From NCBI RefSeq assembly GCF_012163145.1, contig NZ_JAAVTX010000007.1, forward strand, positions 124,001 to 188,000: a DNA stretch of 64,000 bases. The letters run 5' to 3'. The DNA is from Falsiroseomonas frigidaquae (lineage in GTDB: Bacteria > Pseudomonadota > Alphaproteobacteria > Acetobacterales > Acetobacteraceae). The notes beneath the pieces are model-generated. The model was not told where the DNA came from. It made no database searches and saw nothing but the letters and a program-made list of their open reading frames with translations. Position 1 is the stretch's first letter, and every line of letters begins with the position of its first letter. The translations under genes and the position numbers were made by a program. Positions 1 to 64,000 of the stretch are shown one piece after another.

Positions 1-275
1 ATGAAGGTGACCATCGCCACCATCACCACGCTCAGCGTGTCGTAGCGCAGCGCCCATTCCACCTCGAAGCCACCGACATCGATGAAGGTGAACAAGGGCA
101 CGATACCCGGCGCGCTGCCGAGTGCCACGTCGATGAAGGCCAGGCTGCCGCAGACGGCGGCGATGGCCATGAAGGCCACCGTCACCCATTGCGAAACCTT
201 GTCGCCCAGCCAGCGGCCGAAGAAACCCGCGATGCAGGCCCCGAGCAGCGGGAAGAAGATGGCGCCGACATACAT
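1..275 (-). CDS. nuoL: NADH-quinone oxidoreductase subunit L, N-terminal part (cut by window edge)
   Basis: Only the first 91 or so codons are inside the window; the gene continues past base 1. The start ATG (reverse complement of 273-275) lies 4 bases after the nuoK stop, which fixes the start. The N-terminus MYVGAIFFPLLGACIAGFFG, a hydrophobic helix, then a short charged turn and further helices, matches the opening of the large antiporter-like proton-pumping subunit of complex I in the inner membrane. Identity rests on this N-terminus plus its place directly after nuoK. Confidence 0.9.
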   Translation of the reverse strand, partial: MYVGAIFFPLLGACIAGFFGRWLGDKVSQWVTVAFMAIAAVCGSLAFIDVALGSAPGIVPLFTFIDVGGFEVEWALRYDTLSVVMVAMVTF

Positions 276-279
276 GGGC

Positions 280-591
280 TCAGCCCCTCAGCGTGGACAC
301 GTCGTCCACCTCGATCGTGCCGCGGTTGCGGAAGTGGATGACGACGATCGCAAGGCCGATGGCCGCCTCGGCGGCCGCCACGGTCAGGATCAGCATGGCG
401 AAGATCTGCCCGGTGAGGTCGCCCAACTGCGCCGAGAAAGCCACCAGGTTGAGGTTCACCGAGAGCAGGATCAGCTCCACCGACATCAGGATGACGATGA
501 TGTTCTTCCGGTTCAGGAAGATGCCGAGGATGCCCAGCACGAACAGGATCGCGCCCACCGTCAGGTAGTGCGAAAGGCCGATGGCCAGCAT
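280..591 (-). CDS. nuoK: NADH-quinone oxidoreductase subunit K
   Basis: Small membrane subunit of complex I, 103 residues, close to the family norm of about 100. Three hydrophobic helices are visible, with the conserved membrane glutamate in [17 protein letters not shown] (helix 2) and a second one in [13 protein letters not shown] (helix 3); both belong to the proton path in this family. The start ATG shares one base with the nuoJ stop (TGATG), so the two are translationally coupled. The C-terminus ends in the short polar tail VDDVSTLRG. Confidence 0.97.
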
Positions 592-1271
592 CAGTGGTGT
601 CCCCCGCCATGATGTTCGACCTGCTTGGGCGCAGGTGGCGCGTCGACCGGCGGGCGCTCGATGCCCAGCTCGGCCAGGCCGGCGCCGCTGCGCACCTGGC
701 GCAGGTTCACGCTGCCCATGCGGGAGACCTGCTTGCCGATATCCTGGCGCTTCGCCACGGGCTTGTTGCGCAGGGTCAGCACGATGGCGCCGATCATGGC
801 AACCAGCAGGATCAGGCCGGAAAGCTGGAACAGCCAGACATAGTCGGTGTAGAGGATGCGGCCGATCTCACGCGTGTTGTCGGCACCCGGCATCATCGGG
901 TTCAGCCGCAGCCCCGCGGCATCGTCGGCGAAGGTCCAGCTGCCGAAGACGAAGATCAGCTCGGCGAACAGCACCAGGCCGACGGCGCCGCCGATCGGCG
1001 CGTAGCGCTGGAAGCCTTCCCGCACTGCGGAGAAATCCACGTCCAGCATCATCACGACGAACAGGAACAGCACCGCGACGGCGCCGACATAGACGATGAC
1101 CAGGATCATCGCCAGGAACTCCGCCCCCGCCAGCAGGAACAGCGCCGCGGCGTTGAAGAAGGCCAGGATCAGGAACAGCACGGAGTGCACGGGATTGCGA
1201 CTGGTCACCACCATGACCGCGCTGGCGATCAGCACGGCGGCGAACAGGTAGAAGGCGATGGCGGCGATCAT
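591..1271 (-). CDS. nuoJ: NADH-quinone oxidoreductase subunit J
   Basis: Membrane subunit of complex I, 226 residues. The N-terminal two thirds hold five hydrophobic helices, including the typical segment [20 protein letters not shown] (about 50-70) that contains the pi-bulge region of the family. The polar C-terminal tail after residue 165 is rich in Pro, Ala and His and ends EHHGGGHH, an extension beyond the shortest homologues. It lies between nuoI (11-base gap) and nuoK (1-base overlap). Confidence 0.95.
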
Positions 1272-1282
1272 TCCCCTGCCCT

Positions 1283-1771
1283 TCAGCGATACGGCGCGTC
1301 GAGGGTAAGCCGCTGGGCCAGGATCGCTTCCCAGCGATCGCCGTTATCCAGCAGCCTGTCCTTGTCGTAGATCAGCTCGGACCGGGTCTCGGTCGCGAAT
1401 TCCAGGTTCGGCCCCTCGACGATCGCATCCACCGGGCAGGCTTCCTCGCACATGCCGCAATAGATGCACTTGGTCATGTCGATGTCGTAACGCGTGGTCC
1501 GGCGGGACCCGTCCTCGCGCGGCTCGGCCTCGATGGTGATGGCCTGCGCCGGGCAGATTGCCTCGCAGAGCTTGCAGGCAATGCAGCGTTCCTCGCCATT
1601 CGGGTAGCGGCGCAGCGCGTGCTCCCCCTTGAAGCGCGGCGACAGCGGCGCCTTTTCGTGCGGGTAGTTGATGGTCGCCTTGCGGCTGAAGAACTGCTTC
1701 AGCGTCAGCGCCATGCCGCCGACCAATTCGGTCAGCAGCAGGCTGCGGGCGACGCGATCGAGGGTTGCCAT
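1283..1771 (-). CDS. nuoI: NADH-quinone oxidoreductase subunit I (two 4Fe-4S ferredoxin)
   Basis: Peripheral-arm subunit of complex I carrying clusters N6a and N6b, 162 residues as in other alphaproteobacteria. Two ferredoxin motifs are plain: [12 protein letters not shown] (about 62-73) and [12 protein letters not shown] (about 101-112), each with three closely spaced cysteines plus the distal CP. The N-terminus has an amphipathic stretch that docks on the membrane arm. It starts at ATG 1771, three bases after the nuoH stop. Confidence 0.97.
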
Positions 1772-1774
1772 GGA

Positions 1775-2782
1775 TCAAACTCCTCCCGGCAGCCAGCCGA
1801 AGATCTTCAGCACGAAGGCGGTCAGCACCAGCCAGACCAGGCTGAAGGGCAGGAACACCTTCCAGCCGAGCCGCATGAGCTGGTCGTAGCGATAGCGGGG
1901 AAAGGTCGCGCGCACCCAGACGAAGACGAACAGGCAGAAGCAGATCTTCAGGATGAACCACAGCGGCCCGAGCGCCGGCAGCAGCCCGAAGGGCCCATAC
2001 CAGCCGCCGAGGAACAGGATGGTGATGAGCGCGCTCATCAGGATCATGTTCGCGTATTCGCCGAGGAAGAACAGTGCGAAGGACATCGAGGAGTATTCGA
2101 CGAAGAAGCCCGCCACCAGCTCGGACTCACCTTCCGGCAGGTCGAAGGGGGCGCGGTTGGTCTCCGCCAGCGCGCTGATGAACATGATGATGAACATCGG
2201 GAACAGCGGGAACATGAACCACATGTTCTCCTGCGCCCGCACGATCTCCGTCAGGTTCAGCGAGCCGACGCAGAGCAGTACGGTGACGATGACGAAGCCC
2301 ATCGAGACTTCGTAGCTGACCATCTGCGCGGCGGAGCGCAGCGCGCCGAGGAAGGCGTATTTCGAATTCGACGCCCAGCCCGCGATGATGATTCCATAGA
2401 CGCCGAGCGAGGAGATCGCGAACAGATACAGGATGCCGACATTGATGTCCGCGATCGCCCATCCATCATTCACCGGGATCACGGCCCAGCCCAGCATGGC
2501 CAGGATGAAGGTGACCATCGGCGCCATGATGAACAGCGTGCGCGATGCGCCGGAAGGAATGATGGTTTCCTTCATCAGCATCTTCAGCGCATCGGCGAAG
2601 GGCTGCAGCAGGCCGAAGATGCCGACGACATTCGGCCCCTTCCGCATCTGCATGGCGCCCAGCACCTTGCGCTCCGCCCAGGTGAGGTAGGCGACGCCCA
2701 GAAGCAGGGGCACCAGCAGCGCCATGGTCTGCGCGACGGTCAGCGCAAGCACGCCGAGTGGCGTGGCGAGGAAAGCATCCAT
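1775..2782 (-). CDS. nuoH: NADH-quinone oxidoreductase subunit H
   Basis: Membrane subunit that forms the quinone-entry site at the junction with the hydrophilic arm; 335 residues from the chosen start. Family landmarks are visible: [20 protein letters not shown] near residue 30-50, the loop [20 protein letters not shown] at about 210-230, and about eight hydrophobic helices. The frame is open 36 bases further upstream, but that would run into nuoG. The ATG at 2782 sits 4 bases after the nuoG stop and gives the canonical [10 protein letters not shown] start, so I prefer it. Confidence 0.96.
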
Positions 2783-2786
2783 GTCC

Positions 2787-4826
2787 CTACTCCGCCGCCA
2801 CGGGGACCGGCGCAGCATAGGTCGCCGCGCACTGCGCCATCACATCCGATGCACGGGCGATGACATCCGCCTGGTGGTAATTTGCCAGCGGCAGCACGAA
2901 GGCTGCGCCCGACATCGCCGCCGGATCGCCGGCCGGGCCGGTGGCATCGGCGGCGAAGCGCCGCTCCAGCCCCTGCTCCAGAGCCATGGCGTCGCGCAGG
3001 GCGGCCAGGCTGTCGAAGGGCAGCGTGGCGCCGAGGGCCTCGCTCGCGGCGCGGATGATGCGCCAATCCTCGCGCGCCTCACCGGGCGGGTACACCGCCA
3101 GATGCCCGCGCTGCACGCGGCCTTCCGTGTTCAGCCAGGTGCCGTCCTTCTCGGTGTACGCCGCACCGGGCAGGATCACGTCGGCATGGCCTGCGATGCG
3201 GTCGCCGTGGTGGCCCTGGTAGATCACGAAGGTCCCGGCCGGGATCGTCGCCGGATCCACGCCATCCGCGCCCAGCAGCCACAGCGCATCCGCGCCGCCG
3301 CCGAGCATCTGGCCGATGTCCTGCCCACCCGCGCCCGGCAGGAAGCCCAGCGCCAGCGCGCCAACCTGACCGCCGAACAGGTGCAGCAGGTTGAAGCCGT
3401 GCCAATCCTCGCGCAGCGCATCCGCCTGGCGGGCAACCTCCCAGGCCGCCGCCAGCACCGCCAACCCATCGGCGCGCATCAGCGCACCGCGGCCGAGCAG
3501 CACCATCGGGCGCTTGGCGGTCTTCAGCACCTCCATGAAGGGGTGCGAGCCATCCAGCAGCGCACGGATCGCCTCTGGCCCCTCCCCCAGATGCTCATGG
3601 CCGTAGGTCAGGTCGATGCCGGCCGGGCCGATGCGACCCACCGGGAAACGCCCGGCGACCCAGCGCTTGCGGATGCGCGCATTGATCACCGGCGCCTCGG
3701 TGCGCGGGTTGCTGCCGATGATCAGCAGCGCATCCGCTTCCTCGATGCCGGCGATGGTCGTGTTGAAGCGGTAGAAATCCGGCCGCGTCACATCAATGGC
3801 CGCGCCATCCGTGCGGCAATCCAGGTTCTCCGACCCCAGCTTCGCCATCAGCGCCTTCAGCGCGAACAGGCTTTCCGCCTCCACCAGGTCACCGGCGATG
3901 GCGCCGATGCGCTCGCCGCGCATGCCCTTCAGCTTCCCGGCGATGGCCGCGAAGGCCTCCGGCCAGCTCGCCTGGCGCAGCCCGCCATTCACGCGGATCC
4001 ACGGCCGGTCCAGCCGCTTGCGCTTGAGGCCGTCGAAGGAGAAGCGGCCACGGTCGGCCATCCACTCCTCGTTCACATCCTCATTGATGCGCGGCAGGAT
4101 GCGCAGCACTTCCGGGCCGCGCGTGTCGATGCGGATGTTGGTGCCGGTCGCATCCTGCACATCGATGCTTTCCGTCTTCCGCAGCTCCCACGGCCGCGCC
4201 ACGAAGGCGTAGGGCCGCGAGGTCAGCGCGCCGACCGGGCAGATGTCGATGAGGTTGCCGGAAAGCTCAGTGGTCAGCGCCTTCTCGACATAGGTGCCGA
4301 TTTCCATCGACTCACCGCGGCCTGTGGCGCCGAGCTCCGGAACGCCGGCGACCTCTGCCGCAAAGCGGACACATCGGGTGCACTGGATGCAGCGCGTCAT
4401 GATCGTCTTGATCAGCGGGCCGACATACTTGTCCTTCACCGCCCGCTTCGCCTCGCGGTAGCGGGAGTGGTCCATGCCATAACCGACCGCCTGGTCCTGC
4501 AGGTCGCACTCGCCGCCCTGGTCGCAGATCGGGCAATCCAGCGGGTGGTTGATCAGCAGGAATTCCATGACGCCCCTGCGTGCGTTCCGCACGACGGGGC
4601 TGTCCGTCTTCACCACCATGCCATCCGCGACCGGATAGGCGCAGGAGGCAACCGGCTTCGGCGCCTTCTCCACTTCCACCAGGCACATGCGGCAATTGCC
4701 GGCGACGCTCAGGCGCTCGTGGTAGCAGAAGCGCGGGATTTCCTTGCCCGCCGCCTCACATGCCTGCAGCACCGTGGCGCCGTTCGGGACCTCGACCTCG
4801 ATCCCGTCGACCGTGACCTTCGCCAT
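2787..4826 (-). CDS. nuoG: NADH-quinone oxidoreductase subunit G (iron-sulfur chain)
   Basis: Largest peripheral subunit of complex I, 679 residues. The N-terminal 2Fe-2S domain ([20 protein letters not shown], then CAYPV) is followed by the His-containing motif [17 protein letters not shown] (about 93-109) and the 4Fe-4S motif [10 protein letters not shown] (about 146). After residue 220 comes the molybdopterin-oxidoreductase-like fold that has lost its cofactor in this family. I did not see the extra N7-ligand CxxC cluster in the middle, as usual for alphaproteobacterial and mitochondrial types. Spacing to nuoF is 5 bases. Confidence 0.96.
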
Positions 4827-4831
4827 CGTCG

Positions 4832-6139
4832 TTACTCCGCCGCCATCGGCATGGGTGGCGTTGCATGCGCGGCCTTATAGGCGGCGATGCGTTCTTCCAT
4901 CACCGGCCGGTAGTGCCGGATCAGCCCCTGCACCGGCCAGACGCCACCGTCCGCCAGCGCGCAGATCGTGTGGCCCTCGATGCGGCGGGTCACTTCCTCC
5001 AGCACGTCGATCTCCTCGATCTCCGCGCGGCCCTGCACCATCCGGTCCATCATGCGGCTGACCCAGCCCATGCCTTCGCGGCACGGCGTGCACTGGCCGC
5101 AGCTCTCATGCTTGTAGAAGCGCGACAGGCGCGCGATGGCGCGGACGATGTCGGTGGACTTGTCCATGACGATCACGCCCGCCGTGCCGAGGCCCGATTT
5201 GTGCTCGCGCAGCGCATCGAAATCCATCAGCACGTCGTCACAGATATGCTTCGGCAGCAGCGGCGTGGAGCTGCCGCCCGGGATAACGCACATCAGGTTG
5301 TCCCAGCCGCCACGCACGCCGCCCGCATGACGCTCGATAAGCTCCCGCATCGGGATGCTCATCTCCTCCTCCACGTTGCAGGGCTTGTTCACATGGCCCT
5401 GGATGCAGAAGATCTTCGTGCCCGAGTTCTTCGGGCGACCGAAGCCGGCGAACCAGGCGGCGCCACGGCGCAGGACGGTCGGCACCACGGCGATGGTCTC
5501 GACATTGTTCACCGTGGTCGGGCAGCCATAGAGGCCGACGGCGGCGGGGAATGGCGGCTTCAGCCGCGGCATGCCCTTCTTGCCTTCCAGGCTCTCGATC
5601 AGCGCCGTCTCTTCGCCGCAGATATAGGCGCCGGCACCGCGATGCACGTACAGGTCGAAATCCCAGCCGGACCCCGCCGCATTCTTGCCGAGCAGCCCCG
5701 CCGCATAGGCCTCGTCGATCGCCGCATCCAGCACGCGGCTCTCATTGTAGTATTCGCCGCGGATGTAGATGTAGCCGGCATGCGCGCCCATGGCGAAGCC
5801 GGCAATCAGGCAGCCCTCGATCAGCGTGTGCGGATCATGACGGATGATGTCGCGATCCTTGCAGGTGCCGGGCTCGGATTCATCGGCGTTCACCACCAGG
5901 TAGTGCGGTCGCTCGCTCGCCTGCTTCGGCATGAAGGACCACTTCATGCCAGTCGGGAATCCCGCGCCGCCACGGCCGCGCAGGCCGGAGGATTTCATCT
6001 CCTCGATGATCCAGTCACGCCCCTTCTCGAGGAAGCCAGCCGTGCCATCCCAATTGCCGCGCCGCTGCGCGGCGGGCAGGCGCCAATCCTGCAGCCCGTA
6101 CAGGTTGGTGAAGATGCGGTCCTTGTCGGAGAGTGCCAT
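4832..6139 (-). CDS. nuoF: NADH-quinone oxidoreductase subunit F (FMN/NADH binding)
   Basis: Flavoprotein subunit of complex I that oxidises NADH; 435 residues. The NADH-binding glycine-rich segment [16 protein letters not shown] (about 53-68), the FMN region [20 protein letters not shown], the YIRGEY segment and the N3 4Fe-4S motif [10 protein letters not shown] (about 350) are all present. It lies between nuoE (3-base gap) and nuoG (5-base gap). Nothing unusual in length or motifs. Confidence 0.97.
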
Positions 6140-6142
6140 CGC

Positions 6143-6754
6143 CTATTCCCCTCCTGCCACATCGATGAGCGTCAGCGGTCCGCCTTCCGGCGCGCTGGTC
6201 TGACGACCGATGCTGCTGCCGGGCGTGGGCTTCTCGCCACGCTTCAGCGCCTCGATCAGCGCAACCGTGCGGTCGTAATCCAGGTCTTCGAAGTAGTCGT
6301 CATCCACCTGCAGCACCGGCGCATTCACGCAGGCGCCGAGGCATTCCACCTCGGTCAGCGTGAACAGCCCGTCCGCCGAGGTCTGCCCGACCTGCACATG
6401 TGCCGCGTCGTGGCAGGCGCGCATCACATCGTCCGAGCCGCGCAGCATGCAGGGCGTGGTGCCGCAGAGCTGCAGGTGGTGCCGGCCGATCGGCTTCATG
6501 TTGAACATGAAGTAGAAGGTCGCGACCTCATAGACGCGGATCGGCGCCATGCCGAGGCGCTCCGCGATGACATCCATCGCCACCTTCGGCACCCAGGCGC
6601 TGCCGGTGCTGCGCCCCATCTGGCGCTGCACGACATAGAGCAGCGGGATCACGCCGGAGGCCTTCTTCGCCTCCGGATACTTGGCGAGAATTTTTGCGAT
6701 TTCAGCTTCGCTGGAGTCATCGAAGGCGAAATGCGTGGGCTGCGCAAAACTCAC
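6143..6754 (-). CDS. nuoE: NADH-quinone oxidoreductase subunit E (2Fe-2S, N1a)
   Basis: 24-kDa-type subunit of complex I, thioredoxin-like fold with one 2Fe-2S cluster, 203 residues. The ligands appear as CGTTPC (about 91-96) and CLGACVNAP (about 132-140). The N-terminal half has the expected helical segment before [12 protein letters not shown]. The start ATG overlaps the nuoD stop by 4 bases, indicating coupling. Confidence 0.96.
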
Positions 6755-7989
6755 CGGTCGATCTCCCCGAAGACGATATCGAGGCTGCCGATGATGGCGA
6801 CGGCGTCCGCCAGCATGTGCCCCTTCGAAAGCGCCTCCATCGCCTGCAGATGCGCGAAGCCGGGCGCGCGGATCTTGCAGCGATAGGGACGGTTGGTGCC
6901 ATCGGCCACCATGTAGACTCCGAATTCACCCTTCGGCGCCTCGGTCACCGTGTAGGTCGCGCCGGCGGGCACGTGGTAGCCCTCGGTATAGAGCTTGAAG
7001 TGATGGATCAGGCTTTCCATCGACCGCTTCATGTCGCCGCGCGAAGGCGGCGTGATCTTGTTGTCGGCGATCTTTACCGGGCCGGGGCGGATGTGGGTCA
7101 GGCACTGCTCGATCATGCGCAGCGACTGCCGCATCTCCTGCATCCGCACCAGGTAGCGATCGTAGCAATCGCCCTGCACGCCGACGGGGATGTCGAATTC
7201 GAGCTGGTCGTACATCTCATAAGGCTGCGACTTCCGGAGGTCCCAGGCGCAGCCGGAGGCACGCAGGCAGGGCCCGCTGAAGCCCCAGGACATCGCCTGC
7301 TCCGCCGTCATCACGCCGATATCGACGGTGCGCTGCTTGAAGATGCGGTTCTGCGTCAGCAGCCCTTCCAGCTCATCGAGGAACTTCGGGAAGCGCTGGC
7401 ACCACGCACCGATCCGGTCTTCCAGACCCGCCGGCAGATCCTTGGCCACGCCGCCGGCCCGGAAGTAGTTCACATGGTAATGCGAGCCGCCAACCTGCTC
7501 ATAGAATTCCAGCAGATGCTCGCGCTGCTCGAAGCCCCAGAGCGACGGCGTGATGGCGCCGACGTCGAGCGCATAGGTCGTGACGTTCAGCAGGTGATTC
7601 AGGATTCGCGTGATCTCCGCGAACATCGTCCGAATCCACTTGGCCCGCAGCGGTACGTCATTCTCGATGCCCAGCAGACGCTCGGTCGCGAGAACAAAGC
7701 TGTGCTCCATGCACATCGGCGAGACGTAATCCAGCCGGTCCATATAGGGCATGGCCTGCAGATAGGTCTTGTACTCGATCAGCTTCTCGGTGCCGCGATG
7801 CAGCAGCCCGATATGCGGATCGGCGCGCTCCACCACCTCGCCCTTCATCTCCAGGATGAGGCGCAGCACGCCGTGTGCAGCAGGATGCTGCGGGCCGAAA
7901 TTGATGGTGTGCGTCTCGGCGTCGAACAGCTTCTGGGACGCGTTCGGCCCGTCCATCTGTGGCAGGCCGCTGACCAGTTCGGTGCTCAT
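6751..7989 (-). CDS. nuoD: NADH-quinone oxidoreductase subunit D
   Basis: 49-kDa-type subunit, relative of NiFe-hydrogenase large subunits, forming much of the quinone-binding cavity; 412 residues. Recognisable stretches include [20 protein letters not shown] near residue 32-51, the following [14 protein letters not shown], and the C-terminal DIVFGEIDR ending typical of the family. It is separate from nuoC (4-base overlap), not the NuoCD fusion of enterobacteria. Confidence 0.97.
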
Positions 7990-8660
7990 GGAGTATTCCC
8001 CCCCTGCGGCCCCTCGATCTGCCCACGCTCCGCGCGCACCTGATGCACCTTCTCATCGCCCGGCAGCGTGGTCATGCCTTCCCAGGGGCTGAGGAAGTCG
8101 AACGACCGGAAATCCTGCGTCAGCACGACAGGCTCGTTCACCACCTGCTTGCGCGTCTCGTCATACCGAACCTGCACATGACCGGTCAGCGGGAAATCCT
8201 TGCGCAGCGGATGGCCCTCGAAGCCGTAATCCGTAAGCAGGCGGCGAAGGTCCGGCTGGCCCGCGAAGACGATGCCGTACATGTCCCAGGCTTCGCGCTC
8301 ATACCAGGTGGCGGCCGGCCAGACGTTGATCAGGCTCGGCACCGGCGTCGCCTCATCGGTCGAGACGAGTATGCGGACGCGCTGGTTCAGCGCCAGGCTG
8401 AGCAGATTGTACACAACCTCAAAACGCTCCGCGCGCTCCGGCCAGTCCATGCCGCAGATGTCCATCACCTGCTCGAAGGCGAAGCGCGGATCGTCGCGCA
8501 GCATCTCCATGAAGGGCACGATCTGGTCGCGCCGGGCGCGCAGCACCAGCTCCGCCCCGCGCTCCACGAACACCTCCTCCACCACGGCACCCCCAACCAG
8601 GGCATCGGCGGCTTCAGCGATGGCGGCGCCCAGCGCCTGCAGTTCCTGCGCGTCAGCCAC
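7986..8660 (-). CDS. nuoC: NADH-quinone oxidoreductase subunit C
   Basis: 30-kDa-type subunit of complex I. The signature [20 protein letters not shown] and the following [20 protein letters not shown] identify it. The frame is open back to 8822, inside nuoB, with a low-complexity implausible N-terminus. I place the start at the GTG at 8658-8660, which overlaps the nuoB end by 8 bases and yields 224 residues starting with [10 protein letters not shown] after the initiator. The start is inferred from length and gene packing; a clear ribosome site is not visible. Confidence 0.93.
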
Positions 8661-9213
8661 GGAGAATGGTCCCCGTCCGGCGAATCTTCTTCTGCAATTG
8701 CAGGATCCCGTAGACCAGCGCTTCCGCCGTCGGCGGGCAGCCCGGCACATAGACATCGACAGGCACGATCCGGTCGCAACCGCGCACGACGCTGTAGCTG
8801 TAGTGGTAGTACCCGCCGCCATTGGCGCAGGACCCCATGGAGATCACCCAGCGCGGCTCCGACATCTGGTCGTATACCTTGCGCAGCGCCGGGGCCATCT
8901 TGTTGGTCAGGGTGCCGGCCACGATCATCACGTCCGACTGCCGCGGCGACCCGCGCGGGATGATACCGAATCGATCCAGGTCGTAGCGCGCCATATAGGC
9001 GTGGATCATCGGCACCGCGCAGCAGGCCAGGCCGAAGGTCATTGGCCAGAGGCTGCCGGTCCGGGCCCAGTTCACCACCTTGTCCAGGTTGGCGATCACG
9101 AAGCCCTTTTCCTCGATCTCCCCGGTGATGCCGCGCACCACCGAATCCTGCGCCGCGCCCGGGGGCAGAGCCTCCCGGTTCCAGGCGATCGCGTTGCTGT
9201 CCGAACCGCTCAT
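8653..9213 (-). CDS. nuoB: NADH-quinone oxidoreductase subunit B (N2 cluster)
   Basis: PSST-type subunit holding the terminal 4Fe-4S cluster N2; 186 residues from ATG 9213. The tandem-cysteine motif [11 protein letters not shown] and the later [19 protein letters not shown] and [10 protein letters not shown] supply the ligands. ATG 9213 is preceded by GGAGAA at a 5-base spacing. The reading frame stays open through the 112-base spacer back into nuoA, but the extension is low-complexity and lacks family similarity that I recognise. Confidence 0.95.
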
Positions 9214-9276
9214 GCTGTTCTCCGGGCGCCCCGCCGGCGCCCATTGTCGGAAGGGCCGAGGCCCATCACCTGCCGC

Positions 9277-9319
9277 GGGCCTCGCGGCCAGCTTGAAGAT
9301 CTCCCAGGGCCTCGCGGCC
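9277..9319. repeat. 13-bp direct repeat in the nuoA-nuoB spacer
   Basis: The 13-mer gggcctcgcggcc occurs at 9277-9289 and again at 9307-9319, 30 bases apart start to start, inside the 112-base spacer between nuoA and nuoB. This is the only sizeable gap in the otherwise nearly gapless part of the nuo operon seen here. Both copies are GC-rich and partly self-complementary, so the transcript could fold. Function unknown. Confidence 0.6.
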
Positions 9320-9325
9320 CCACCG

Positions 9326-9694
9326 TCATTCCCAGTCCAGCGCGCCCTTGCGCCATTCATAGATGAACCCGACCGTCAGCACCCCCAGGAAGCCCATCAT
9401 GGACAGGAAGCCGAACCAGCCGATCTCACCGAGCGTCACCGCCCAGGGGAACAGGAAGGCCACTTCCAGGTCGAAGATGATGAACAGGATGGCGACAAGG
9501 TAGAATCGCACATCGAACTTCCGGCGGGTGTCGTCGAAGGGCTCGAAGCCGCACTCATAGGCCGAGAGCTTCTCGGCGTAGGGCTTCTGCTTCGCGGCCA
9601 GAAGCGCACCGCCCACCATCGCGCTGGCAATGACGGCGGCGATCCCCAGGAACACCAGGATCGGGAAGTAGTCTGCCAGCAGCGGCTGGGTCAT
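9326..9694 (-). CDS. nuoA: NADH-quinone oxidoreductase subunit A
   Basis: First gene of the complex I operon, 122 residues, three hydrophobic helices. The loop between helices 1 and 2 carries the family motif [20 protein letters not shown], and [12 protein letters not shown] marks helix 2. The start ATG (9692-9694) has GAGG a few bases upstream. The 295 bases up to tRNA-Asp must contain the promoter unless it lies further upstream; I do not see convincing -35/-10 elements there. A 67-codon open frame inside this leader (9748-9951) looks non-coding. Confidence 0.95.
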
Positions 9695-9980
9695 GGGGCC
9701 TCGGCTGTCCTTGCCTGTCCAGGGTGCCACACGGCGCCCTTCCTGTTCTACCTGCGCGCCAAGGCAGGGCTGTCTGCGCCAATCCCGCAGGCCCCATCCC
9801 CATCGCATTGCAGCGCAGCGCAGATTAGCCGCGCTACGCTTCCTCCGCCATAGGGCCTCTGCATGATGAAAGTGTTGACATGCGCCATCTTCGAGCCGCC
9901 GCGGGCAACAAAGGCAGAAACAGGATATGGGGCGCGCGCCGTGAGGCGCACACCCTGATCCTGTCATCTGCTTTGGAAAA

Positions 9981-10076
<96 letters not shown>

Positions 10077-10293
10077 TGAAACGGGGAATAGGGGCGGGAC
10101 GGCCCCCTGTCAACAGCCGGGATAAGATGGGCGAGGCTGCCGGCGGGAGGAAGACTTTGGCCCGGAAAACCGCGGCTTTCTGCGGGTTCCGCACGCACGT
10201 AAAGGCGGGTGGCGGGACGCTGGCCCAACCGGAATTGCCGGGCGGCTCCGTATTTTGCGGAAAAAAGCTGATGTGGGCTCTGAGCCGAGAGAA

Positions 10294-10311
10294 TGGGCGC
10301 TGACGGGATCG
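10294..10311 (-). repeat. 18-bp copy of tRNA-Val 3' end (candidate attachment site)
   Basis: tgggcgctgacgggatcg here is identical, in the same orientation, to 48624-48641. That stretch covers the discriminator base, the 3' strand of the acceptor stem and the start of the T arm of tRNA-Val(TAC). The rest of the tRNA is absent. A direct repeat of a tRNA 3' end at the far side of an accessory block is the expected footprint of tyrosine-recombinase integration. It could instead be a tRNA gene fragment. Confidence 0.6.
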
Positions 10312-10570
10312 CACTGGCGGGCCGACATCCACGGCTGGTGAATGCAGACTTCTTCCCCACCTAACCGGGAGCCGACGCGGGTTGGGGGCGACCCGGGTAT
10401 CAGCGCGGCGGCGTCCCCTCTCGAAGACAGGCTTATGGGTGGGAGTGGTGCCCAGGCCGCATCCCTTTAAGACTCCTGCTCGCCCCCGGGACAATTTCCG
10501 GCCGCTGGTGCTTCCTGGCGCCTTGGCTCGCCAATCTCGGGCCACCAGCCGCCGAGCGCCCCCAGGGATA

Positions 10571-10790
10571 CATGTGTGGCCGAAGAGAAGGTCCGGCTGG
10601 TCGAGCAGACCATGCAGGAGGGCCTAACGTATACGGCGCCGCCCGGATTGGTGCCGCTTTCCGGAGCCTGGCGTTCCAGTGAAGGTGCCCCAAGGGAGAG
10701 GGAAGCCGCGGCAGGCGACAAGCCGCTTGGGGCTGCGAAGCGGTGATACCGGCGATTGCGGCGAAGGGCAGGTCCCGCCGTGTCTGGTCT
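10571..10790 (+). pseudogene. possible remnant of a transposase OrfA (IS3/IS66-like)
   Basis: One frame reads VAEEKVRLVEQTMQEGLT and, after a +1 shift, VYGAARIGAAFRSLAFQ, a stop in place of an expected Trp, then RRCPKGEG and later CEAVIPA. This order resembles the helix-turn-helix start of small IS3/IS66-type transposase subunits (EEK.RLVEETM.PG.TVS..AR..G...SL.F.WRR...EG). The frameshift and stop indicate decay. No terminal repeats or downstream catalytic subunit were found, so the call is tentative. Confidence 0.33.
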
Positions 10791-11058
10791 GTCAGCCGTG
10801 CCGTAACCCGCTCCAGCGCCGCTCTCGCCCACCGAGCCGGCGCCGGCCATCAACGCGTCGATCTCGCGGAGGCGCGTCAGCAGATCGTGCCTGGATTGGC
10901 ATGTCCGCCCCGCCCTCAGCGGGCGGGGGCTGCTTTCCTCTCATCTCCGGTGGGTCCCGTTGAGGAGAGTAGGTCAGCGGCACCGCCCGGGGGGTCCAGG
11001 CGATCAGTCTGGCAGTTGCCGCCTTTCCAAGGGCGCAAGGCTCCTTGGCAGGAGCCAT

Positions 11059-11097
11059 CGGCCTCGATCCAGCGGAGCATTTGCTGGATCGAGGCCG
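11059..11097 (-). terminator. strong hairpin just after the RTX gene
   Basis: A perfect 15-bp inverted repeat (11059-11073 with 11083-11097, 9-base loop; core gcctcgatccagc) begins 12 bases beyond the stop codon of the giant gene. Position and strength suggest transcript termination or 3'-end stabilisation. There is no T-run, so a purely intrinsic terminator is uncertain. Confidence 0.6.
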
Positions 11098-11108
11098 TAG
11101 TCGGCAGC

Positions 11109-14100
11109 CTACAGGATGAAGTCGCTGGCCTGCAGGTTGTGCGCCCCGGTGATCTCGATCTGGAAGTCGCGGGTGTTGCCCGCGTCCACACCGGCGATGA
11201 CGTAGGTGTTGCCGCCCAGCACGTAGCTCCACAGCTCGCCCGCCGCCGCGTCCATGTAGTTCGTGGTGGCGCCCTGGTAGACGAAGGACTGCTCCCCGCC
11301 CAGCAGCGTGTTCGCATCGAAGCCGGACAGGTCGATCAGGTCACCCGTGCTCCAATCCGTGATCACGTCGCGCCCCGTCGGCGTCGCCCGGCTGTCGCTC
11401 GCCTGGGTGTAGACGAACACATCCGCACCCTCGCCACCGGTCAGGATGTCCTTCCCGGCCCCGCCGAACAGCGTGTCGTTGCCCGCCGCGCCGCTCAGCG
11501 TGTCGTGGCCCGACCCGCCGTTCAGCACGTCATCCCCCGAGCTCCCGGCCAGCAGACCCGCGACACCCATGAAGTCGCTCACCTGCAGGTCTTGCACCCC
11601 GGTGATCTCGATCTGGAAGTCGCGGCCGATGCCCGCATCCACGCCGCCGATGACGTAGGTGTTGCCGCCCAGCACGTAGGACCACAGCTCACCCGCTGCA
11701 GCTTCCGTGTAGTTCGTCGTGGCACCGCGGTAGACGAAGGACTGCACCCCGCCGAGGCCCGTGTTCGCGTCGAAGCCGGACAGGTTGATCTGGTCCCCCA
11801 TGCCCCAATCCGTGATCACGTCGCGCCCCGTCGGCGTCGCCAGGCTGTCGCTCGCCTGGGTGTAGACGAACTGGTCCGCACCCTCGCCGCCCGTCAGCGT
11901 GTCGCGGCCCGAACCGCCGGTCAGCGTGTCGTTGCCGGCACCGCCGGTCAGCGCGTCGCGGCCCGAAGTGCCGGCCAGCAGGGCATTGACGCCCAGGAAG
12001 TCGCTGGCCTGCAGGCTGTGCTCGCCGGTGATCTGGATCTGGAAGTCACGGGTGGCACCCGCATCCACACCGGCGATGACGTAGGTGTTGCCACCCAGCA
12101 CGTAGGTCCACACCTCGCCTGCCGCTGCATCCATGTAGTTCGTGGTCGCCCCCCGGTAGACGAAGGACTGGAAGCCGCCGAGCACGGTGTTGGCATCGAA
12201 GCCGGACAGGTCGATCCGGTCGCCCATGCCCCAATCCGTGATCAGGTCGCGGTCGGTCGGCGTCGCCAGGCTGTCCGATACCGCCCCGTAGGCGAAGACG
12301 TCGGCACCCTCGCCACCGGTCAGGATGTCCTTCCCAGCGCCGCCGATCAGCGTGTCGTTGCCAGCACCGCCGACCAGGGCATTGGCCAGGCCATCGCCCA
12401 CCAGCACGTCGTCATGCGTCGAGCCTTCCAGGTTCTCGATGCTGAGGAACACGTCGCCCACCGCATCGCCCGCCGCCGACCGGGTCAGCGTCAGGTCGAC
12501 CACCACGCCGGCCAGCGCCGCGCGGTAGCTGGCGAAGTCGGTGCCCGCACCGCCGATCAGTTCGTCGGCGCCGGCACCGCCTTCCAGCGTGTCGTTGCCT
12601 TCGAAGCCCTGCAGCGAGTCATTGCCCGTGCCGCCCAGCAGGTCGTTGTCGGCCGCGTCGCCGCGGATGAAGTCGTTGCCGTCGGAGCCGATGACGTTCT
12701 CGATCCCGCTCAGCGTGTCGCCCTGGGCATCGCCCAGCGCCTGCACCTGGTCCTTCAGGTTGACGGAGACGCCGGCCGTGCTGCCGGAGTAATCCGCCCA
12801 GTCGATGCCGCCATTGCCGGTCAGCAGGTCGGCCCCGCTGCCGCCGGTCAGCGTGTCGGCAGCCGCCCCGCCGATCAGCGTGTCGTTGCCGGCGCCGCCG
12901 AGCAGCCAGCTGCTGCCGTTGTCGTTGCCGGTCAGCACGTTGCTGCCGGCATTGCCGACCAGGGCGATCTCGACGCCCTCGGCCAGGCCGGTCGCGTCGA
13001 TGTTCAGCGCCGTGGTGCCGGTGAGGTCGCCGGTGGCGTCGGAGGCGAGGACCACCTCGACCCCGGTGACATCGCCGAGGCTCAGCGTGGAAGCCGTGCC
13101 GCTGATGAAGCGGATGGCGTCGAGGCCTTCGCCGCCGCTGATCACCTCGCCGATGGCGTGGTCGGCCGCCGCGTCGATCAGGAACACGTCGTTCCCGGCG
13201 CCGCCCTGCAGCGTATCCGCACCGCCGCCGCCGGCGAGCGTGTCGTTGCCCGCGCCGCCAGACAGCAGGTTGGCGCCGTCGTCGCCGACCAGGAGGTCAT
13301 CATGGGCCGAGCCCGTGATGTTCTCGATCGCGCCCAGCAGGTCGCCCTCGGCATCGCCGCCACTGTTGGTGCTCGTGGCGAGGTTGATCGAGACCGCCTC
13401 GGCCGAGGCCGAGTAGTCCGCCGTGTCGATGCCGTCGCCGCCATCGAGCGTGTCGTTGCCCGCACCGCCGGCCAGCGTGTCGGCGCCGTCGCCACCGGAG
13501 AGGAGGTTGGCCGCGGTGGAGCCGGTGATCACGTCGTCCGCCGAGCCGCCATCGGCATGCTCGAAGCCCGTCACCGTCATGCTCTCGCCCACGCCCGGCA
13601 CGAAGGTCCCGGCGCCGAGGTCGATCGTCAGGCTGCGGGTATCGGTGGAACCGTCGATCAGGTCGCTGGTCCCGGTCGTGGCGCCCAGCGTCTCGATGTT
13701 CGACAGCGTGTCGACGCCGAGGACGCTCATGCCATCGTAGCGCGTCACCTCGCCCAGGTTGGTGTTGAACACGACGCTGCTGGCGGAAGCCGCGCCGTAG
13801 TCGACGACGTCATTGCCTTCACCACCATCCAGGCTGTTGTTGCCCGCGCCGCCATCCAGCGTGTCGGCACCATCGTTGCCCTGCAGGGTGTCGCTGCCAT
13901 CGCCGCCACCCAGCATGTTGGCTTCGGCGCTGCCATGGATGTCGTCGTTGCCCGAGCCGCCGATCGCGTTCTCGAAGCCGCTCAGCGTGTCGTCACCGTC
14001 ATCATGGCTGGCCAGGTTCATGCCGAGATGGACGAAGACACCGACGCTGTCCCACTCGTAGCTCACCGTGTCGTTGCCGGCGCCACCGATCAGCTGGTCA

Positions 14101-17100
14101 CCAGCCGCACCCATGACATCGTCAGTCCCGCGGCCGCTGATGAAGTCGTCGCCATCGCCGCCATCCAGCCGGTTGGCCTGACCGTCGCCCAGCAGCGTGT
14201 CGTTGCCCGAGCCGCCGAGCAGGTTCTCGATGCTGACGAAGACGTCCTCCGCCGCGTCGCCCGTGCTCTGCGACGCATCCAGCATGTCGATCTTCACGCC
14301 GTCGGTGGAGGTCGCGTAGTCCGCCGTGTCGTAGCCTTCGCCACCATCCAGCGTATCGGCACCGGCGCCGCCAACCAGCGTGTCGTTGCCCGCGCCGCCC
14401 ATCAGCAGGTTGGCCCCGGTATCGCCAGTCAGGCTGTCGTCATGCGCCGAGCCGGTCACGTTCTCGATGCTGCCGAGGCTGTCGCCCTGGGCGTGGCCGC
14501 CCCTGGCCGAGCTGGTGGCGAGATTGATCGTCACCGCCGCATCCGAAGAAGCGTAGGACGCCGTGTCGACCCCGGCGTCGCCAGACAGGACGTCACTGCC
14601 GGCCCCGCCTTCGATCGTGTCGTCGCCAGCACCGCCGACCAGCAGGTCGTTGCCCGCCAGGCCCTGCAGCAGGTTGTCCCCGTCATTGCCGGTCAACGCA
14701 TCGAAATAGATAGACCCACGCAGGCCTTCGATGGAGTTGTAGCTGTCGCGGCCCGACTCATCCGTCGCCCCGAAGCCTGCCGAGTTGCGGAAGCTCACCA
14801 GCGAGGCATTGACGGCCGAGGCGGCATTCTCGTAGCTCGCGATGTCGAAGCCATCGCCGCCATGCATGGCGTCCATCCCGACGCCGCCTTCCAGCGTGTC
14901 GTTGCCTTCCCCGCCGTACAGCGCGTCGGAACCGGCCAGGCCACGCAGGACATTGTCCTCGGCATTGCCATACAGCGCATCGGCGAAGACCGATCCCGTC
15001 AGGTTCTCGATGCTGTCATAGGTGTCGCCAAGCGCCTCACCCGTATTGGGGGAGTAGTTCGCCTGGATGCCGAAACCGCCGATCTGGAAATTGCCGAGCG
15101 CCGCGGTCACGCCGGACTTGGCATTGGCGTAGCTGGCCGTGTCGGTGCCTTCACCGCCGATCAGCTGGTCGTTGCCGATGCCGCCTTCCAGCGTGTCGTT
15201 GCCATCGCCGCCTTCGAAGACGTTGTCAGCGGCGTCACCGATCATCAGGTCGTTGCCGATGCCGGCGACCACATTCTCGATGGAGACCACCTCGTCGGTG
15301 CCGCCGCCATGCTCGATGTAGCCAAGGTCGAGGCGAACCTCGATCACCTGTTCCCGATCTTCGTAGACCGCCGTGTCGTTGCCCTCGCCGCCCAGCAGCA
15401 GGTTATTGCCGTCGCCGCCGATCAGCGTGTCGTCGCCGAAGCCTCCATCCAGGATGTCGTCACCAGACCTGCCCTCGAAGACGTTGTCGACATTGCTCCC
15501 GACACCGCTGACATCACCGATGACCCAGTCATCGCCGCTCGAGCCGACGACATGCTCGATCTCCGTCAGTACATGGCCCGCCGCTGCGCCACCGCTCTGC
15601 TGCAGCGGATCGAGCGAGATCACCACGCCCGCATCGAAGTTGCTCCCGGTGTAGCGCACCTGGTCGATGCCATCGCCGCCGATCAGCGTGTCTGCGCCCA
15701 GCGTTGCGTAGAAGCGGTCATCACCTTCGCCGCCATCCAGCAGGTTGGCTACGTCGCTGCCCCGCAGTGTGTCATCGTTGTTCGTGCCGATGACCCCCTC
15801 GATCGAGTAGAGGTCGTCGTCATCATCATATCCCAAATAATCAACATCGGCATCGCCGTCGTCGAGATCGACATCGAGCTCGCCCTCCTCGGCGCTGTAG
15901 TCGACGATGTCGAAGCCCTCGCCACCATAGATGGCGTCGTCCCCCTGGCCGCCCATCAGCGTGTCATCGCCAGCCCCGCCATTCAGCGTGTCGTCGCCAG
16001 CGCCGCCGGACAGCACATTGATCTCGCCGTCGCCGGTCAGAACGTCGCCTTCCGCCGAGCCCACCAGGTTCTCGATACCAACGAGCGTGTCACCCTCGGC
16101 GTCGCCACCCGTCCCCGTACCCGTCGAGAGATCGACCTGCACCGCGCCCGTCGATGCCGAATAGTCGGCGGTGTCCACGCCGCCAGCGCCGTTCATCCAG
16201 TCGGCGCCTGCCCCGCCCTCGAGCGTGTCGGCGCCGACATTGCCGAGCAGAACGTCGTTGCCCGTGCCGCCCTCGAGCAGGGCTGCGGGGGCATCGTTCT
16301 GGAACTGCGCGACACCGGTCGCGACCGCCGATTCATTGCCCACCGCATCACGCGACAGAATGTCGAACATGTTCAGGCCCATGCCGAGCCCAATCGGCAG
16401 CACCGGCGTACTCCAGCTGCCGTCCTGGCCAATTTCCAGCGTCGCCGTCTCCGACCCGCCGCCCAGCGGGCGCAGCACCAACGTAGCGCCCGCCTCGCCC
16501 GTTCCGGAAAGGATGAGCGAGCCCTCGTTCACCTCGATGCCCGTGAATGCCGGCACGGCGGGGGGCGTGTTGTCCACCGTATAGGTGCTTTCATCGTCAC
16601 CCGTCGGCGTCACGTCAGCAAAGGTCTGCTCTGCCTGATCCTCGATATTCTGCAGCACCGCGAAGGACAGCGTCACATCGGCCGTCACGGTGGCCAGGTC
16701 GCCGCCCGAAACCGTCACGTCATAGGCATTGCCACCGGCGGAGACGACGTTCGTCACGGTCGCAGTAGTCCCGGTCACCGTGAAGTCGGACGCGTCGATG
16801 TTCTGGACCGCCTCGCTAAGCGTCACCCGCCAGACCAGGACATCCGCATTCGTCGCTTCATCCGTGGGAGTCTGCCGTTCGATCGAGACCACCGTCGGCG
16901 GGGTCTCATCCGTCACCGTGACCGTGGCGCTGATGCCGGTGATGGTGCCGGTGGCGTTGACGCCGTCATCGACCAGCTGCGTGACGGTGATGACGCGGTC
17001 GCCGATCGTGGCGTTGCTGGTGAGGTTCTTGTAGCCGAGCGCGTCGACCAGGCTGCCCATGGCGGTATTGTCCAGGGCAAGGCCGGTCACGTCGATGGTG

Positions 17101-19463
17101 GCGGTGCCGTTGCTCACGGCGACCGAAACCCCGGCGTCGCCGCCGCTGACACCCAGGCCCGGAAGCAGGACGGTGGTGCCAGCCGCCAGCAGCACGTCCA
17201 CGCCTTCGATTACGATCGTCTCGTTGGCATCCACGATGCCGGAGACAGTGAACTGCAGGGAGGTGAAGACCTGCCCTACATCCACCACGCTGGCGGTGAC
17301 AGCGCTGAACAGATCCACAGGGTCGGTGGCGCCGCCGACAAAATCCGGCGTCCCGCCGGTCGCGACCAGCGTCGGCACCTCATCTGCCGGTTCGACCGTC
17401 ACCATGGCGCTGGCCGAGCGCATGGCGGTATTGACGTCGAAGCCCGCGGCGGTGGCGACGATGCTGACCGGGAAGCTGCCGCCATTATCCGTGCCGGAAC
17501 TGGTGACGTTGAAGACCGCCTTGTAGAGCGTGTTGGCGGCAATGATTCCGGTGATCGAGCCGGCAGTCTCCGAAAGGGTTGCAGGGTTGACCTCGTAAAG
17601 CGCGAAGTCGCTGTAGCTCCAACCCTCCGGCAAGCTCGGCGTGATGGTGACCATGGAGCCGACCAGACTGAGGCCCTGGTCCACACTGATCAGAAACTCC
17701 ACCTGCTGCGGCGTACCCGGCTCGAAGGTGATGGTCGGATCGATAGCCGTTGCCGTCAGGGCGTAGTTGGGTGCGGCGCTGTCGGCGATGGTGACGGTGC
17801 CGACGAGATTCACCTGGGTGGTGTTGAAGTCGACGGGGCCGTCATCGGTGATCGATTCGAGGACAATCGGCCGTACGGCGGTTTCGCCGGCGCTGAGCGC
17901 ACCGGTGCTGTTCGTGTAGGTGATTCCCTCGATGAATGTAACCGCATCGGCCGCGGTCAGCGCCAGGCCGGTCAGCGTGATGGTTGCGACGCCGGCGGTG
18001 AGGTTCACGTCGTAGGCGAATGGTCCAGAGGAACCGCTCTGCGTGGCCAGGGCGTAGGGGACCGAATTAATGGTCAGTATTTCGCCGGCCCCTGCAATCT
18101 GATGGACCTTCAGCACCATGCCGGTGATCAGCTGGTCGCTATCCACCACATCGACGGTCACATCCTGGAATACCGCAACGGCGGTGGAAGCCGCATCGCT
18201 TGCGGTTCCGCGGAACGCGTTCGCCGTCGCAACGGGCGGCGTCGGGCCGGTCGGCACCACCGTGACATTCAGCACGTTGGTCTGGCCGATACTGGCGGCG
18301 TCCATGCCATCCGGGGTCTGGATCGCATAGGTATCATTCGAGCCGGACGGATCGTTGTAGGCGACTGAAACGATTTGGTCAGTCACGACCGCCTGGTCCA
18401 GGACCAGGGTGACCGTCCCGGCAGGTCCATCGACCAGGACGCTGTTCACCGTAACGGGGTTACCCTCGACCATGACAATGAAGTTGCCGGCGTTTGCCGC
18501 AGGCAGGGAGGCAAGCGCTTCAGGATAGGTCAGCGTCAGGAACTGACCATTCACCTCGGCAGTTTCGAAGGTGAGAGGCCGGGGGCCCAGGACGGTGTAG
18601 ACAGGGTTGACGGTCTCGGCATCTTCGCCATCCGTGTCCTGGATCGCATAGGCATCATTGCCGCCGCTCGGATCGCTATAGGTGATGTCGATGACGTCGC
18701 CGGCCGTCAGAGCACCGCTGAAGGTCACCTTCACCGTGCTGCCGACCACCTCCACCGCCGAAACAGCCCTGTTGGTCCCGTTGATCCCCAGGAGGAAGGC
18801 GGAGATTTCCGGCGGGTTGGCGGCATCCAGCTCCCTGTCGAAGGCCAGCGTGAGGAATTCCTCGCCGACATATGCCGTCGTGCTGGAGTAGATCGGCCCA
18901 CCGAGCAGCACGCCACTGAACGTCTCGATGCGCAGCGCCTGCGTCGCCACCACGCCGCGGGTCCACTCCAGGTCCCAGTTGCCGCCCAGTTCCGCCGCAC
19001 CGGTCAAGCTGCGCGACGCGGCCAGATCGGCGCCCGTGATCTCCGCCAGATCCTCGAGGAAGGCCTCGCCGGCGCCGCTGGCGACCGAGCAGCTGTAGAT
19101 CAGGATGTCGCCATCGGCCGCCAGGCTGGCACCGATGCTGGCGAGCTCCGCCCGCCGCGCCGGCAGCGCCGCACGGTCCAGCGTGGTGCTGCCCAGCTGC
19201 ATCCCGCCGGCGAAGCCGTGGCTGAGGATGTGCAGGGCGGCGATGCCGTGGCGGCCGGACAGGCCCGCGACCATGGCGGCCAGGCCGTCCTGGCCCGGCT
19301 GGATCAGGATCGCCTCGATCCCGGCGGGCAGCGCATCGCGCAGGCTCTGCCACCCGGACACCGCGCAGTCGATGACGGCCACGGCCTGCCTCGCCGCACC
19401 GGCAGAATGGTCTGCCCCGGACTGGCAGGAATTGGTGCAGGTATCGGCTTGGATATCGGACAT
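11109..19463 (-). CDS. giant DUF4347 / SWM-repeat / RTX protein (putative type I secreted surface protein)
   Basis: 2784 residues from ATG 19463. Residues about 28-186 match a DUF4347 domain ([41 protein letters not shown]). Next come repeats of the SWM type ([32 protein letters not shown]), cadherin- or Ig-like segments ([20 protein letters not shown]) and an Ig-like module near 1000. From about 1061 to the end is a nearly continuous array of calcium-binding RTX nonapeptides ([11 protein letters not shown]) with interspersed DYSxSxxxVxVNL strands. Three long near-identical modules close the protein, ending LQASDFIL. No N-terminal signal peptide is seen, as usual for type I substrates that export through the C-terminus. 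No ABC/HlyD/TolC genes are in the window. The frame is open to a TTG at 19988, but that 175-residue extension looks non-coding. Likely roles are adhesion or surface layer; a cleavable enzyme activity is not apparent. Confidence 0.88.
11112..12335 (-). repeat. three long tandem C-terminal modules in the RTX gene
   Basis: Three direct repeats of about 430-450 bases each. Equivalent marker positions (the gtagttcgt element) fall near 11256, 11708 and 12135. Each encodes RTX nonapeptides, then ADxFxYxxxSDS, [18 protein letters not shown], SFVYxGATTNY, [10 protein letters not shown] and a DFQI(E/Q)ITG ending. High nucleotide similarity suggests recent duplication, and the array could expand or contract by recombination. 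Confidence 0.85.
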
Positions 19464-20581
19464 GTTTCTGGCTCTCTTGTTCGTTGCGGCAGGCGATGAA
19501 GCGGTCCCGGAACCCTGATGAGGCAGGGCGAGCGCCGCACGTTCGGTGATGTCGCTGCGGTTGGAGATCCCGTGCCGGCGACGGCCTGGCAGCGGGGCGA
19601 GGTCGGAGACTTGCTCCGGCCCCTCGATGGGGGTGCAGCCTCCCGGCGAAACTCCGGGTTGGCGTTCAGGCGCTGCTGCGCCGCATTGCAGAAATGACCC
19701 GCCCTGCCCGATCGGGCCCAGGGCGGTCCTGCGCGTGGTCACGCCGGCGAGGAAGGTGGTGCAGGACTGATCGCCTGCGAGCGCGAGGCTGGCGCCGAGC
19801 CCACCTGGAATCTGAAGAACCCACCCCGGGACGGTGGCGTGGAATGGCCAGATGGGGCGCGTCAGGCCCAACATGCCTGTGCCGGCCAGCGATCCTGAAT
19901 GGAGGAGCGGGCGGAAGCGAGCAGCTTCGGCGGCATCTATGCGATCAGGCTGTCGATATGACACAGCATTGACTTTCGCCGTAAGCAATCAACTATACTT
20001 CAATACAGATCGCCTACAATATTCGCTGCCTACAATAACCGATATCGTATCGATGCGTATTCGTGGAGTATGTCCTGTTTGCCGGCGCGAAGCGGGACGC
20101 CTGTGTCGCCCCCGCTTGGTCAGCAGGACTGGTCCGATAATCGGAAACCACTTCGCGTACATCGCGGCGCGCGGACCACCGTGCCTCGGATCCGCACCGG
20201 GACTGATCTTCTGACATCCACATCGGTCGCGCCTTTTGCCAACCACTCCGGGTCAGATAGATCACGCAGCGATCAAGGAAGTTAACCATTGCGCAGTCAG
20301 ACGCTGATGATCACCGCCAAAACGCGACCGAGGAGCACTGCTGATCGTCGTCGCGCAGGCGCGAAGGCTTCGGTGCCGCTGCAGAGGGCGACCCGGCGAC
20401 CACCGCCGTGATGCGCTGGCGTTTCAGGCGCACCCGACCGGTCGGCCGGGCGGAGGTCGGCATGAGGCCGCCCGTTCACGTCGCGTCACCATCTTCTTCA
20501 GCGCCGCCCGGCTGACTGCTATTGCGAGGTCCTGGCTCGTGGAATGAGCCCGGTGACTGAAGCGCCTGAGGAGCGAACGGC
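19464..20581. other. long non-coding region between the RTX gene and the polysaccharide deacetylase
   Basis: About 1.1 kb with no convincing gene. The part next to the RTX gene (19464-19985) would be a roughly 520-base leader if transcription starts at the AT-rich promoter-like segment at 19992-20019. On the minus strand around 20070-20165 a frame reads PIIGPVLLTKRGRHRRPAS, reminiscent of the N-terminus of IS5-type transposases, but too short and isolated to call. 20200-20581 shows nothing beyond the likely plus-strand promoter space of the deacetylase. Confidence 0.5.
19992..20036 (-). promoter_or_regulatory. candidate promoter of the RTX gene with a 9-bp direct repeat
   Basis: The region is markedly AT-rich against its surroundings. 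On the minus strand, TTGTAG (20014-20019) and TATAGT (19992-19997) are separated by 16 bases, a reasonable sigma-70 pair. The 9-mer gcctacaat occurs at 20012-20020 and 20028-20036, a 16-base period overlapping the -35 element, which could be a regulator site. The distance to the chosen start codon is about 520 bases. Confidence 0.45.
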
Positions 20582-21406
20582 GTGCCCCCCACTCCACACC
20601 CCTCGGTGCTCGCCAGCCTGCGGATCTGGCGACCCGCAGCACTGCCGCGTGCCTCGCTGTGGTTGCACGGTCTCGCCGCCGCCGCCGCCTGCGCGCAGCC
20701 GATGCTGTGGCCGCAGATCCTGGCGTTGATTGCCTTGAACCACGCGACGTTGACGGCTTCGATGCACCCGCGCGGCAGGTTCCTCGGCCCCAACCTGGTG
20801 CGGCTCCCCATCGCCGGGGCCGCTCAGGTTGCGCTGACCTTCGATGATGGTCCGGATCCGGTGGTGACGCCGCGGGTGCTGGACCTGCTGGATGTTGCGC
20901 AGGCACGCGCCAGCTTCTTCGTCATCGGCGCCCGCGCGGCGCGCCACCCTGCCCTGCTGCGCGAGATCCTGGCCCGTGGCCACACGGTGGAAAACCATTC
21001 GCAGACGCATCCCGCCAGCTTCGCCGCCCGCGGCCTCTGGGCGCTGCGACGAGAGGTCAGCCAGGCGCAGGATGTGATCGCCGGCATCACCGGCACGGCG
21101 CCACGCTTCTTCCGGGCGCCGATGGGCCTGCGCAGCCCCCTGCTGGATCCGGTGCTGGCCGGACAGGGGCTGCGCCTCGTTTCCTGGACGCGTCGCGGCT
21201 ACGACACGAGCAGGCGCGATCCGCAACGCGTGCTGCGCAGCCTCACTCGCGGCCTGGGCCCGCGCGACATCCTGCTGCTGCATGACGGCAATGCGGGGCG
21301 TGACGAGCGGGGTGATCCGGTTGTGCTGTCCGTGCTGCCGGCACTGCTGGCGGCGCTGCAGGCAGATGGACTCAGGCCTGTGTCGCTCGCCGACGTCGCA
21401 GCATGA
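20582..21406 (+). CDS. polysaccharide deacetylase family protein (NodB domain)
   Basis: 274 residues, initiated at GTG 20582 with GAGGAG about nine bases upstream. The NodB homology domain starts near residue 80. TFDDGPDP (86-93) supplies the metal and catalytic aspartates, HSQTH (139-143) the two metal-binding histidines, RAPMG (about 175) the catalytic arginine loop, and LLLHDG near 237 the closing His motif. The N-terminal 60 residues contain hydrophobic stretches that may anchor it. Its 3' end overlaps the convergent glycosyltransferase by 35 bases. Substrate unknown; position beside lipid and polyene genes suggests envelope glycan or glycolipid modification. Confidence 0.88.
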   Translation: MPPTPHPSVLASLRIWRPAALPRASLWLHGLAAAAACAQPMLWPQILALIALNHATLTASMHPRGRFLGPNLVRLPIAGAAQVALTFDDGPDPVVTPRVLDLLDVAQARASFFVIGARAARHPALLREILARGHTVENHSQTHPASFAARGLWALRREVSQAQDVIAGITGTAPRFFRAPMGLRSPLLDPVLAGQGLRLVSWTRRGYDTSRRDPQRVLRSLTRGLGPRDILLLHDGNAGRDERGDPVVLSVLPALLAALQADGLRPVSLADVAA

Positions 21407-22142
21407 GCCATGGCAGCCGCGCCAGCATCCCGAACATCAGCCGGATATGCATGCCCGTCAGCAGGACATTGTCGCGCCCGTATTTGAAGTGCGACACGCC
21501 GCCTTCCTCCGCGCGCAGATAGCGCACCGGGGCCGGCAGGTTCACCAGCTTCACCCCGCTCCAGGCCAGCCGCACGGCTGCCTCCGGGTCGAAGTCGAAG
21601 CGCCGCATCCAGCGGCTTCGCTGCATCACCCGCAGCAATGGTGCGATCGGATAGACGCGGAAGCCGAACAGGGAATCGCCGATGCCCGCTCCGAGCGTCT
21701 CCAGATTCGCCCACCAGTTCGAGATCCGGCGCCCGCGCACACGCAGCATCGGCGCATCGGGTCCGAAGACGGGCAGGCCGAGCACCAATGCATCCGGCTG
21801 TGCCTGGGAAGCCTGCATGAAGCGGCCGATGCTGTCGGCGGGGTGCTGGCCATCCGCATCCATCAGCAGCGCATGGGTGAAGCCCGCCGCCTGGGCCTCC
21901 ACCATCCCCGCCAGCACAGCGGCACCTTTGCCGGCGTTGCGTGGAAGGGTGATGATCCGCACCTGCGGGTCGGCCCGGGTCGCCTCGCGCAGCAGGGCAT
22001 CGCTGCCATCCGTGCTGCCATCCACCACCACCCAGACCGGCGCCCAGGCGGCCCGCGCGGCGCGCACCGTCTCCACCAGCGTGGCGCCGGTGTTGTAGCT
22101 GGGGATCAGGACCAGGCGATGCGGGTCGGCCTGCGGCGTCAA
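21372..22142 (-). CDS. family 2 glycosyltransferase
   Basis: GT-A fold enzyme of the dolichol-phosphate-mannose-synthase type, 256 residues. VLIPSYNTG (about 11-19), DGSTDGS (41-47), the NAGKGAAV nucleotide-binding turn (69-76) and the metal-binding DADGQH (95-100) are clear. The open frame extends far upstream inside the acyltransferase gene. I place the start at TTG 22142, overlapping the upstream TGA (TTGA) with GAGG nearby. Pairing with an acyltransferase recalls the GT/acyltransferase functions of aryl-polyene clusters, which attach the polyene to a lipid or sugar anchor. Confidence 0.85.
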   Translation of the reverse strand: MTPQADPHRLVLIPSYNTGATLVETVRAARAAWAPVWVVVDGSTDGSDALLREATRADPQVRIITLPRNAGKGAAVLAGMVEAQAAGFTHALLMDADGQHPADSIGRFMQASQAQPDALVLGLPVFGPDAPMLRVRGRRISNWWANLETLGAGIGDSLFGFRVYPIAPLLRVMQRSRWMRRFDFDPEAAVRLAWSGVKLVNLPAPVRYLRAEEGGVSHFKYGRDNVLLTGMHIRLMFGMLARLPWLMLRRRRATQA

Positions 22143-22930
22143 GCCGGTTGCCTCGGTGGCAGCTCGGCGCGGAAATGACGTTCCAGTCGCGCCACGCAAT
22201 CCTCCGTATTCTCCCCCACCTCGAAACGCTCCCCGAGGCGGATGCGATAGACCAGGGGAAGCACCGGGCGCCGGAACAGCGGCCAGCCACGGCTGAGATA
22301 GGGGCTGTCGGCCTCGATCAGCAGCGCCTGCACCGGGGCCTGCGCCGCGCGTGCCATCAGCGCGAAGCTGCGGTGCAGCCGATCGACCGGAGGCCGCCCG
22401 GTGCGCGATCCCTCCGGGAAGATCAGCAACTGGCTGCCGCCGCGCACGGCTTCCCCGGCACGGCGGATCATCGGCAGCGGGGCATCGTTCGGCATGTAGC
22501 CCGCCATGCGGATGCCGCCGCCGAGCGTCCAGCTGCTCCACAGCGATGCCTTGGTGATGCAGACCACGCGCGGAAGGCGGGAGATGATGAGCACCGCGTC
22601 CAGCATGGTCGGATGGTTCGGCGCGATGACGAGGCCGCCATCCCGGCGCAGCACATCCAGCGGGCTGAGGTCCACGCGCAGCACGCCGGTGGCCCGCATG
22701 ACGAACAGGAACCAGCGAAACCCCAGCATGATCATGAACTGGCCGATCCGCTCACCCGGCCGCTTGGGTACGATGCGGACGAGCAGCAGTGCCGGTAGGC
22801 TCCAGGCGAGGCAGCTCAGCAGCCAGACCAGAACGCAGAAATAGAAGGCGATACGGTAGTAGGCGGCGAGGAGCCAGCCCTGGCGCGGCGGTGATCTGGT
22901 CTGTTGGACCGCGGCCTCGATCTTTGTCAT
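22139..22930 (-). CDS. PlsC-type 1-acylglycerol-3-phosphate acyltransferase-like protein
   Basis: 263 residues from ATG 22930, preceded by a purine-rich GGCGGCAGAACA. An N-terminal hydrophobic helix (about 30-55) anchors it. The acyltransferase motifs are NHPTMLDA (motif I, NHxxxxD form, about residue 110), GGIRMAGYMPND, and FPEGSRTG (motif III, about 175). Divergent from the methyltransferase gene with a 44-base gap, and coupled to the glycosyltransferase downstream. Predicted to acylate a glycerol or polyene-lipid intermediate at the inner membrane. Confidence 0.85.
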   Translation of the reverse strand: MTKIEAAVQQTRSPPRQGWLLAAYYRIAFYFCVLVWLLSCLAWSLPALLLVRIVPKRPGERIGQFMIMLGFRWFLFVMRATGVLRVDLSPLDVLRRDGGLVIAPNHPTMLDAVLIISRLPRVVCITKASLWSSWTLGGGIRMAGYMPNDAPLPMIRRAGEAVRGGSQLLIFPEGSRTGRPPVDRLHRSFALMARAAQAPVQALLIEADSPYLSRGWPLFRRPVLPLVYRIRLGERFEVGENTEDCVARLERHFRAELPPRQPA

Positions 22931-22974
22931 TGTTCTGCCGCCGCGTGGTGAATCCAAGGATTGCAGGTTACAGG

Positions 22975-23742
22975 ATGCTTCGTGAAACAGTCCAGCAGCC
23001 CAGAATGACAGAACCCGCGCCACCGCACGCCCCGCTGCTGGACTACTATTCGTCTTCATCGGAACGTTCCGATTTCGTACGAAATCTCTTCAACCGCACC
23101 GCCGGATCCTATGACCGTATCAACGCCGCCTTCGCACTCGGATCGGGTGCCTGGTACCGCCGCCGCGCGCTGCGCCAGGCCGGGCTGGCACCCGGCGCGC
23201 GGATGCTCGATGTCGCCATCGGAACGGGGCTGGTGGCGCGGGAGGCTGCATCCATTCTCGGTGGCACGCAGGACCTGATCGGGCTCGACCTCAGCGAGGG
23301 GATGCTGGCCGTGGCGCGCCGGCAACTCGGCCTGACGCTGGTGCAGGCGCGGGCCGAAGCCCTGCCCTTCGCCGATGGCAGCTTCGACTTCATCAGCATG
23401 GGATACGCGCTGCGCCACGTCGCCGACCTCGGCGCGCTGTTCACGGAGTTCCGCCGCGTGCTGCGCCCCGGTGGCAGGGTCGTGGTGCTGGAGATCGCAC
23501 GCCCGGAAGGCCGCATCGCCCAGGCCCTGCTGCGTGGCTACATGGGCGCCGTGGTGCCGGCGGTGAGCCGCCTGTCCGGCAGCGGCTCCGCGACGTTGAT
23601 GCGCTACTACTGGGACACGATCGAGGCCTGCGTGCCGCCGGCCGAGATCCTGGCCCAGCTTGGCGGGGCGGGGCTGGAACAGGTGGGCTGCGCCACCGAA
23701 CTCGGCATGATGCGCGCCTATACCGCACGCTGCGCCGCATGA
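22975..23742 (+). CDS. UbiE/COQ5-like SAM-dependent methyltransferase
   Basis: 255 residues if started at ATG 22975 (AGG seven bases upstream); an alternative ATG at 23005 gives 245 residues. Class I methyltransferase motifs are MLDVAIGTGLVAREA (motif I), IGLDLSEGMLAVAR (motif II), FDFISMGYALRHV and VLRPGGRVVVLEI. The segment LFNRTAGSYDRINAAF matches the N-terminal core of UbiE relatives. The first gene of the plus-strand pigment run, it overlaps the next methyltransferase by 4 bases. In aryl-polyene clusters such an enzyme may methylate the aromatic head group; that assignment is inferred. Confidence 0.85.
   Translation: MLRETVQQPRMTEPAPPHAPLLDYYSSSSERSDFVRNLFNRTAGSYDRINAAFALGSGAWYRRRALRQAGLAPGARMLDVAIGTGLVAREAASILGGTQDLIGLDLSEGMLAVARRQLGLTLVQARAEALPFADGSFDFISMGYALRHVADLGALFTEFRRVLRPGGRVVVLEIARPEGRIAQALLRGYMGAVVPAVSRLSGSGSATLMRYYWDTIEACVPPAEILAQLGGAGLEQVGCATELGMMRAYTARCAA
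23058..23086. promoter_or_regulatory. two overlapping 16-bp perfect palindromes inside the methyltransferase start region
   Basis: atcggaacgttccgat (23058-23073) and gatttcgtacgaaatc (23071-23086) are both perfect palindromes sharing three bases. They sit 18 codons after ATG 23005, just before the conserved protein core. The codons there are unusually AT-rich for this genome (gta, cga, aat). They look like operators, though chance within coding sequence is possible. Confidence 0.4.
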
Positions 23743-24419
23743 GTGGCTCCGGCACGGCCGTGCCCGGCCTTCTGGCCCTGACCGGCCAGGTCACCGCGCG
23801 CTATGGCGGCGCATCCCGCTACGCGCGCAATTTCGTCCGCGGCAAGCTGCTGACGGACCCGGCGACGCCGGCCATCCTGCGCCTGGCGCGGGAGGCCCGT
23901 GGCTTCGGCGTGGTGGCGGACCTCGGCTGCGGCCGCGGCCAGGTCGGGCTGGCGCTGCTCACCGCGGGGCTGGCGCAGGCGGTGCATGGGCTGGACCTTG
24001 ACCCCGGCAAGATCGCCGATGCCCGGCGGGCCAGCACCGGCCTGCCGGCGGATTTCGCGGTGGCAGACCTCGGCCGCGCCGCGGTGCCGGAATGCGACAC
24101 GGCACTGATCTTCGATGTGCTGCTGCAGATGCCGGAGGCGGCCCAGCGCGGCCTGATCGCGCGCATGGCCGCCGCCGCCCGGCGCCGCATCGTCATCCGC
24201 GCCTTCGACCCGGATTGTGGCTGGCGCGCCGGCCTCGGTCGCACCATGGAGGAAGCCGGGCGCCGCCTGAGGCGGGATGGCTCCGCTTTCCGCCCGCTGC
24301 CCCTGGCCGAACTGGCGGCGCCGCTGCGGGTAGCGGGTTTCCGGACCAGCGTCACACCCTGCTGGGGCTGGACGCCGCTGCCCAACGTCATGCTGCTGGC
24401 GGAGCGCGAGCCCACGTGA
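23739..24419 (+). CDS. SAM-dependent methyltransferase
   Basis: 226 residues; ATG overlaps the preceding stop (ATGA). Motif I is VVADLGCGRGQVGLAL (about 58-73), followed by VHGLDLDPGKIADAR and CDTALIFDVLLQMP. The N-terminal RYARNFVRGKLLTDP segment recalls small methyltransferases found in polyene and fatty-acid type clusters. Second methyltransferase in a row, so two methylation steps or two substrates are implied. Substrate cannot be told from the sequence. Confidence 0.8.
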   Translation: MSGSGTAVPGLLALTGQVTARYGGASRYARNFVRGKLLTDPATPAILRLAREARGFGVVADLGCGRGQVGLALLTAGLAQAVHGLDLDPGKIADARRASTGLPADFAVADLGRAAVPECDTALIFDVLLQMPEAAQRGLIARMAAAARRRIVIRAFDPDCGWRAGLGRTMEEAGRRLRRDGSAFRPLPLAELAAPLRVAGFRTSVTPCWGWTPLPNVMLLAEREPT

Positions 24420-25255
24420 AGCATCTGCTGACCTGTGCCTGCCTGCTGGCCGCCCTGCCCGCCTCCGCCCAGGAAATCCGCCGCCCGCTGCTGGAGGCCG
24501 GCGTCCTACTGGGCGGCGGCCTGCTGCCGGACTACCCCGCCGCCGACCGGTCCGATCCGCGCGCCCTGGCGCTGCCCTGGCTGATCTATCGCGGCGAGAT
24601 CCTGCAGAGCGACGAGCGCGGTTTGCGGGGCCGTCTGTACCGCTCCGCCGACCTGGAACTGACCTTCAATGCCAATGGCGCGCTCGGCAGCGAATCGGGC
24701 AGCGGGGCGCGGTCCGGCATGGAGGATCTCGACCCGATGGGCGAGATCGGGCCCTCGCTCCGCTGGGTCGCCTGGCGGGATACGGCGCGGCTGACGCGCA
24801 TCGTGCTGGAGGCGCCCGTGCGCGCCGCCTTCACTACGGATTTCTCCCGCATCCGCCATCGCGGCTTCGTCTTCGCGCCGGAGGCTTCGGTCGAACGGAG
24901 CGACCTGTTCCAGGCCGGCAGCCGCGCCCGGATCGGGCTGGGCCCGGTCTTCGCCACCGGCGGGCTGATGGACTACTGGTATCGCGTGCGGCCGAGCGAG
25001 GCGCGTCCGGATCGCCCGGCCTATGCGGCGGAAGGCGGCTATCTTGGCATGCGGATGCAATTCTCCTACCGGCTGCCGCTGACCGACCGGATTTCCCTCA
25101 CCACCGGGGGGCGCGTGGAGAATTTTTCTGGTGCCGCAAATGCGGAAAGTCCGCTCTTCCGGTCGGAATGGAACGTGACTCTGGTCGGTGGGATATCGGT
25201 TTCGCTGTACCGCAGCGAGACGACAGTTGCGTCTGGCGCAGAACCCTATGACTAG
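24416..25255 (+). CDS. MipA/OmpV family outer-membrane protein
   Basis: 279 residues from GTG 24416, overlapping the upstream stop (GTGA). The N-terminus HLLTCACLLAALPASAQ is a signal peptide with likely cleavage after ASA. The mature part has alternating hydrophobic beta strands, a GGGLLPDYPAADRSD opening like MipA/OmpV proteins, and a YLGMRMQFSYRLPL strand near the end. The C-terminal strand ends with VGGISVSLYRSE rather than a classical terminal Phe. It may form a small outer-membrane barrel serving the polyene or envelope pathway encoded around it. Confidence 0.75.
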   Translation: MKHLLTCACLLAALPASAQEIRRPLLEAGVLLGGGLLPDYPAADRSDPRALALPWLIYRGEILQSDERGLRGRLYRSADLELTFNANGALGSESGSGARSGMEDLDPMGEIGPSLRWVAWRDTARLTRIVLEAPVRAAFTTDFSRIRHRGFVFAPEASVERSDLFQAGSRARIGLGPVFATGGLMDYWYRVRPSEARPDRPAYAAEGGYLGMRMQFSYRLPLTDRISLTTGGRVENFSGAANAESPLFRSEWNVTLVGGISVSLYRSETTVASGAEPYD

Positions 25256-25322
25256 CCACCTGTTGCCGGCTTCGTGGCGGCCCTGCTATCTCATCCTGCG
25301 GCATTAATTCCGAATTTGTGTT

Positions 25323-25351
25323 CCTGATCGTGCGGATGGCTGATCTATAAT
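25323..25351 (+). promoter_or_regulatory. candidate promoter before the ACP gene
   Basis: A perfect TATAAT lies at 25346-25351 in a locally AT-rich gap (25256-25385), 35 bases before the ACP start. The -35 region at the right distance (about 25323-25328) is poor. It suggests that the biosynthetic run from the ACP onward has its own transcript start. Confidence 0.45.
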
Positions 25352-25385
25352 TTGGGTTCGACGCGTTCATGGGCTGGAGCTGTTG

Positions 25386-25679
25386 ATGAGCATGATGGGC
25401 ACGACGGTGGCAGCAGAGCCCGACCTGGTGCTGGAAGCCGACCTGGCACGGCTGATCGTGGCCGCCCTGTCGCTTGAGGTCGCAGCGGACGACATCGCGC
25501 CGGAGGCGCCGCTGTTCGGCGCCGGCCTCGGCCTCGATTCCATCGATGCGCTGGAACTCGCCCTGGCGGTGTCGAAAGCCTACGGCGTGCAGCTGCGCTC
25601 GGACGATGAGCGCAACCATCGGATCTTCGCCTCGCTGCGCAGCCTGGCCGCGCATATCGCCGGGCACCGGACCCGCTGA
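25386..25679 (+). CDS. acyl carrier protein of the aryl-polyene-type cluster
   Basis: 97 residues from ATG 25386, with GGAG eight bases upstream. The phosphopantetheine attachment motif GLDSIDALEL has Ser52 as the modified residue. Acidic helices flank it as in other ACPs. It would carry the aromatic starter and growing polyene chain for the ketosynthase/ketoreductase/dehydratase set downstream. Canonical aryl-polyene clusters often have two ACPs; only this one is visible here. Confidence 0.9.
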   Translation: MSMMGTTVAAEPDLVLEADLARLIVAALSLEVAADDIAPEAPLFGAGLGLDSIDALELALAVSKAYGVQLRSDDERNHRIFASLRSLAAHIAGHRTR

Positions 25680-25684
25680 GCGTG

Positions 25685-26179
25685 ATGCCGGCACGCGCGC
25701 CGCGATTGCCGGCACGAAGGCTGCTGGTCGGGTCCACGCTGTGGCTGCTGGCCGTATCGGCGGAAATCCTGCTGGCCGGCGTTGCCTTGTCGTTTGCCGG
25801 CCAGCACGGGCCTGCCCTGGTGGCGGTGCTGGTGAACCTTGCGGTGGCGCTGCGCTTCGGATTGACGCTGCGGCCGGGCCAGGTTCCCCTGATCACCCGC
25901 TACGCCCGCTGCGACGAGGCAGGGCTGCCCAGCCATGGCGAAGCCTACACAAGAGCACTGACCGCGTTCTGGTGCTGGCTCCTGACCGGCTTCGCCCTGC
26001 TGCACGCGCTGGCGGTGTTCGGCTGGTGGACGACGGCGGACCTGTCCCTGCTGCAGACCGTGGCTTGCCTGGCGCTGTTCCTCGGCGAGCATGCGGTTCG
26101 GACCCATCGCCTGCCGGAGCTGGGCCGCGCCAATCCCTGGCGCACCTTCCGCGCCATCCTGGCCCATCATGCCGCCTGA
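25685..26179 (+). CDS. COG4648-like membrane protein of aryl-polyene clusters
   Basis: 164 residues with four hydrophobic helices (about 14-40, 44-58, 93-112, 118-136) and a basic C-terminus (RTHRLPELGRANPWRT). A GTG three bases earlier could also start translation. Position between ACP and the adenylating enzyme corresponds to the small membrane protein of unknown function conserved in aryl-polyene clusters. Identification rests mostly on context and topology. It overlaps the next gene by 11 bases. Confidence 0.65.
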   Translation: MPARAPRLPARRLLVGSTLWLLAVSAEILLAGVALSFAGQHGPALVAVLVNLAVALRFGLTLRPGQVPLITRYARCDEAGLPSHGEAYTRALTAFWCWLLTGFALLHALAVFGWWTTADLSLLQTVACLALFLGEHAVRTHRLPELGRANPWRTFRAILAHHAA

Positions 26180-27497
26180 CCTGCTGACAGCGCGTGATCC
26201 GGCGGAGGTGATCTGCCACCGGGATGGCGCCGCGATCACCGTGGGCGGCTTCCTGGCACAGGCCGCCGCGCTGGCCGAGCGCCTGCCGGACCAGGGCCAG
26301 GCAGTGAACACCTGCACCGATCGCTACGCCGCGCTGGTTGCCTTCGCCGCGGCGCTGTGGCGCGGCCACCCGACGCTGCTCGGCAGGACGGGCGCCGCCG
26401 GCGAGGCTCCAGCAGCGGGCACCTATATCCTGACCGATGCACAGCAGCCTGACGCACACCGCTCCGGGGCTTCGCTGCCGGTGTTCGAGGTCGATCTGGC
26501 GCCCGTGCACCGTACGGTCGTCGCGCCCGCCATTCCCGCGGACCGGATCGCCGCCATCGCCTTCACATCCGGCTCCACCGGCGCGCCCACGGCGCACCTG
26601 AAGCCCTGGGGCGCGCTGGTGCTGGGCGCCGCCGCCGCGGCCGCGCGCTTCGGGTTGCGCGCGCAGGACGGCCCGCCCAGCAGCCTGGTCGCCACCGTGC
26701 CGCCGCAGCACATGTACGGCTTCGAGACGACGCTGATGCTGCCGCTGCACGCCCGGCTCGCCATCCATGCCGGCGCCAGCTTCTTTCCCTGCGACGTGCT
26801 GGATGCGCTGGATGCCGTGCCGCCGCGCCGCATCCTGATCACCACGCCGCTGCATCTGCGCGTGCTGCTGGCGGAGACCCGCCGGCCGCCCGACCTGGCC
26901 GCCGTCATCTCCGCCACCGCCCCGCTGTCGCGCGAAATGGCGGAGGCGGTGGAGCGCGAGTGGCACGCGCCGATGCTGGAAATCTACGGCGCCACCGAAG
27001 CCGGATCCATGGCGAGCCGCCGCAGTGCCCATGAGGAAGACTGGTTGCCCTATGACGGCATCATCCTCCGCCCCGGGTTTGCCGACACGCCCAGCCTGGC
27101 CGAGATCCCCGGCCTTGGCCCGGTACCTCTGTCCGATGCGCTCGAAGCCGTGGGCAATGGGCGGTTCCGGCTGCTCGGCCGCATCGCCGATCTGGTGAAG
27201 CTCGGCGGCAAGCGCGCCTCGCTGGCGGAGCTCAACCGCGTGCTGGCCGCCGTGCCGGGCGTGGTGGATGGCGTCTTCCTCGCGCCGCGCGACCTGGAGC
27301 GCAATCCCGCGGCGCGCCTGGCGGCCATCGTGGTGGCGCCCGGACGAACCGCGGCGGAGATACTCGGCGCATTGCGCGACCGGCTCGAGCCGGCCTTCCT
27401 GCCGCGCCGGCTCGAGATGGTTGCCGCCCTGCCGCGCGACCACCTGGGCAAGCTGCCGCACCAGGCGCTGCGCCAGATGGTGCGGGAGGAGCCATGA
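26169..27497 (+). CDS. AMP-dependent acyl-ACP synthetase/ligase
   Basis: Adenylate-forming enzyme, 442 residues, shorter than ordinary acyl-CoA ligases. The P-loop-like AFTSGSTGAPTAHLK (about 137-151), the IYGATEAGSMASRR motif near 275 and GRIADLVKLGGKRASLAELN near 340 identify the superfamily; LGKLPHQALRQMV near the C-terminus holds the expected catalytic-type lysine. In aryl-polyene pathways the counterpart activates an aromatic acid and loads it onto the ACP. The true start is ATG 26169 because the upstream open frame overlaps the membrane protein. Confidence 0.87.
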   Translation: MPPDLLTARDPAEVICHRDGAAITVGGFLAQAAALAERLPDQGQAVNTCTDRYAALVAFAAALWRGHPTLLGRTGAAGEAPAAGTYILTDAQQPDAHRSGASLPVFEVDLAPVHRTVVAPAIPADRIAAIAFTSGSTGAPTAHLKPWGALVLGAAAAAARFGLRAQDGPPSSLVATVPPQHMYGFETTLMLPLHARLAIHAGASFFPCDVLDALDAVPPRRILITTPLHLRVLLAETRRPPDLAAVISATAPLSREMAEAVEREWHAPMLEIYGATEAGSMASRRSAHEEDWLPYDGIILRPGFADTPSLAEIPGLGPVPLSDALEAVGNGRFRLLGRIADLVKLGGKRASLAELNRVLAAVPGVVDGVFLAPRDLERNPAARLAAIVVAPGRTAAEILGALRDRLEPAFLPRRLEMVAALPRDHLGKLPHQALRQMVREEP

Positions 27498-27781
27498 TCT
27501 TCCGCATCCTGCCCGACCATCCCGCCCTGCCCGGCCACTTCCCCGGCCGCCCCATCGTGCCCGGGGTGCTGCTGCTGGACGCTGTGCTGCAGGCCGCGGC
27601 GAAGTTCCGGGAGCACCCGCCGACGCGCCTTCTGCGCGCCAAGTTCCCGGCACCGGTTTTGCCGGGCGAGGAGGTCGAGATCACGCTCGACCCGCGCGGC
27701 GCCGATCGCCTCGCCTTCACCTGCCGCCGCGGCGACACCACGGTCCTGCTGGGGGAGCTGGGATGGCCGACGCCGCCCTGA
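27494..27781 (+). CDS. small hotdog-fold 3-hydroxyacyl-ACP dehydratase
   Basis: 95 residues, one hotdog domain. PGHFPGRPIVPGVLLLD (about 13-29) carries the FabZ/FabA-type catalytic histidine (His15) and the following helix. ATG overlaps the ligase stop by 4 bases. It corresponds to the small dehydratase of aryl-polyene clusters, which would remove water after each ketoreduction to create the conjugated chain. A second dehydratase lies at 33509. Confidence 0.82.
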   Translation: MIFRILPDHPALPGHFPGRPIVPGVLLLDAVLQAAAKFREHPPTRLLRAKFPAPVLPGEEVEITLDPRGADRLAFTCRRGDTTVLLGELGWPTPP

Positions 27782-28683
27782 ACCCGCAGTCGGAATGGGT
27801 GCGCGCGCCGGAGCGCGGCAACAATTTCTGGCTGCGCGTGATGATCGGCATCACCCGCACCCTGGGCTGGCGCGCCGGCCATGTCCTGCTCTATCCGATC
27901 ACCGCCTATTTCCTGGCCTTCTCGCCGCGGCAACGGGCTTCGGCGCGGCAGTATCTGGACCGCGCGCTCGGCCGGCCCGCGCGCCTCGCCGATCTGTGGA
28001 CGCTGTACTTCACCTTCGCCGCGACCATCCTCGACCGCGTCTGGCTCGCCTCCGGCCGCACCGGCGACTTCAGCATCACCGTGCAGGGGCTCGATGCCCT
28101 GCGCGCCCGGGTCGAGGCGGGCCAGGGTTGCCTGCTGTTCGGCGCCCATCTCGGCAGCTTCGAGGCGCTGCGCGCCATCGCCGATGCCGGCTGCCCGGTG
28201 GAAGTCTCGATCCTGATGCATGAGGCGAATGCGACGCGGGTGAAGGCGGTGTTCGACACGCTGGGCGGCGCCGGCCGCGCCGCGGCCATCATCCCCCTCG
28301 GCAGCCCTGATTCGATGCTGCGGGTGCGGGAAGTGCTGGAGCGCGGCGGTCTGGTCGGCCTGCTGGCGGATCGCGCGCCGGCCGGCCAGCGCCTGCATCT
28401 CGCCGACTTCCTCGGCCACCCTGCGCCGCTGCCGACCGGGCCGCATCTGCTGGCCGCGGTGCTCGGTGTGCCCGTGCTGCTCGCCTTCGGCATCCGCACC
28501 GGCACGCGCCGCTACGAGATCATCTTCCGGGAGTTCGCAGAGCGCGTCGCACCGGCGGGCCGCGCCGGGCGCGAGGCCGCCGTCGCGGCCTCCGTCGAGG
28601 CCTATGCACGCGAGTTGGAGGCGATGTGCCGGGCGCATCCCACCAACTGGTTCAATTTCTACCCGTTCTGGCAGGCGCCATGA
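27763..28683 (+). CDS. LpxL/HtrB-type lipid A acyltransferase family protein
   Basis: 306 residues from ATG 27763, overlapping the dehydratase by 19 bases, with GGGGGAG upstream. The catalytic HX4E motif appears as GAHLGSFE (near residue 128). An N-terminal hydrophobic stretch (RAGHVLLYPITAYFLAF) and a C-terminal NWFNFYPFW match the LpxL family. In aryl-polyene loci such acyltransferases are thought to attach the polyene or a fatty acid to a lipid anchor. Exact acceptor unknown. Confidence 0.82.
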   Translation: MADAALNPQSEWVRAPERGNNFWLRVMIGITRTLGWRAGHVLLYPITAYFLAFSPRQRASARQYLDRALGRPARLADLWTLYFTFAATILDRVWLASGRTGDFSITVQGLDALRARVEAGQGCLLFGAHLGSFEALRAIADAGCPVEVSILMHEANATRVKAVFDTLGGAGRAAAIIPLGSPDSMLRVREVLERGGLVGLLADRAPAGQRLHLADFLGHPAPLPTGPHLLAAVLGVPVLLAFGIRTGTRRYEIIFREFAERVAPAGRAGREAAVAASVEAYARELEAMCRAHPTNWFNFYPFWQAP

Positions 28684-29243
28684 GGCCGCTCCGCCGCGCG
28701 CTGCTGTTGCTGCCGCTGGCCGGGCCGGCCCTCGGGCAGGATCCGCTGCAGCAGGTGATGCGCAGCTTGGCCGCAGTGAAGCAAAGGCGATCCCGCTTCA
28801 CCGAGGACAAGGTGATCCCGGAACTCGACATCGGCCTGCCGAATGAGGGCACGCTGCTGTGGGTCGCGCCGGACCGGCTCGAGAAGCACACCACCTGGCC
28901 GATCGACGAGTTCCTCGCGGTGCAGGGCGGCCGGCTGCATTATGAGCGCCGGGACCGCGCCGTGCAGCGCGAATTCGCACTCGGCGAGCAGCCCGAGATG
29001 GCGGCGCTGGTGGAAGCCATCCGCGCCACGCTCGCCGGCGACCTGCCCGCCCTGCGCCAGCACTACGAGGTGTCCTTCAGCGGCACGCCGGCCGAATGGA
29101 CCCTGGTGCTGACGCCCGCCTCGCTGCGGCTGCGCACCGCGGTGCAGCGCATCACCATCACGGGCCAGGGATCCGAATTGCGCGGCGTGGACACCGAGGG
29201 CGGCGGCGGCGTCACCCGCATGCGGATCATGCCCGCATCGTGA
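28680..29243 (+). CDS. LolA-like periplasmic carrier protein
   Basis: 187 residues with signal peptide MRPLRRALLLLPLAGPALG. The mature part starts QDPLQQVMRSLAAVKQRRSRF and continues with the LolA-type ...LLWVAPDRLEKH... and YERRDRAVQREFAL beta segments. ATG overlaps the acyltransferase stop (ATGA) and its stop overlaps the exporter start (GTGA). A dedicated LolA-like protein next to an MMPL exporter is the hallmark pair of aryl-polyene clusters, presumably moving the lipid-linked pigment to the outer membrane. Confidence 0.82.
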   Translation: MRPLRRALLLLPLAGPALGQDPLQQVMRSLAAVKQRRSRFTEDKVIPELDIGLPNEGTLLWVAPDRLEKHTTWPIDEFLAVQGGRLHYERRDRAVQREFALGEQPEMAALVEAIRATLAGDLPALRQHYEVSFSGTPAEWTLVLTPASLRLRTAVQRITITGQGSELRGVDTEGGGGVTRMRIMPAS

Positions 29244-31552
29244 CCCGTATCCTGGCGGTGCTGCTGCTGCTGGCCGGGATGGGTGGCGCCTTGGCCTGGC
29301 TGGCGCCGCCGCGCGCCGACCTCGCGGAGTTCCTGCCGCCGGGCGAGACCCCGGCGACGCGCTTCCTGTTCCGCGAACTGCAATCCGGCGCCGCCACCAC
29401 CCTGCTGCTGGCCGCCATCGAGGGTGCGCCGCGCGCGGAACTGGCCCGTATCTCGCGCGAGACGGCGGCGGGGCTGCGCGGCTCGGGCAAGTTCGCCTTC
29501 GTCGGCGATGGCTCCGTCGCGTTGGGGGAGGCCGAGCAGGACTTCCTGTTCCGCCATCGCTACCTGCTGGCCGAGGCCGATTTCAGCGCCGGCGGCCTGC
29601 GCCCGAAGCTGGAGGCGCTGCTCGACGGGCTGCGCTCCGCCGCCGCGCCGCTGCTGGCGCGCTACGGCTTCGCCGACCCGACCGGCACCTTCCTGGGTCT
29701 TGCCGCGACCTGGCTTGGCGAGACCCGCGTCGCCACGGTGGATGGCGCCTGGTTCGCGCCCCAGTCGGGGCCAGGCGATCCGCTGCGCGCGCTGCTGGTG
29801 GCCCGCGGCCACGGCGCCGGGCTGGATGCCCCGGCGCAGCGCGCGGCGATGGCCGCCTTCCGCACCGCCTTCGCCGCCGCCAACCCGCCGCCCGGTGCCC
29901 GCCTGCTGCTCAGCGGCCCCGGCGTCTTCGCGGCCGAGGCCGCCGCGGGCATCGAGCGCGACGTGACGCAGGTGAGCCTCGCCGCCACGCTGCTGCTCGC
30001 GGCCTTCCTGTTCTGGCGCTTCCGCTCCGGCCTGCTCCTGGCGCTGGTCGCGGTCCCGCTGCTGGCGGCACTGGTGGCGGGCTATGCGGCGACGATCGCG
30101 CTTTACGGCCAGGTGCACGCCATCGCGCTCGGCTTCGGCGTGACCATGCTCGGCGTCGCGGTGGATTATCCGCTGCTGCTGCTGACGCTGCGCCGGGGCG
30201 AGGAATCGCTGGGCGCGGCGGCCGCGCGGATCTGGCCGACGCTGCGGCTGGCGGCGGGCTCCGCGGCGGCGGGGCTGCTGGCCATGCTGGGCTCCGGCCT
30301 GCCGGGGCTGGTGCAGACCGCGGTGTTCGGCGGCGTCGGCCTGCTGGCGGCGGCGGCCACCACGCGCTGGCTGCTGCCGCGGCTGGTGCCGGCGAATGCG
30401 CGGATTGCGGCGCGGCCTTTGCCCGCCACGGTGCAGGCGGCATTGGCCGCGCTGCGTGGCCGACGCCTGGTGGCACTGGCGGTGCTGGCGCTGGCCACCC
30501 TGGTTCTGCTGGCCACCGGCGGCCCATCGGCGCAGCGTGACCTCGCAGCGCTCAGCCCGGTGCCCGCGGCGCAGCAGGCGCTGGATGGCGAGTTGCGCCG
30601 TCAGCTCGGCGCCCCGGATGTGCGCAGCCTTTTCGTCATTGGCCCCGCCGCCTCCGAGGCCGAGATGCTGCGCCTGTCCGAGGCGCTGGCCGTCGCCGTG
30701 CAGCCGCTGGTGGCGCGCGGCCTACTGCGGGGGCTCGACCTGCCCAGCCGCTACCTGCCCAGCCCGGCCACGCAGCGCGCCCGCCAGGCCGCCCTGCCGG
30801 AGACCGCCACGCTGGAGGCGGCCCTGCGGGCGGCGGGCACCGGCCTGCCCTTCCGCGACACCGCCTTCCGCCGCTTCACCGAAGCCGTCGAGGCCAGCCG
30901 CGCCTTGCCGCTGCTGGACGCCGCCGCGCTCGCCGCCGGCGCACCGACCATCGCCGCGCGGCTCGACCCGCTGGTGACCCGGCATGGCGACGCCATCTGG
31001 GGCCTCGCGCCGGCCACCGGCGTCGCCGATCCCCTGGCGCTCGAAGCCGCCGCCGCAGCGCTGGACCTGCCGGGGGTGCTGTTCCTCGACGTGAAGCTGG
31101 AGATGGAGCGCCTGCTGGCCGGCTATGGCCGCGCGACACTGGGCTGGGCGCTGGCCGGCGGGGTGCTGGTGGCCGGGCTGCTCGCGCTCGGCCTCGGCAG
31201 CGCCCGCCGCGCCATTCCGGTGGCGGCGCCGATCATCGGCGCGGTGCTGGTGGCGCTGGCGGTGCTGACCCTGGCGGGCGAAGCGATCAGCCTGTTCCAC
31301 CTGGCCGCCCTGCTGTTGCTCGCAGGTCTCGCCATCGACTATGCCCTGTTCCTCGCCACCCATGTTTCCAACTCCGGCGACGATGCCGCGGGGGCCGTCT
31401 TGAACTGCGCCGTATCCACCCTGCTGACCTTCGGCCTGCTGTCGCTGTGCGCCACGCCGGTCCTGCACGGCATCGGCCTGACCGTCGCGGCCGGCGTCGC
31501 CGCCGCCTTCGTGCTGGCGCTGGCCCTGGCGCGGCCGATCTCCCGCACATGA
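29240..31552 (+). CDS. MMPL/RND-superfamily exporter
   Basis: 770 residues from GTG 29240 (GTGA overlap). Topology is that of RND/MMPL transporters. One N-terminal helix is followed by a large periplasmic domain (about 30-230), five or six helices around 240-430 including FGVTMLGVAVDYPLLLLTL, a second periplasmic domain (about 450-620) and a second helix bundle with LLAGLAIDYALFLATHV. The acidic residues within the fourth helix of each half (VDYP and IDYA) mark the expected proton relay. Predicted to export the polyene lipid from the inner membrane. Confidence 0.88.
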   Translation: MTRILAVLLLLAGMGGALAWLAPPRADLAEFLPPGETPATRFLFRELQSGAATTLLLAAIEGAPRAELARISRETAAGLRGSGKFAFVGDGSVALGEAEQDFLFRHRYLLAEADFSAGGLRPKLEALLDGLRSAAAPLLARYGFADPTGTFLGLAATWLGETRVATVDGAWFAPQSGPGDPLRALLVARGHGAGLDAPAQRAAMAAFRTAFAAANPPPGARLLLSGPGVFAAEAAAGIERDVTQVSLAATLLLAAFLFWRFRSGLLLALVAVPLLAALVAGYAATIALYGQVHAIALGFGVTMLGVAVDYPLLLLTLRRGEESLGAAAARIWPTLRLAAGSAAAGLLAMLGSGLPGLVQTAVFGGVGLLAAAATTRWLLPRLVPANARIAARPLPATVQAALAALRGRRLVALAVLALATLVLLATGGPSAQRDLAALSPVPAAQQALDGELRRQLGAPDVRSLFVIGPAASEAEMLRLSEALAVAVQPLVARGLLRGLDLPSRYLPSPATQRARQAALPETATLEAALRAAGTGLPFRDTAFRRFTEAVEASRALPLLDAAALAAGAPTIAARLDPLVTRHGDAIWGLAPATGVADPLALEAAAAALDLPGVLFLDVKLEMERLLAGYGRATLGWALAGGVLVAGLLALGLGSARRAIPVAAPIIGAVLVALAVLTLAGEAISLFHLAALLLLAGLAIDYALFLATHVSNSGDDAAGAVLNCAVSTLLTFGLLSLCATPVLHGIGLTVAAGVAAAFVLALALARPISRT

Positions 31553-32733
31553 TGTGGCCCCTGCGGATCAGCGCCGGCACCGCCGTCTCGGCGCTCGGCG
31601 CCGGTATCGCCCCGATGCGCGCGGCGCTGCATGCGCGGCGCGGCGGCCTGGCGCCGAACACCTTCCCCGGCGCGCCGGCCGGGATCTGGACCGGCGCGGT
31701 GGCGGGTCTGGCGGAGGCTGCGCCGCCACCGGAACTCGCCGCCTATGATTGCCGCAACAACCGCCTGGCCGAGCTGGCGCTGCGCAGCGACGGGTTCGCC
31801 GAGGCGGTCGCGGCCGCGGTGCGGCGGCATGGCGCGGAGCGGATCGCCGTGGTGGTCGGCACCAGCACCGCCGGAATCGAATGCACCGAGCAGGCCTATG
31901 CCGCCCGCCCCTCCGGCACGCGGAACCTGCCTTCCGGCTTCGACTATGCGCGCACGCATGATCTGCAGGCGCTGCCGAACTATATCCGCGCGCGCCTCGG
32001 CCTGCGCGGCCCGGCCCTCGCGGTCTCCACCGCCTGCACCTCCGGCGCCCGGTCGATGATGGAGGCGGCCACACTGATCGCGGCCGGGGTGGTGGATGCG
32101 GCGGTGGCCGGCGGGGTGGACAGCCTGTGCCGCCTGACCCTGCATGGCTTCGCCTCGCTCGAACTGCTCAGCGCCGGCCCCTGCCGCCCCTGCGCCGGGG
32201 ATCGCGACGGCATCAGCATTGGCGAGGCGGCGGGGCTGGTGCTGCTGGAACGGCCGGATGCGGCGCCAGGACCGCTGCTGCTGGGCGCCGGCGCGAGCAG
32301 CGACGGGCACCACATGTCGTCCCCGCACCCGGAGGGTCTCGGCGCGGTCGGCGCCATGCGCGCGGCACTGGCCGCCGCCGGGCTGGCGGCAAGCGAGGTC
32401 GACTACGTCAATCTGCACGGCACCGGCACGCGGGCCAACGACGCCATGGAGGACCGTGCGATGCACCATGTTTTCGGCGATGGCGTGGCGTGCAGTTCCA
32501 CCAAGGGCTGGACCGGCCACGCGCTCGGTGCCTCCGGCGCCATCGAGGCGCTGCTCGCCGCGATCTGCCTGGAGGATGGCCTGGTGCCGGGCTGCCTCGG
32601 CATCGAAGCCGCGGACCCGGAATTCCGCAGCGATGTCGCCACCGCCAACCGCCACACCACGCTGCGGCGGGTGATGAGCAATTCCTTCGGCTTCGGCGGC
32701 AGCAATTGCAGCCTGGTGATCGGCCGCGGATGA
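31549..32733 (+). CDS. beta-ketoacyl-ACP synthase (condensing enzyme)
   Basis: 394 residues, thiolase fold. The active-site cysteine is in AVSTACTSGARS (Cys163); the two catalytic histidines are in NLHGTGTRAND and KGWTGHALGASG, and SNSFGFGGSNCSLVI closes the domain. Two adjacent ATGs exist; I use the one forming the ATGA overlap with the exporter stop. With the neighbouring chain length factor it would form the ketosynthase heterodimer of an aryl-polyene type II system. Confidence 0.92.
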   Translation: MMWPLRISAGTAVSALGAGIAPMRAALHARRGGLAPNTFPGAPAGIWTGAVAGLAEAAPPPELAAYDCRNNRLAELALRSDGFAEAVAAAVRRHGAERIAVVVGTSTAGIECTEQAYAARPSGTRNLPSGFDYARTHDLQALPNYIRARLGLRGPALAVSTACTSGARSMMEAATLIAAGVVDAAVAGGVDSLCRLTLHGFASLELLSAGPCRPCAGDRDGISIGEAAGLVLLERPDAAPGPLLLGAGASSDGHHMSSPHPEGLGAVGAMRAALAAAGLAASEVDYVNLHGTGTRANDAMEDRAMHHVFGDGVACSSTKGWTGHALGASGAIEALLAAICLEDGLVPGCLGIEAADPEFRSDVATANRHTTLRRVMSNSFGFGGSNCSLVIGRG

Positions 32734-33515
32734 AGGCTTTCCTTGGCGCCGTCTCCGTCTTCGGCCCCGGCCTGGCCGGCTGGGCGGCGAGCCGGCCGAT
32801 CCTGGCCGGCAGCGCACCCTGGGCCATGGCCGAGGCGCTGCCGCCGGCACCCGCCATCCTGGCCCCCGGCGACCGCCGCCGCGCCAGCGCCACGGTGCGC
32901 TTCGCCCTCGCCGCAGCCTCCGAGGCGACCGAGGCCGAGCCGGATCGCGCCGTCTTCGAAACCGTCTTCGCCAGCGGCAACGGCGATGGCGCCGTGATCG
33001 GCGGGATCCTGGATGCGCTGCACGAGCCGGAGGGGGTGGTCTCGCCGACGCTGTTCCACAACTCGGTGCACAATGCGGCGGCGGGCTACTGGCATATCGC
33101 CGTGGGCTCCACGATGCCCTCCGTCAGCCTGGGCGGGCATGACGGGGCCTTCGCGGCCGGGCTGCTGGCGGCGATGGGTGCGGTGGCGACACGCGGGCGG
33201 CCGGTGCTGCTGGTGGCCTACGACACGCCGATGGCCGCGCCGCTGTCCGGGTTGCGGACCACCGCCCTGCCCTTCGCCTGCGCCTGCCTGCTGCGCCCGA
33301 CGGCCGAGGCATCGGAGGCCCTGCTGGAACTGCGCTACGTCGCCGAAGCGGCGCCTGATCCGGTACCCGCCGATGCGCTGGATGCCCTCGCCCCCGCCAA
33401 TCCCGCCGCCCGCGCCCTGCCCCTGCTGCGCGCGCTGGCCGCGCGCCGGGCGGCGCAGATCCACCTGCCGCTGCTGCCCGACGCCCATCTGGAATTGCGC
33501 GTGACGCCATGCTGA
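32730..33515 (+). CDS. ketosynthase-like chain length factor (no active-site Cys)
   Basis: 261 residues, N-terminal ketoacyl-synthase domain only. HNSVHNAAAGYWHIAV and LLVAYDTP are shared with the beta-ketoacyl synthase chain-length-factor family. At the position of the active-site cysteine it reads PSVSLGGHDGAFAAG, so it cannot condense alone. It overlaps the ketosynthase by 4 bases and the next gene by 7. Expected to dimerise with that ketosynthase and set polyene length. Confidence 0.85.
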   Translation: MKAFLGAVSVFGPGLAGWAASRPILAGSAPWAMAEALPPAPAILAPGDRRRASATVRFALAAASEATEAEPDRAVFETVFASGNGDGAVIGGILDALHEPEGVVSPTLFHNSVHNAAAGYWHIAVGSTMPSVSLGGHDGAFAAGLLAAMGAVATRGRPVLLVAYDTPMAAPLSGLRTTALPFACACLLRPTAEASEALLELRYVAEAAPDPVPADALDALAPANPAARALPLLRALAARRAAQIHLPLLPDAHLELRVTPC

Positions 33516-33940
33516 TGCCGGACCACGCCACCATCGCGCGGCTGGTGCCGCACCAGGGCGCCATGTGCCTGCTCGACCGCGCCCTGGGCTGGGACGCCAC
33601 CTCCATCCAGTGCGAGACGGATCGTCATCGGGACGTGGCGAACCCGCTGCGGCGGGATGGGCTGCTGCCGGCCATCTGCGGCCTGGAGTTCGCACTGCAG
33701 GCGATGGCGCTGCATGGCGCGCTGACCGCCGGCGCGGCGCAGCCGGTCGGCTTCGTCAGCAGCCTGCGCGAGGTGGCGCTGGAGGTCACGCGGCTCGACC
33801 ACCTGCCGGGCCCGCTGCACATCGAGGCGACGGCGCTGGTCGCCGAATCCGGCGGCTTCATCTACCGCTTCGCCATTTCCCATGACGGGGCGGCGCTGCT
33901 GCACGGCCGGGCCGCCATCATCCTGTCGGCCGCCGCATGA
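33509..33940 (+). CDS. predicted 3-hydroxyacyl-ACP dehydratase (COG4706-like)
   Basis: 143 residues, hotdog fold. The N-terminal IARLVPHQGAMCLLDRAL is the typical (PHxxxMxLLD) start of this family and GLLPAICGLEFALQAMALHG holds the helix with the acidic residue. It resembles the second dehydratase of aryl-polyene clusters. Packed between the chain length factor and the ketoreductase with overlaps on both sides. Confidence 0.85.
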   Translation: MLMPDHATIARLVPHQGAMCLLDRALGWDATSIQCETDRHRDVANPLRRDGLLPAICGLEFALQAMALHGALTAGAAQPVGFVSSLREVALEVTRLDHLPGPLHIEATALVAESGGFIYRFAISHDGAALLHGRAAIILSAAA

Positions 33941-34662
33941 CACCGCGTCGCGCCCTGGTGACCGGCGGTGCCAGCCCGATCGGCAGCGCCATCTGCCGCC
34001 GCCTCGCCGCCGATGGGCACGAGGTGCTGATCCACGCCCATGCAGGGCTGGAGCGCGCGCAGGCGCTGGCCGCCGAGATCGAGGCCGGCGGCGGCCAGGC
34101 CTGCGCCTTCGCCTGCGACCTGACGGACATGCCGGCCACCGCCGCCTGCCTGGAGGCGCTGCTGGTCGGCGGCCCGGTGCAGATCATGGTCCACAATGCC
34201 GGCACGCATGACGACGTGCCGCTGGCCGGCATGTCGGAGCATCAGTGGCGGAGCGTGGTGGATGTCTCGCTGAACGGCTTCTTCGCCGCGCTGCGCCCGC
34301 TGATCCTGCCGATGATCGCCACGCGCTGGGGCCGCGTCATCGCGATCTCCTCGATCTCCGGCCTGCTCGGCAACCGCGGCCAGTCGAACTACGCGGCGGC
34401 GAAGGCGGGGTTGATCGGCGCGGTGAAGTCGGTGTCGCTGGAATATGCGTCGCGCGGAGTCACGGCGAATACGGTGGCGCCCGGCATCATCGAAAGCCCG
34501 GCCGTCGCCAGCGCCCTGTCCCCGGCCCGCATCGCCGAACTGGTGCCGGCGAAGAAGGCTGGGCGGCCGGAGGATGTGGCGGAGCTGGTCGGGTTCCTCG
34601 CCTCCGGGCGTGCCGGCTATATCAGCGGGCAGACCATCGCCGTGAGCGGCGGCCTGGGCTGA
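33937..34662 (+). CDS. FabG-like 3-oxoacyl-ACP reductase
   Basis: 241 residues, short-chain dehydrogenase. The Rossmann motif TGGASPIGSAI (about 9-19), VHNAGTHDD (NAG motif), the catalytic Ser in ISSISGLLGN, the YAAAK active site and the C-terminal GYISGQTIAVSGGLG are all present. ATG overlaps the dehydratase stop. Last plus-strand gene of the polyene run; it would reduce each beta-keto intermediate. Transcription converges with the small lipoprotein gene only 3 bases away. Confidence 0.92.
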   Translation: MTPRRALVTGGASPIGSAICRRLAADGHEVLIHAHAGLERAQALAAEIEAGGGQACAFACDLTDMPATAACLEALLVGGPVQIMVHNAGTHDDVPLAGMSEHQWRSVVDVSLNGFFAALRPLILPMIATRWGRVIAISSISGLLGNRGQSNYAAAKAGLIGAVKSVSLEYASRGVTANTVAPGIIESPAVASALSPARIAELVPAKKAGRPEDVAELVGFLASGRAGYISGQTIAVSGGLG

Positions 34663-34665
34663 CGC

Positions 34666-34860
34666 CTACTGGGTCCGGTTGCGCACCCAGTCGCCGGCGC
34701 GACCGACCGCAGCCCCGGTATCCTGCACCGCGCGCCCCACCGCCTCGCCGGTCCGGGTCCCGGCGCGATCCAGCGCTTCCCCGGTGCGGGCGGCAGGCCG
34801 GCTGCTTTCGCAGGCGGCCAGGGTCAGCAGGCAGAGCGAGGTCAACAGAATCGGGCGCAT
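34666..34860 (-). CDS. small lipoprotein with TGEA repeats
   Basis: 64 residues from ATG 34860, with GGAGG ten bases upstream. The lipobox LTLAAC places the lipidated cysteine at residue 17. The mature part is a short amphipathic chain with imperfect repeats (TGEALDRAGTRTGEAVGRA, then TGAAVGRAGDW). It resembles entericidin-like or other tiny envelope lipoproteins but I do not recognise a family. It lies between the polyene cluster and the halogenase-like gene. Confidence 0.7.
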   Translation of the reverse strand: MRPILLTSLCLLTLAACESSRPAARTGEALDRAGTRTGEAVGRAVQDTGAAVGRAGDWVRNRTQ

Positions 34861-34914
34861 CGTGCGGGAGCCTCCGTGGTCCTGCGCCACACTACTGCGT
34901 CGGCGCGCGACGCG

Positions 34915-36222
34915 TCACTCCGCGGCCATGGCGACGGGGGCTGCCTCCGGTCGCTTCTCCGGCATCGCCGGGCCGAGCCCGTGGCGGTGCAGCGCCGACA
35001 GCACGTGGAAGACGGCCTTGAAGGACAGGATCGGCAGCACCGCCCGCGGATCGCCGCGCAGATTGCCGGCGAGCATGTTGATGATGCCGTCACGCATCCA
35101 CAGCGTGTTGCGGGGCGCCATGAACAGCGATCGCATCACCGGGTCGTTGATCCGGTAGATCAGCCAGCCGATGCGGTCCATCGCACGGGCCAGCTCACGA
35201 TTGGTGCGCGCCGCCAGCTTCTGGCCGCGCACCGGGTCATCCAGCCAGGCATCCGCGGCCTCCGCACCCAGCTCGCCCGCCGTCATCGCCATCAGCACGC
35301 CGGTGGAGAACATCGGGTCGACGAAGCCGAAGGCATCGCCGATCATCAGGAAGCCCTCGCCATGCCCCTGGCGCGCGCGGTAGCTGTAGTTGCCGGTGGA
35401 ATAGACCTCGGACACCATCTCGGCGCCCTGCACGCGGGCCGCGACCGTCGGGCTGCTGGCGATGCGGGCGGCGAACAGCTCGGCGGCGGTGCCCTTGCGG
35501 CCCTTCCAGGCATCCTGGTTGCCGACGAAGCCGATGCTCATCAGCCCGTCCTGCAGCGGGATCAGCCAGAACCAGCCATCCTCCGCCAGGTGGATGCTGA
35601 TATAGCCATCCAGCTCCCCCTCCCGCCGCAGCACGCCGCGGAAATGCGCATAGGCGGCCGCGGTGTTGTTGTACTTGTTGGTTTCCTTCACCCGCATCCG
35701 TCCAGCGAGGAAGGTATCCCGGCCGGAGGCATCGAGCACGTAGCGCGGACGGAACTGCAGGCTGGCGCCATCCCCGCTTCTGGCCGTGACGGTGGCGCGC
35801 TCACCCGGCGCGGCGAGGGCGATATCGGTGACCCGGGTGTTCTCCAGCGCCGTTGCGCCATGCCTGCGCGCATTGGCGAAGAGCAGCGCATCGAAATCAG
35901 CGCGCTTGACCTGCCAGGCATGGGTCCGCGCCTTGTTCAGCGCCTGGGCGAAGGGAAATGCCGCGCTGCGGCCGGTGCGGTCGGAGACGAATTCCGCGCC
36001 GGGCTTGTGCACGCCGATCCGACGCACCTCCTCCAGCACGCCGAGGCGCTCCAGCACATCGAGGTTGCGCGGCAGCAGGCTCTCGCCGATGTGAAAGCGC
36101 GGATGCGCCTCCTTCTCCAGCAGCAGCACGGAGCGGCCTGCCATGGCAAGGCGCGTGGCGGCGGTGGACCCGGCGGGGCCGCCACCTATGACGAGGACAT
36201 CGGCTTCTGGCGCGTGCTGCAT
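34915..36222 (-). CDS. flavin-dependent halogenase-like oxidoreductase
   Basis: 435 residues from ATG 36222 (initial MQHAPEADVLVIGGG). The FAD motif GGGPAGSTAATRLA is at 13-26. Halogenase hallmarks are the WxWxIP motif as WFWLIP (217-222), a lysine in GVHKPGAEF (Lys73) in the position of the catalytic Lys of phenol-type halogenases, and FVDPMFSTG (300-308), matching the FxxPxxSxG halogenase signature. The frame is open to 36390, so an N-terminal extension (MSRGMARG...) cannot be excluded. Next to an aryl-polyene cluster it may chlorinate or brominate the aromatic head, as in xanthomonadin or flexirubin-type pigments; a non-halogenating hydroxylase is the alternative. Confidence 0.78.
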   Translation of the reverse strand: MQHAPEADVLVIGGGPAGSTAATRLAMAGRSVLLLEKEAHPRFHIGESLLPRNLDVLERLGVLEEVRRIGVHKPGAEFVSDRTGRSAAFPFAQALNKARTHAWQVKRADFDALLFANARRHGATALENTRVTDIALAAPGERATVTARSGDGASLQFRPRYVLDASGRDTFLAGRMRVKETNKYNNTAAAYAHFRGVLRREGELDGYISIHLAEDGWFWLIPLQDGLMSIGFVGNQDAWKGRKGTAAELFAARIASSPTVAARVQGAEMVSEVYSTGNYSYRARQGHGEGFLMIGDAFGFVDPMFSTGVLMAMTAGELGAEAADAWLDDPVRGQKLAARTNRELARAMDRIGWLIYRINDPVMRSLFMAPRNTLWMRDGIINMLAGNLRGDPRAVLPILSFKAVFHVLSALHRHGLGPAMPEKRPEAAPVAMAAE

Positions 36223-36535
36223 CGGACTCAGCGTCGTCGGCGCAACGGCTCTCGTCAACAGCCTGCCGCACATCTCGCGCCACCAGATCTCGAATGCGGC
36301 CCCGCGTGCCATGCCCCGGCTCATGTGCCGCGCCTTGCCGAGGCGGCTCCGGGCCGCCTGGCAGCGATGCTCGTCGGAGCCAGGCATCATGCCATCCGCG
36401 TGAGCGGCTCCGGCTTCGCCGCGAGATCATGGGCTTGCCTGCACAGGTATGCTTAGTTGGGGCCTGATCCTCGCCTTCTGAAATCGAAGGCCGGACGACC
36501 CCAATCAGCAACCTCGTCGCGTTCTGGATCATGAA
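36223..36535. other. divergent intergenic region between halogenase-like and chemosensory genes
   Basis: 313 bases that should hold the promoters for the minus-strand halogenase-like gene and the plus-strand chemosensory operon. Part may be coding if the halogenase starts upstream at about 36324 or 36390. The segment 36440-36535 is less GC-rich than its surroundings. I see no convincing sigma-70 pair or large inverted repeat. Confidence 0.4.
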
Positions 36536-38464
36536 ATGGCGCTGGTTAAGACGACGACCCTGACTGGCCGCTCCAGGACGCCAGGCGCCCCGGCGAAGGA
36601 CGTCGTGCGCTCCCCCTTGAAGTCATCGCCCTCGGCCCGGCGCCTGGCCGGCTCCGGCGAGGACACCGCCGGTGACCGCATGGTGGCGGCCAGCCTCGAA
36701 CTGGCCGGCGGCATCACCGAAGCCGCCAGCGCGGTGGAGGAACTCCGCGGGTCGCTCACCATGATCGCGTCGGGCGCCGAGGAGGCCGCCGGCGCGGCGC
36801 ATGAATCACTCGCCGCCGTCGTCGGCATGGCCGCCGCCTTCGACCGGGCACGCGAATTGGCGGATACGTCCCGGCAGCGCACGGACGCGCTGCAGGCGTT
36901 GCTGAGCCAGTCCAGCGCGGCCATCGATGCCTCCATCCGCGCGGTCGGCGCGAATGCGCAACGGCAATTGGCGGTGGTCGAGGTGGTGAGCGCCCTGGAA
37001 GCGCATGCCGGGCGGATCGGCGAGATCACCCGGAGCGTGGCCGACATCGCCGACCAGACCAACCTGCTGGCGCTGAACGCCGCGATCGAGGCCGCGCGCG
37101 CGGGCGATGAGGGTCGCGGCTTCGCCGTGATCGCTGACGAGATCCGCGCGCTGGCCCAGGCCGCGGAGTTGCGGTCCCTCGATATCAACAATCTGGCCGA
37201 GGCCATCGCTGCCTCGGTGCGCGATGTGGCAGCTCGTCTGCGCGACGCCGCCGCGACCGCCGAGGGGGAGGCCCGCACGGCGGCACGCTTCGGCGCCATC
37301 CTCGGCACGCTCCGGAGCGAGATGGCCGCGCTGGGCGAGGACAGCCAGCACATCCTGACGGCGGCGGTCGAGGCGGTCTCCGCGATGAATGAGGCGCGCA
37401 AGGGCGCCGAGATCATCTCAAGCGCCGCGGAGGAGCAGGCCGCGGCCACGGCGGAAGCCCAGGCTGCGGTCGAGCAGCAGGCCACGGTGCTCGAACAGAG
37501 CCAGGCGGCGGCCGCGGCGCTGGCCGAGATGGCCGAGGGGCTGGTCAGGGGCGGTGGCAGCGCCGAGGCGGCCCAGGGCTCGGCTGCTGCCGCCGAGGAA
37601 TTGTCGGCGACCGTGCAGGAACTGTCGGGCTCGGCGGGCGAGATCCTCGTCGCCATCGAGCAGATCAGCCGCGGCGCCCAGATCCAGGCCGCTGCGACCC
37701 AGCAGGCCGGCACGGCCATAAGGCAGATCGAGACCACGGCCCGCAGCTTCGAGGCCGGCGCGCGCGCCAGGGTGGGCCGGGTGGCGACGATCCAGGAGCA
37801 GCTTGCGGAGGGCCGCGTTGCCGTTGCCGGTCTCACCCAGGGCGTCGCCACGGCCGTGGCCGGCAGCAAGGATGTCCAGAATCTGATCGAGGGGCTGGAA
37901 GCTCAGGCGACGGCGGTGGGCCGCGTGGTGGACGGCCTGGGCCTCATCGCGGTGCAGACGACGATGCTCGCGACGAGTGGTGGCGTCGAGGCGGCCCGGG
38001 CTGGCGAGGCCGGTCGTGGCTTCGCGGTGGTCTCCGGCGATGTCCGCACCCTCGCCCGCGACGCGGCGCAGAACGCGGAATCGGTGAAGGACCTTCTGGT
38101 CGAGATCGTCGCGCGCATCGCCCGGGTCCGGCGCGAGGTGGACCAGATCACGCTGATGTCCGAAGCGGAGATCCAGAGGAACCAGACCCTGGAGGAGCGG
38201 CTGAGCCTGGTCGCCAATGACAGCGGCATCCTGCAGGCGGGTGCCGAGCATCTCGCCACGACAAGCCAGACCATCGTGGCGGCGAGCACGGAGGTGCTGT
38301 CAGGCATCGGCCAGATCGCCGCGGCGGCGGAACAGGCGAGTGGCGCCGCGACCCAGGCCGCCGCGGCGGCGCGCCAGCAGTCGCAGACCGCCGAGGATCT
38401 CGCCGTCGCGATCGAGGAGATCGCCCTGCTGGCGAATGAGCTTCAGCAGGCGCCGGATCGCTGA
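36536..38464 (+). CDS. soluble chemoreceptor with two MCP signalling tips
   Basis: 642 residues, almost entirely Ala/Glu/Gln-rich coiled-coil helices, no transmembrane segment and no recognisable ligand domain. Two receptor hairpin tips are present. [20 protein letters not shown] (from about 170) followed by [17 protein letters not shown] is the canonical one. [20 protein letters not shown] (from about 470) followed by [20 protein letters not shown] is a divergent second one. Each tip would contact CheA and CheW. The first gene of the chemosensory operon; 16 bases separate it from the CheW gene. Such a protein should sit in a cytoplasmic array; the signal it senses is unknown. Confidence 0.88.
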
Positions 38465-38480
38465 GGCCGTGCCCGGGCAA

Positions 38481-39920
38481 ATGGGCCACCGGCTTACGGT
38501 GCGGGCGGGCGGGGCGCGCCTGGCCATGGCGGCCAGCGGCGTTGCCGAGGTAATCGGCGCGCGGCAGATGACCCGCGTGCCGAACGGACCGCCGGGGCTG
38601 CTCGGCGTCATCCATCTGCGCGGCACCGTTCTTCCCGTCCTGTCGCTGCGCCAGATGCTCGACGCGGCCCAGCCTGCGGGAGCGGTGGAGCGTATCGTGG
38701 TGCTGCGCCACGACCCGCCGCTCGGCCTGGCGGTCGAGGCGGTCGAGGCGCTGCAGGCGGTCGAGCACGCCGGACCACTTCCCGAGGCCGGCCGGCTGCT
38801 GCTGGAACAGGCGGATGGCGGCACCTCGCTCGACCTGTCGGCAATGCTGGAGGCGCGGTTCGCGACGGCGTTTCGCGGTGCAGCGCGGCAGGCGCCGCAG
38901 CGCCCGGAGGCGGTGGCCGGCACCTCGGCAGCGGTCCGGCAGGAACAATCCTTCCTCGCCTTCACCCTGGCGGGGCAGGATTACGCGCTACCGCTTGAAA
39001 GCGTCGCGGAGGTCCTCGCCCTGCCTGCGGCGATCGCCACGCTGCCGCAGACCGATCAGGTGCTGCTGGGCGTCTTCATCCTGCGCGAGGCGGTACTCCC
39101 TGCCCTGTCGCTGCGGCTGCTGCTCGGCCTGCCGGATCGCCCTCGCCTGGGCTCCGAGCAGATCGTGGTGACGCATGTGGCCGGGCAGCGTATGGCCCTG
39201 GTCGTGGACCGCATCAGCGCCATCCTGCGCGTCGCGCCGGACCGGGTGGGCCCGGCACCGAGCCTGTTCAACAAGGGCGGCGGCGAGGCCCGCATCGGCC
39301 ATGTGCTGCGCCAGCCAGATGGGCGCGGCCTGGTGGCGATCCTTTCGCCCGCCTGCCTCCTCGCCGATGACCGGGTCGCGCGGCATCTGGTGGCGGCAGA
39401 CCAGCAGGAGGACGAGAGCATGGCGACCGCGGCTTCCACCGGGGCCCGGGCCGAGGGGCGCGAACGCTTCCTGGTGATCCGCCTCGGCAACGAGAGCTAC
39501 GGGCTGCCGATCGGCGCCGTGGACGAGGTGGTGCGCCTGCCCGGCACGCTGACACGCCTGCCGCGGGCGCCAGCCTATGTGCAGGGGGTGCTGAACCTTC
39601 GCGGCCGGGTGATTCCGGTGATCGACCAGCGCCGCCGCTTCGCGGTGCCGGGCGAAGGCGAGACGCGCGGGCGGATCGTCGTCCTCACCCTCGGCAAGCT
39701 TCAGGCCGGCTTCGCGGTGGATGCGGTCACGGAGATCCTGCAAGTCGAGCCTGGCGAGATCCTCCCGTCGCCGGACCTGTCGGAGGCGGGTGCCGGCCAG
39801 TTCGACCGCGCCCTCGAGCGCGATGGCCGGGTGATCCTGCTGATCGATCCGGCCGCCCTGCTGAGCCTGGCGGAGGCGGACCTGCTGCGGGACCTGACGG
39901 CCAACCCCTCCCCCCCGTGA
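38481..39920 (+). CDS. cheW: triple CheW-domain scaffold protein
   Basis: 479 residues containing three CheW modules in a row. Module 1 (about 1-110) has LLGVIHLRGTVLPVLSLRQM. Module 2 (about 150-300) starts FLAFTLAGQDYALPLESVAE and contains LLGVFILREAVLPALSLRLL. Module 3 (about 325-475) starts FLVIRLGNESYGLPIGAVDE and contains VQGVLNLRGRVIPVIDQRRR. I use ATG 38481; GTG 38469 is an alternative. It could bridge several CheA and receptor tips, fitting the double-tip receptor upstream. Confidence 0.88.
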   Translation: MGHRLTVRAGGARLAMAASGVAEVIGARQMTRVPNGPPGLLGVIHLRGTVLPVLSLRQMLDAAQPAGAVERIVVLRHDPPLGLAVEAVEALQAVEHAGPLPEAGRLLLEQADGGTSLDLSAMLEARFATAFRGAARQAPQRPEAVAGTSAAVRQEQSFLAFTLAGQDYALPLESVAEVLALPAAIATLPQTDQVLLGVFILREAVLPALSLRLLLGLPDRPRLGSEQIVVTHVAGQRMALVVDRISAILRVAPDRVGPAPSLFNKGGGEARIGHVLRQPDGRGLVAILSPACLLADDRVARHLVAADQQEDESMATAASTGARAEGRERFLVIRLGNESYGLPIGAVDEVVRLPGTLTRLPRAPAYVQGVLNLRGRVIPVIDQRRRFAVPGEGETRGRIVVLTLGKLQAGFAVDAVTEILQVEPGEILPSPDLSEAGAGQFDRALERDGRVILLIDPAALLSLAEADLLRDLTANPSPP

Positions 39921-41002
39921 TCAAGATCCTGATCGTCGACGATTCTGCTCTGATGCGCCGGGTGCTGGGTGCGGCATTCGAGCAGGATGGCGGCTTCTCG
40001 GTGGCTTTCGCGCGCGACGGCGCGGAAGCGCTGGTCCAGCTGCATGCCTTCCGGCCGGAGGTGATCACGCTGGATGTGCAGATGCCCGGCATGGGGGGCC
40101 TGCGCTGCCTCGACCGGATCATGGTCGAGCGGCCCTGCCCGGTGGTCATGGTGTCCTCCATGACCACGCAAGGCGCCGCGGCGACGCTGGAGGCGCTGGA
40201 CCTGGGCGCGGTGGATTTCGTGCCGAAGCCGGGCGGCGTCGTCTCCCTCGCCATCGATGGCTTCGCACCAATCCTCATCGAGAAGGTGCGCGCCGCCAGC
40301 CAGGTCCGCATCCGCCCTTCGCACAGGCTGGCGGAGCGCCTGCGGGCGCGAGGGCCCGCGCCGCCGCAGCCACCCGCACCGCCCGCCGCCGCGGCCATCG
40401 CCAGCGGCGGACCGGCGGAGGCGCTTCCGGGCCTGGTGATCATCGGCACCTCCACCGGCGGGCCACCGGCGCTGGAGGCGGTGCTGTCGCAGCTGCCGGC
40501 CAGCTTTCCCTGGCCGATCCTGGTCGCCCAGCACATGCCGGCCGCCTTCACGGACTCGCTCGCCCGGCGCCTCGATGGCCTGTGCGCGCTGCAGGTGAAG
40601 GAGGTTACGCGGCCGATGCCGATTGAGGCCGGCTACGTCCACATCGCCCGCGGCGATGCGGACATGATCGTCAGCCAGCGCACCGCCGGCGCCATCGTGC
40701 TGCCGACGCCGGCGAATCCCGCCCTTCGCTGGCATCCCAGCGTGGATCGCCTGGTCAGCAGCGCCATGTCACAGCTGCCACCGCAGCGCCTCATCGGCAT
40801 CCTGATGACCGGCATGGGCAATGACGGCGCGGCATCCATGGCCGCCCTGCTGCAGGCCGGCGGGCGCACCATCGCCGAAGCCGAGGAAACGGCAATCGTC
40901 TGGGGCATGCCCGGCGCGCTGGTCAAGGCGGGCGGGGCCGGCATCATCGCGCCGCTGGAGGCGATCGCGGCGCGGCTGGCCGGGCTGGTCGCAACCCCAT
41001 GA
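39917..41002 (+). CDS. cheB: chemotaxis protein-glutamate methylesterase CheB
   Basis: 361 residues starting at GTG 39917 (GTGA overlap). The N-terminal receiver domain has the acidic pair in ILIVDDS, phospho-acceptor Asp53 in TLDVQMPGMGG and a lysine in FVPKPGG. A Pro/Ala-rich linker (about 145-165) joins it to the esterase domain with the Ser of IGTSTGGPPAL, the His of AQHMP and the Asp of MTGMGNDGA as the catalytic triad. It demethylates or deamidates receptor glutamates. Confidence 0.95.
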   Translation: MIKILIVDDSALMRRVLGAAFEQDGGFSVAFARDGAEALVQLHAFRPEVITLDVQMPGMGGLRCLDRIMVERPCPVVMVSSMTTQGAAATLEALDLGAVDFVPKPGGVVSLAIDGFAPILIEKVRAASQVRIRPSHRLAERLRARGPAPPQPPAPPAAAAIASGGPAEALPGLVIIGTSTGGPPALEAVLSQLPASFPWPILVAQHMPAAFTDSLARRLDGLCALQVKEVTRPMPIEAGYVHIARGDADMIVSQRTAGAIVLPTPANPALRWHPSVDRLVSSAMSQLPPQRLIGILMTGMGNDGAASMAALLQAGGRTIAEAEETAIVWGMPGALVKAGGAGIIAPLEAIAARLAGLVATP

Positions 41003-41844
41003 GCGACCCCGGCAGCGCGTCCCTGTCCGCCGCGGAACTGCAGCGCCTCAGCGCTTTCCTGTACCGCCAGACCGGCATGCTGTTCGGCGAGACCAAGCGC
41101 TACTACATTGAGCGACGGCTGGCCGACCGCTACGCCGCAACGGGGATCAGCGATTTCGCCACCTATTTCGGCCGCCTGCGCACCGATGCCGCGGAGCGCG
41201 AGACGCTGGTCAACGCCTTCACCATCAACGAAACCTATTTCTACCGCGAGGAACACCAGCTGGCCTGCCTGAGCCGGTCGCTGCTGCCGGAGCTGATCAC
41301 CACCCGGCAGCCTGGCGACAAGATCCGGATCTGGTCGGTTCCCTGCTCCACAGGGGAGGAGGCCTATTCCATCGCCATCTGGCTGCTGGAGAACTGGCGG
41401 CTGGTGGATGCCTACCATGTCGAGATCATCGGATCGGACATCGACACGCGCGTGCTGGAGGCGGCGCGGGAGGGCCTGTATGGGGAGCGCGCCCTGTCGC
41501 GGCTTCCGCCGGGGCTGCGCGATGCCTATTTCGAGCCGGCCAGGCGGCACCAGCGGCGGATCATCCAGGACCTCCGGGAATCGGTTAGCTTCAGCCCGGC
41601 CAACCTGATCGATGCGGCGAGCATGGCGGTGCATGGCGTCTTCGACGTGATCTTCTGTCGCAACGTGCTCATCTACTTCGATGAGGAGTCGCGGCTGCTC
41701 GCGGCGGGGAACCTCTTCGACCGGCTGGCGCCCGCTGGCTTCCTCTGCCTCGGCCACACCGAATCCATGAGCCGCATCAGCCAGCGCTTCGACGTTCGCC
41801 GCTTCGAGGACGCCACCGTGTTCCAGCGACCGCCCGCCACATGA
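40999..41844 (+). CDS. cheR: chemotaxis protein methyltransferase CheR
   Basis: 281 residues; ATG overlaps the cheB stop (ATGA). The N-terminal helical domain contains YRQTGMLFGETKRYYIERRL. The catalytic domain contains FTINETYFYRE, the SAM-binding SVPCSTGEEAYSIAI and FDVIFCRNVLIYFDEE, with LGHTESM near the C-terminus. Methylates receptor glutamates, opposing CheB. Confidence 0.95.
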   Translation: MSDPGSASLSAAELQRLSAFLYRQTGMLFGETKRYYIERRLADRYAATGISDFATYFGRLRTDAAERETLVNAFTINETYFYREEHQLACLSRSLLPELITTRQPGDKIRIWSVPCSTGEEAYSIAIWLLENWRLVDAYHVEIIGSDIDTRVLEAAREGLYGERALSRLPPGLRDAYFEPARRHQRRIIQDLRESVSFSPANLIDAASMAVHGVFDVIFCRNVLIYFDEESRLLAAGNLFDRLAPAGFLCLGHTESMSRISQRFDVRRFEDATVFQRPPAT

Positions 41845-43748
41845 CCCAGGACCTGATGGCCCAATTCCTGGTCGAGGGGCGCGAACTGGTCGCCGAGGCC
41901 GCTCGCGGACTGTCGGCGCTGGCCCTGCGGCGGGACGATGCGGCCGCGATGGAGGCCTGCTTCCGCGCCCTGCACACGCTGAAGGGCTCGACCGGGCTGT
42001 TCGACCTGGAGGCCATGGGCCAGCTGCTGCATGCCGCAGAGGATCGGCTCGCCGCCCTTCGCGACGGCCAGGCCAGCACGCCCGGCGACATCGACGCGCT
42101 GATCGAGATGGTTGACCAGGTGGATCGCTGGTTCGATGCGCTGGAGCGCGACGGCAGGCTTCCGGCCGATGCGGGCTCCATCGGCCAGGCTGCGGCACAC
42201 CGCATCCGCGACGCCGGCGGCGCGCCGGTAATGGCCGAGGAGCAGCCCGCGCAACCATCCTGGCGCATTCCGCCGGATTTCGATGGGCTGTCCGGCATCG
42301 CCATTCGCTACGTGCCGCGCCCGGATTGCTACTACTTCGGCGATGACCCCATCGCCATCACTGCGGCGATTCCCCAGGTGACGGCACTCCGCCTCTCGGC
42401 GCGGGTGCCATGGGATTCGTCCGAGCCTTACGATCCGTTCACCTGCAACCTCGTCATCGAGGCCGTCTCGGCCGCCGGGCGGGCGGAGGTCGAGGCGGGC
42501 TTCCGGCTCGTTGCGGACCAGGTGGCCTTCGCCGAGCTCGTCCCGGCCGCGCAGGCCGGGTCGGCGGGTGGCGGGCCCGCTCGGCGGACCTTGCGCGTCG
42601 ATGCGGCGCGGCTCGACCGGCTGGCGGATCTTGCCGACGACCTCGTCATCGCGAAGGGCGGCCTGGCCGAACTCGCCGCCCAGGCCGAATCCCTGCCTGG
42701 CGGGCACGCGCTCGGCCAGGCCCTGCGCCTCCGGCAGGCGCGGCTCGACCGCCTCGCCGGGGATCTGCATGCGACGGTCGGACGGGTCCGGCTGGTGCCG
42801 CTTGCACCGCTATTCGCGCGGTTTCCCCGATTGGTGCGCGACATCGCACGATCGCTCGGCAAGAAGGCCGAGCTGGTGGTCGAGGGGGGCGATGTCGAAG
42901 TCGACAAGGCGTTGGTGGACGCGCTGTCCGATCCGCTGCTGCACGTCCTGCGCAACGCGCTCGACCACGGCATGGAGGAAGCCTCGACCCGCAGGCGGGC
43001 AGGCAAGGCGGAAGCTGGCAGCATCCGCCTCGCCGCCCGCGTCGAGGGCGACCAGGTTGTCATCGAGGTCGCGGATGATGGCGCCGGCATCGATGCCGCG
43101 ACCATCCGGGCATTGGCCGTGAAGCGAGGCGTGCTGACGCAGGAGGATGCCGCGCGGCTGGACGACGTGGCGGCGATCGACCTCATCTTCGCGCCGGGGC
43201 TGTCCACCGCGGCGGCTGTCACGACGCTCTCGGGCCGCGGCGTCGGCATGGATGTGGTGCGATCCGCCGCGGCGAGCCTCGGCGGCCGGGTCACCGTCAC
43301 CTCCGCGGCGGGACGGGGAACGCAGGTGCAGTTCCGCCTGCCGGTCGCGATGACGCTGATCCAGATCCTGGTCGTCGCCTGCGGCGAAGAACGCTACGGC
43401 CTGCCCCTGGACGCGGTGGTCGAGACGGCGCGCCTGGCCCCGGGCCGGGTCGTCCCCATCAGGGCCGGATGGGCCTTTCAGCTTCGCGACCAGGTGCTGC
43501 CATTGGTCGGCCTGGGGGAGCTGGTCGGCACGCGGCGGGCGGCGCTGGCGGAATCCCAACGGGTCGTGATTGCGAAGGTACGTGGAGAGCCAATAGCCTT
43601 CGCGGTGGATGCATTCGTCGACCGTCTGGATATCGCCTTGCGCCCGATGAACGGTCTGCTGGCCCATGCACCGGGCATGCTGGGCACGACACTCCTGGCG
43701 GATGGCAGCGTGCTGATGATCCTGGATCTGGCGGAGCTTGTCGCATGA
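41841..43748 (+). CDS. cheA: chemotaxis histidine kinase CheA
   Basis: 635 residues, ATGA overlap with cheR. The HPt domain (about 1-110) has the phospho-His in LHTLKGSTGLFD. Residues about 150-240 form a separate domain (RYVPRPDCYYFGDDPIAI...DPFTCNLVIEAVS), apparently replacing a standard P2 domain. Dimerisation follows near 250-310. The ATPase has NALDHGMEE (N box), VADDGAGID, GLST and GRGVGMDVV. The C-terminal CheW-like domain is about 510-635. One HPt only and no receiver domain. Core kinase of this array. Confidence 0.94.
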   Translation: MTQDLMAQFLVEGRELVAEAARGLSALALRRDDAAAMEACFRALHTLKGSTGLFDLEAMGQLLHAAEDRLAALRDGQASTPGDIDALIEMVDQVDRWFDALERDGRLPADAGSIGQAAAHRIRDAGGAPVMAEEQPAQPSWRIPPDFDGLSGIAIRYVPRPDCYYFGDDPIAITAAIPQVTALRLSARVPWDSSEPYDPFTCNLVIEAVSAAGRAEVEAGFRLVADQVAFAELVPAAQAGSAGGGPARRTLRVDAARLDRLADLADDLVIAKGGLAELAAQAESLPGGHALGQALRLRQARLDRLAGDLHATVGRVRLVPLAPLFARFPRLVRDIARSLGKKAELVVEGGDVEVDKALVDALSDPLLHVLRNALDHGMEEASTRRRAGKAEAGSIRLAARVEGDQVVIEVADDGAGIDAATIRALAVKRGVLTQEDAARLDDVAAIDLIFAPGLSTAAAVTTLSGRGVGMDVVRSAAASLGGRVTVTSAAGRGTQVQFRLPVAMTLIQILVVACGEERYGLPLDAVVETARLAPGRVVPIRAGWAFQLRDQVLPLVGLGELVGTRRAALAESQRVVIAKVRGEPIAFAVDAFVDRLDIALRPMNGLLAHAPGMLGTTLLADGSVLMILDLAELVA

Positions 43749-44008
43749 CGGTCCGGCTCGATGGTGCCGTGCTCCGGCTGGAAGGCTCCTGCCACCTGGA
43801 AGATGCAGAGTCCCTGACGGCCCTGCTGCAGACCAGCGGTGTCAGTCTGGTTGATCTTTCGGCCTGCCAATCCCTGCATGGCGCGGTCGTGCAGGCCCTC
43901 CTTGCCCTCGGGCCCCGCGTCGAGGGCATACCCGCATCGCCGTTTCTCAGGGATCTGCTGCTTCCTGCCCTGCTGGTGAAGAGACAGGCCAAGCCATCCA
44001 ACTTATAG
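43745..44008 (+). CDS. small STAS-like protein
   Basis: 87 residues; ATG overlaps the cheA stop (ATGA). The pattern is short beta strands (VRLDGAVLRLEG), a helix, then LVDLSACQSLHGAVVQALLAL. This resembles the STAS/anti-anti-sigma core, in which the residue after the DLS strand is often a phosphorylated Ser or Thr; here Ser, Ala, Cys and Gln follow. Its place inside the operon suggests a regulatory or scaffold role. Identification is by fold pattern only. Confidence 0.6.
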   Translation: MTVRLDGAVLRLEGSCHLEDAESLTALLQTSGVSLVDLSACQSLHGAVVQALLALGPRVEGIPASPFLRDLLLPALLVKRQAKPSNL

Positions 44009-44053
44009 TGGCTCCGCGGTTTCCATGTGCCGCGAACTACAGGAGTACTTTTC

Positions 44054-44437
44054 ATGGACACAACGGTGCTGATCGTCGACGATAGCAAGCTGGCCCGCAT
44101 CGTCGTCGGCAAGGCGATCGCCGCGCTGCAGCCTGAATGGGTGCGTATCGAGGCGAGCAATGCGGATGAAGCGGTCGCGGCCGTGAATGCCCAGTCGGTA
44201 AACCTCGCCATCATCGACTTCAACATGCCGGGCCGCGACGGACTTGCCCTGGCGGAAGAATTGCGGGCGCGGTTCCCGGCCATGCCGCTCGCGGTGGCGA
44301 CAGCCAATGTTCAGGACGAGATCGTCGCCCGTGCCCGCGCGGCGAATGCGAGCTTCATTGCCAAGCCGGTTACGGAGGAGGGGATCCGTGGCTTCATCTC
44401 CGGTGCGGCGCTGCGGCTTCGGCCCGCCGCGCGATGA
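44054..44437 (+). CDS. cheY: CheY-type response regulator
   Basis: 127 residues from ATG 44054 with AGGAG upstream. This is the only gene of the operon core preceded by a gap (45 bases) and its own strong ribosome site. Single receiver domain: VLIVDDS acidic pair, phospho-acceptor Asp in AIIDFNMPG, Thr/Ala in VATAN, and Lys in FIAKPVTEE. No output domain, so it acts by binding a partner. No flagellar motor genes are in the window. Confidence 0.9.
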   Translation: MDTTVLIVDDSKLARIVVGKAIAALQPEWVRIEASNADEAVAAVNAQSVNLAIIDFNMPGRDGLALAEELRARFPAMPLAVATANVQDEIVARARAANASFIAKPVTEEGIRGFISGAALRLRPAAR

Positions 44438-45072
44438 CGGCCCAGGCGGCCACATTGGAGGATATGGAGCGGGACGCCCTCACCGAGTTGGTCAATATTG
44501 GCGTCAGCCGCGCCGCTGTCAGTCTTCGCAAGATGGTGGGCCAGCAGGTTCTGCTCTCGGTTCCCTCGCTGGAAGTCGTTTCCCGCAGCGGCGCCATCAC
44601 CCTGATCCGGGAGCGGGAGTACGGCCAGATGGTCGCCGTGCGCCAGGATTTCGACGGCGCCTTTTCCGGCCGCGCACTTCTGATCTTTCCCGAAAGCAAC
44701 AGCCTGGCGATGGTCCGCGCCGTGGCCGGCGAATCCCTCACCCTGGAGGAGGCTGCCGCGATCGAGAACGAGGCCTTGGCGGAAACCGGCAACATCGTGC
44801 TCAACAGCTGCCTCGCCACCATGGCGAACATGCTGAAGCAGCCCCTGACCATGTCGCTGCCCGAGGTGCTGCGCAGCAACGGGTCGTTGCTGTTCGAATC
44901 ACGAAGGCCCGAGACCGATGGCGGCATCGTGCTTTTCCTCTACATCAACTTCGCCATCAACAACCACGACATCCGCGGCTACATCTCCATGCTGATGGAC
45001 CTGCCCTCGATCCAGGCGCTGCGGCTGCTGATCTCCGAATTCATCCGGCAGGTCATGGGCGAAGAGATCTAG
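44434..45072 (+). CDS. cheC: CheC-family CheY-P phosphatase
   Basis: 212 residues; ATG overlaps the cheY stop. Both phosphatase signatures (D/E-x3-E-x2-N...P) are intact: DALTELVNIGVSRAAVSL followed by P, and ENEALAETGNIVLNSCLATM followed by P. The enzyme would dephosphorylate the CheY encoded just before it. Its presence in a proteobacterial operon without CheZ gives a signal-termination step. Confidence 0.87.
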   Translation: MTAQAATLEDMERDALTELVNIGVSRAAVSLRKMVGQQVLLSVPSLEVVSRSGAITLIREREYGQMVAVRQDFDGAFSGRALLIFPESNSLAMVRAVAGESLTLEEAAAIENEALAETGNIVLNSCLATMANMLKQPLTMSLPEVLRSNGSLLFESRRPETDGGIVLFLYINFAINNHDIRGYISMLMDLPSIQALRLLISEFIRQVMGEEI

Positions 45073-45114
45073 CCTTGGCAGAACCGCGCCGGCTGTGCTG
45101 CGTTGGTTCCGGTC

Positions 45115-47892
45115 ATGCTTAATCGCGATCAGACCGCAGCGCCGTCGTTACGGCCTTCGAACGACGTGGGACGGGCAGAGGCGCTGGAGCGCCTGTCGGC
45201 CATTGCGGGCCCGTGGCTGGAGATCCTCGGCAAGTCCGGCGTAGCCCTCACCGCGACGGATGCACGGGCACCCGGCGACACCATCATCTTCGCCAATGCA
45301 GCCTTCGAGGCACTGACGGGCTTTGCCTCCGCGGAGATCGTTGGCCGCAGTTCCGGCTTCCTGCACGCGGAGGACACGGATCCCGCCACCCTTGCCCGCC
45401 TCCATTCCGCGATCGCGCAGAACGGCTCGGCCACCGCGGACATCCTGAACAGGCGCCGGGACGGCGCCAGCTTCTGGAATCGCGTGAGCATCACCACGAT
45501 CCGCGATGCCGAGGGCTTGCCCGCCTTCCACCTGGCAAGCCAGGCCGACGTCACGAGCGAGTATGTCCTGGAAAGCCGGAACCAGGAGTTGCGGCGAAGC
45601 CGCCAGAAGCTGGACGAGGCGCAGGAACGCCTGCGGCTCGCCCAGGTCTCGGCGGCCGCGGCTGGCGCCTGGGAATGGGATATCGCGACCAACCGCCTGA
45701 TCGTGGATGCGCGCTTCGCCAGGATCTATGGCCTGGAGCCTACACCGGCCGATCTGCCCGCCGCCGCCTTCTTCAAGCCGATCCATGAAGACGACCGCAT
45801 GCGGATGCGCATTGCCGTCGCCGGGGCGCTGCAGGGCGCCGAGGTCTTTGCCCGTGACTTCCGGGTGGTTGTCCAGGGCGAGGTGCGCTGGGTTTCGGCG
45901 CGCGGCCGCACCTATCTCGATGCCGAGGAGAAGCCGCTGCGCTTCGCCGGCGTGCTGACCGACATCACCGAGCAGCGCAAGGTCGAGGAGCGCCTGTACA
46001 TTGCCCAGACCGCCGGTGGCGTAGGGTCTTTCGAATATCTCAGCGGCTACGGCACGGCGGATGTGTCCGGCGAATTCTGCCGTCTGCTGGGCCTGCGTCC
46101 GGCCCAGAGCCTGCCGGTCCGCACGATCAATTCCGTCGTCCACCCCGAGGACCAGGCGATCATCCAGAATCGTGACGGCCAGATGGCGGCCGGCACTGCG
46201 TTCCACGAATGCCGGATCACGCGCGCCGACACGGGCGAGGAGCGCTGGCTTGCCTCGCGCGGCGAGTACCGGCGCGCGGTTGGTGGCGGGGTCATCTTCG
46301 CCGGCGTCATCTATGACGTGACGACGATCAAGCGCTCCGAGGCACAGCTACGGGTGTTGACGGAGAGCCTTGAGGAACGCGTGGAGTTGAGGACGCAGGA
46401 GCGCGACAGGGTGTGGAACCTTTCGCGCGACCTGCTGAACGTCATCGGCCCGGACGGACTGCAGAAATCCGTCAATCCCGCCTGGACCGCGTTGCTCGGC
46501 TTCGAGCGGTCGGAACTCGTCGGCTCCTCGATGGATCGGCTGGTGCATCCGGATGAGCTGAATAACCTCACCTTCCAGCTTGCGGCACTTCGGCGCGGCG
46601 AATCGATTTCGGATTTCGACATACGCCTGCGCAGCAAGGACGGGTCCTACCGCTGGGTCAGCTGGACCGGCATCGCGGAGGATGGAACGATCTACGGGAT
46701 CGGCCGCGACGTTACACAGCGCAAGCTCCTCGAGGACCAGCTCCGCCAGAGCCAGAAGATGGAAGCTGTCGGCCAGCTGACAGGTGGCCTTGCCCACGAC
46801 TTCAACAACATGCTGACCGGCATCATCGGGGGCATCGACATGGCGCGGCGGCGTATCAGCCAGGGCCGCCTGCATGATGTCGACCGCTATCTCGATGCGG
46901 CCGTGAAATCCGGCCAGCGCGCGGCTGCCCTGACGCATCGCCTTCTGGCCTTCTCACGCCGGCAGACCCTCGATAGCCGCCCTCTCGATGTGAGTACCCT
47001 GGTGCAATCGGTGGAGGACCTGCTCCGCCGATCGCTTGGCGAAGGGATACAGCTGGCGATTCACGTCGGCCCTGAGCTGTGGCCCGCGGTCGCCGACGAA
47101 AGCCAGCTGGAAAGCGCCATCCTCAACCTGGCGATCAACGCCCGTGACGCGATGCCGGATGGCGGGCAGCTGACGATCACGCTGCAGAATTCCCCGCTCT
47201 CGGCCACTGACCTGAGCGATGCCGACGTCGCGACTGCCGGTGATTTCGTCGAGATCTGTGTGAAGGACACGGGTTGCGGAATGGCTCCGGAGGTCCTCGC
47301 GCGGGCCTTCGACCCCTTCTACACGACCAAGCCGGTGGGCCAGGGAACCGGCCTGGGCCTGTCGATGATCTACGGTTTCGTTCAGCAATCCCGTGGTCAC
47401 ATCAAGATAGTCAGCGAGACGGGCAAAGGCACCGAGATCCGTCTTTTCCTGCCTCGCTTCCAGGGCGAGTTGTCGACCGGCGACGAATCGATCGCCGGCC
47501 CGGCAGTGCTTGGAACCGGCGAGACCGTGCTGGTGGTCGAGGACGATCCCTCGGTAAGGCTGGTCGTGCTGCAGGTCCTGGGGGAACTGGGCTACGATGC
47601 CATCGAGACCGAGGGCGGGAAGGAGGCGGTGCCCATCCTGCAATCCCGGCGACGAATTGACCTGCTGGTCACGGATGTCGGCCTGCCAGGCCTGAACGGC
47701 CGCCAAATCGCGGAAATTGCCCGGGAACATCGCCCGGACCTGCCTGTCTTATTCATGACCGGCTACGCCAAGGACGCTTCCGAGCAGAGCCAGTTCCTGA
47801 TGGAAGGGATGGAGATCATCAAGAAGCCGTTCTCGGTGGATGATTTCGGTCAGCGGATCGATTTCATACTGCGAGGTTCGGCCAGGGACTGA
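45115..47892 (+). CDS. multi-PAS hybrid histidine kinase with a Cys-less LOV-like N-terminal domain
   Basis: 925 residues from ATG 45115; soluble, no membrane helix. Domain order: a LOV/PAS-like domain (about 38-145) with [21 protein letters not shown] and [12 protein letters not shown]; a second PAS (about 175-290); a third (about 295-415); a coiled coil and a fourth PAS (about 440-540). Then a HisKA domain with phospho-His in [11 protein letters not shown] (about 560), HATPase ([28 protein letters not shown]) and a C-terminal receiver (VLVVEDDPS, Asp in VTDVGLPG, Lys in KKPFS). In true LOV domains the motif is GRNCRFLQ; here Ser80 stands where the photoreactive Cys would be. It follows cheC by 42 bases and probably belongs to the same transcript. 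Confidence 0.88.
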
Positions 47893-48620
47893 TGCTCCTC
47901 CGCGGCCCGAGGCCTCGCCAGATCTACCAGGCGAGAGCGAGGCTGGCTGCGAGGAGGCGTCCATCATGTCCCCACGCCAGGGCCGGCCATCCGGCATGGC
48001 CTGCTCAGCCAGGCGCCAGCCGCCAACCGTACGGCCACCTCGACCGACCCTGCGCAGCCGGACGGGCAAGGGTCGCTGCTGGCTGCGGCCTCGGCACAGC
48101 CTGATCCTCGCCATGAGAAGCGGAACGCGCTGCTGCTGGATCTCCGCGTCGCGCTGGTGGCATGCCGAGCAGCGGGATCGGAGGGCGGAGAATAGTCCGA
48201 GCCTTGCAGCCGCCAATCGGACCATTGGTGCCCGCGGCGATGCGGAGGCACGCCCAGCAGCTCAGCGCGGCCCACAGGCGGCCTGGATCGACCAGCCGGG
48301 GGCGGCGTGTAGAGCCTGACCCTGGCTGCCACTGCAAGCGCGTCTGACGCGTTCAGGGGCAGCAGCGTACCCACCAGGGAAGGGCTGCCAGCCGGGGGGG
48401 GCGTCTGCAGCGTCTCGCTGAGGCAGCACCGCGTGCTCCTCCGCCTCGAGACGCATCCACTCGCGCATGGTGCCGTTCTGCGGCCAGCAACGCCGTCGTC
48501 GAGGAACACCCCTACCCGCCCCTGCCGGCCAGGCGGATCAGGTGAAGATGCCGCCGCGCCCGGTCTGGTTTGCGGCCGGCTGCCCCGCGGCAGCCAGAGG
48601 GCGGCTTCCCGGGGAATCTA
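47893..48620. other. gene-poor stretch next to tRNA-Val
   Basis: 728 bases with no gene I can support. Open frames on both strands overlap and show no domain; composition is Arg/Pro/Ala-rich as expected of chance frames at this GC. It includes a run of eight Gs at 48394-48401. It mirrors the other gene-poor edge at 10067-11058 and may be decayed mobile-element DNA. Confidence 0.5.
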
Positions 48621-48695
48621 TGGTGGGCGCTGACGGGATCGAACCGCCGACCACCTGTGTGTAAAACAGGCGCTCTACCGCTGAGCTAAGCGCCC
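48621..48695 (-). tRNA. tRNA-Val (anticodon TAC)
   Basis: Minus-strand cloverleaf. Acceptor GGGCGCT pairs with AGCGCCC, the D arm is TAGCTCAGCGGTAGAGC, and the anticodon stem CCTGT/ACAGG encloses loop TTTACAC with anticodon TAC. The T arm contains GCGGTTCGATCCCGT and the discriminator is A. CCA is encoded (tgg at 48621-48623). Located between hupB and the accessory block. Confidence 0.97.
48624..48641 (-). repeat. tRNA-Val 3'-end segment repeated at 10294-10311 (candidate attachment site)
   Basis: These 18 bases cover the discriminator, acceptor 3' strand and start of the T arm. They recur in the same orientation 38.3 kb away beside tRNA-Asp. The tRNA remains complete, as when an element carries or restores the 3' end on integration. 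Confidence 0.6.
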
Positions 48696-48750
48696 CTCGC
48701 AGACCATGCCGTAGCGCCAAGCTGGCAAGGCGCCAAGGCCCCTGGACGGC

Positions 48751-48780
48751 AAAAAGGCCAGCCCCTGCGGGCCGGCCCTT
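48751..48780 (-). terminator. intrinsic terminator after hupB
   Basis: On the minus strand a 12-bp stem (AAGGGCCGGCCC with GGGCTGGCCTTT, two G-U pairs) encloses loop GCAG and runs into TTTTT. It starts about 28 bases after the hupB stop. Confidence 0.9.
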
Positions 48781-48808
48781 CCACACCAACCGCTGGAATG
48801 CGGCAGGT

Positions 48809-49081
48809 TCAGTTCACGGCGTCCTTGAGCCCCTTGCCGGCCTTGAAGCGGACGGTCGTCGTGGCCGGGATCTTGATCTCCTCACCCGTGCGCGGGTTGC
48901 GGCCCTTGCCAGCCTTGCGGCTGGAAGTGCTGAAGGTGCCGAAGCCAACCAGGCGGACCTCGGTGTTGTTCTTCAATGCCTTCTCGATCGCCTCGAAAAC
49001 CGCGTCGAGAACATCGCCCGCCTTGGCCTTGGGAAGATCGGCAGCCTCCGCAACAACGGCGACCAAATCCTGCTTGTTCAT
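48809..49081 (-). CDS. hupB: DNA-binding protein HU
   Basis: 90 residues, exact family length. MNKQDLVAVVAEAADLPKAK opens the helical dimerisation part; GFGTFSTSSRKAGKGRNPRT and the following GEEIKIPATTTVRF form the DNA-binding beta arm, including the RNPRTG tip. The ribosome site AAGGGGGG precedes ATG 49081. It sits downstream of lon in the conserved tig-clpP-clpX-lon-hupB order, with its own promoter and terminator. Confidence 0.97.
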   Translation of the reverse strand: MNKQDLVAVVAEAADLPKAKAGDVLDAVFEAIEKALKNNTEVRLVGFGTFSTSSRKAGKGRNPRTGEEIKIPATTTVRFKAGKGLKDAVN

Positions 49082-49151
49082 GTGGGACCCCCCTTCAGGT
49101 TCCTGTGCATGTCGTGGTGAAACGGGCCCGAATCAGCCTCGTCTTGGGGGC

Positions 49152-49181
49152 ACACTAGGAGCGCGCTTTCAGCGGCGTCAA
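49152..49181 (-). promoter_or_regulatory. candidate hupB promoter
   Basis: On the minus strand TTGACG (49176-49181) and TAGTGT (49152-49157) are 18 bases apart, a good sigma-70 match. It would give a leader of about 65 bases before hupB. Confidence 0.6.
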
Positions 49182-49326
49182 CGTCACGGCCGCCGATTCG
49201 CCGCGGATATCCGCCATTCGTGCAGCACATGCGGCGGAAAAACAGCAGGCGACCGCGCTTCCCAACCGTTGCATCCGAAAAATCCCAAGTTTCCCGCGCG
49301 TCTGGACGCAGGAAAAGCCCGTAACG

Positions 49327-49362
49327 AAAAAGGGGCGTGCACCGCCCGGCGCACGCCCCTTT
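49327..49362 (-). terminator. intrinsic terminator after lon
   Basis: A 12-bp perfect stem on the minus strand (AAAGGGGCGTGC with GCACGCCCCTTT, 10-base loop) ends in TTTTT, 21 bases beyond the lon stop. It separates lon from hupB transcription. Confidence 0.92.
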
Positions 49363-49383
49363 CCCAATCCACGTCCTGCGGCC

Positions 49384-51804
<2,421 letters not shown>

Positions 51805-51958
51805 ATCGGACCTCACTTTGGACGATCGGCGCGGAAGCCGCCCCCAGACGACCCACCTGGGCGCCTGGTTCTCGGCACGGCTCCCGGCGCCACGGGATTG
51901 TCAAACAGATGGCCCCCCTTCCCCACCATCACAAGGCGCGCCCCATGCGGGGTCCTCA

Positions 51959-51980
51959 TGCCAGGGGAGCCATCCTGGCA
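51959..51980 (-). terminator. short hairpin just after clpX
   Basis: TGCCAGG (51959-51965 on plus) and its complement CCTGGCA (51974-51980) enclose an 8-base loop, starting one base after the clpX stop codon. There is no T-run, so it may be an attenuator or RNA-stability element rather than a full terminator. Confidence 0.35.
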
Positions 51981-51981
51981 C

Positions 51982-53238
51982 TCACCCCGCAGATTGCTCC
52001 GCGGGGCGTTCACCGTAGATGAACAGCGGGCTGGCGCGGCCTTCGGCCACCTCCCGGTTCACCACCACCTCCTCGATATCCTCGAGGCCGGGCAGGTCGA
52101 ACATGGTGGTGAGCAGGATCGCCTCCATGATCGAGCGCAGGCCGCGGGCGCCGGTGCGGCGCTGGATGGCCCGCGTTGCCACGGACTTCATGGCGTCCTC
52201 GGTGAAGGTGAGCTTCGCCCCCTCCATCTCGAACAGCCTCTGGTACTGCTTCACCAACGCGTTCTTCGGCTTGGTCAGGATCTCGATGAGCGCCTTCTCA
52301 TCCAGGTCCTCCAGCGTCGCCACCACGGGCAGGCGGCCGATGAATTCCGGGATCAGGCCGAACTTCAGCAGATCCTCGGGCTCGACCTCCTTCAGGATGG
52401 CGCCGGTCCGGCGCTCATCCGGCGCCCGCACCTCGGAGCCGAAGCCGATGCCGGAGCCCTTGCCGCGGGAGCCGATGATCTTCTCCAGCCCCGCGAAGGC
52501 GCCGCCGCAGATGAACAGGATGTTGGTGGTATCCACCTGCAGGAATTCCTGCTGCGGATGCTTCCGGCCACCCTGCGGCGGCACCGAGGCGACGGTGCCT
52601 TCCATGATCTTCAGCAGCGCCTGCTGCACGCCCTCGCCGGACACGTCCCGCGTGATGGACGGGTTGTCAGACTTGCGGCTGATCTTGTCGACCTCGTCGA
52701 TGTAGACGATGCCGCGCTGCGCACGCTCCACATTGTAGTCGGCGGCCTGCAGCAGCTTGAGGATGATGTTCTCCACATCCTCACCGACATACCCCGCCTC
52801 CGTCAGCGTGGTCGCATCCGCCATGGTGAAGGGCACGTCGAGGATGCGCGCCAGCGTCTGGGCCAGCAGCGTCTTGCCCGAACCGGTGGGGCCGATGAGC
52901 ATGATGTTGGACTTGGCGATCTCGATCTCGCCGGTCTTCCCGCCATGCGCCAGGCGCTTGTAATGGTTGTGCACCGCGACGGAGAGGACCTTCTTGGCGT
53001 GGTCCTGCCCGATGACGTAGTCATCCAGCACCTTGCAGATCTCGCGCGGCGTCGGAACGCCATCACGGGACTTTACGAGGTGCGTCTTGTGCTCCTCGCG
53101 GATGATATCCATGCACAACTCGACGCATTCATCGCAGATGAACACGGTAGGCCCGGCGATAAGCTTCCGGACCTCGTGCTGCGATTTGCCGCAGAACGAG
53201 CAATACAGGGTGTTCTTCGAGTCGCCGGACTTGCTCAT
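51982..53238 (-). CDS. clpX: ATP-dependent Clp protease ATP-binding subunit ClpX
   Basis: 418 residues from ATG 53238. The N-terminal C4 zinc-binding domain (CSFCGKSQ ... CDECVELC) recognises adaptors. The AAA+ module has Walker A GPTGSGKT and Walker [14 protein letters not shown], the pore loop GYVGEDVEN, and sensor residues near [11 protein letters not shown]. The open frame extends to 53403 but that part is implausible. Follows clpP by 178 bases. Confidence 0.97.
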
Positions 53239-53416
53239 GCGCGCTCCGAAAGCCTCAAGCCGCGGCCGCCTCGCAGGCTGACGGACCGGGACACCTGCCC
53301 CCCGGCTGGGGGGCGGGAAACAAAGGAATGTAGCCCCGCAAAGCCGCGGGGGAAAGTGCAACAAGCACCGTGGCAGCGCCGGGGCGGCGTCGGGCCGCCC
53401 CATTCTGCTGCCGCGT

Positions 53417-54061
<645 letters not shown>

Positions 54062-54189
54062 GGTGGTCCCTTTCATGCCCGTCCGTTACCGGCCTGGGCG
54101 AATCTTTCCCGGCACACCCCGTCCGGGCAACCAAACCGGCCCGGCAACCAAAGCCGCAGCCTGACAGCGAATCCCTGCCATTCCCCTTA

Positions 54190-54218
54190 AGATGGGGAAA
54201 GCCGCGCGCCCCGCAAAG
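54190..54218 (-). promoter_or_regulatory. candidate heat-shock (sigma-32-like) promoter of clpP
   Basis: On the minus strand CCCCATCT (54190-54197) matches the CCCCATnT -10 of sigma-32 promoters. CTTTGC (54213-54218), 15 bases upstream, is an imperfect -35. It lies about 130 bases before clpP and after the tig terminator. Confidence 0.35.
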
Positions 54219-54305
54219 CCCCCCTCTGCGGAAGCCGCCGCACGAATATCCGTGGCCGGCGGTCGGAATTGGGGGCCGGGGCCGCCCTTGGCAAGTCCCG
54301 CAAAG

Positions 54306-54338
54306 CAAACGGGGCGGGGCCTGATGGCACCGCCCCGC
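54306..54338 (-). terminator. terminator after tig
   Basis: Minus-strand stem of 12 pairs with one mismatch (CGGGGCGGTGCC with GGCCCCGCCCCG, loop ATCA) followed by TTT, about 25 bases past the tig stop. Suggests tig and clpP are transcribed separately. Confidence 0.75.
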
Positions 54339-54363
54339 GCAGCCCAGACTGAATGGCGACGGA

Positions 54364-55710
54364 TCAGGCCGCCGCTTCTTCCTGCTCCGTCAGCGCGGTG
54401 GGCTCGACCTGGTGGTCGGTCACCTTTGCCAGCTCCAGCACGAAATCGACCACCTTCTCCTCGAAGATCGGCGCGCGCAGGTTCTCGATGGTCTGCGGGT
54501 TCTTGCGGAAATACTCCAGAACCTGCTTCTCCTGGCCCGGGTAGCGGGAGGCTTCCTGCCGCATCGCGGCGCTCAGTTCCTCGTTCGAGACCTGGATGTT
54601 GTTGGTCCGGCCGATCTCCGACAGCAGCAGGCCGAGCCGGATGCGGCGCTCCGCGATGGCACGGTAGTCGGCCTTCAGCGTGTCCTCGTCCTTGCCCTGG
54701 TCGTCGGCGTCCAGCTTGCCGGCCTTGAGGTCCTGCTCCACCCGCTGCCAGATCTGGGTGAACTCGCCCTCGACCATGCCGGGGGGAACCTCGAACACCG
54801 CCTTCTCGGCCAGCGCGTCCAGCAAAGCGCGCTTCACCTTCATGCGGGCCAGGCTGTCGTATTCGCCCTGCAGGTTCTCGGCCACCTTGGCGCGCAGCGT
54901 CGCCATGTCTTCCAGGCCCAGGCGCTTGGCGAATTCATCGTCCATCGCCGGCAGCACCTTCACCTTCAGCGCCTTGGCGTTGATGGCGAAGACCGCATCC
55001 TTGCCGGCCAGCGCGGCGGAGCCGTATTCGGCCGGGAAGGAGACGTTGATCTCCTTCTGCTCACCCGGGGACATGCCCTCGAGCTGCTCGGTGAAGCCGG
55101 GGATGAAGCCCTCGCCGGCCACCTCGATCGGGGTGTCGGTGGCGGTGCCGCCCGGGAAGGGCTCGGACAGGCTGCCGTCCTCGTTCTTCGTGCGGCCCTC
55201 GAAATCGACCACCAGCATCTCGCCCTTGGCGGCCGGGCGCGGCTCGGCCACGTCCTCGAGATTCGCCAGGCGGCCGGCCATGGTGGCCAGGAAGGCGTCG
55301 ATCTCGGCGTCGCCCGGAGTCGCCTTCTGGCGGTCCAGCTCGATGGTGGCAAAGTCCGGCATCGGGATCTCGGGCAGCAGCTCGAGGTCGATCTTGTATT
55401 CGAGGTCTGCGCCCTCGCTGTAGTTCACCAGCTCGATCTTCGGCTGCATGGCCGGGCGCAGGCCGCGATCGGCGATCACCTGGCGGGTCGCGTCGTCCAC
55501 CGACTGCTCCAGCACCTCGCCGGCCACGGCCTGGCCGTAGCGCTGCTTGACCACGGCGGTGGGCACCTTGCCGGGGCGGAAGCCCGGCAGGCGGAGATCC
55601 GCGCCCAGTTCCTTCAGGCGCTTGTCGCGCTTTTCGGCGAGGCTGGCCGCCGGGACGACGACCTGGAACGCCCTTTTCAGCCCCTCGGCGGGAAGCTCGG
55701 TGACCTGCAT
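54364..55710 (-). CDS. tig: trigger factor (ribosome-associated chaperone, peptidyl-prolyl isomerase)
   Basis: 448 residues. The N-terminal ribosome-binding signature appears as LRLPGFRPGKVPTAVVKQRY (about 40-59). An FKBP-type isomerase domain follows around 160-245 with KGEMLVVDFEGRT, then the helical C-terminal chaperone arms. The ribosome site AAGAAGG precedes ATG 55710. Heads the conserved tig-clpP-clpX-lon-hupB block. The Ala/Glu-rich tail EQEEAAA is normal for the family. Confidence 0.96.
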   Translation of the reverse strand: MQVTELPAEGLKRAFQVVVPAASLAEKRDKRLKELGADLRLPGFRPGKVPTAVVKQRYGQAVAGEVLEQSVDDATRQVIADRGLRPAMQPKIELVNYSEGADLEYKIDLELLPEIPMPDFATIELDRQKATPGDAEIDAFLATMAGRLANLEDVAEPRPAAKGEMLVVDFEGRTKNEDGSLSEPFPGGTATDTPIEVAGEGFIPGFTEQLEGMSPGEQKEINVSFPAEYGSAALAGKDAVFAINAKALKVKVLPAMDDEFAKRLGLEDMATLRAKVAENLQGEYDSLARMKVKRALLDALAEKAVFEVPPGMVEGEFTQIWQRVEQDLKAGKLDADDQGKDEDTLKADYRAIAERRIRLGLLLSEIGRTNNIQVSNEELSAAMRQEASRYPGQEKQVLEYFRKNPQTIENLRAPIFEEKVVDFVLELAKVTDHQVEPTALTEQEEAAA

Positions 55711-55852
55711 TTCGGACCTTCTTTATGCACAGAGGCGCCCATGACGGGCGCAAGACGCTTTGAGGCTCGCCCCGTTACCGCCCAAGGGCGCCGGGGGCAA
55801 TGGGGAAGGCCCCGAAACCGGGCCATCGGCACCGGCATAGGCGGCGGGAATA

Positions 55853-55933
55853 TGCGGGCGGAGGGACTCGAACCCCCATGGCTTGCGCCACTGGTACCTA
55901 AAACCAGCGTGTCTACCATTCCACCACGCCCGC
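55853..55933 (-). tRNA. tRNA-Leu (anticodon TAG)
   Basis: Minus-strand class II tRNA. Acceptor GCGGGCG pairs with CGCCCGC, the anticodon stem CTGGT/ACCAG encloses loop TTTAGGT with anticodon TAG, a long variable arm TGGC-GCAA-GCCA follows, and the T arm has GGGTTCGAGTCCC. Unlike the other two tRNAs here, CCA is not encoded (the bases after the discriminator are TAT), so it must be added post-transcriptionally. Confidence 0.95.
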
Positions 55934-55977
55934 GCAGCCGCCTTCCTATCGCGCCATCTTCCCCATCGCCAGGGGCA

Positions 55978-56985
55978 TCAGCCGGCGGGACGGCGCAGCA
56001 GGAACATGTTGGACAGCCAGGTCGAGGTGTGGGCGGTCACGGCGTGGGTATCCTCCCGCACCTCCAGCACCTCCAGCCCCGCCTCCGCGGCCAGGGCGAA
56101 GATGTGGTGCTGCGGCAGCGCATGCATCTCCATCGTCGGGGGGCGCGGGTCTTGCAGATGGGCGTCGATCGAAAAGCGGTAGTTCTGGAAATGCGTCGGC
56201 ACCTGGAACAGGGCGATGCCGCCCGGGGCCAGGCCAGCGAAGGCCAGGCGCAGCAGATGCGCGATCACCGGCGGCGGATTGTGCTGCAGCACGATGCGGC
56301 TGTACCAGAAATTCCACGCTCCGCCGGGCATCGGTGCCGCGATGCTGCTGTGGTGCCAGGCGACATTGGCAAGGCCGCGGCGGGCGGCCTCGGCCCGCGC
56401 CAGGTCCAGATGCGGCCGGGAAATGTCGCAGCCGACGACGCGCTGGAAGATCGCGGCCAGCGCCAGGGTCGCACGGCCGACGCCGCAGCCATATTCCACG
56501 CAGCGGGGAAGATGCGCCGGGTCCAGCCCGTGGCGGCGCAGCGTCCGGCGCACGAGATCCGCATCGACGGCGCCGGTGGCGTAGAAGGCGCCCTTCGTTT
56601 CCGCGATCCGGTCCGGCAGGTAGATCTCGTTGGTCAGCACCGACCAATGCGGCGCCTCCTGCCCCACCTGCGCCCAGTAGGAGCCGGTCCGCTCCAGCAT
56701 GGCCTGCAGCCGCGCCGGGTCCGCCGCGACCTCCACCGGCAGCGCATCGGGTGCCAGCGGCAGCATGACCGGCTTGTCGCCGCCCGGAGTCGCGCCGCGG
56801 AACTCCTCCGAATTGAGGAAGCGGGCCCGCAGCGCGGAGAGGGTCGGCACCTGCGCCAGATGCCGGCTCAGCACGGCCTCATTCTCCGGCTCACGCCCCA
56901 GGATCAGGCGATAGGCGGCGCGGACATCCTCCAGCGTCGCCAGGCGTTCACCCCGGCGCGGCGGGACCGGCTGCGGCGCGCTCAT
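55978..56985 (-). CDS. SAM-dependent methyltransferase with N-terminal DUF4214-like segment
   Basis: 335 residues. The first 65 residues contain AYRLILGREPENEAVLSRHL and FLNSEEFRG, like DUF4214 modules found in surface-glycan proteins. The methyltransferase domain starts near 165 with CVEYGCGVGRATLAL (motif I), VVGCDISRPHLDLAR (motif II) and GLAPGGIALFQV. ATG overlaps the upstream E1 gene stop by 4 bases, so the two are co-transcribed. Substrate unknown; methylation of a glycan or a small metabolite is possible. Confidence 0.78.
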   Translation of the reverse strand: MSAPQPVPPRRGERLATLEDVRAAYRLILGREPENEAVLSRHLAQVPTLSALRARFLNSEEFRGATPGGDKPVMLPLAPDALPVEVAADPARLQAMLERTGSYWAQVGQEAPHWSVLTNEIYLPDRIAETKGAFYATGAVDADLVRRTLRRHGLDPAHLPRCVEYGCGVGRATLALAAIFQRVVGCDISRPHLDLARAEAARRGLANVAWHHSSIAAPMPGGAWNFWYSRIVLQHNPPPVIAHLLRLAFAGLAPGGIALFQVPTHFQNYRFSIDAHLQDPRPPTMEMHALPQHHIFALAAEAGLEVLEVREDTHAVTAHTSTWLSNMFLLRRPAG

Positions 56986-59396
56986 CGGCCCAGCACCGCC
57001 GCGGCACAGGCGTCCAGGATCGCCGCCGCATCAAGGCCGTAGGCGGCGTAGAGGTCCGGCAGGTCGCCCGCCTGGCCGAAGCGGTCCACGCCGAGCGGCA
57101 CCACGCGCTGGCCGCGCACCGAGCCCAGCCAGGCATGCGCCGCCGGATGGCCATCCAGGATCGTCACCAGCGCCGCATCGGGTGCCAGCGGCGCCAGCAG
57201 CTTCTCCACCGTCGATTCGCCGGGCTGGCCCTGGCGCCGCGCGCGGCCCTGCGCCAGCCAGCCGGCCTGCAGCCGGTCCGGGCTGGTCACCGCCAGCAGG
57301 CCGGCATCGGGCACATCCTCCCGGATCGCGTCGAAGGCCTCCCGCACCTCTGGCGCCACGGGGCCCTGATAGGCGATGGCGAGCTTCGACCCGGGGCCGG
57401 GCGGCACCAGCCAGTAGCCGCCGGCGATGACGCCCGCCGGGTCCAGCCTGCGCTCCGGCTGGGCCAGGGCGCGGGTGGACAGGCGCAGCCAGACGGCGCT
57501 GCCATCCGCCTTCTGCATGTGCTCGAAGGCGAAGCGCATCAGGATGGCGAGCTCATCCGCATAGGCGGGCTCGTAAGCCACCAGCCGGTCCTGGGCCATG
57601 CCGATCAGCGGCGTGTTGACCGACTGGTGCTGGCCGCCCTCCGGCGCGAGGGTCAGGCCGGATGGCGTCGAGACCAGCAGGAAACGTGCATCCTGGTAGC
57701 AGCCATAGATCAGCGCATCGAGACCGCGGTTGACGAAGGGGTCGTACACCGTGCCGACAGGCAGCAGCCGCGCCCCGTACAATGAATGCGAAAGGCCGAG
57801 TGCGCCGAGCAGCAGGAACAGGTTCTGCTCGGCGATGCCGAGTTCGATGTGCTGGCCTTCAGGCCCCATTCCCCAGCGCTGCGCGCTCGCCAGCTTGGCA
57901 TCGCGGAACACGTCGTTCTTCAGGTGACGGTCGAAGATGCCGCGGCGGTTCACCCAGGGGCCGAGATTGGTCGAGACGGTGACATCCGGGCTGGTGGTGA
58001 CGATGCGCTCGGCCAGCGCCGCATTCTCCCCCTGCCCGCGACCGATCTCGGCCAGGATCTCGCCGAAGGCGCCCTGGGTGGACATCATCCGTCCCGGCGG
58101 GACGCGCGGCGCCGGCAGGCTGGCTGGCACCGGGATGGTCGGTGATTGCAATTGCCGGCCTTCGGGCGCCAGGGGCTGGGCGAAGGGGATGCTGGCCAGG
58201 AACGCCTCCAGCTCGGCTTCCGGCACGTCCAGGCCTTCGAAGCGGTCGAACTCATGGCCGTCCCGGATGCCCATGGCGTCGCGGAAGCTCGCCATCTGCT
58301 CCTTGGTCATCAGCCCGGCGTGGTTGTCCTTGTGCCCGGCGAAGGGCAGGCCCATGCCCTTGACCGTATAGGCGATGAAGCAGGTGGGCTGGTCGCCCTC
58401 CGCCGCCGCGACGCGGAACGCCTCGGTCAGCGTCTCGATGTCGTGGCCGCCGAGATTGGTCATCAGCGCCGCCAGTTCGTCATCGTCCAGCGGGTCGATG
58501 ATGGCACGCACCCCATCCACCCGGCCGAGCTCGGCCAGGATCGCGCGGCGGAAGGCGGCGCCGCCCTGGAAGGTCAGCGCGGCGTACAGGCTGTTTGGGC
58601 AGTCGTCGATCCAGCGACGCAGCGCCTCGCCATCCTCCCGCGCGAAGGCGGCTTCCAGGCGGCGGCCGTATTTGAGGGTGACGACGTTCCAGCCCATGTC
58701 CCGGAACAGGCCCTCGATGCGGCCGAACAGCCGGTCCGGCACCACCGAATCGAGGCTCTGGCGGTTGTAGTCCACCACCCACCAGACATTGCGGACATCG
58801 TGCTTCCAGCCCTCCAGCAGGGCTTCGTAGATGTTGCCCTCATCGAGCTCGGCGTCGCCGACGATTGCCACATGCCGCCCCGCCGGAAGCTCCGGCCGCC
58901 CCAGCCCGTGCAGCTTCACATAATCCTGCACCAGCGACCCGAAGCTGGTCAGCGCGACGCCGAGGCCGACGGAGCCGGTGGAGAAATCCACCTCCGCGCC
59001 ATCCTTCACCCGGCTGGGATAGGGCTGGATGCCACCGAACTGCCGTAGGGTGGAAAGCTTGTCCCGCTCCTGACGCCCGAGCAGATAGTTGATGGCGTGG
59101 AACACCGGGCCGGCATGCGGCTTCACCGCCACCCGGTCCTGTGGCCGCAGGATCTCGAAATACAGCGCCGCCAGGATGGAGACGGAGGAGGCGCAGGAGG
59201 CCTGGTGCCCGCCGACCTTCAGCCCGTCCCGGTTCGGACGGATGTGGTTGGCGTGGTGGATCATCCAGGCGGACAGCCACAGCAGCTTGCGTTCCAGCGC
59301 ATGCAGCAGCCGCAGGCGCTGGGCGTCGGTACGCGCCAGGGCCGGGGCATGCGGCTGGGCCTGCGGCACCGTGCGGATGGGGCGTTCGGCGGTCAT
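56982..59396 (-). CDS. transketolase-type thiamine-diphosphate enzyme (homodimeric pyruvate dehydrogenase E1-like)
   Basis: 804 residues. The TPP-binding motif is GDAELDEGNIYEALLEGWKH (about 183-202), with WWVVDYNRQSLD following. The N-terminal region has GGHQASCASSVSILAALYFE and STGSVGLGVALTSFG, and the pyrimidine domain contains GQHIELGIAEQNLFLLLGAL. This is the one-chain E1 architecture of AceE or transketolase, shorter than AceE (about 890) and longer than transketolase (about 660). No E2/E3 genes adjoin. The reaction could be 2-oxoacid decarboxylation or ketol transfer; the sequence alone does not decide. Confidence 0.8.
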   Translation of the reverse strand: MTAERPIRTVPQAQPHAPALARTDAQRLRLLHALERKLLWLSAWMIHHANHIRPNRDGLKVGGHQASCASSVSILAALYFEILRPQDRVAVKPHAGPVFHAINYLLGRQERDKLSTLRQFGGIQPYPSRVKDGAEVDFSTGSVGLGVALTSFGSLVQDYVKLHGLGRPELPAGRHVAIVGDAELDEGNIYEALLEGWKHDVRNVWWVVDYNRQSLDSVVPDRLFGRIEGLFRDMGWNVVTLKYGRRLEAAFAREDGEALRRWIDDCPNSLYAALTFQGGAAFRRAILAELGRVDGVRAIIDPLDDDELAALMTNLGGHDIETLTEAFRVAAAEGDQPTCFIAYTVKGMGLPFAGHKDNHAGLMTKEQMASFRDAMGIRDGHEFDRFEGLDVPEAELEAFLASIPFAQPLAPEGRQLQSPTIPVPASLPAPRVPPGRMMSTQGAFGEILAEIGRGQGENAALAERIVTTSPDVTVSTNLGPWVNRRGIFDRHLKNDVFRDAKLASAQRWGMGPEGQHIELGIAEQNLFLLLGALGLSHSLYGARLLPVGTVYDPFVNRGLDALIYGCYQDARFLLVSTPSGLTLAPEGGQHQSVNTPLIGMAQDRLVAYEPAYADELAILMRFAFEHMQKADGSAVWLRLSTRALAQPERRLDPAGVIAGGYWLVPPGPGSKLAIAYQGPVAPEVREAFDAIREDVPDAGLLAVTSPDRLQAGWLAQGRARRQGQPGESTVEKLLAPLAPDAALVTILDGHPAAHAWLGSVRGQRVVPLGVDRFGQAGDLPDLYAAYGLDAAAILDACAAAVLGR

Positions 59397-59618
59397 CTGC
59401 GCCTCCTGGACATTTGCCGGCAGGATAGGACGCGGCGGCCAGGACGCGAAGCCGCCCGTGCCAATTCCGCCGCCTTGCCTCCCTTGGAGCCTTTACACGG
59501 GTAAGTGAAGACGATGAACCGATCGATCGTCGGCGCGCTCTTGTGCGATAGCGCGGTCCACGGCGATGTGGCGGAGGGGCCGCTTGGTCTCCTGCTGCAA
59601 TGAAACCGAAACGGATCC

Positions 59619-61139
59619 ATGACCTGGACTCAGGCTGCCTTCGGCCGCATCACCCTCGGCCTTACGGCGCTTGGGCTTGTCATCCTCCTCGCACTCGGCG
59701 TTGGCCTGGTCTGGCTCGTGCAGGAAACGCGCAGCTACGCCTCCGCCGTCGTTGCCACGCAGCAGATCCGGGTGACGGCCGGGGAAGTGTTGAGTTCGCT
59801 GCAGGATGCCGAGACCGGGCAGCGCGGCTTCCTGCTCACTGACGACCCCAGCTACCTCGCCCCCTACATCGCCGCGCGCGCGCAGCTGCCGCAGGAGCTG
59901 GACAGGCTTGCGGCGCAGGTGACGGCCGATGGCGGCCAGCTTCCGCCCCAGATCGAGCTTCGCGGCACCATCGAGGCGAAGCTGGCCGAGTTGCAGCAGA
60001 GCCTGGAGCTTGCGGAGGCCGGGGACCGGGAAGCGGCGCTCGCGGTGGTCCGCGGCGGGCGCGGCCAGATCCTGATGGACCAGGTGCGCAACCAGATCGC
60101 AGGCGTGGAACAGCGCACCGCCATCCGCCAGCAGCAGCGCAGTGCCAATCTGGAAGGCGCCGGGCAGTTGTTGATGTATGGCGCGATTCTCGGCCTGCTG
60201 CTGATCGCCCTGGTCAGCTTCGGCACGCTGCGCGCGGCCCGCAGCTACACGCGCGACCTGGAGGCGGCGCAGGCGGCGCTGCAACGGGCCAATTCCAGCC
60301 TGGAGCAGCGCGTGGCCACGCGCACCGGGTCGCTGATGGCCGCGAATGAGGAAATCCAGCGCTTCGCCTACATCGTCTCGCATGACCTGCGCGCGCCGCT
60401 GGTCAATGTGATGGGCTTCACGCAGGAGTTGGAGACCGCGATCGTGGCGGTGCGCGGCCTGATGGAGCGTGCCGAGGCCGAGGCACCGGCGCTGGTCACG
60501 CAGGATGTCCGCGAGGCGGTGCGGGAGGATATCCCCGAGGCGATCGGCTTCATCCGGTCCTCCACCAATCGCATGGACCGCCTGATCGGTGCCATCCTGG
60601 CGCTGTCGCGCGAGGGTCGCCGGCGCCTGGTGGCGGAGCCCGTGCCGCTGCAGCCGCTGCTGGAGGGCCTGTCGAACAGCCTGCAGCACCAGCTGGATGC
60701 CGCGGGCGCGGAGCTACGACTGCAGCCGCCCTTCCCGACCCTGCAGACGGACCGGCTGGCGCTGGAGCAGATCCTCGGCAACCTTCTGGACAATGCCGTG
60801 AAATACCTCGATCCCGCCCGCCCTGGCCGCATCATGGTCCGCGCGCGGCGGGAATCCGGACTGCACGCCCTGGACGTGGTGGATAACGGCCGCGGCATCG
60901 CCGAGCGCGACCACGCCCGGGTGTTCGAGCTGTTCCGCCGTTCCGGACCGCAGGACAAGCCCGGCGAGGGCATCGGCCTCGCGCATGTCCGCGCGCTGGC
61001 GCGCCGCATGGGCGGCGACATCCGCCTCGCCTCCCGCCTGGGCGAGGGTTCCGTCTTCACTCTGCTGCTGCCGGATGCCTTGCCCGCCCCCGACACAGAC
61101 ATGGCAAACGCACCACAGCTGGAGGACCAGCCCGCATGA
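59619..61139 (+). CDS. CHASE3-domain sensor histidine kinase
   Basis: 506 residues from ATG 59619. Membrane helices are at about 13-35 and 182-205, enclosing a CHASE3 periplasmic domain with its signature DAETGQRGFLL (63-73). A coiled coil is followed by the HisKA site RFAYIVSHDLRAPL and HATPase boxes LLDNAVKYLDP, VVDNGRGI and GEGIGLAHVRALARRMGG. This arrangement, with a single-domain response regulator right after it, resembles phytochrome/Rcp1-type pairs. ATGA overlap with the next gene. Confidence 0.9.
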   Translation: MTWTQAAFGRITLGLTALGLVILLALGVGLVWLVQETRSYASAVVATQQIRVTAGEVLSSLQDAETGQRGFLLTDDPSYLAPYIAARAQLPQELDRLAAQVTADGGQLPPQIELRGTIEAKLAELQQSLELAEAGDREAALAVVRGGRGQILMDQVRNQIAGVEQRTAIRQQQRSANLEGAGQLLMYGAILGLLLIALVSFGTLRAARSYTRDLEAAQAALQRANSSLEQRVATRTGSLMAANEEIQRFAYIVSHDLRAPLVNVMGFTQELETAIVAVRGLMERAEAEAPALVTQDVREAVREDIPEAIGFIRSSTNRMDRLIGAILALSREGRRRLVAEPVPLQPLLEGLSNSLQHQLDAAGAELRLQPPFPTLQTDRLALEQILGNLLDNAVKYLDPARPGRIMVRARRESGLHALDVVDNGRGIAERDHARVFELFRRSGPQDKPGEGIGLAHVRALARRMGGDIRLASRLGEGSVFTLLLPDALPAPDTDMANAPQLEDQPA

Positions 61140-61573
61140 ACGTATCCGCCCAAGCCGTCACCATCGTCATGATCGAGGATGATGACGGCCACGCACGCCT
61201 CATCGAGAAGAACCTGAAACGCGCCGGCGTCTACAACGACGTGCTGCACCTGAATTCCGGCACCGCCGCGGTGAACCATCTGTTCGGTCCGCAGCGCCAG
61301 GGCGGCGCGCCGGTGCTGGTGCTGCTCGACCTCAACCTGCCGGACATGAGCGGCATCGACATCCTGGCCCGGTTGAAGGCGGATGCGGAGTTGCGCCTCG
61401 CACCCGTGATCGTGCTGACGACAACGGATGACGACCGCGAGATCCGGCGATGCTATGAACTCGGTTGCAGCGTCTACATCACCAAGCCGGTGAACTACGA
61501 GACCTTCGCCCAGGCCGTGCGACAGCTCGGGCTGTTTCTCGCCGTGATCCAGGTGCCGCCAACAGCCCCATGA
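61136..61573 (+). CDS. Rcp1-like single-domain response regulator
   Basis: 145 residues. Receiver domain with IVMIEDDDGHARLIEKNLKR, the phospho-acceptor Asp in VLLDLNLPDMSGIDIL, Thr in VLTTTDDDREI and Lys in YITKPVNYETF. The RLIEKNLKRAG start and long insert before the Asp are typical of cyanobacterial Rcp1-like regulators. Overlaps both neighbours by 4 bases; likely partner of the upstream CHASE3 kinase. Confidence 0.9.
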   Translation: MNVSAQAVTIVMIEDDDGHARLIEKNLKRAGVYNDVLHLNSGTAAVNHLFGPQRQGGAPVLVLLDLNLPDMSGIDILARLKADAELRLAPVIVLTTTDDDREIRRCYELGCSVYITKPVNYETFAQAVRQLGLFLAVIQVPPTAP

Positions 61574-62616
61574 CCAGCCAGGCTTCCCGCATCCTCTACA
61601 TCGACGACGACCAGGCACTGTGCCGCCTGGTACAGCGCGCGCTTGGCCGCCTCGGTCATCAGGTGGTCATCGCCTGCGATGGCGACCAGGGACTGGCGCG
61701 GGCCAAGGAGGATGGCTTCGCGGCGATCTGCCTGGACCACTACATGCCGGGCGCGGATGGGCTGGAAACCCTGGCCGCGCTGCGCGCCCTGCCCGACCCG
61801 GCGCCGGTGATCTTCGTCACCGGGGCTGATGAGACGCGCGTCGCCGTCGCCGCGCTGCGCGCCGGGGCCGAGGATTTCGTCGTGAAGACGCCGGGCGAGA
61901 GCTTCCTGCTGCTGCTGCACCGGGCCATCGAGGGTGCCGTGGACCGCGCCACGATGCGCCGCCAGCAGGCGGAAGCCGAGACCAAGGTGCGGGAAGCGCT
62001 GGACCGCGCGGAGGAACTGGCCGCCAGCCGCGCCCTGCTGCTGCAGGAGGTGAACCACCGCGTCGCCAACAGCCTGCAGATCATCGCCAGCCTGACGCGC
62101 CTGCAGGAAGGCGCGGTTGCCGACCCCGCGGCCCGCGCCGCGCTGGCGGCGGTGCGCCACCGCATCGCCGCCGTCGCCCAGGTGCACCGCCGGCTGTACA
62201 CCTCGGCGGATGTACGCTCCGTCGCGCTGAACGATTATCTCGGCGGCCTGCTGGTGGAGATCGGCCGCAGCGTGGAAACGGCACGCATCGATTTCACCGG
62301 CGCGCCACTGGAAGTGCCGCCGGACCGCGCCGTCTCGCTCGGCGTCATCCTGTCCGAGCTGGTCACCAACGCGCTGAAATATGCCTACCCCGACACGCCG
62401 GAGGGCGGCCCGATCCGGGTGACGCTGGCGATGGAGGGTGCGGATGGCGTGCTGCGGGTGGAAGATGACGGTGTCGGCGGCGCCGGCGCCGACCTGCCGG
62501 CCGGCACAGGCCTCGGTGGACGGATCGTGCAGGCAATGGCGTCCACCATCGGCGGGCTGGTGGAATTCGCCGGCGGGCCCGGGTCCTGCATCACGGTGCG
62601 CTTCGCCCTGGGGTGA
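61570..62616 (+). CDS. receiver-HisKA_2 sensor kinase
   Basis: 348 residues from ATG 61570. The N-terminal receiver domain has ILYIDDDQAL, an Asp in CLDHYMPGADGL and Lys in FVVKTPGE. A short coiled coil leads to the HisKA_2 domain with LLQEVNHRVANSLQIIASL and an HATPase with SELVTNALKYAYPD and GTGLGGRIVQAMA. The soluble receiver-kinase layout suggests it acts downstream of the preceding pair. Ends 9 bases before the convergent gene. Confidence 0.87.
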   Translation: MTSQASRILYIDDDQALCRLVQRALGRLGHQVVIACDGDQGLARAKEDGFAAICLDHYMPGADGLETLAALRALPDPAPVIFVTGADETRVAVAALRAGAEDFVVKTPGESFLLLLHRAIEGAVDRATMRRQQAEAETKVREALDRAEELAASRALLLQEVNHRVANSLQIIASLTRLQEGAVADPAARAALAAVRHRIAAVAQVHRRLYTSADVRSVALNDYLGGLLVEIGRSVETARIDFTGAPLEVPPDRAVSLGVILSELVTNALKYAYPDTPEGGPIRVTLAMEGADGVLRVEDDGVGGAGADLPAGTGLGGRIVQAMASTIGGLVEFAGGPGSCITVRFALG

Positions 62617-62625
62617 AGCGGCCGG

Positions 62626-64000
62626 TCAGTGCCCCTTGCCGTTGGCACGAGGAGACGTGGCGACCGGCAGAGTGGCGACCGGCGGCGTGGCGCCACGCAC
62701 CATCGGCAGAGACACCGGCGCGCCGCGGAGCGGCAGTTCGAGCGTCGTCACGCGCTTACCATCCGCCTGGACCTGGCTCATGGTGCCGCCGAGGTCGTGC
62801 TTCAGCAGGCGGTTGATCAGTTCCGTGCCGAAGCCGCGGCGTTCCTGGCCCTGGGCCGCTGGCGGCCCGCGCAGCTCAAGCCAGGCGATATGCAACCGCT
62901 CGTCCGCGCCCTTCCCTTCCACCGTCCAGTTGATCCGCAGCTGCCCGGGCGAGACGGAAAGCGCGCCGTGCCGGGCGGCGTTGGTGGCCAGCTCGTGCAG
63001 CACCATGCCCAGGGCCAGCGCCATCTTCGGCCGCAGCGGCACCGCGGCGCCGCCGAAGCTGATGCGGTCCGGCCGGTCGTTGTGCGGCGCAAGCTCCTTG
63101 GCGACCAGCGCCTCCAGGTCCACCGCCGTCCAGCCCTGTTCGCCGACGAGTTCATGCGCCCGCGCCAGCGCCTTGATGCGCCCGCTGAATGCGGCCGCGA
63201 AATCCTCGAGCGACCTGGCGTGGCGCAGCGTGCTGGTCGAGACGGCCTGGACCACCTGCAGCATGTTGCGGACCCGGTGGTTCAGCTCATCCACCAGCGT
63301 GCTGAGGATCTCACCCTCCACCACCTTGGTGACGTCGAAGAAGGTCAGCACCACGCCATCCACATCGCCCTCCGCAGTGCGGTAGGGCAGCAGGCGCATC
63401 AGGTAATGGACATGGCCGTCCCGCGCGGTGACGCGGCGTTCCACGGCGGTGCGCTCATCCAGCACGCGGCGCACCTCCCGCCGCAGGTCCACCTTGTCGA
63501 GATGGCCGGCGAAGTCGGTCACCGGGCGGCCCCGATCGGCGGGCATCAGGTTGAAGATGCTGGTCACCGCCGGGGTGAAGCTGCGGATCACCAGGTGGCG
63601 GTCGAGGAACAGCGTCGCGATCTGCGTGCTGTCGAACAGGTTCCGCAGATCGGCCTTCGACCGATCCAGCTCGTCGATCTTGACGGAAAGTTCGGTATTG
63701 GACGCGCGCAGCTCCTCATTCACCGATTGCAGCTCCTCCTTCGAGGTTTCCAGCTCCTCGTTGGTGGATTGCAGCTCCTCGTTCACCGAGACCATTTCCT
63801 CGTTCGCTGAGGTCAGTTCCTCGGTCGCCGTCTCGTATTCCTCGGTGGTCGATTGCAGCTTCTCGCGCGTGTCACGCAGCTCGCGCTCCAGCAGCAGCAG
63901 ATGGTCCTGCCCCGCGGTATCCAGCGAAACGGCGGCCGTGTCGGCGCCGGGGATGTCGGCAAAGACGACCAGGAATTGGCGCTCGGGCACATCCCGCGCG
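62626..64000 (-). CDS. CheB/CheR/PAS hybrid sensor histidine kinase, C-terminal part (cut by window edge)
   Basis: The frame continues beyond 64000; about 458 residues are visible. The visible part starts RQFLVVFADIPGAD, then the long coiled coil of repeated (S/T)xNEEL units (ELTSANEEMVSVNEELQSTN and following) that typically links the CheR domain to a PAS domain in CheB-CheR-PAS-kinase fusions. The PAS domain (FDSTQIATLFLDRHLVIRSF) leads to an HWE/HisKA_2 kinase with VDELNHRVRNMLQVVQAV and MVLHELATNAARHGAL. The CheB and CheR parts are outside the window, so the full fusion is inferred from the linker. Confidence 0.85.
   Translation of the reverse strand, partial: ARDVPERQFLVVFADIPGADTAAVSLDTAGQDHLLLLERELRDTREKLQSTTEEYETATEELTSANEEMVSVNEELQSTNEELETSKEELQSVNEELRASNTELSVKIDELDRSKADLRNLFDSTQIATLFLDRHLVIRSFTPAVTSIFNLMPADRGRPVTDFAGHLDKVDLRREVRRVLDERTAVERRVTARDGHVHYLMRLLPYRTAEGDVDGVVLTFFDVTKVVEGEILSTLVDELNHRVRNMLQVVQAVSTSTLRHARSLEDFAAAFSGRIKALARAHELVGEQGWTAVDLEALVAKELAPHNDRPDRISFGGAAVPLRPKMALALGMVLHELATNAARHGALSVSPGQLRINWTVEGKGADERLHIAWLELRGPPAAQGQERRGFGTELINRLLKHDLGGTMSQVQADGKRVTTLELPLRGAPVSLPMVRGATPPVATLPVATSPRANGKGH

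Follow-up and report, generated by a model that had tools for sequence, protein, structure and literature searches.

A 38-kb block at the 3' end of tRNA-Val in Falsiroseomonas frigidaquae is probably a stranded genomic island

How did some 38 kb of DNA come to lie between tRNA-Val(TAC) and tRNA-Asp(GTC) of Falsiroseomonas frigidaquae, two genes that adjoin each other in relatives? We analyzed this locus in a window of 64,000 nucleotides (contig C17:124001-188000 of a 6.08 Mb assembly), for which the original prediction was a genomic island integrated at tRNA-Val. The block and its borders comprise the following features:

9990-10066, minus strand: tRNA-Asp(GTC), located with ARAGORN; adjoins tRNA-Val in relatives
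10294-10311, minus strand: distal copy of an 18-bp repeat; the sequence outside it is like the CCA-less downstream region of tRNA-Val in relatives
10312-11108, no strand: gene-poor distal edge without a recognisable gene
11109-19382, minus strand: gene for a large RTX protein with DUF4347 and SWM repeats (Pfam)
20702-34662, both strands: aryl-polyene-type cluster (Pfam, NCBIfam; assignment predicted)
34915-36390, minus strand: FAD-dependent halogenase-like gene, the end of the polyene module (20702-36390)
36536-47892, plus strand: chemosensory operon (Pfam)
47893-48620, no strand: gene-poor tRNA-proximal edge; no recognisable gene, no integrase recognised
48624-48641, minus strand: copy of the 18-bp direct repeat (att site) on the tRNA side, in the 3' part of tRNA-Val(TAC)
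48621-48695, minus strand: tRNA-Val(TAC), located with ARAGORN; encoded CCA at 48621-48623

The 18-mer TGGGCGCTGACGGGATCG at the 3' end of tRNA-Val was claimed to recur in the same orientation at the far end of the block, and both copies are indeed exact and on the same strand. The distal copy lies 227 bases from tRNA-Asp, and the starts of the two repeats are 38,330 bp apart. On the tRNA the 18-mer runs from the 3' side of the T-arm through the 3' strand of the acceptor stem to the discriminator base, ending just before CCA; lengthened by 3 bases, the repeat is 20/21 identical. Frequent copies elsewhere would speak against an attachment site, and they were looked for: in the whole genome (6,082,652 bases, 19 contigs) the 18-mer occurs at exactly these two places, and its backwards control has no match. 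The window holds no third copy at up to 3 mismatches; at that threshold, shuffled windows gave a mean of 0.42 matches and at least two matches in 7 of 100 shuffles, while both real matches are exact. A degenerate att pattern was present in 124 of 299 sampled family genomes (own included) and twice in 5, with no match for its backwards control in the same 299. Only the window's pair shares one contig; in the other 4 genomes each pair is split over separate contigs, with tRNA-Val near tRNA-Asp in three (G136, G183, G295) and tRNA-Asp on another contig in the fourth (G035). For these 299 genomes, further islands at this att site were rejected.

To compare the site among relatives, the DNA of each flank was searched in 60 genomes, and tRNAs were then placed on the loci; the genus accounts for 16 genomes, own included. 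The predicted order of hupB, tRNA-Val, tRNA-Asp and nuoA was found in relatives (the flanking genes are those we take to be hupB, lon and nuo). Of the 15 other genomes of the genus, 7, closest relative included, have an empty site, with tRNA-Val 145-545 bp from tRNA-Asp (G002 317, G003 545, G004 405, G006 375, G011 145, G012 214 and G014 466 bp); the gap predicted for the window's own pre-insertion site, 227 bp, compares with this range. Each empty site carries one copy of the 18-mer, with 2 differences in G012. The presence of the same block in all relatives, which would argue against an insertion, was thus looked for and not found. Outside the genus, the gap measures 43-391 bp in 12 of the 20 other family genomes of the 60-genome set.

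The site is filled differently in 4 of the 15 genus relatives, which carry insertions of 2.0-4.7 kb (G001 2005, G008 2241, G007 4743 and G009 4483 bp). Judging from their translations, we take the genes in G001 and G008 to encode a Sel1-repeat-like and a secreted protein, and those in G007 and G009 to be tricarboxylate-transporter-like. A second 18-mer on the same strand was not found in these four at up to 4 mismatches, and beyond the flanks blastn of their loci against the window gave just a few short matches. In another 4 of the 15 the site is non-contiguous: the break results from nearby contig ends in G013 and G015, in G005 the sides carry 2.6 and 4.8 kb of other sequence, and those of G010, each with its tRNA, lie inside different large contigs.

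The flanks of the two repeat copies show which end of the block is new. CCA is absent after the discriminator base in 14 of the 15 genus relatives, G015 being the exception, like the window. In the window, tRNA-Val ends in CCA followed by sequence unlike that of genus relatives. The distal copy, read on the tRNA strand, continues with TTCTC, the same as in the closest relative G002 (GAGAA before the copy on the forward strand). Positions 10275-10314, repeat included, match G002 at 85% over 40 bp (blastn), and the gap outside the distal copy matches G002 near tRNA-Asp, its middle aligning weakly (z 2.8 for G002, z 1.2 for G003). Since the distal copy has a CCA-less flank as in relatives and tRNA-Val has CCA with new sequence, we interpret the distal copy as the former tRNA 3' end and today's 3' end of tRNA-Val as the one the element probably supplied.

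Altogether, we assign a probability of about 0.88 to the reading that the 38-kb block is a genomic island integrated at the 3' end of tRNA-Val and now without an integrase. A mobile element whose attachment site held the same 18 bp would have integrated between tRNA-Val(TAC) and tRNA-Asp, in the 3' part of the former, presumably by the usual site-specific tyrosine-recombinase reaction. After crossover within the 18 bp, the distal repeat at 10294 would be what remains of the old tRNA 3' end, CCA-less flank included, and the tRNA gene, still intact, would receive an element-borne 3' end encoding CCA. The integrase would have been lost afterwards, leaving the island stranded, and all of the cargo may share a single history. 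A coincidental repeat, or one left by another rearrangement that separated tRNA-Val from tRNA-Asp, would fit the insertions without a same-strand repeat in G001, G008, G007 and G009 and the two tRNAs of G010 inside different large contigs. However, an exact 18-mer that is unique, sits at the exact tRNA position and keeps its orientation, with the old flank on the distal copy and a changed 3' end on the tRNA, makes such an origin very improbable.

We also lean towards the view that the element switched tRNA-Val(TAC) from CCA-less to CCA-encoding, in which case the making of a host tRNA's 3' end was altered by a mobile element. Across the family, the presence of an encoded CCA differs with no link to insertion, and CCA alone is therefore no proof of the event: in a set of 59 loci drawn from 58 relatives, of which 4 on short contigs were left out, tRNA-Asp was missing nearby in 2 of 15 loci with CCA and in 14 of 40 CCA-less loci (p 0.18). 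Encoded CCA was rejected as a general mark of insertion on these grounds, and element insertion as a general route of CCA gain is not supported.

An integrase is usual in tRNA islands, its gene typically lying at the tRNA-proximal edge, and is lost in decayed ones. Here both edges proved gene-poor, as predicted, and the search for integrase remnants agreed with the earlier statement that none is visible. Tyrosine integrase (PF00589) matches the genome 14 times at E up to 1, never on contig C17, and Pfam recognised no integrase, relaxase, transposase or conjugation/mobilisation family among 30 translated ORFs of the block. Of 50 stop-free stretches, 10 were run against Pfam at E up to 10 (8 of the 26 of at least 45 residues at the edges, 2 of the 24 from 19386-20701) and yielded only E 0.057 and 0.093, nothing at the edges being better than E 0.057; DNA of the two edges matched the own genome in short stretches only, with best E values of 0.0245 and 0.0051. 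PF00589 was also searched in 8 genomes, where no listed place shares a contig with an att copy; G010 has two such places on C8, its tRNA-Asp contig, more than 350 kb away. The transposase-like remnant proposed for one edge was not significant: 10543-10683 matched 9 plasmid records by tblastn at E 0.2 to 8, and the Pfam result was no better than given above. As 5 of these 9 weak matches are annotated as transposases (3 of the IS3 family), this stretch may be a decayed transposase remnant. With no tyrosine integrase on the contig and no mobility gene recognised, the block is best read as a stranded island, and we class it among island remnants rather than mobile elements.

In the excerpted text of PMC9897764, tRNA-integrated islands and integrative elements have a complete tRNA gene at one end and a direct repeat of its 3' fragment at the other. 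The block resembles them in its complete tRNA gene and bounding 3'-end repeat, in the empty site in relatives and in a distal repeat that adjoins the old downstream flank. Unlike the islands of that excerpt, it has no recognised integrase gene within the element (genome search with PF00589, Pfam of the edge stretches) and none of the relaxase, conjugation or mobilisation genes of an integrative conjugative or mobilizable element in the 30 ORF translations, and its tRNA gene would have gone from CCA-less to CCA-encoding. No published account of this island was found among the matches listed in our literature searches.

What the island carries falls into three modules. The RTX/DUF4347 protein is presumably adhesin-like. 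The polyene cluster starts with a polysaccharide deacetylase gene (plus strand) and genes for a GT2 glycosyltransferase-family protein and an acyltransferase (minus strand). The plus strand then encodes, in order, two methyltransferases, MipA, an ACP, ORF 25820-26179 (no family assigned), an AMP-ligase, a FabA-like protein, an LpxL-like acyltransferase, a LolA-like protein, an MMPL protein, a ketoacyl synthase, a Ketoacyl-synt_2 protein, ORF 33509-33940 (which we take to be a dehydratase) and a FabG-like reductase. The ketoacyl synthase, the second KS-like protein, the FabG-like, FabA-like and LolA-like proteins, ACP, AMP-ligase and MMPL all lie together, as in the aryl-polyene gene set, and we call the cluster aryl-polyene-type, its product being predicted. 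The halogenase-like gene product scores 100 bits with PF04820 (Trp_halogenase; cut-off 21) and 197.6 bits with NCBIfam CmlS, below the cut-off of 900.

Relatives' polyene loci, 63 in total, were gathered by ketoacyl synthase match. The 11 core genes stand in the window's order in 31 of them, and a related halogenase-like gene lies near the polyene genes in 44 (in the window's orientation in 13). If MipA is disregarded, 12 loci, 5 of them with MipA, repeat the window's complete order between GT2 and the halogenase-like gene; they include Paeniroseomonas aquatica, Siccirubricoccus deserti, Belnapia and Roseococcus. The window's ketoacyl synthase is 81% identical to those of P. aquatica and Siccirubricoccus soli, against 75% to that of the genus-mate G010, and the MMPL gene occurs in 2 of the 16 genus genomes, own and G010. 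These identities and this patchiness favour a gain of the polyene module from a source outside the genus. Polyene clusters that include a probable halogenase have already been reported from Acetobacteraceae, with a synthase tree broadly congruent with the family that points to mostly vertical descent of those clusters (PMC8776678, in the sections available). The window's cluster shares with them the ketoacyl synthase, an adenylate-forming protein, transport proteins and the probable halogenase; it differs from the clusters of those sections in lying inside a tRNA-Val island and in having an MMPL gene that just one of 15 genus relatives, G010, shares.

Base composition was rejected as proof of foreign origin, since the modules are too near the flanks: GC is 67, 72 and 69% for the RTX, polyene and chemosensory modules against 66 and 68% for the flanks, and the 72% is ordinary for the polyene cluster, which has 71-75% in three relatives. 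The 4-mer distance from the pooled flanks is 0.286 for RTX, 0.241 for polyene and 0.155 for the chemosensory module. Next to the 0.174 that separates left from right flank and the 0.099 of an own control stretch, the value of the chemosensory module is not conspicuous.

The chemosensory operon encodes an MCP, triple CheW, CheB, CheR, CheA, a response regulator, a CheX/CheC-like protein and a PAS histidine kinase with receiver. In the components up to CheX/CheC it is like alternative-function chemosensory operons, a class to which it may belong. Complete operons also occur in G003 and G014, at other loci. Could the operon, perhaps with the RTX gene, be genus-native DNA relocated into the island? 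Its divergence from G003 is about that of core genes (fourfold-site identity 54-71% for 8 operon genes against 55-79% for five core genes), and in G014 the operon adjoins another large RTX protein, of 1,927 residues with NIDO, Calx-beta and RTX domains. However, G003 and G014 are the only ones of 15 genus relatives with a CheA match above 45% identity, and the operon is more diverged from G014 than core genes are (42-60% against 59-74%), and we consider a genus-native origin rather unlikely. In G003 no large RTX gene was seen among the operon-neighbour ORFs inspected. Since 2 of the 3 operons inspected adjoin a large RTX protein, a role in surface attachment can be offered as a guess only.

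The cargo named by the original prediction (RTX gene, polyene cluster, halogenase-like gene and chemosensory operon) is all there, and was said to have come as one or more insertions. With the same outer scar, a smaller element at tRNA-Val could have received modules later by other recombination, its integrase meanwhile being deleted. The modules do occur apart: in the stretch examined, all 63 polyene loci lack both the chemosensory operon and the RTX N-terminus (near-exceptions being one short MCP match in L111 and one weak kinase match in L135), the first 330 RTX residues found no match in these or the other relatives' loci examined, the operon sits elsewhere in G003 and G014, and the modules differ in 4-mer make-up. 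Against such growth, a third att-like copy is absent from the block with up to 3 mismatches allowed, hence there is no trace of tandem site-specific accretion, and no transposase was recognised in the cargo ORFs or the 10 non-coding stretches searched. Stepwise growth, which we would put a little short of even, and single arrival appear about as likely. The island claim itself is supported by the unique repeat, the empty sites and the tRNA order; the transposase remnant was not significant, and foreign gain is favoured for the polyene module only.

Insertion at a tRNA end is a well-known and ordinary kind of event, and here it left an unusually clear scar showing the new end. For the genus, the gap between tRNA-Val and tRNA-Asp is a place where lineages hold different cargo, and the locus illustrates by what route a polyene cluster of patchy occurrence among its genomes can end up at a tRNA gene. 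It also offers a clean example in which an encoded CCA marks the island end that is new.

Within the genus, different small gene sets occupy the gap between tRNA-Val and tRNA-Asp in other lineages (loci L065 of G008, L066 of G001, L070 of G009 and L071 of G007), and these sets are common to pairs of genomes. At these four gap loci, a same-strand repeat of the 18-mer forming the 3' part of tRNA-Val was absent. Beside tRNA-Asp in a further relative, G005 (L094), a transporter-like gene was observed, which is similar to that of G007 and G009. The locus seems to be rearranged in G010, since tRNA-Val (C18:272557) and tRNA-Asp (C8:857353) each lie far within separate large contigs.

Besides the window, G015 is the only genome of the genus in which tRNA-Val has an encoded CCA (L008, L097). 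Here, the contig with tRNA-Val stops about 200 bp past the tRNA. tRNA-Asp is located on another contig, where the protein that follows it contains an AAA ATPase domain. Possibly, G015 carries a second, independent island.

Outside the window, a copy of the chemosensory operon is present in G014, with the following protein located upstream:

L185:423-6203, protein of 1,927 residues with NIDO, Calx-beta and RTX domains

In a Rubritepida MAG (L111), the chemosensory MCP is matched over a short stretch at position 11571 (67% over 57 residues), a few kb past the halogenase-like gene of a polyene cluster; further genes of the chemosensory operon were not found at this locus.

A similar polyene cluster is located on a plasmid of Roseomonas haemaphysalidis (NZ_CP061178.1:398505-404432), showing 68.4% DNA identity over 74% of the query. 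Therefore, plasmids can harbour polyene clusters of this type.
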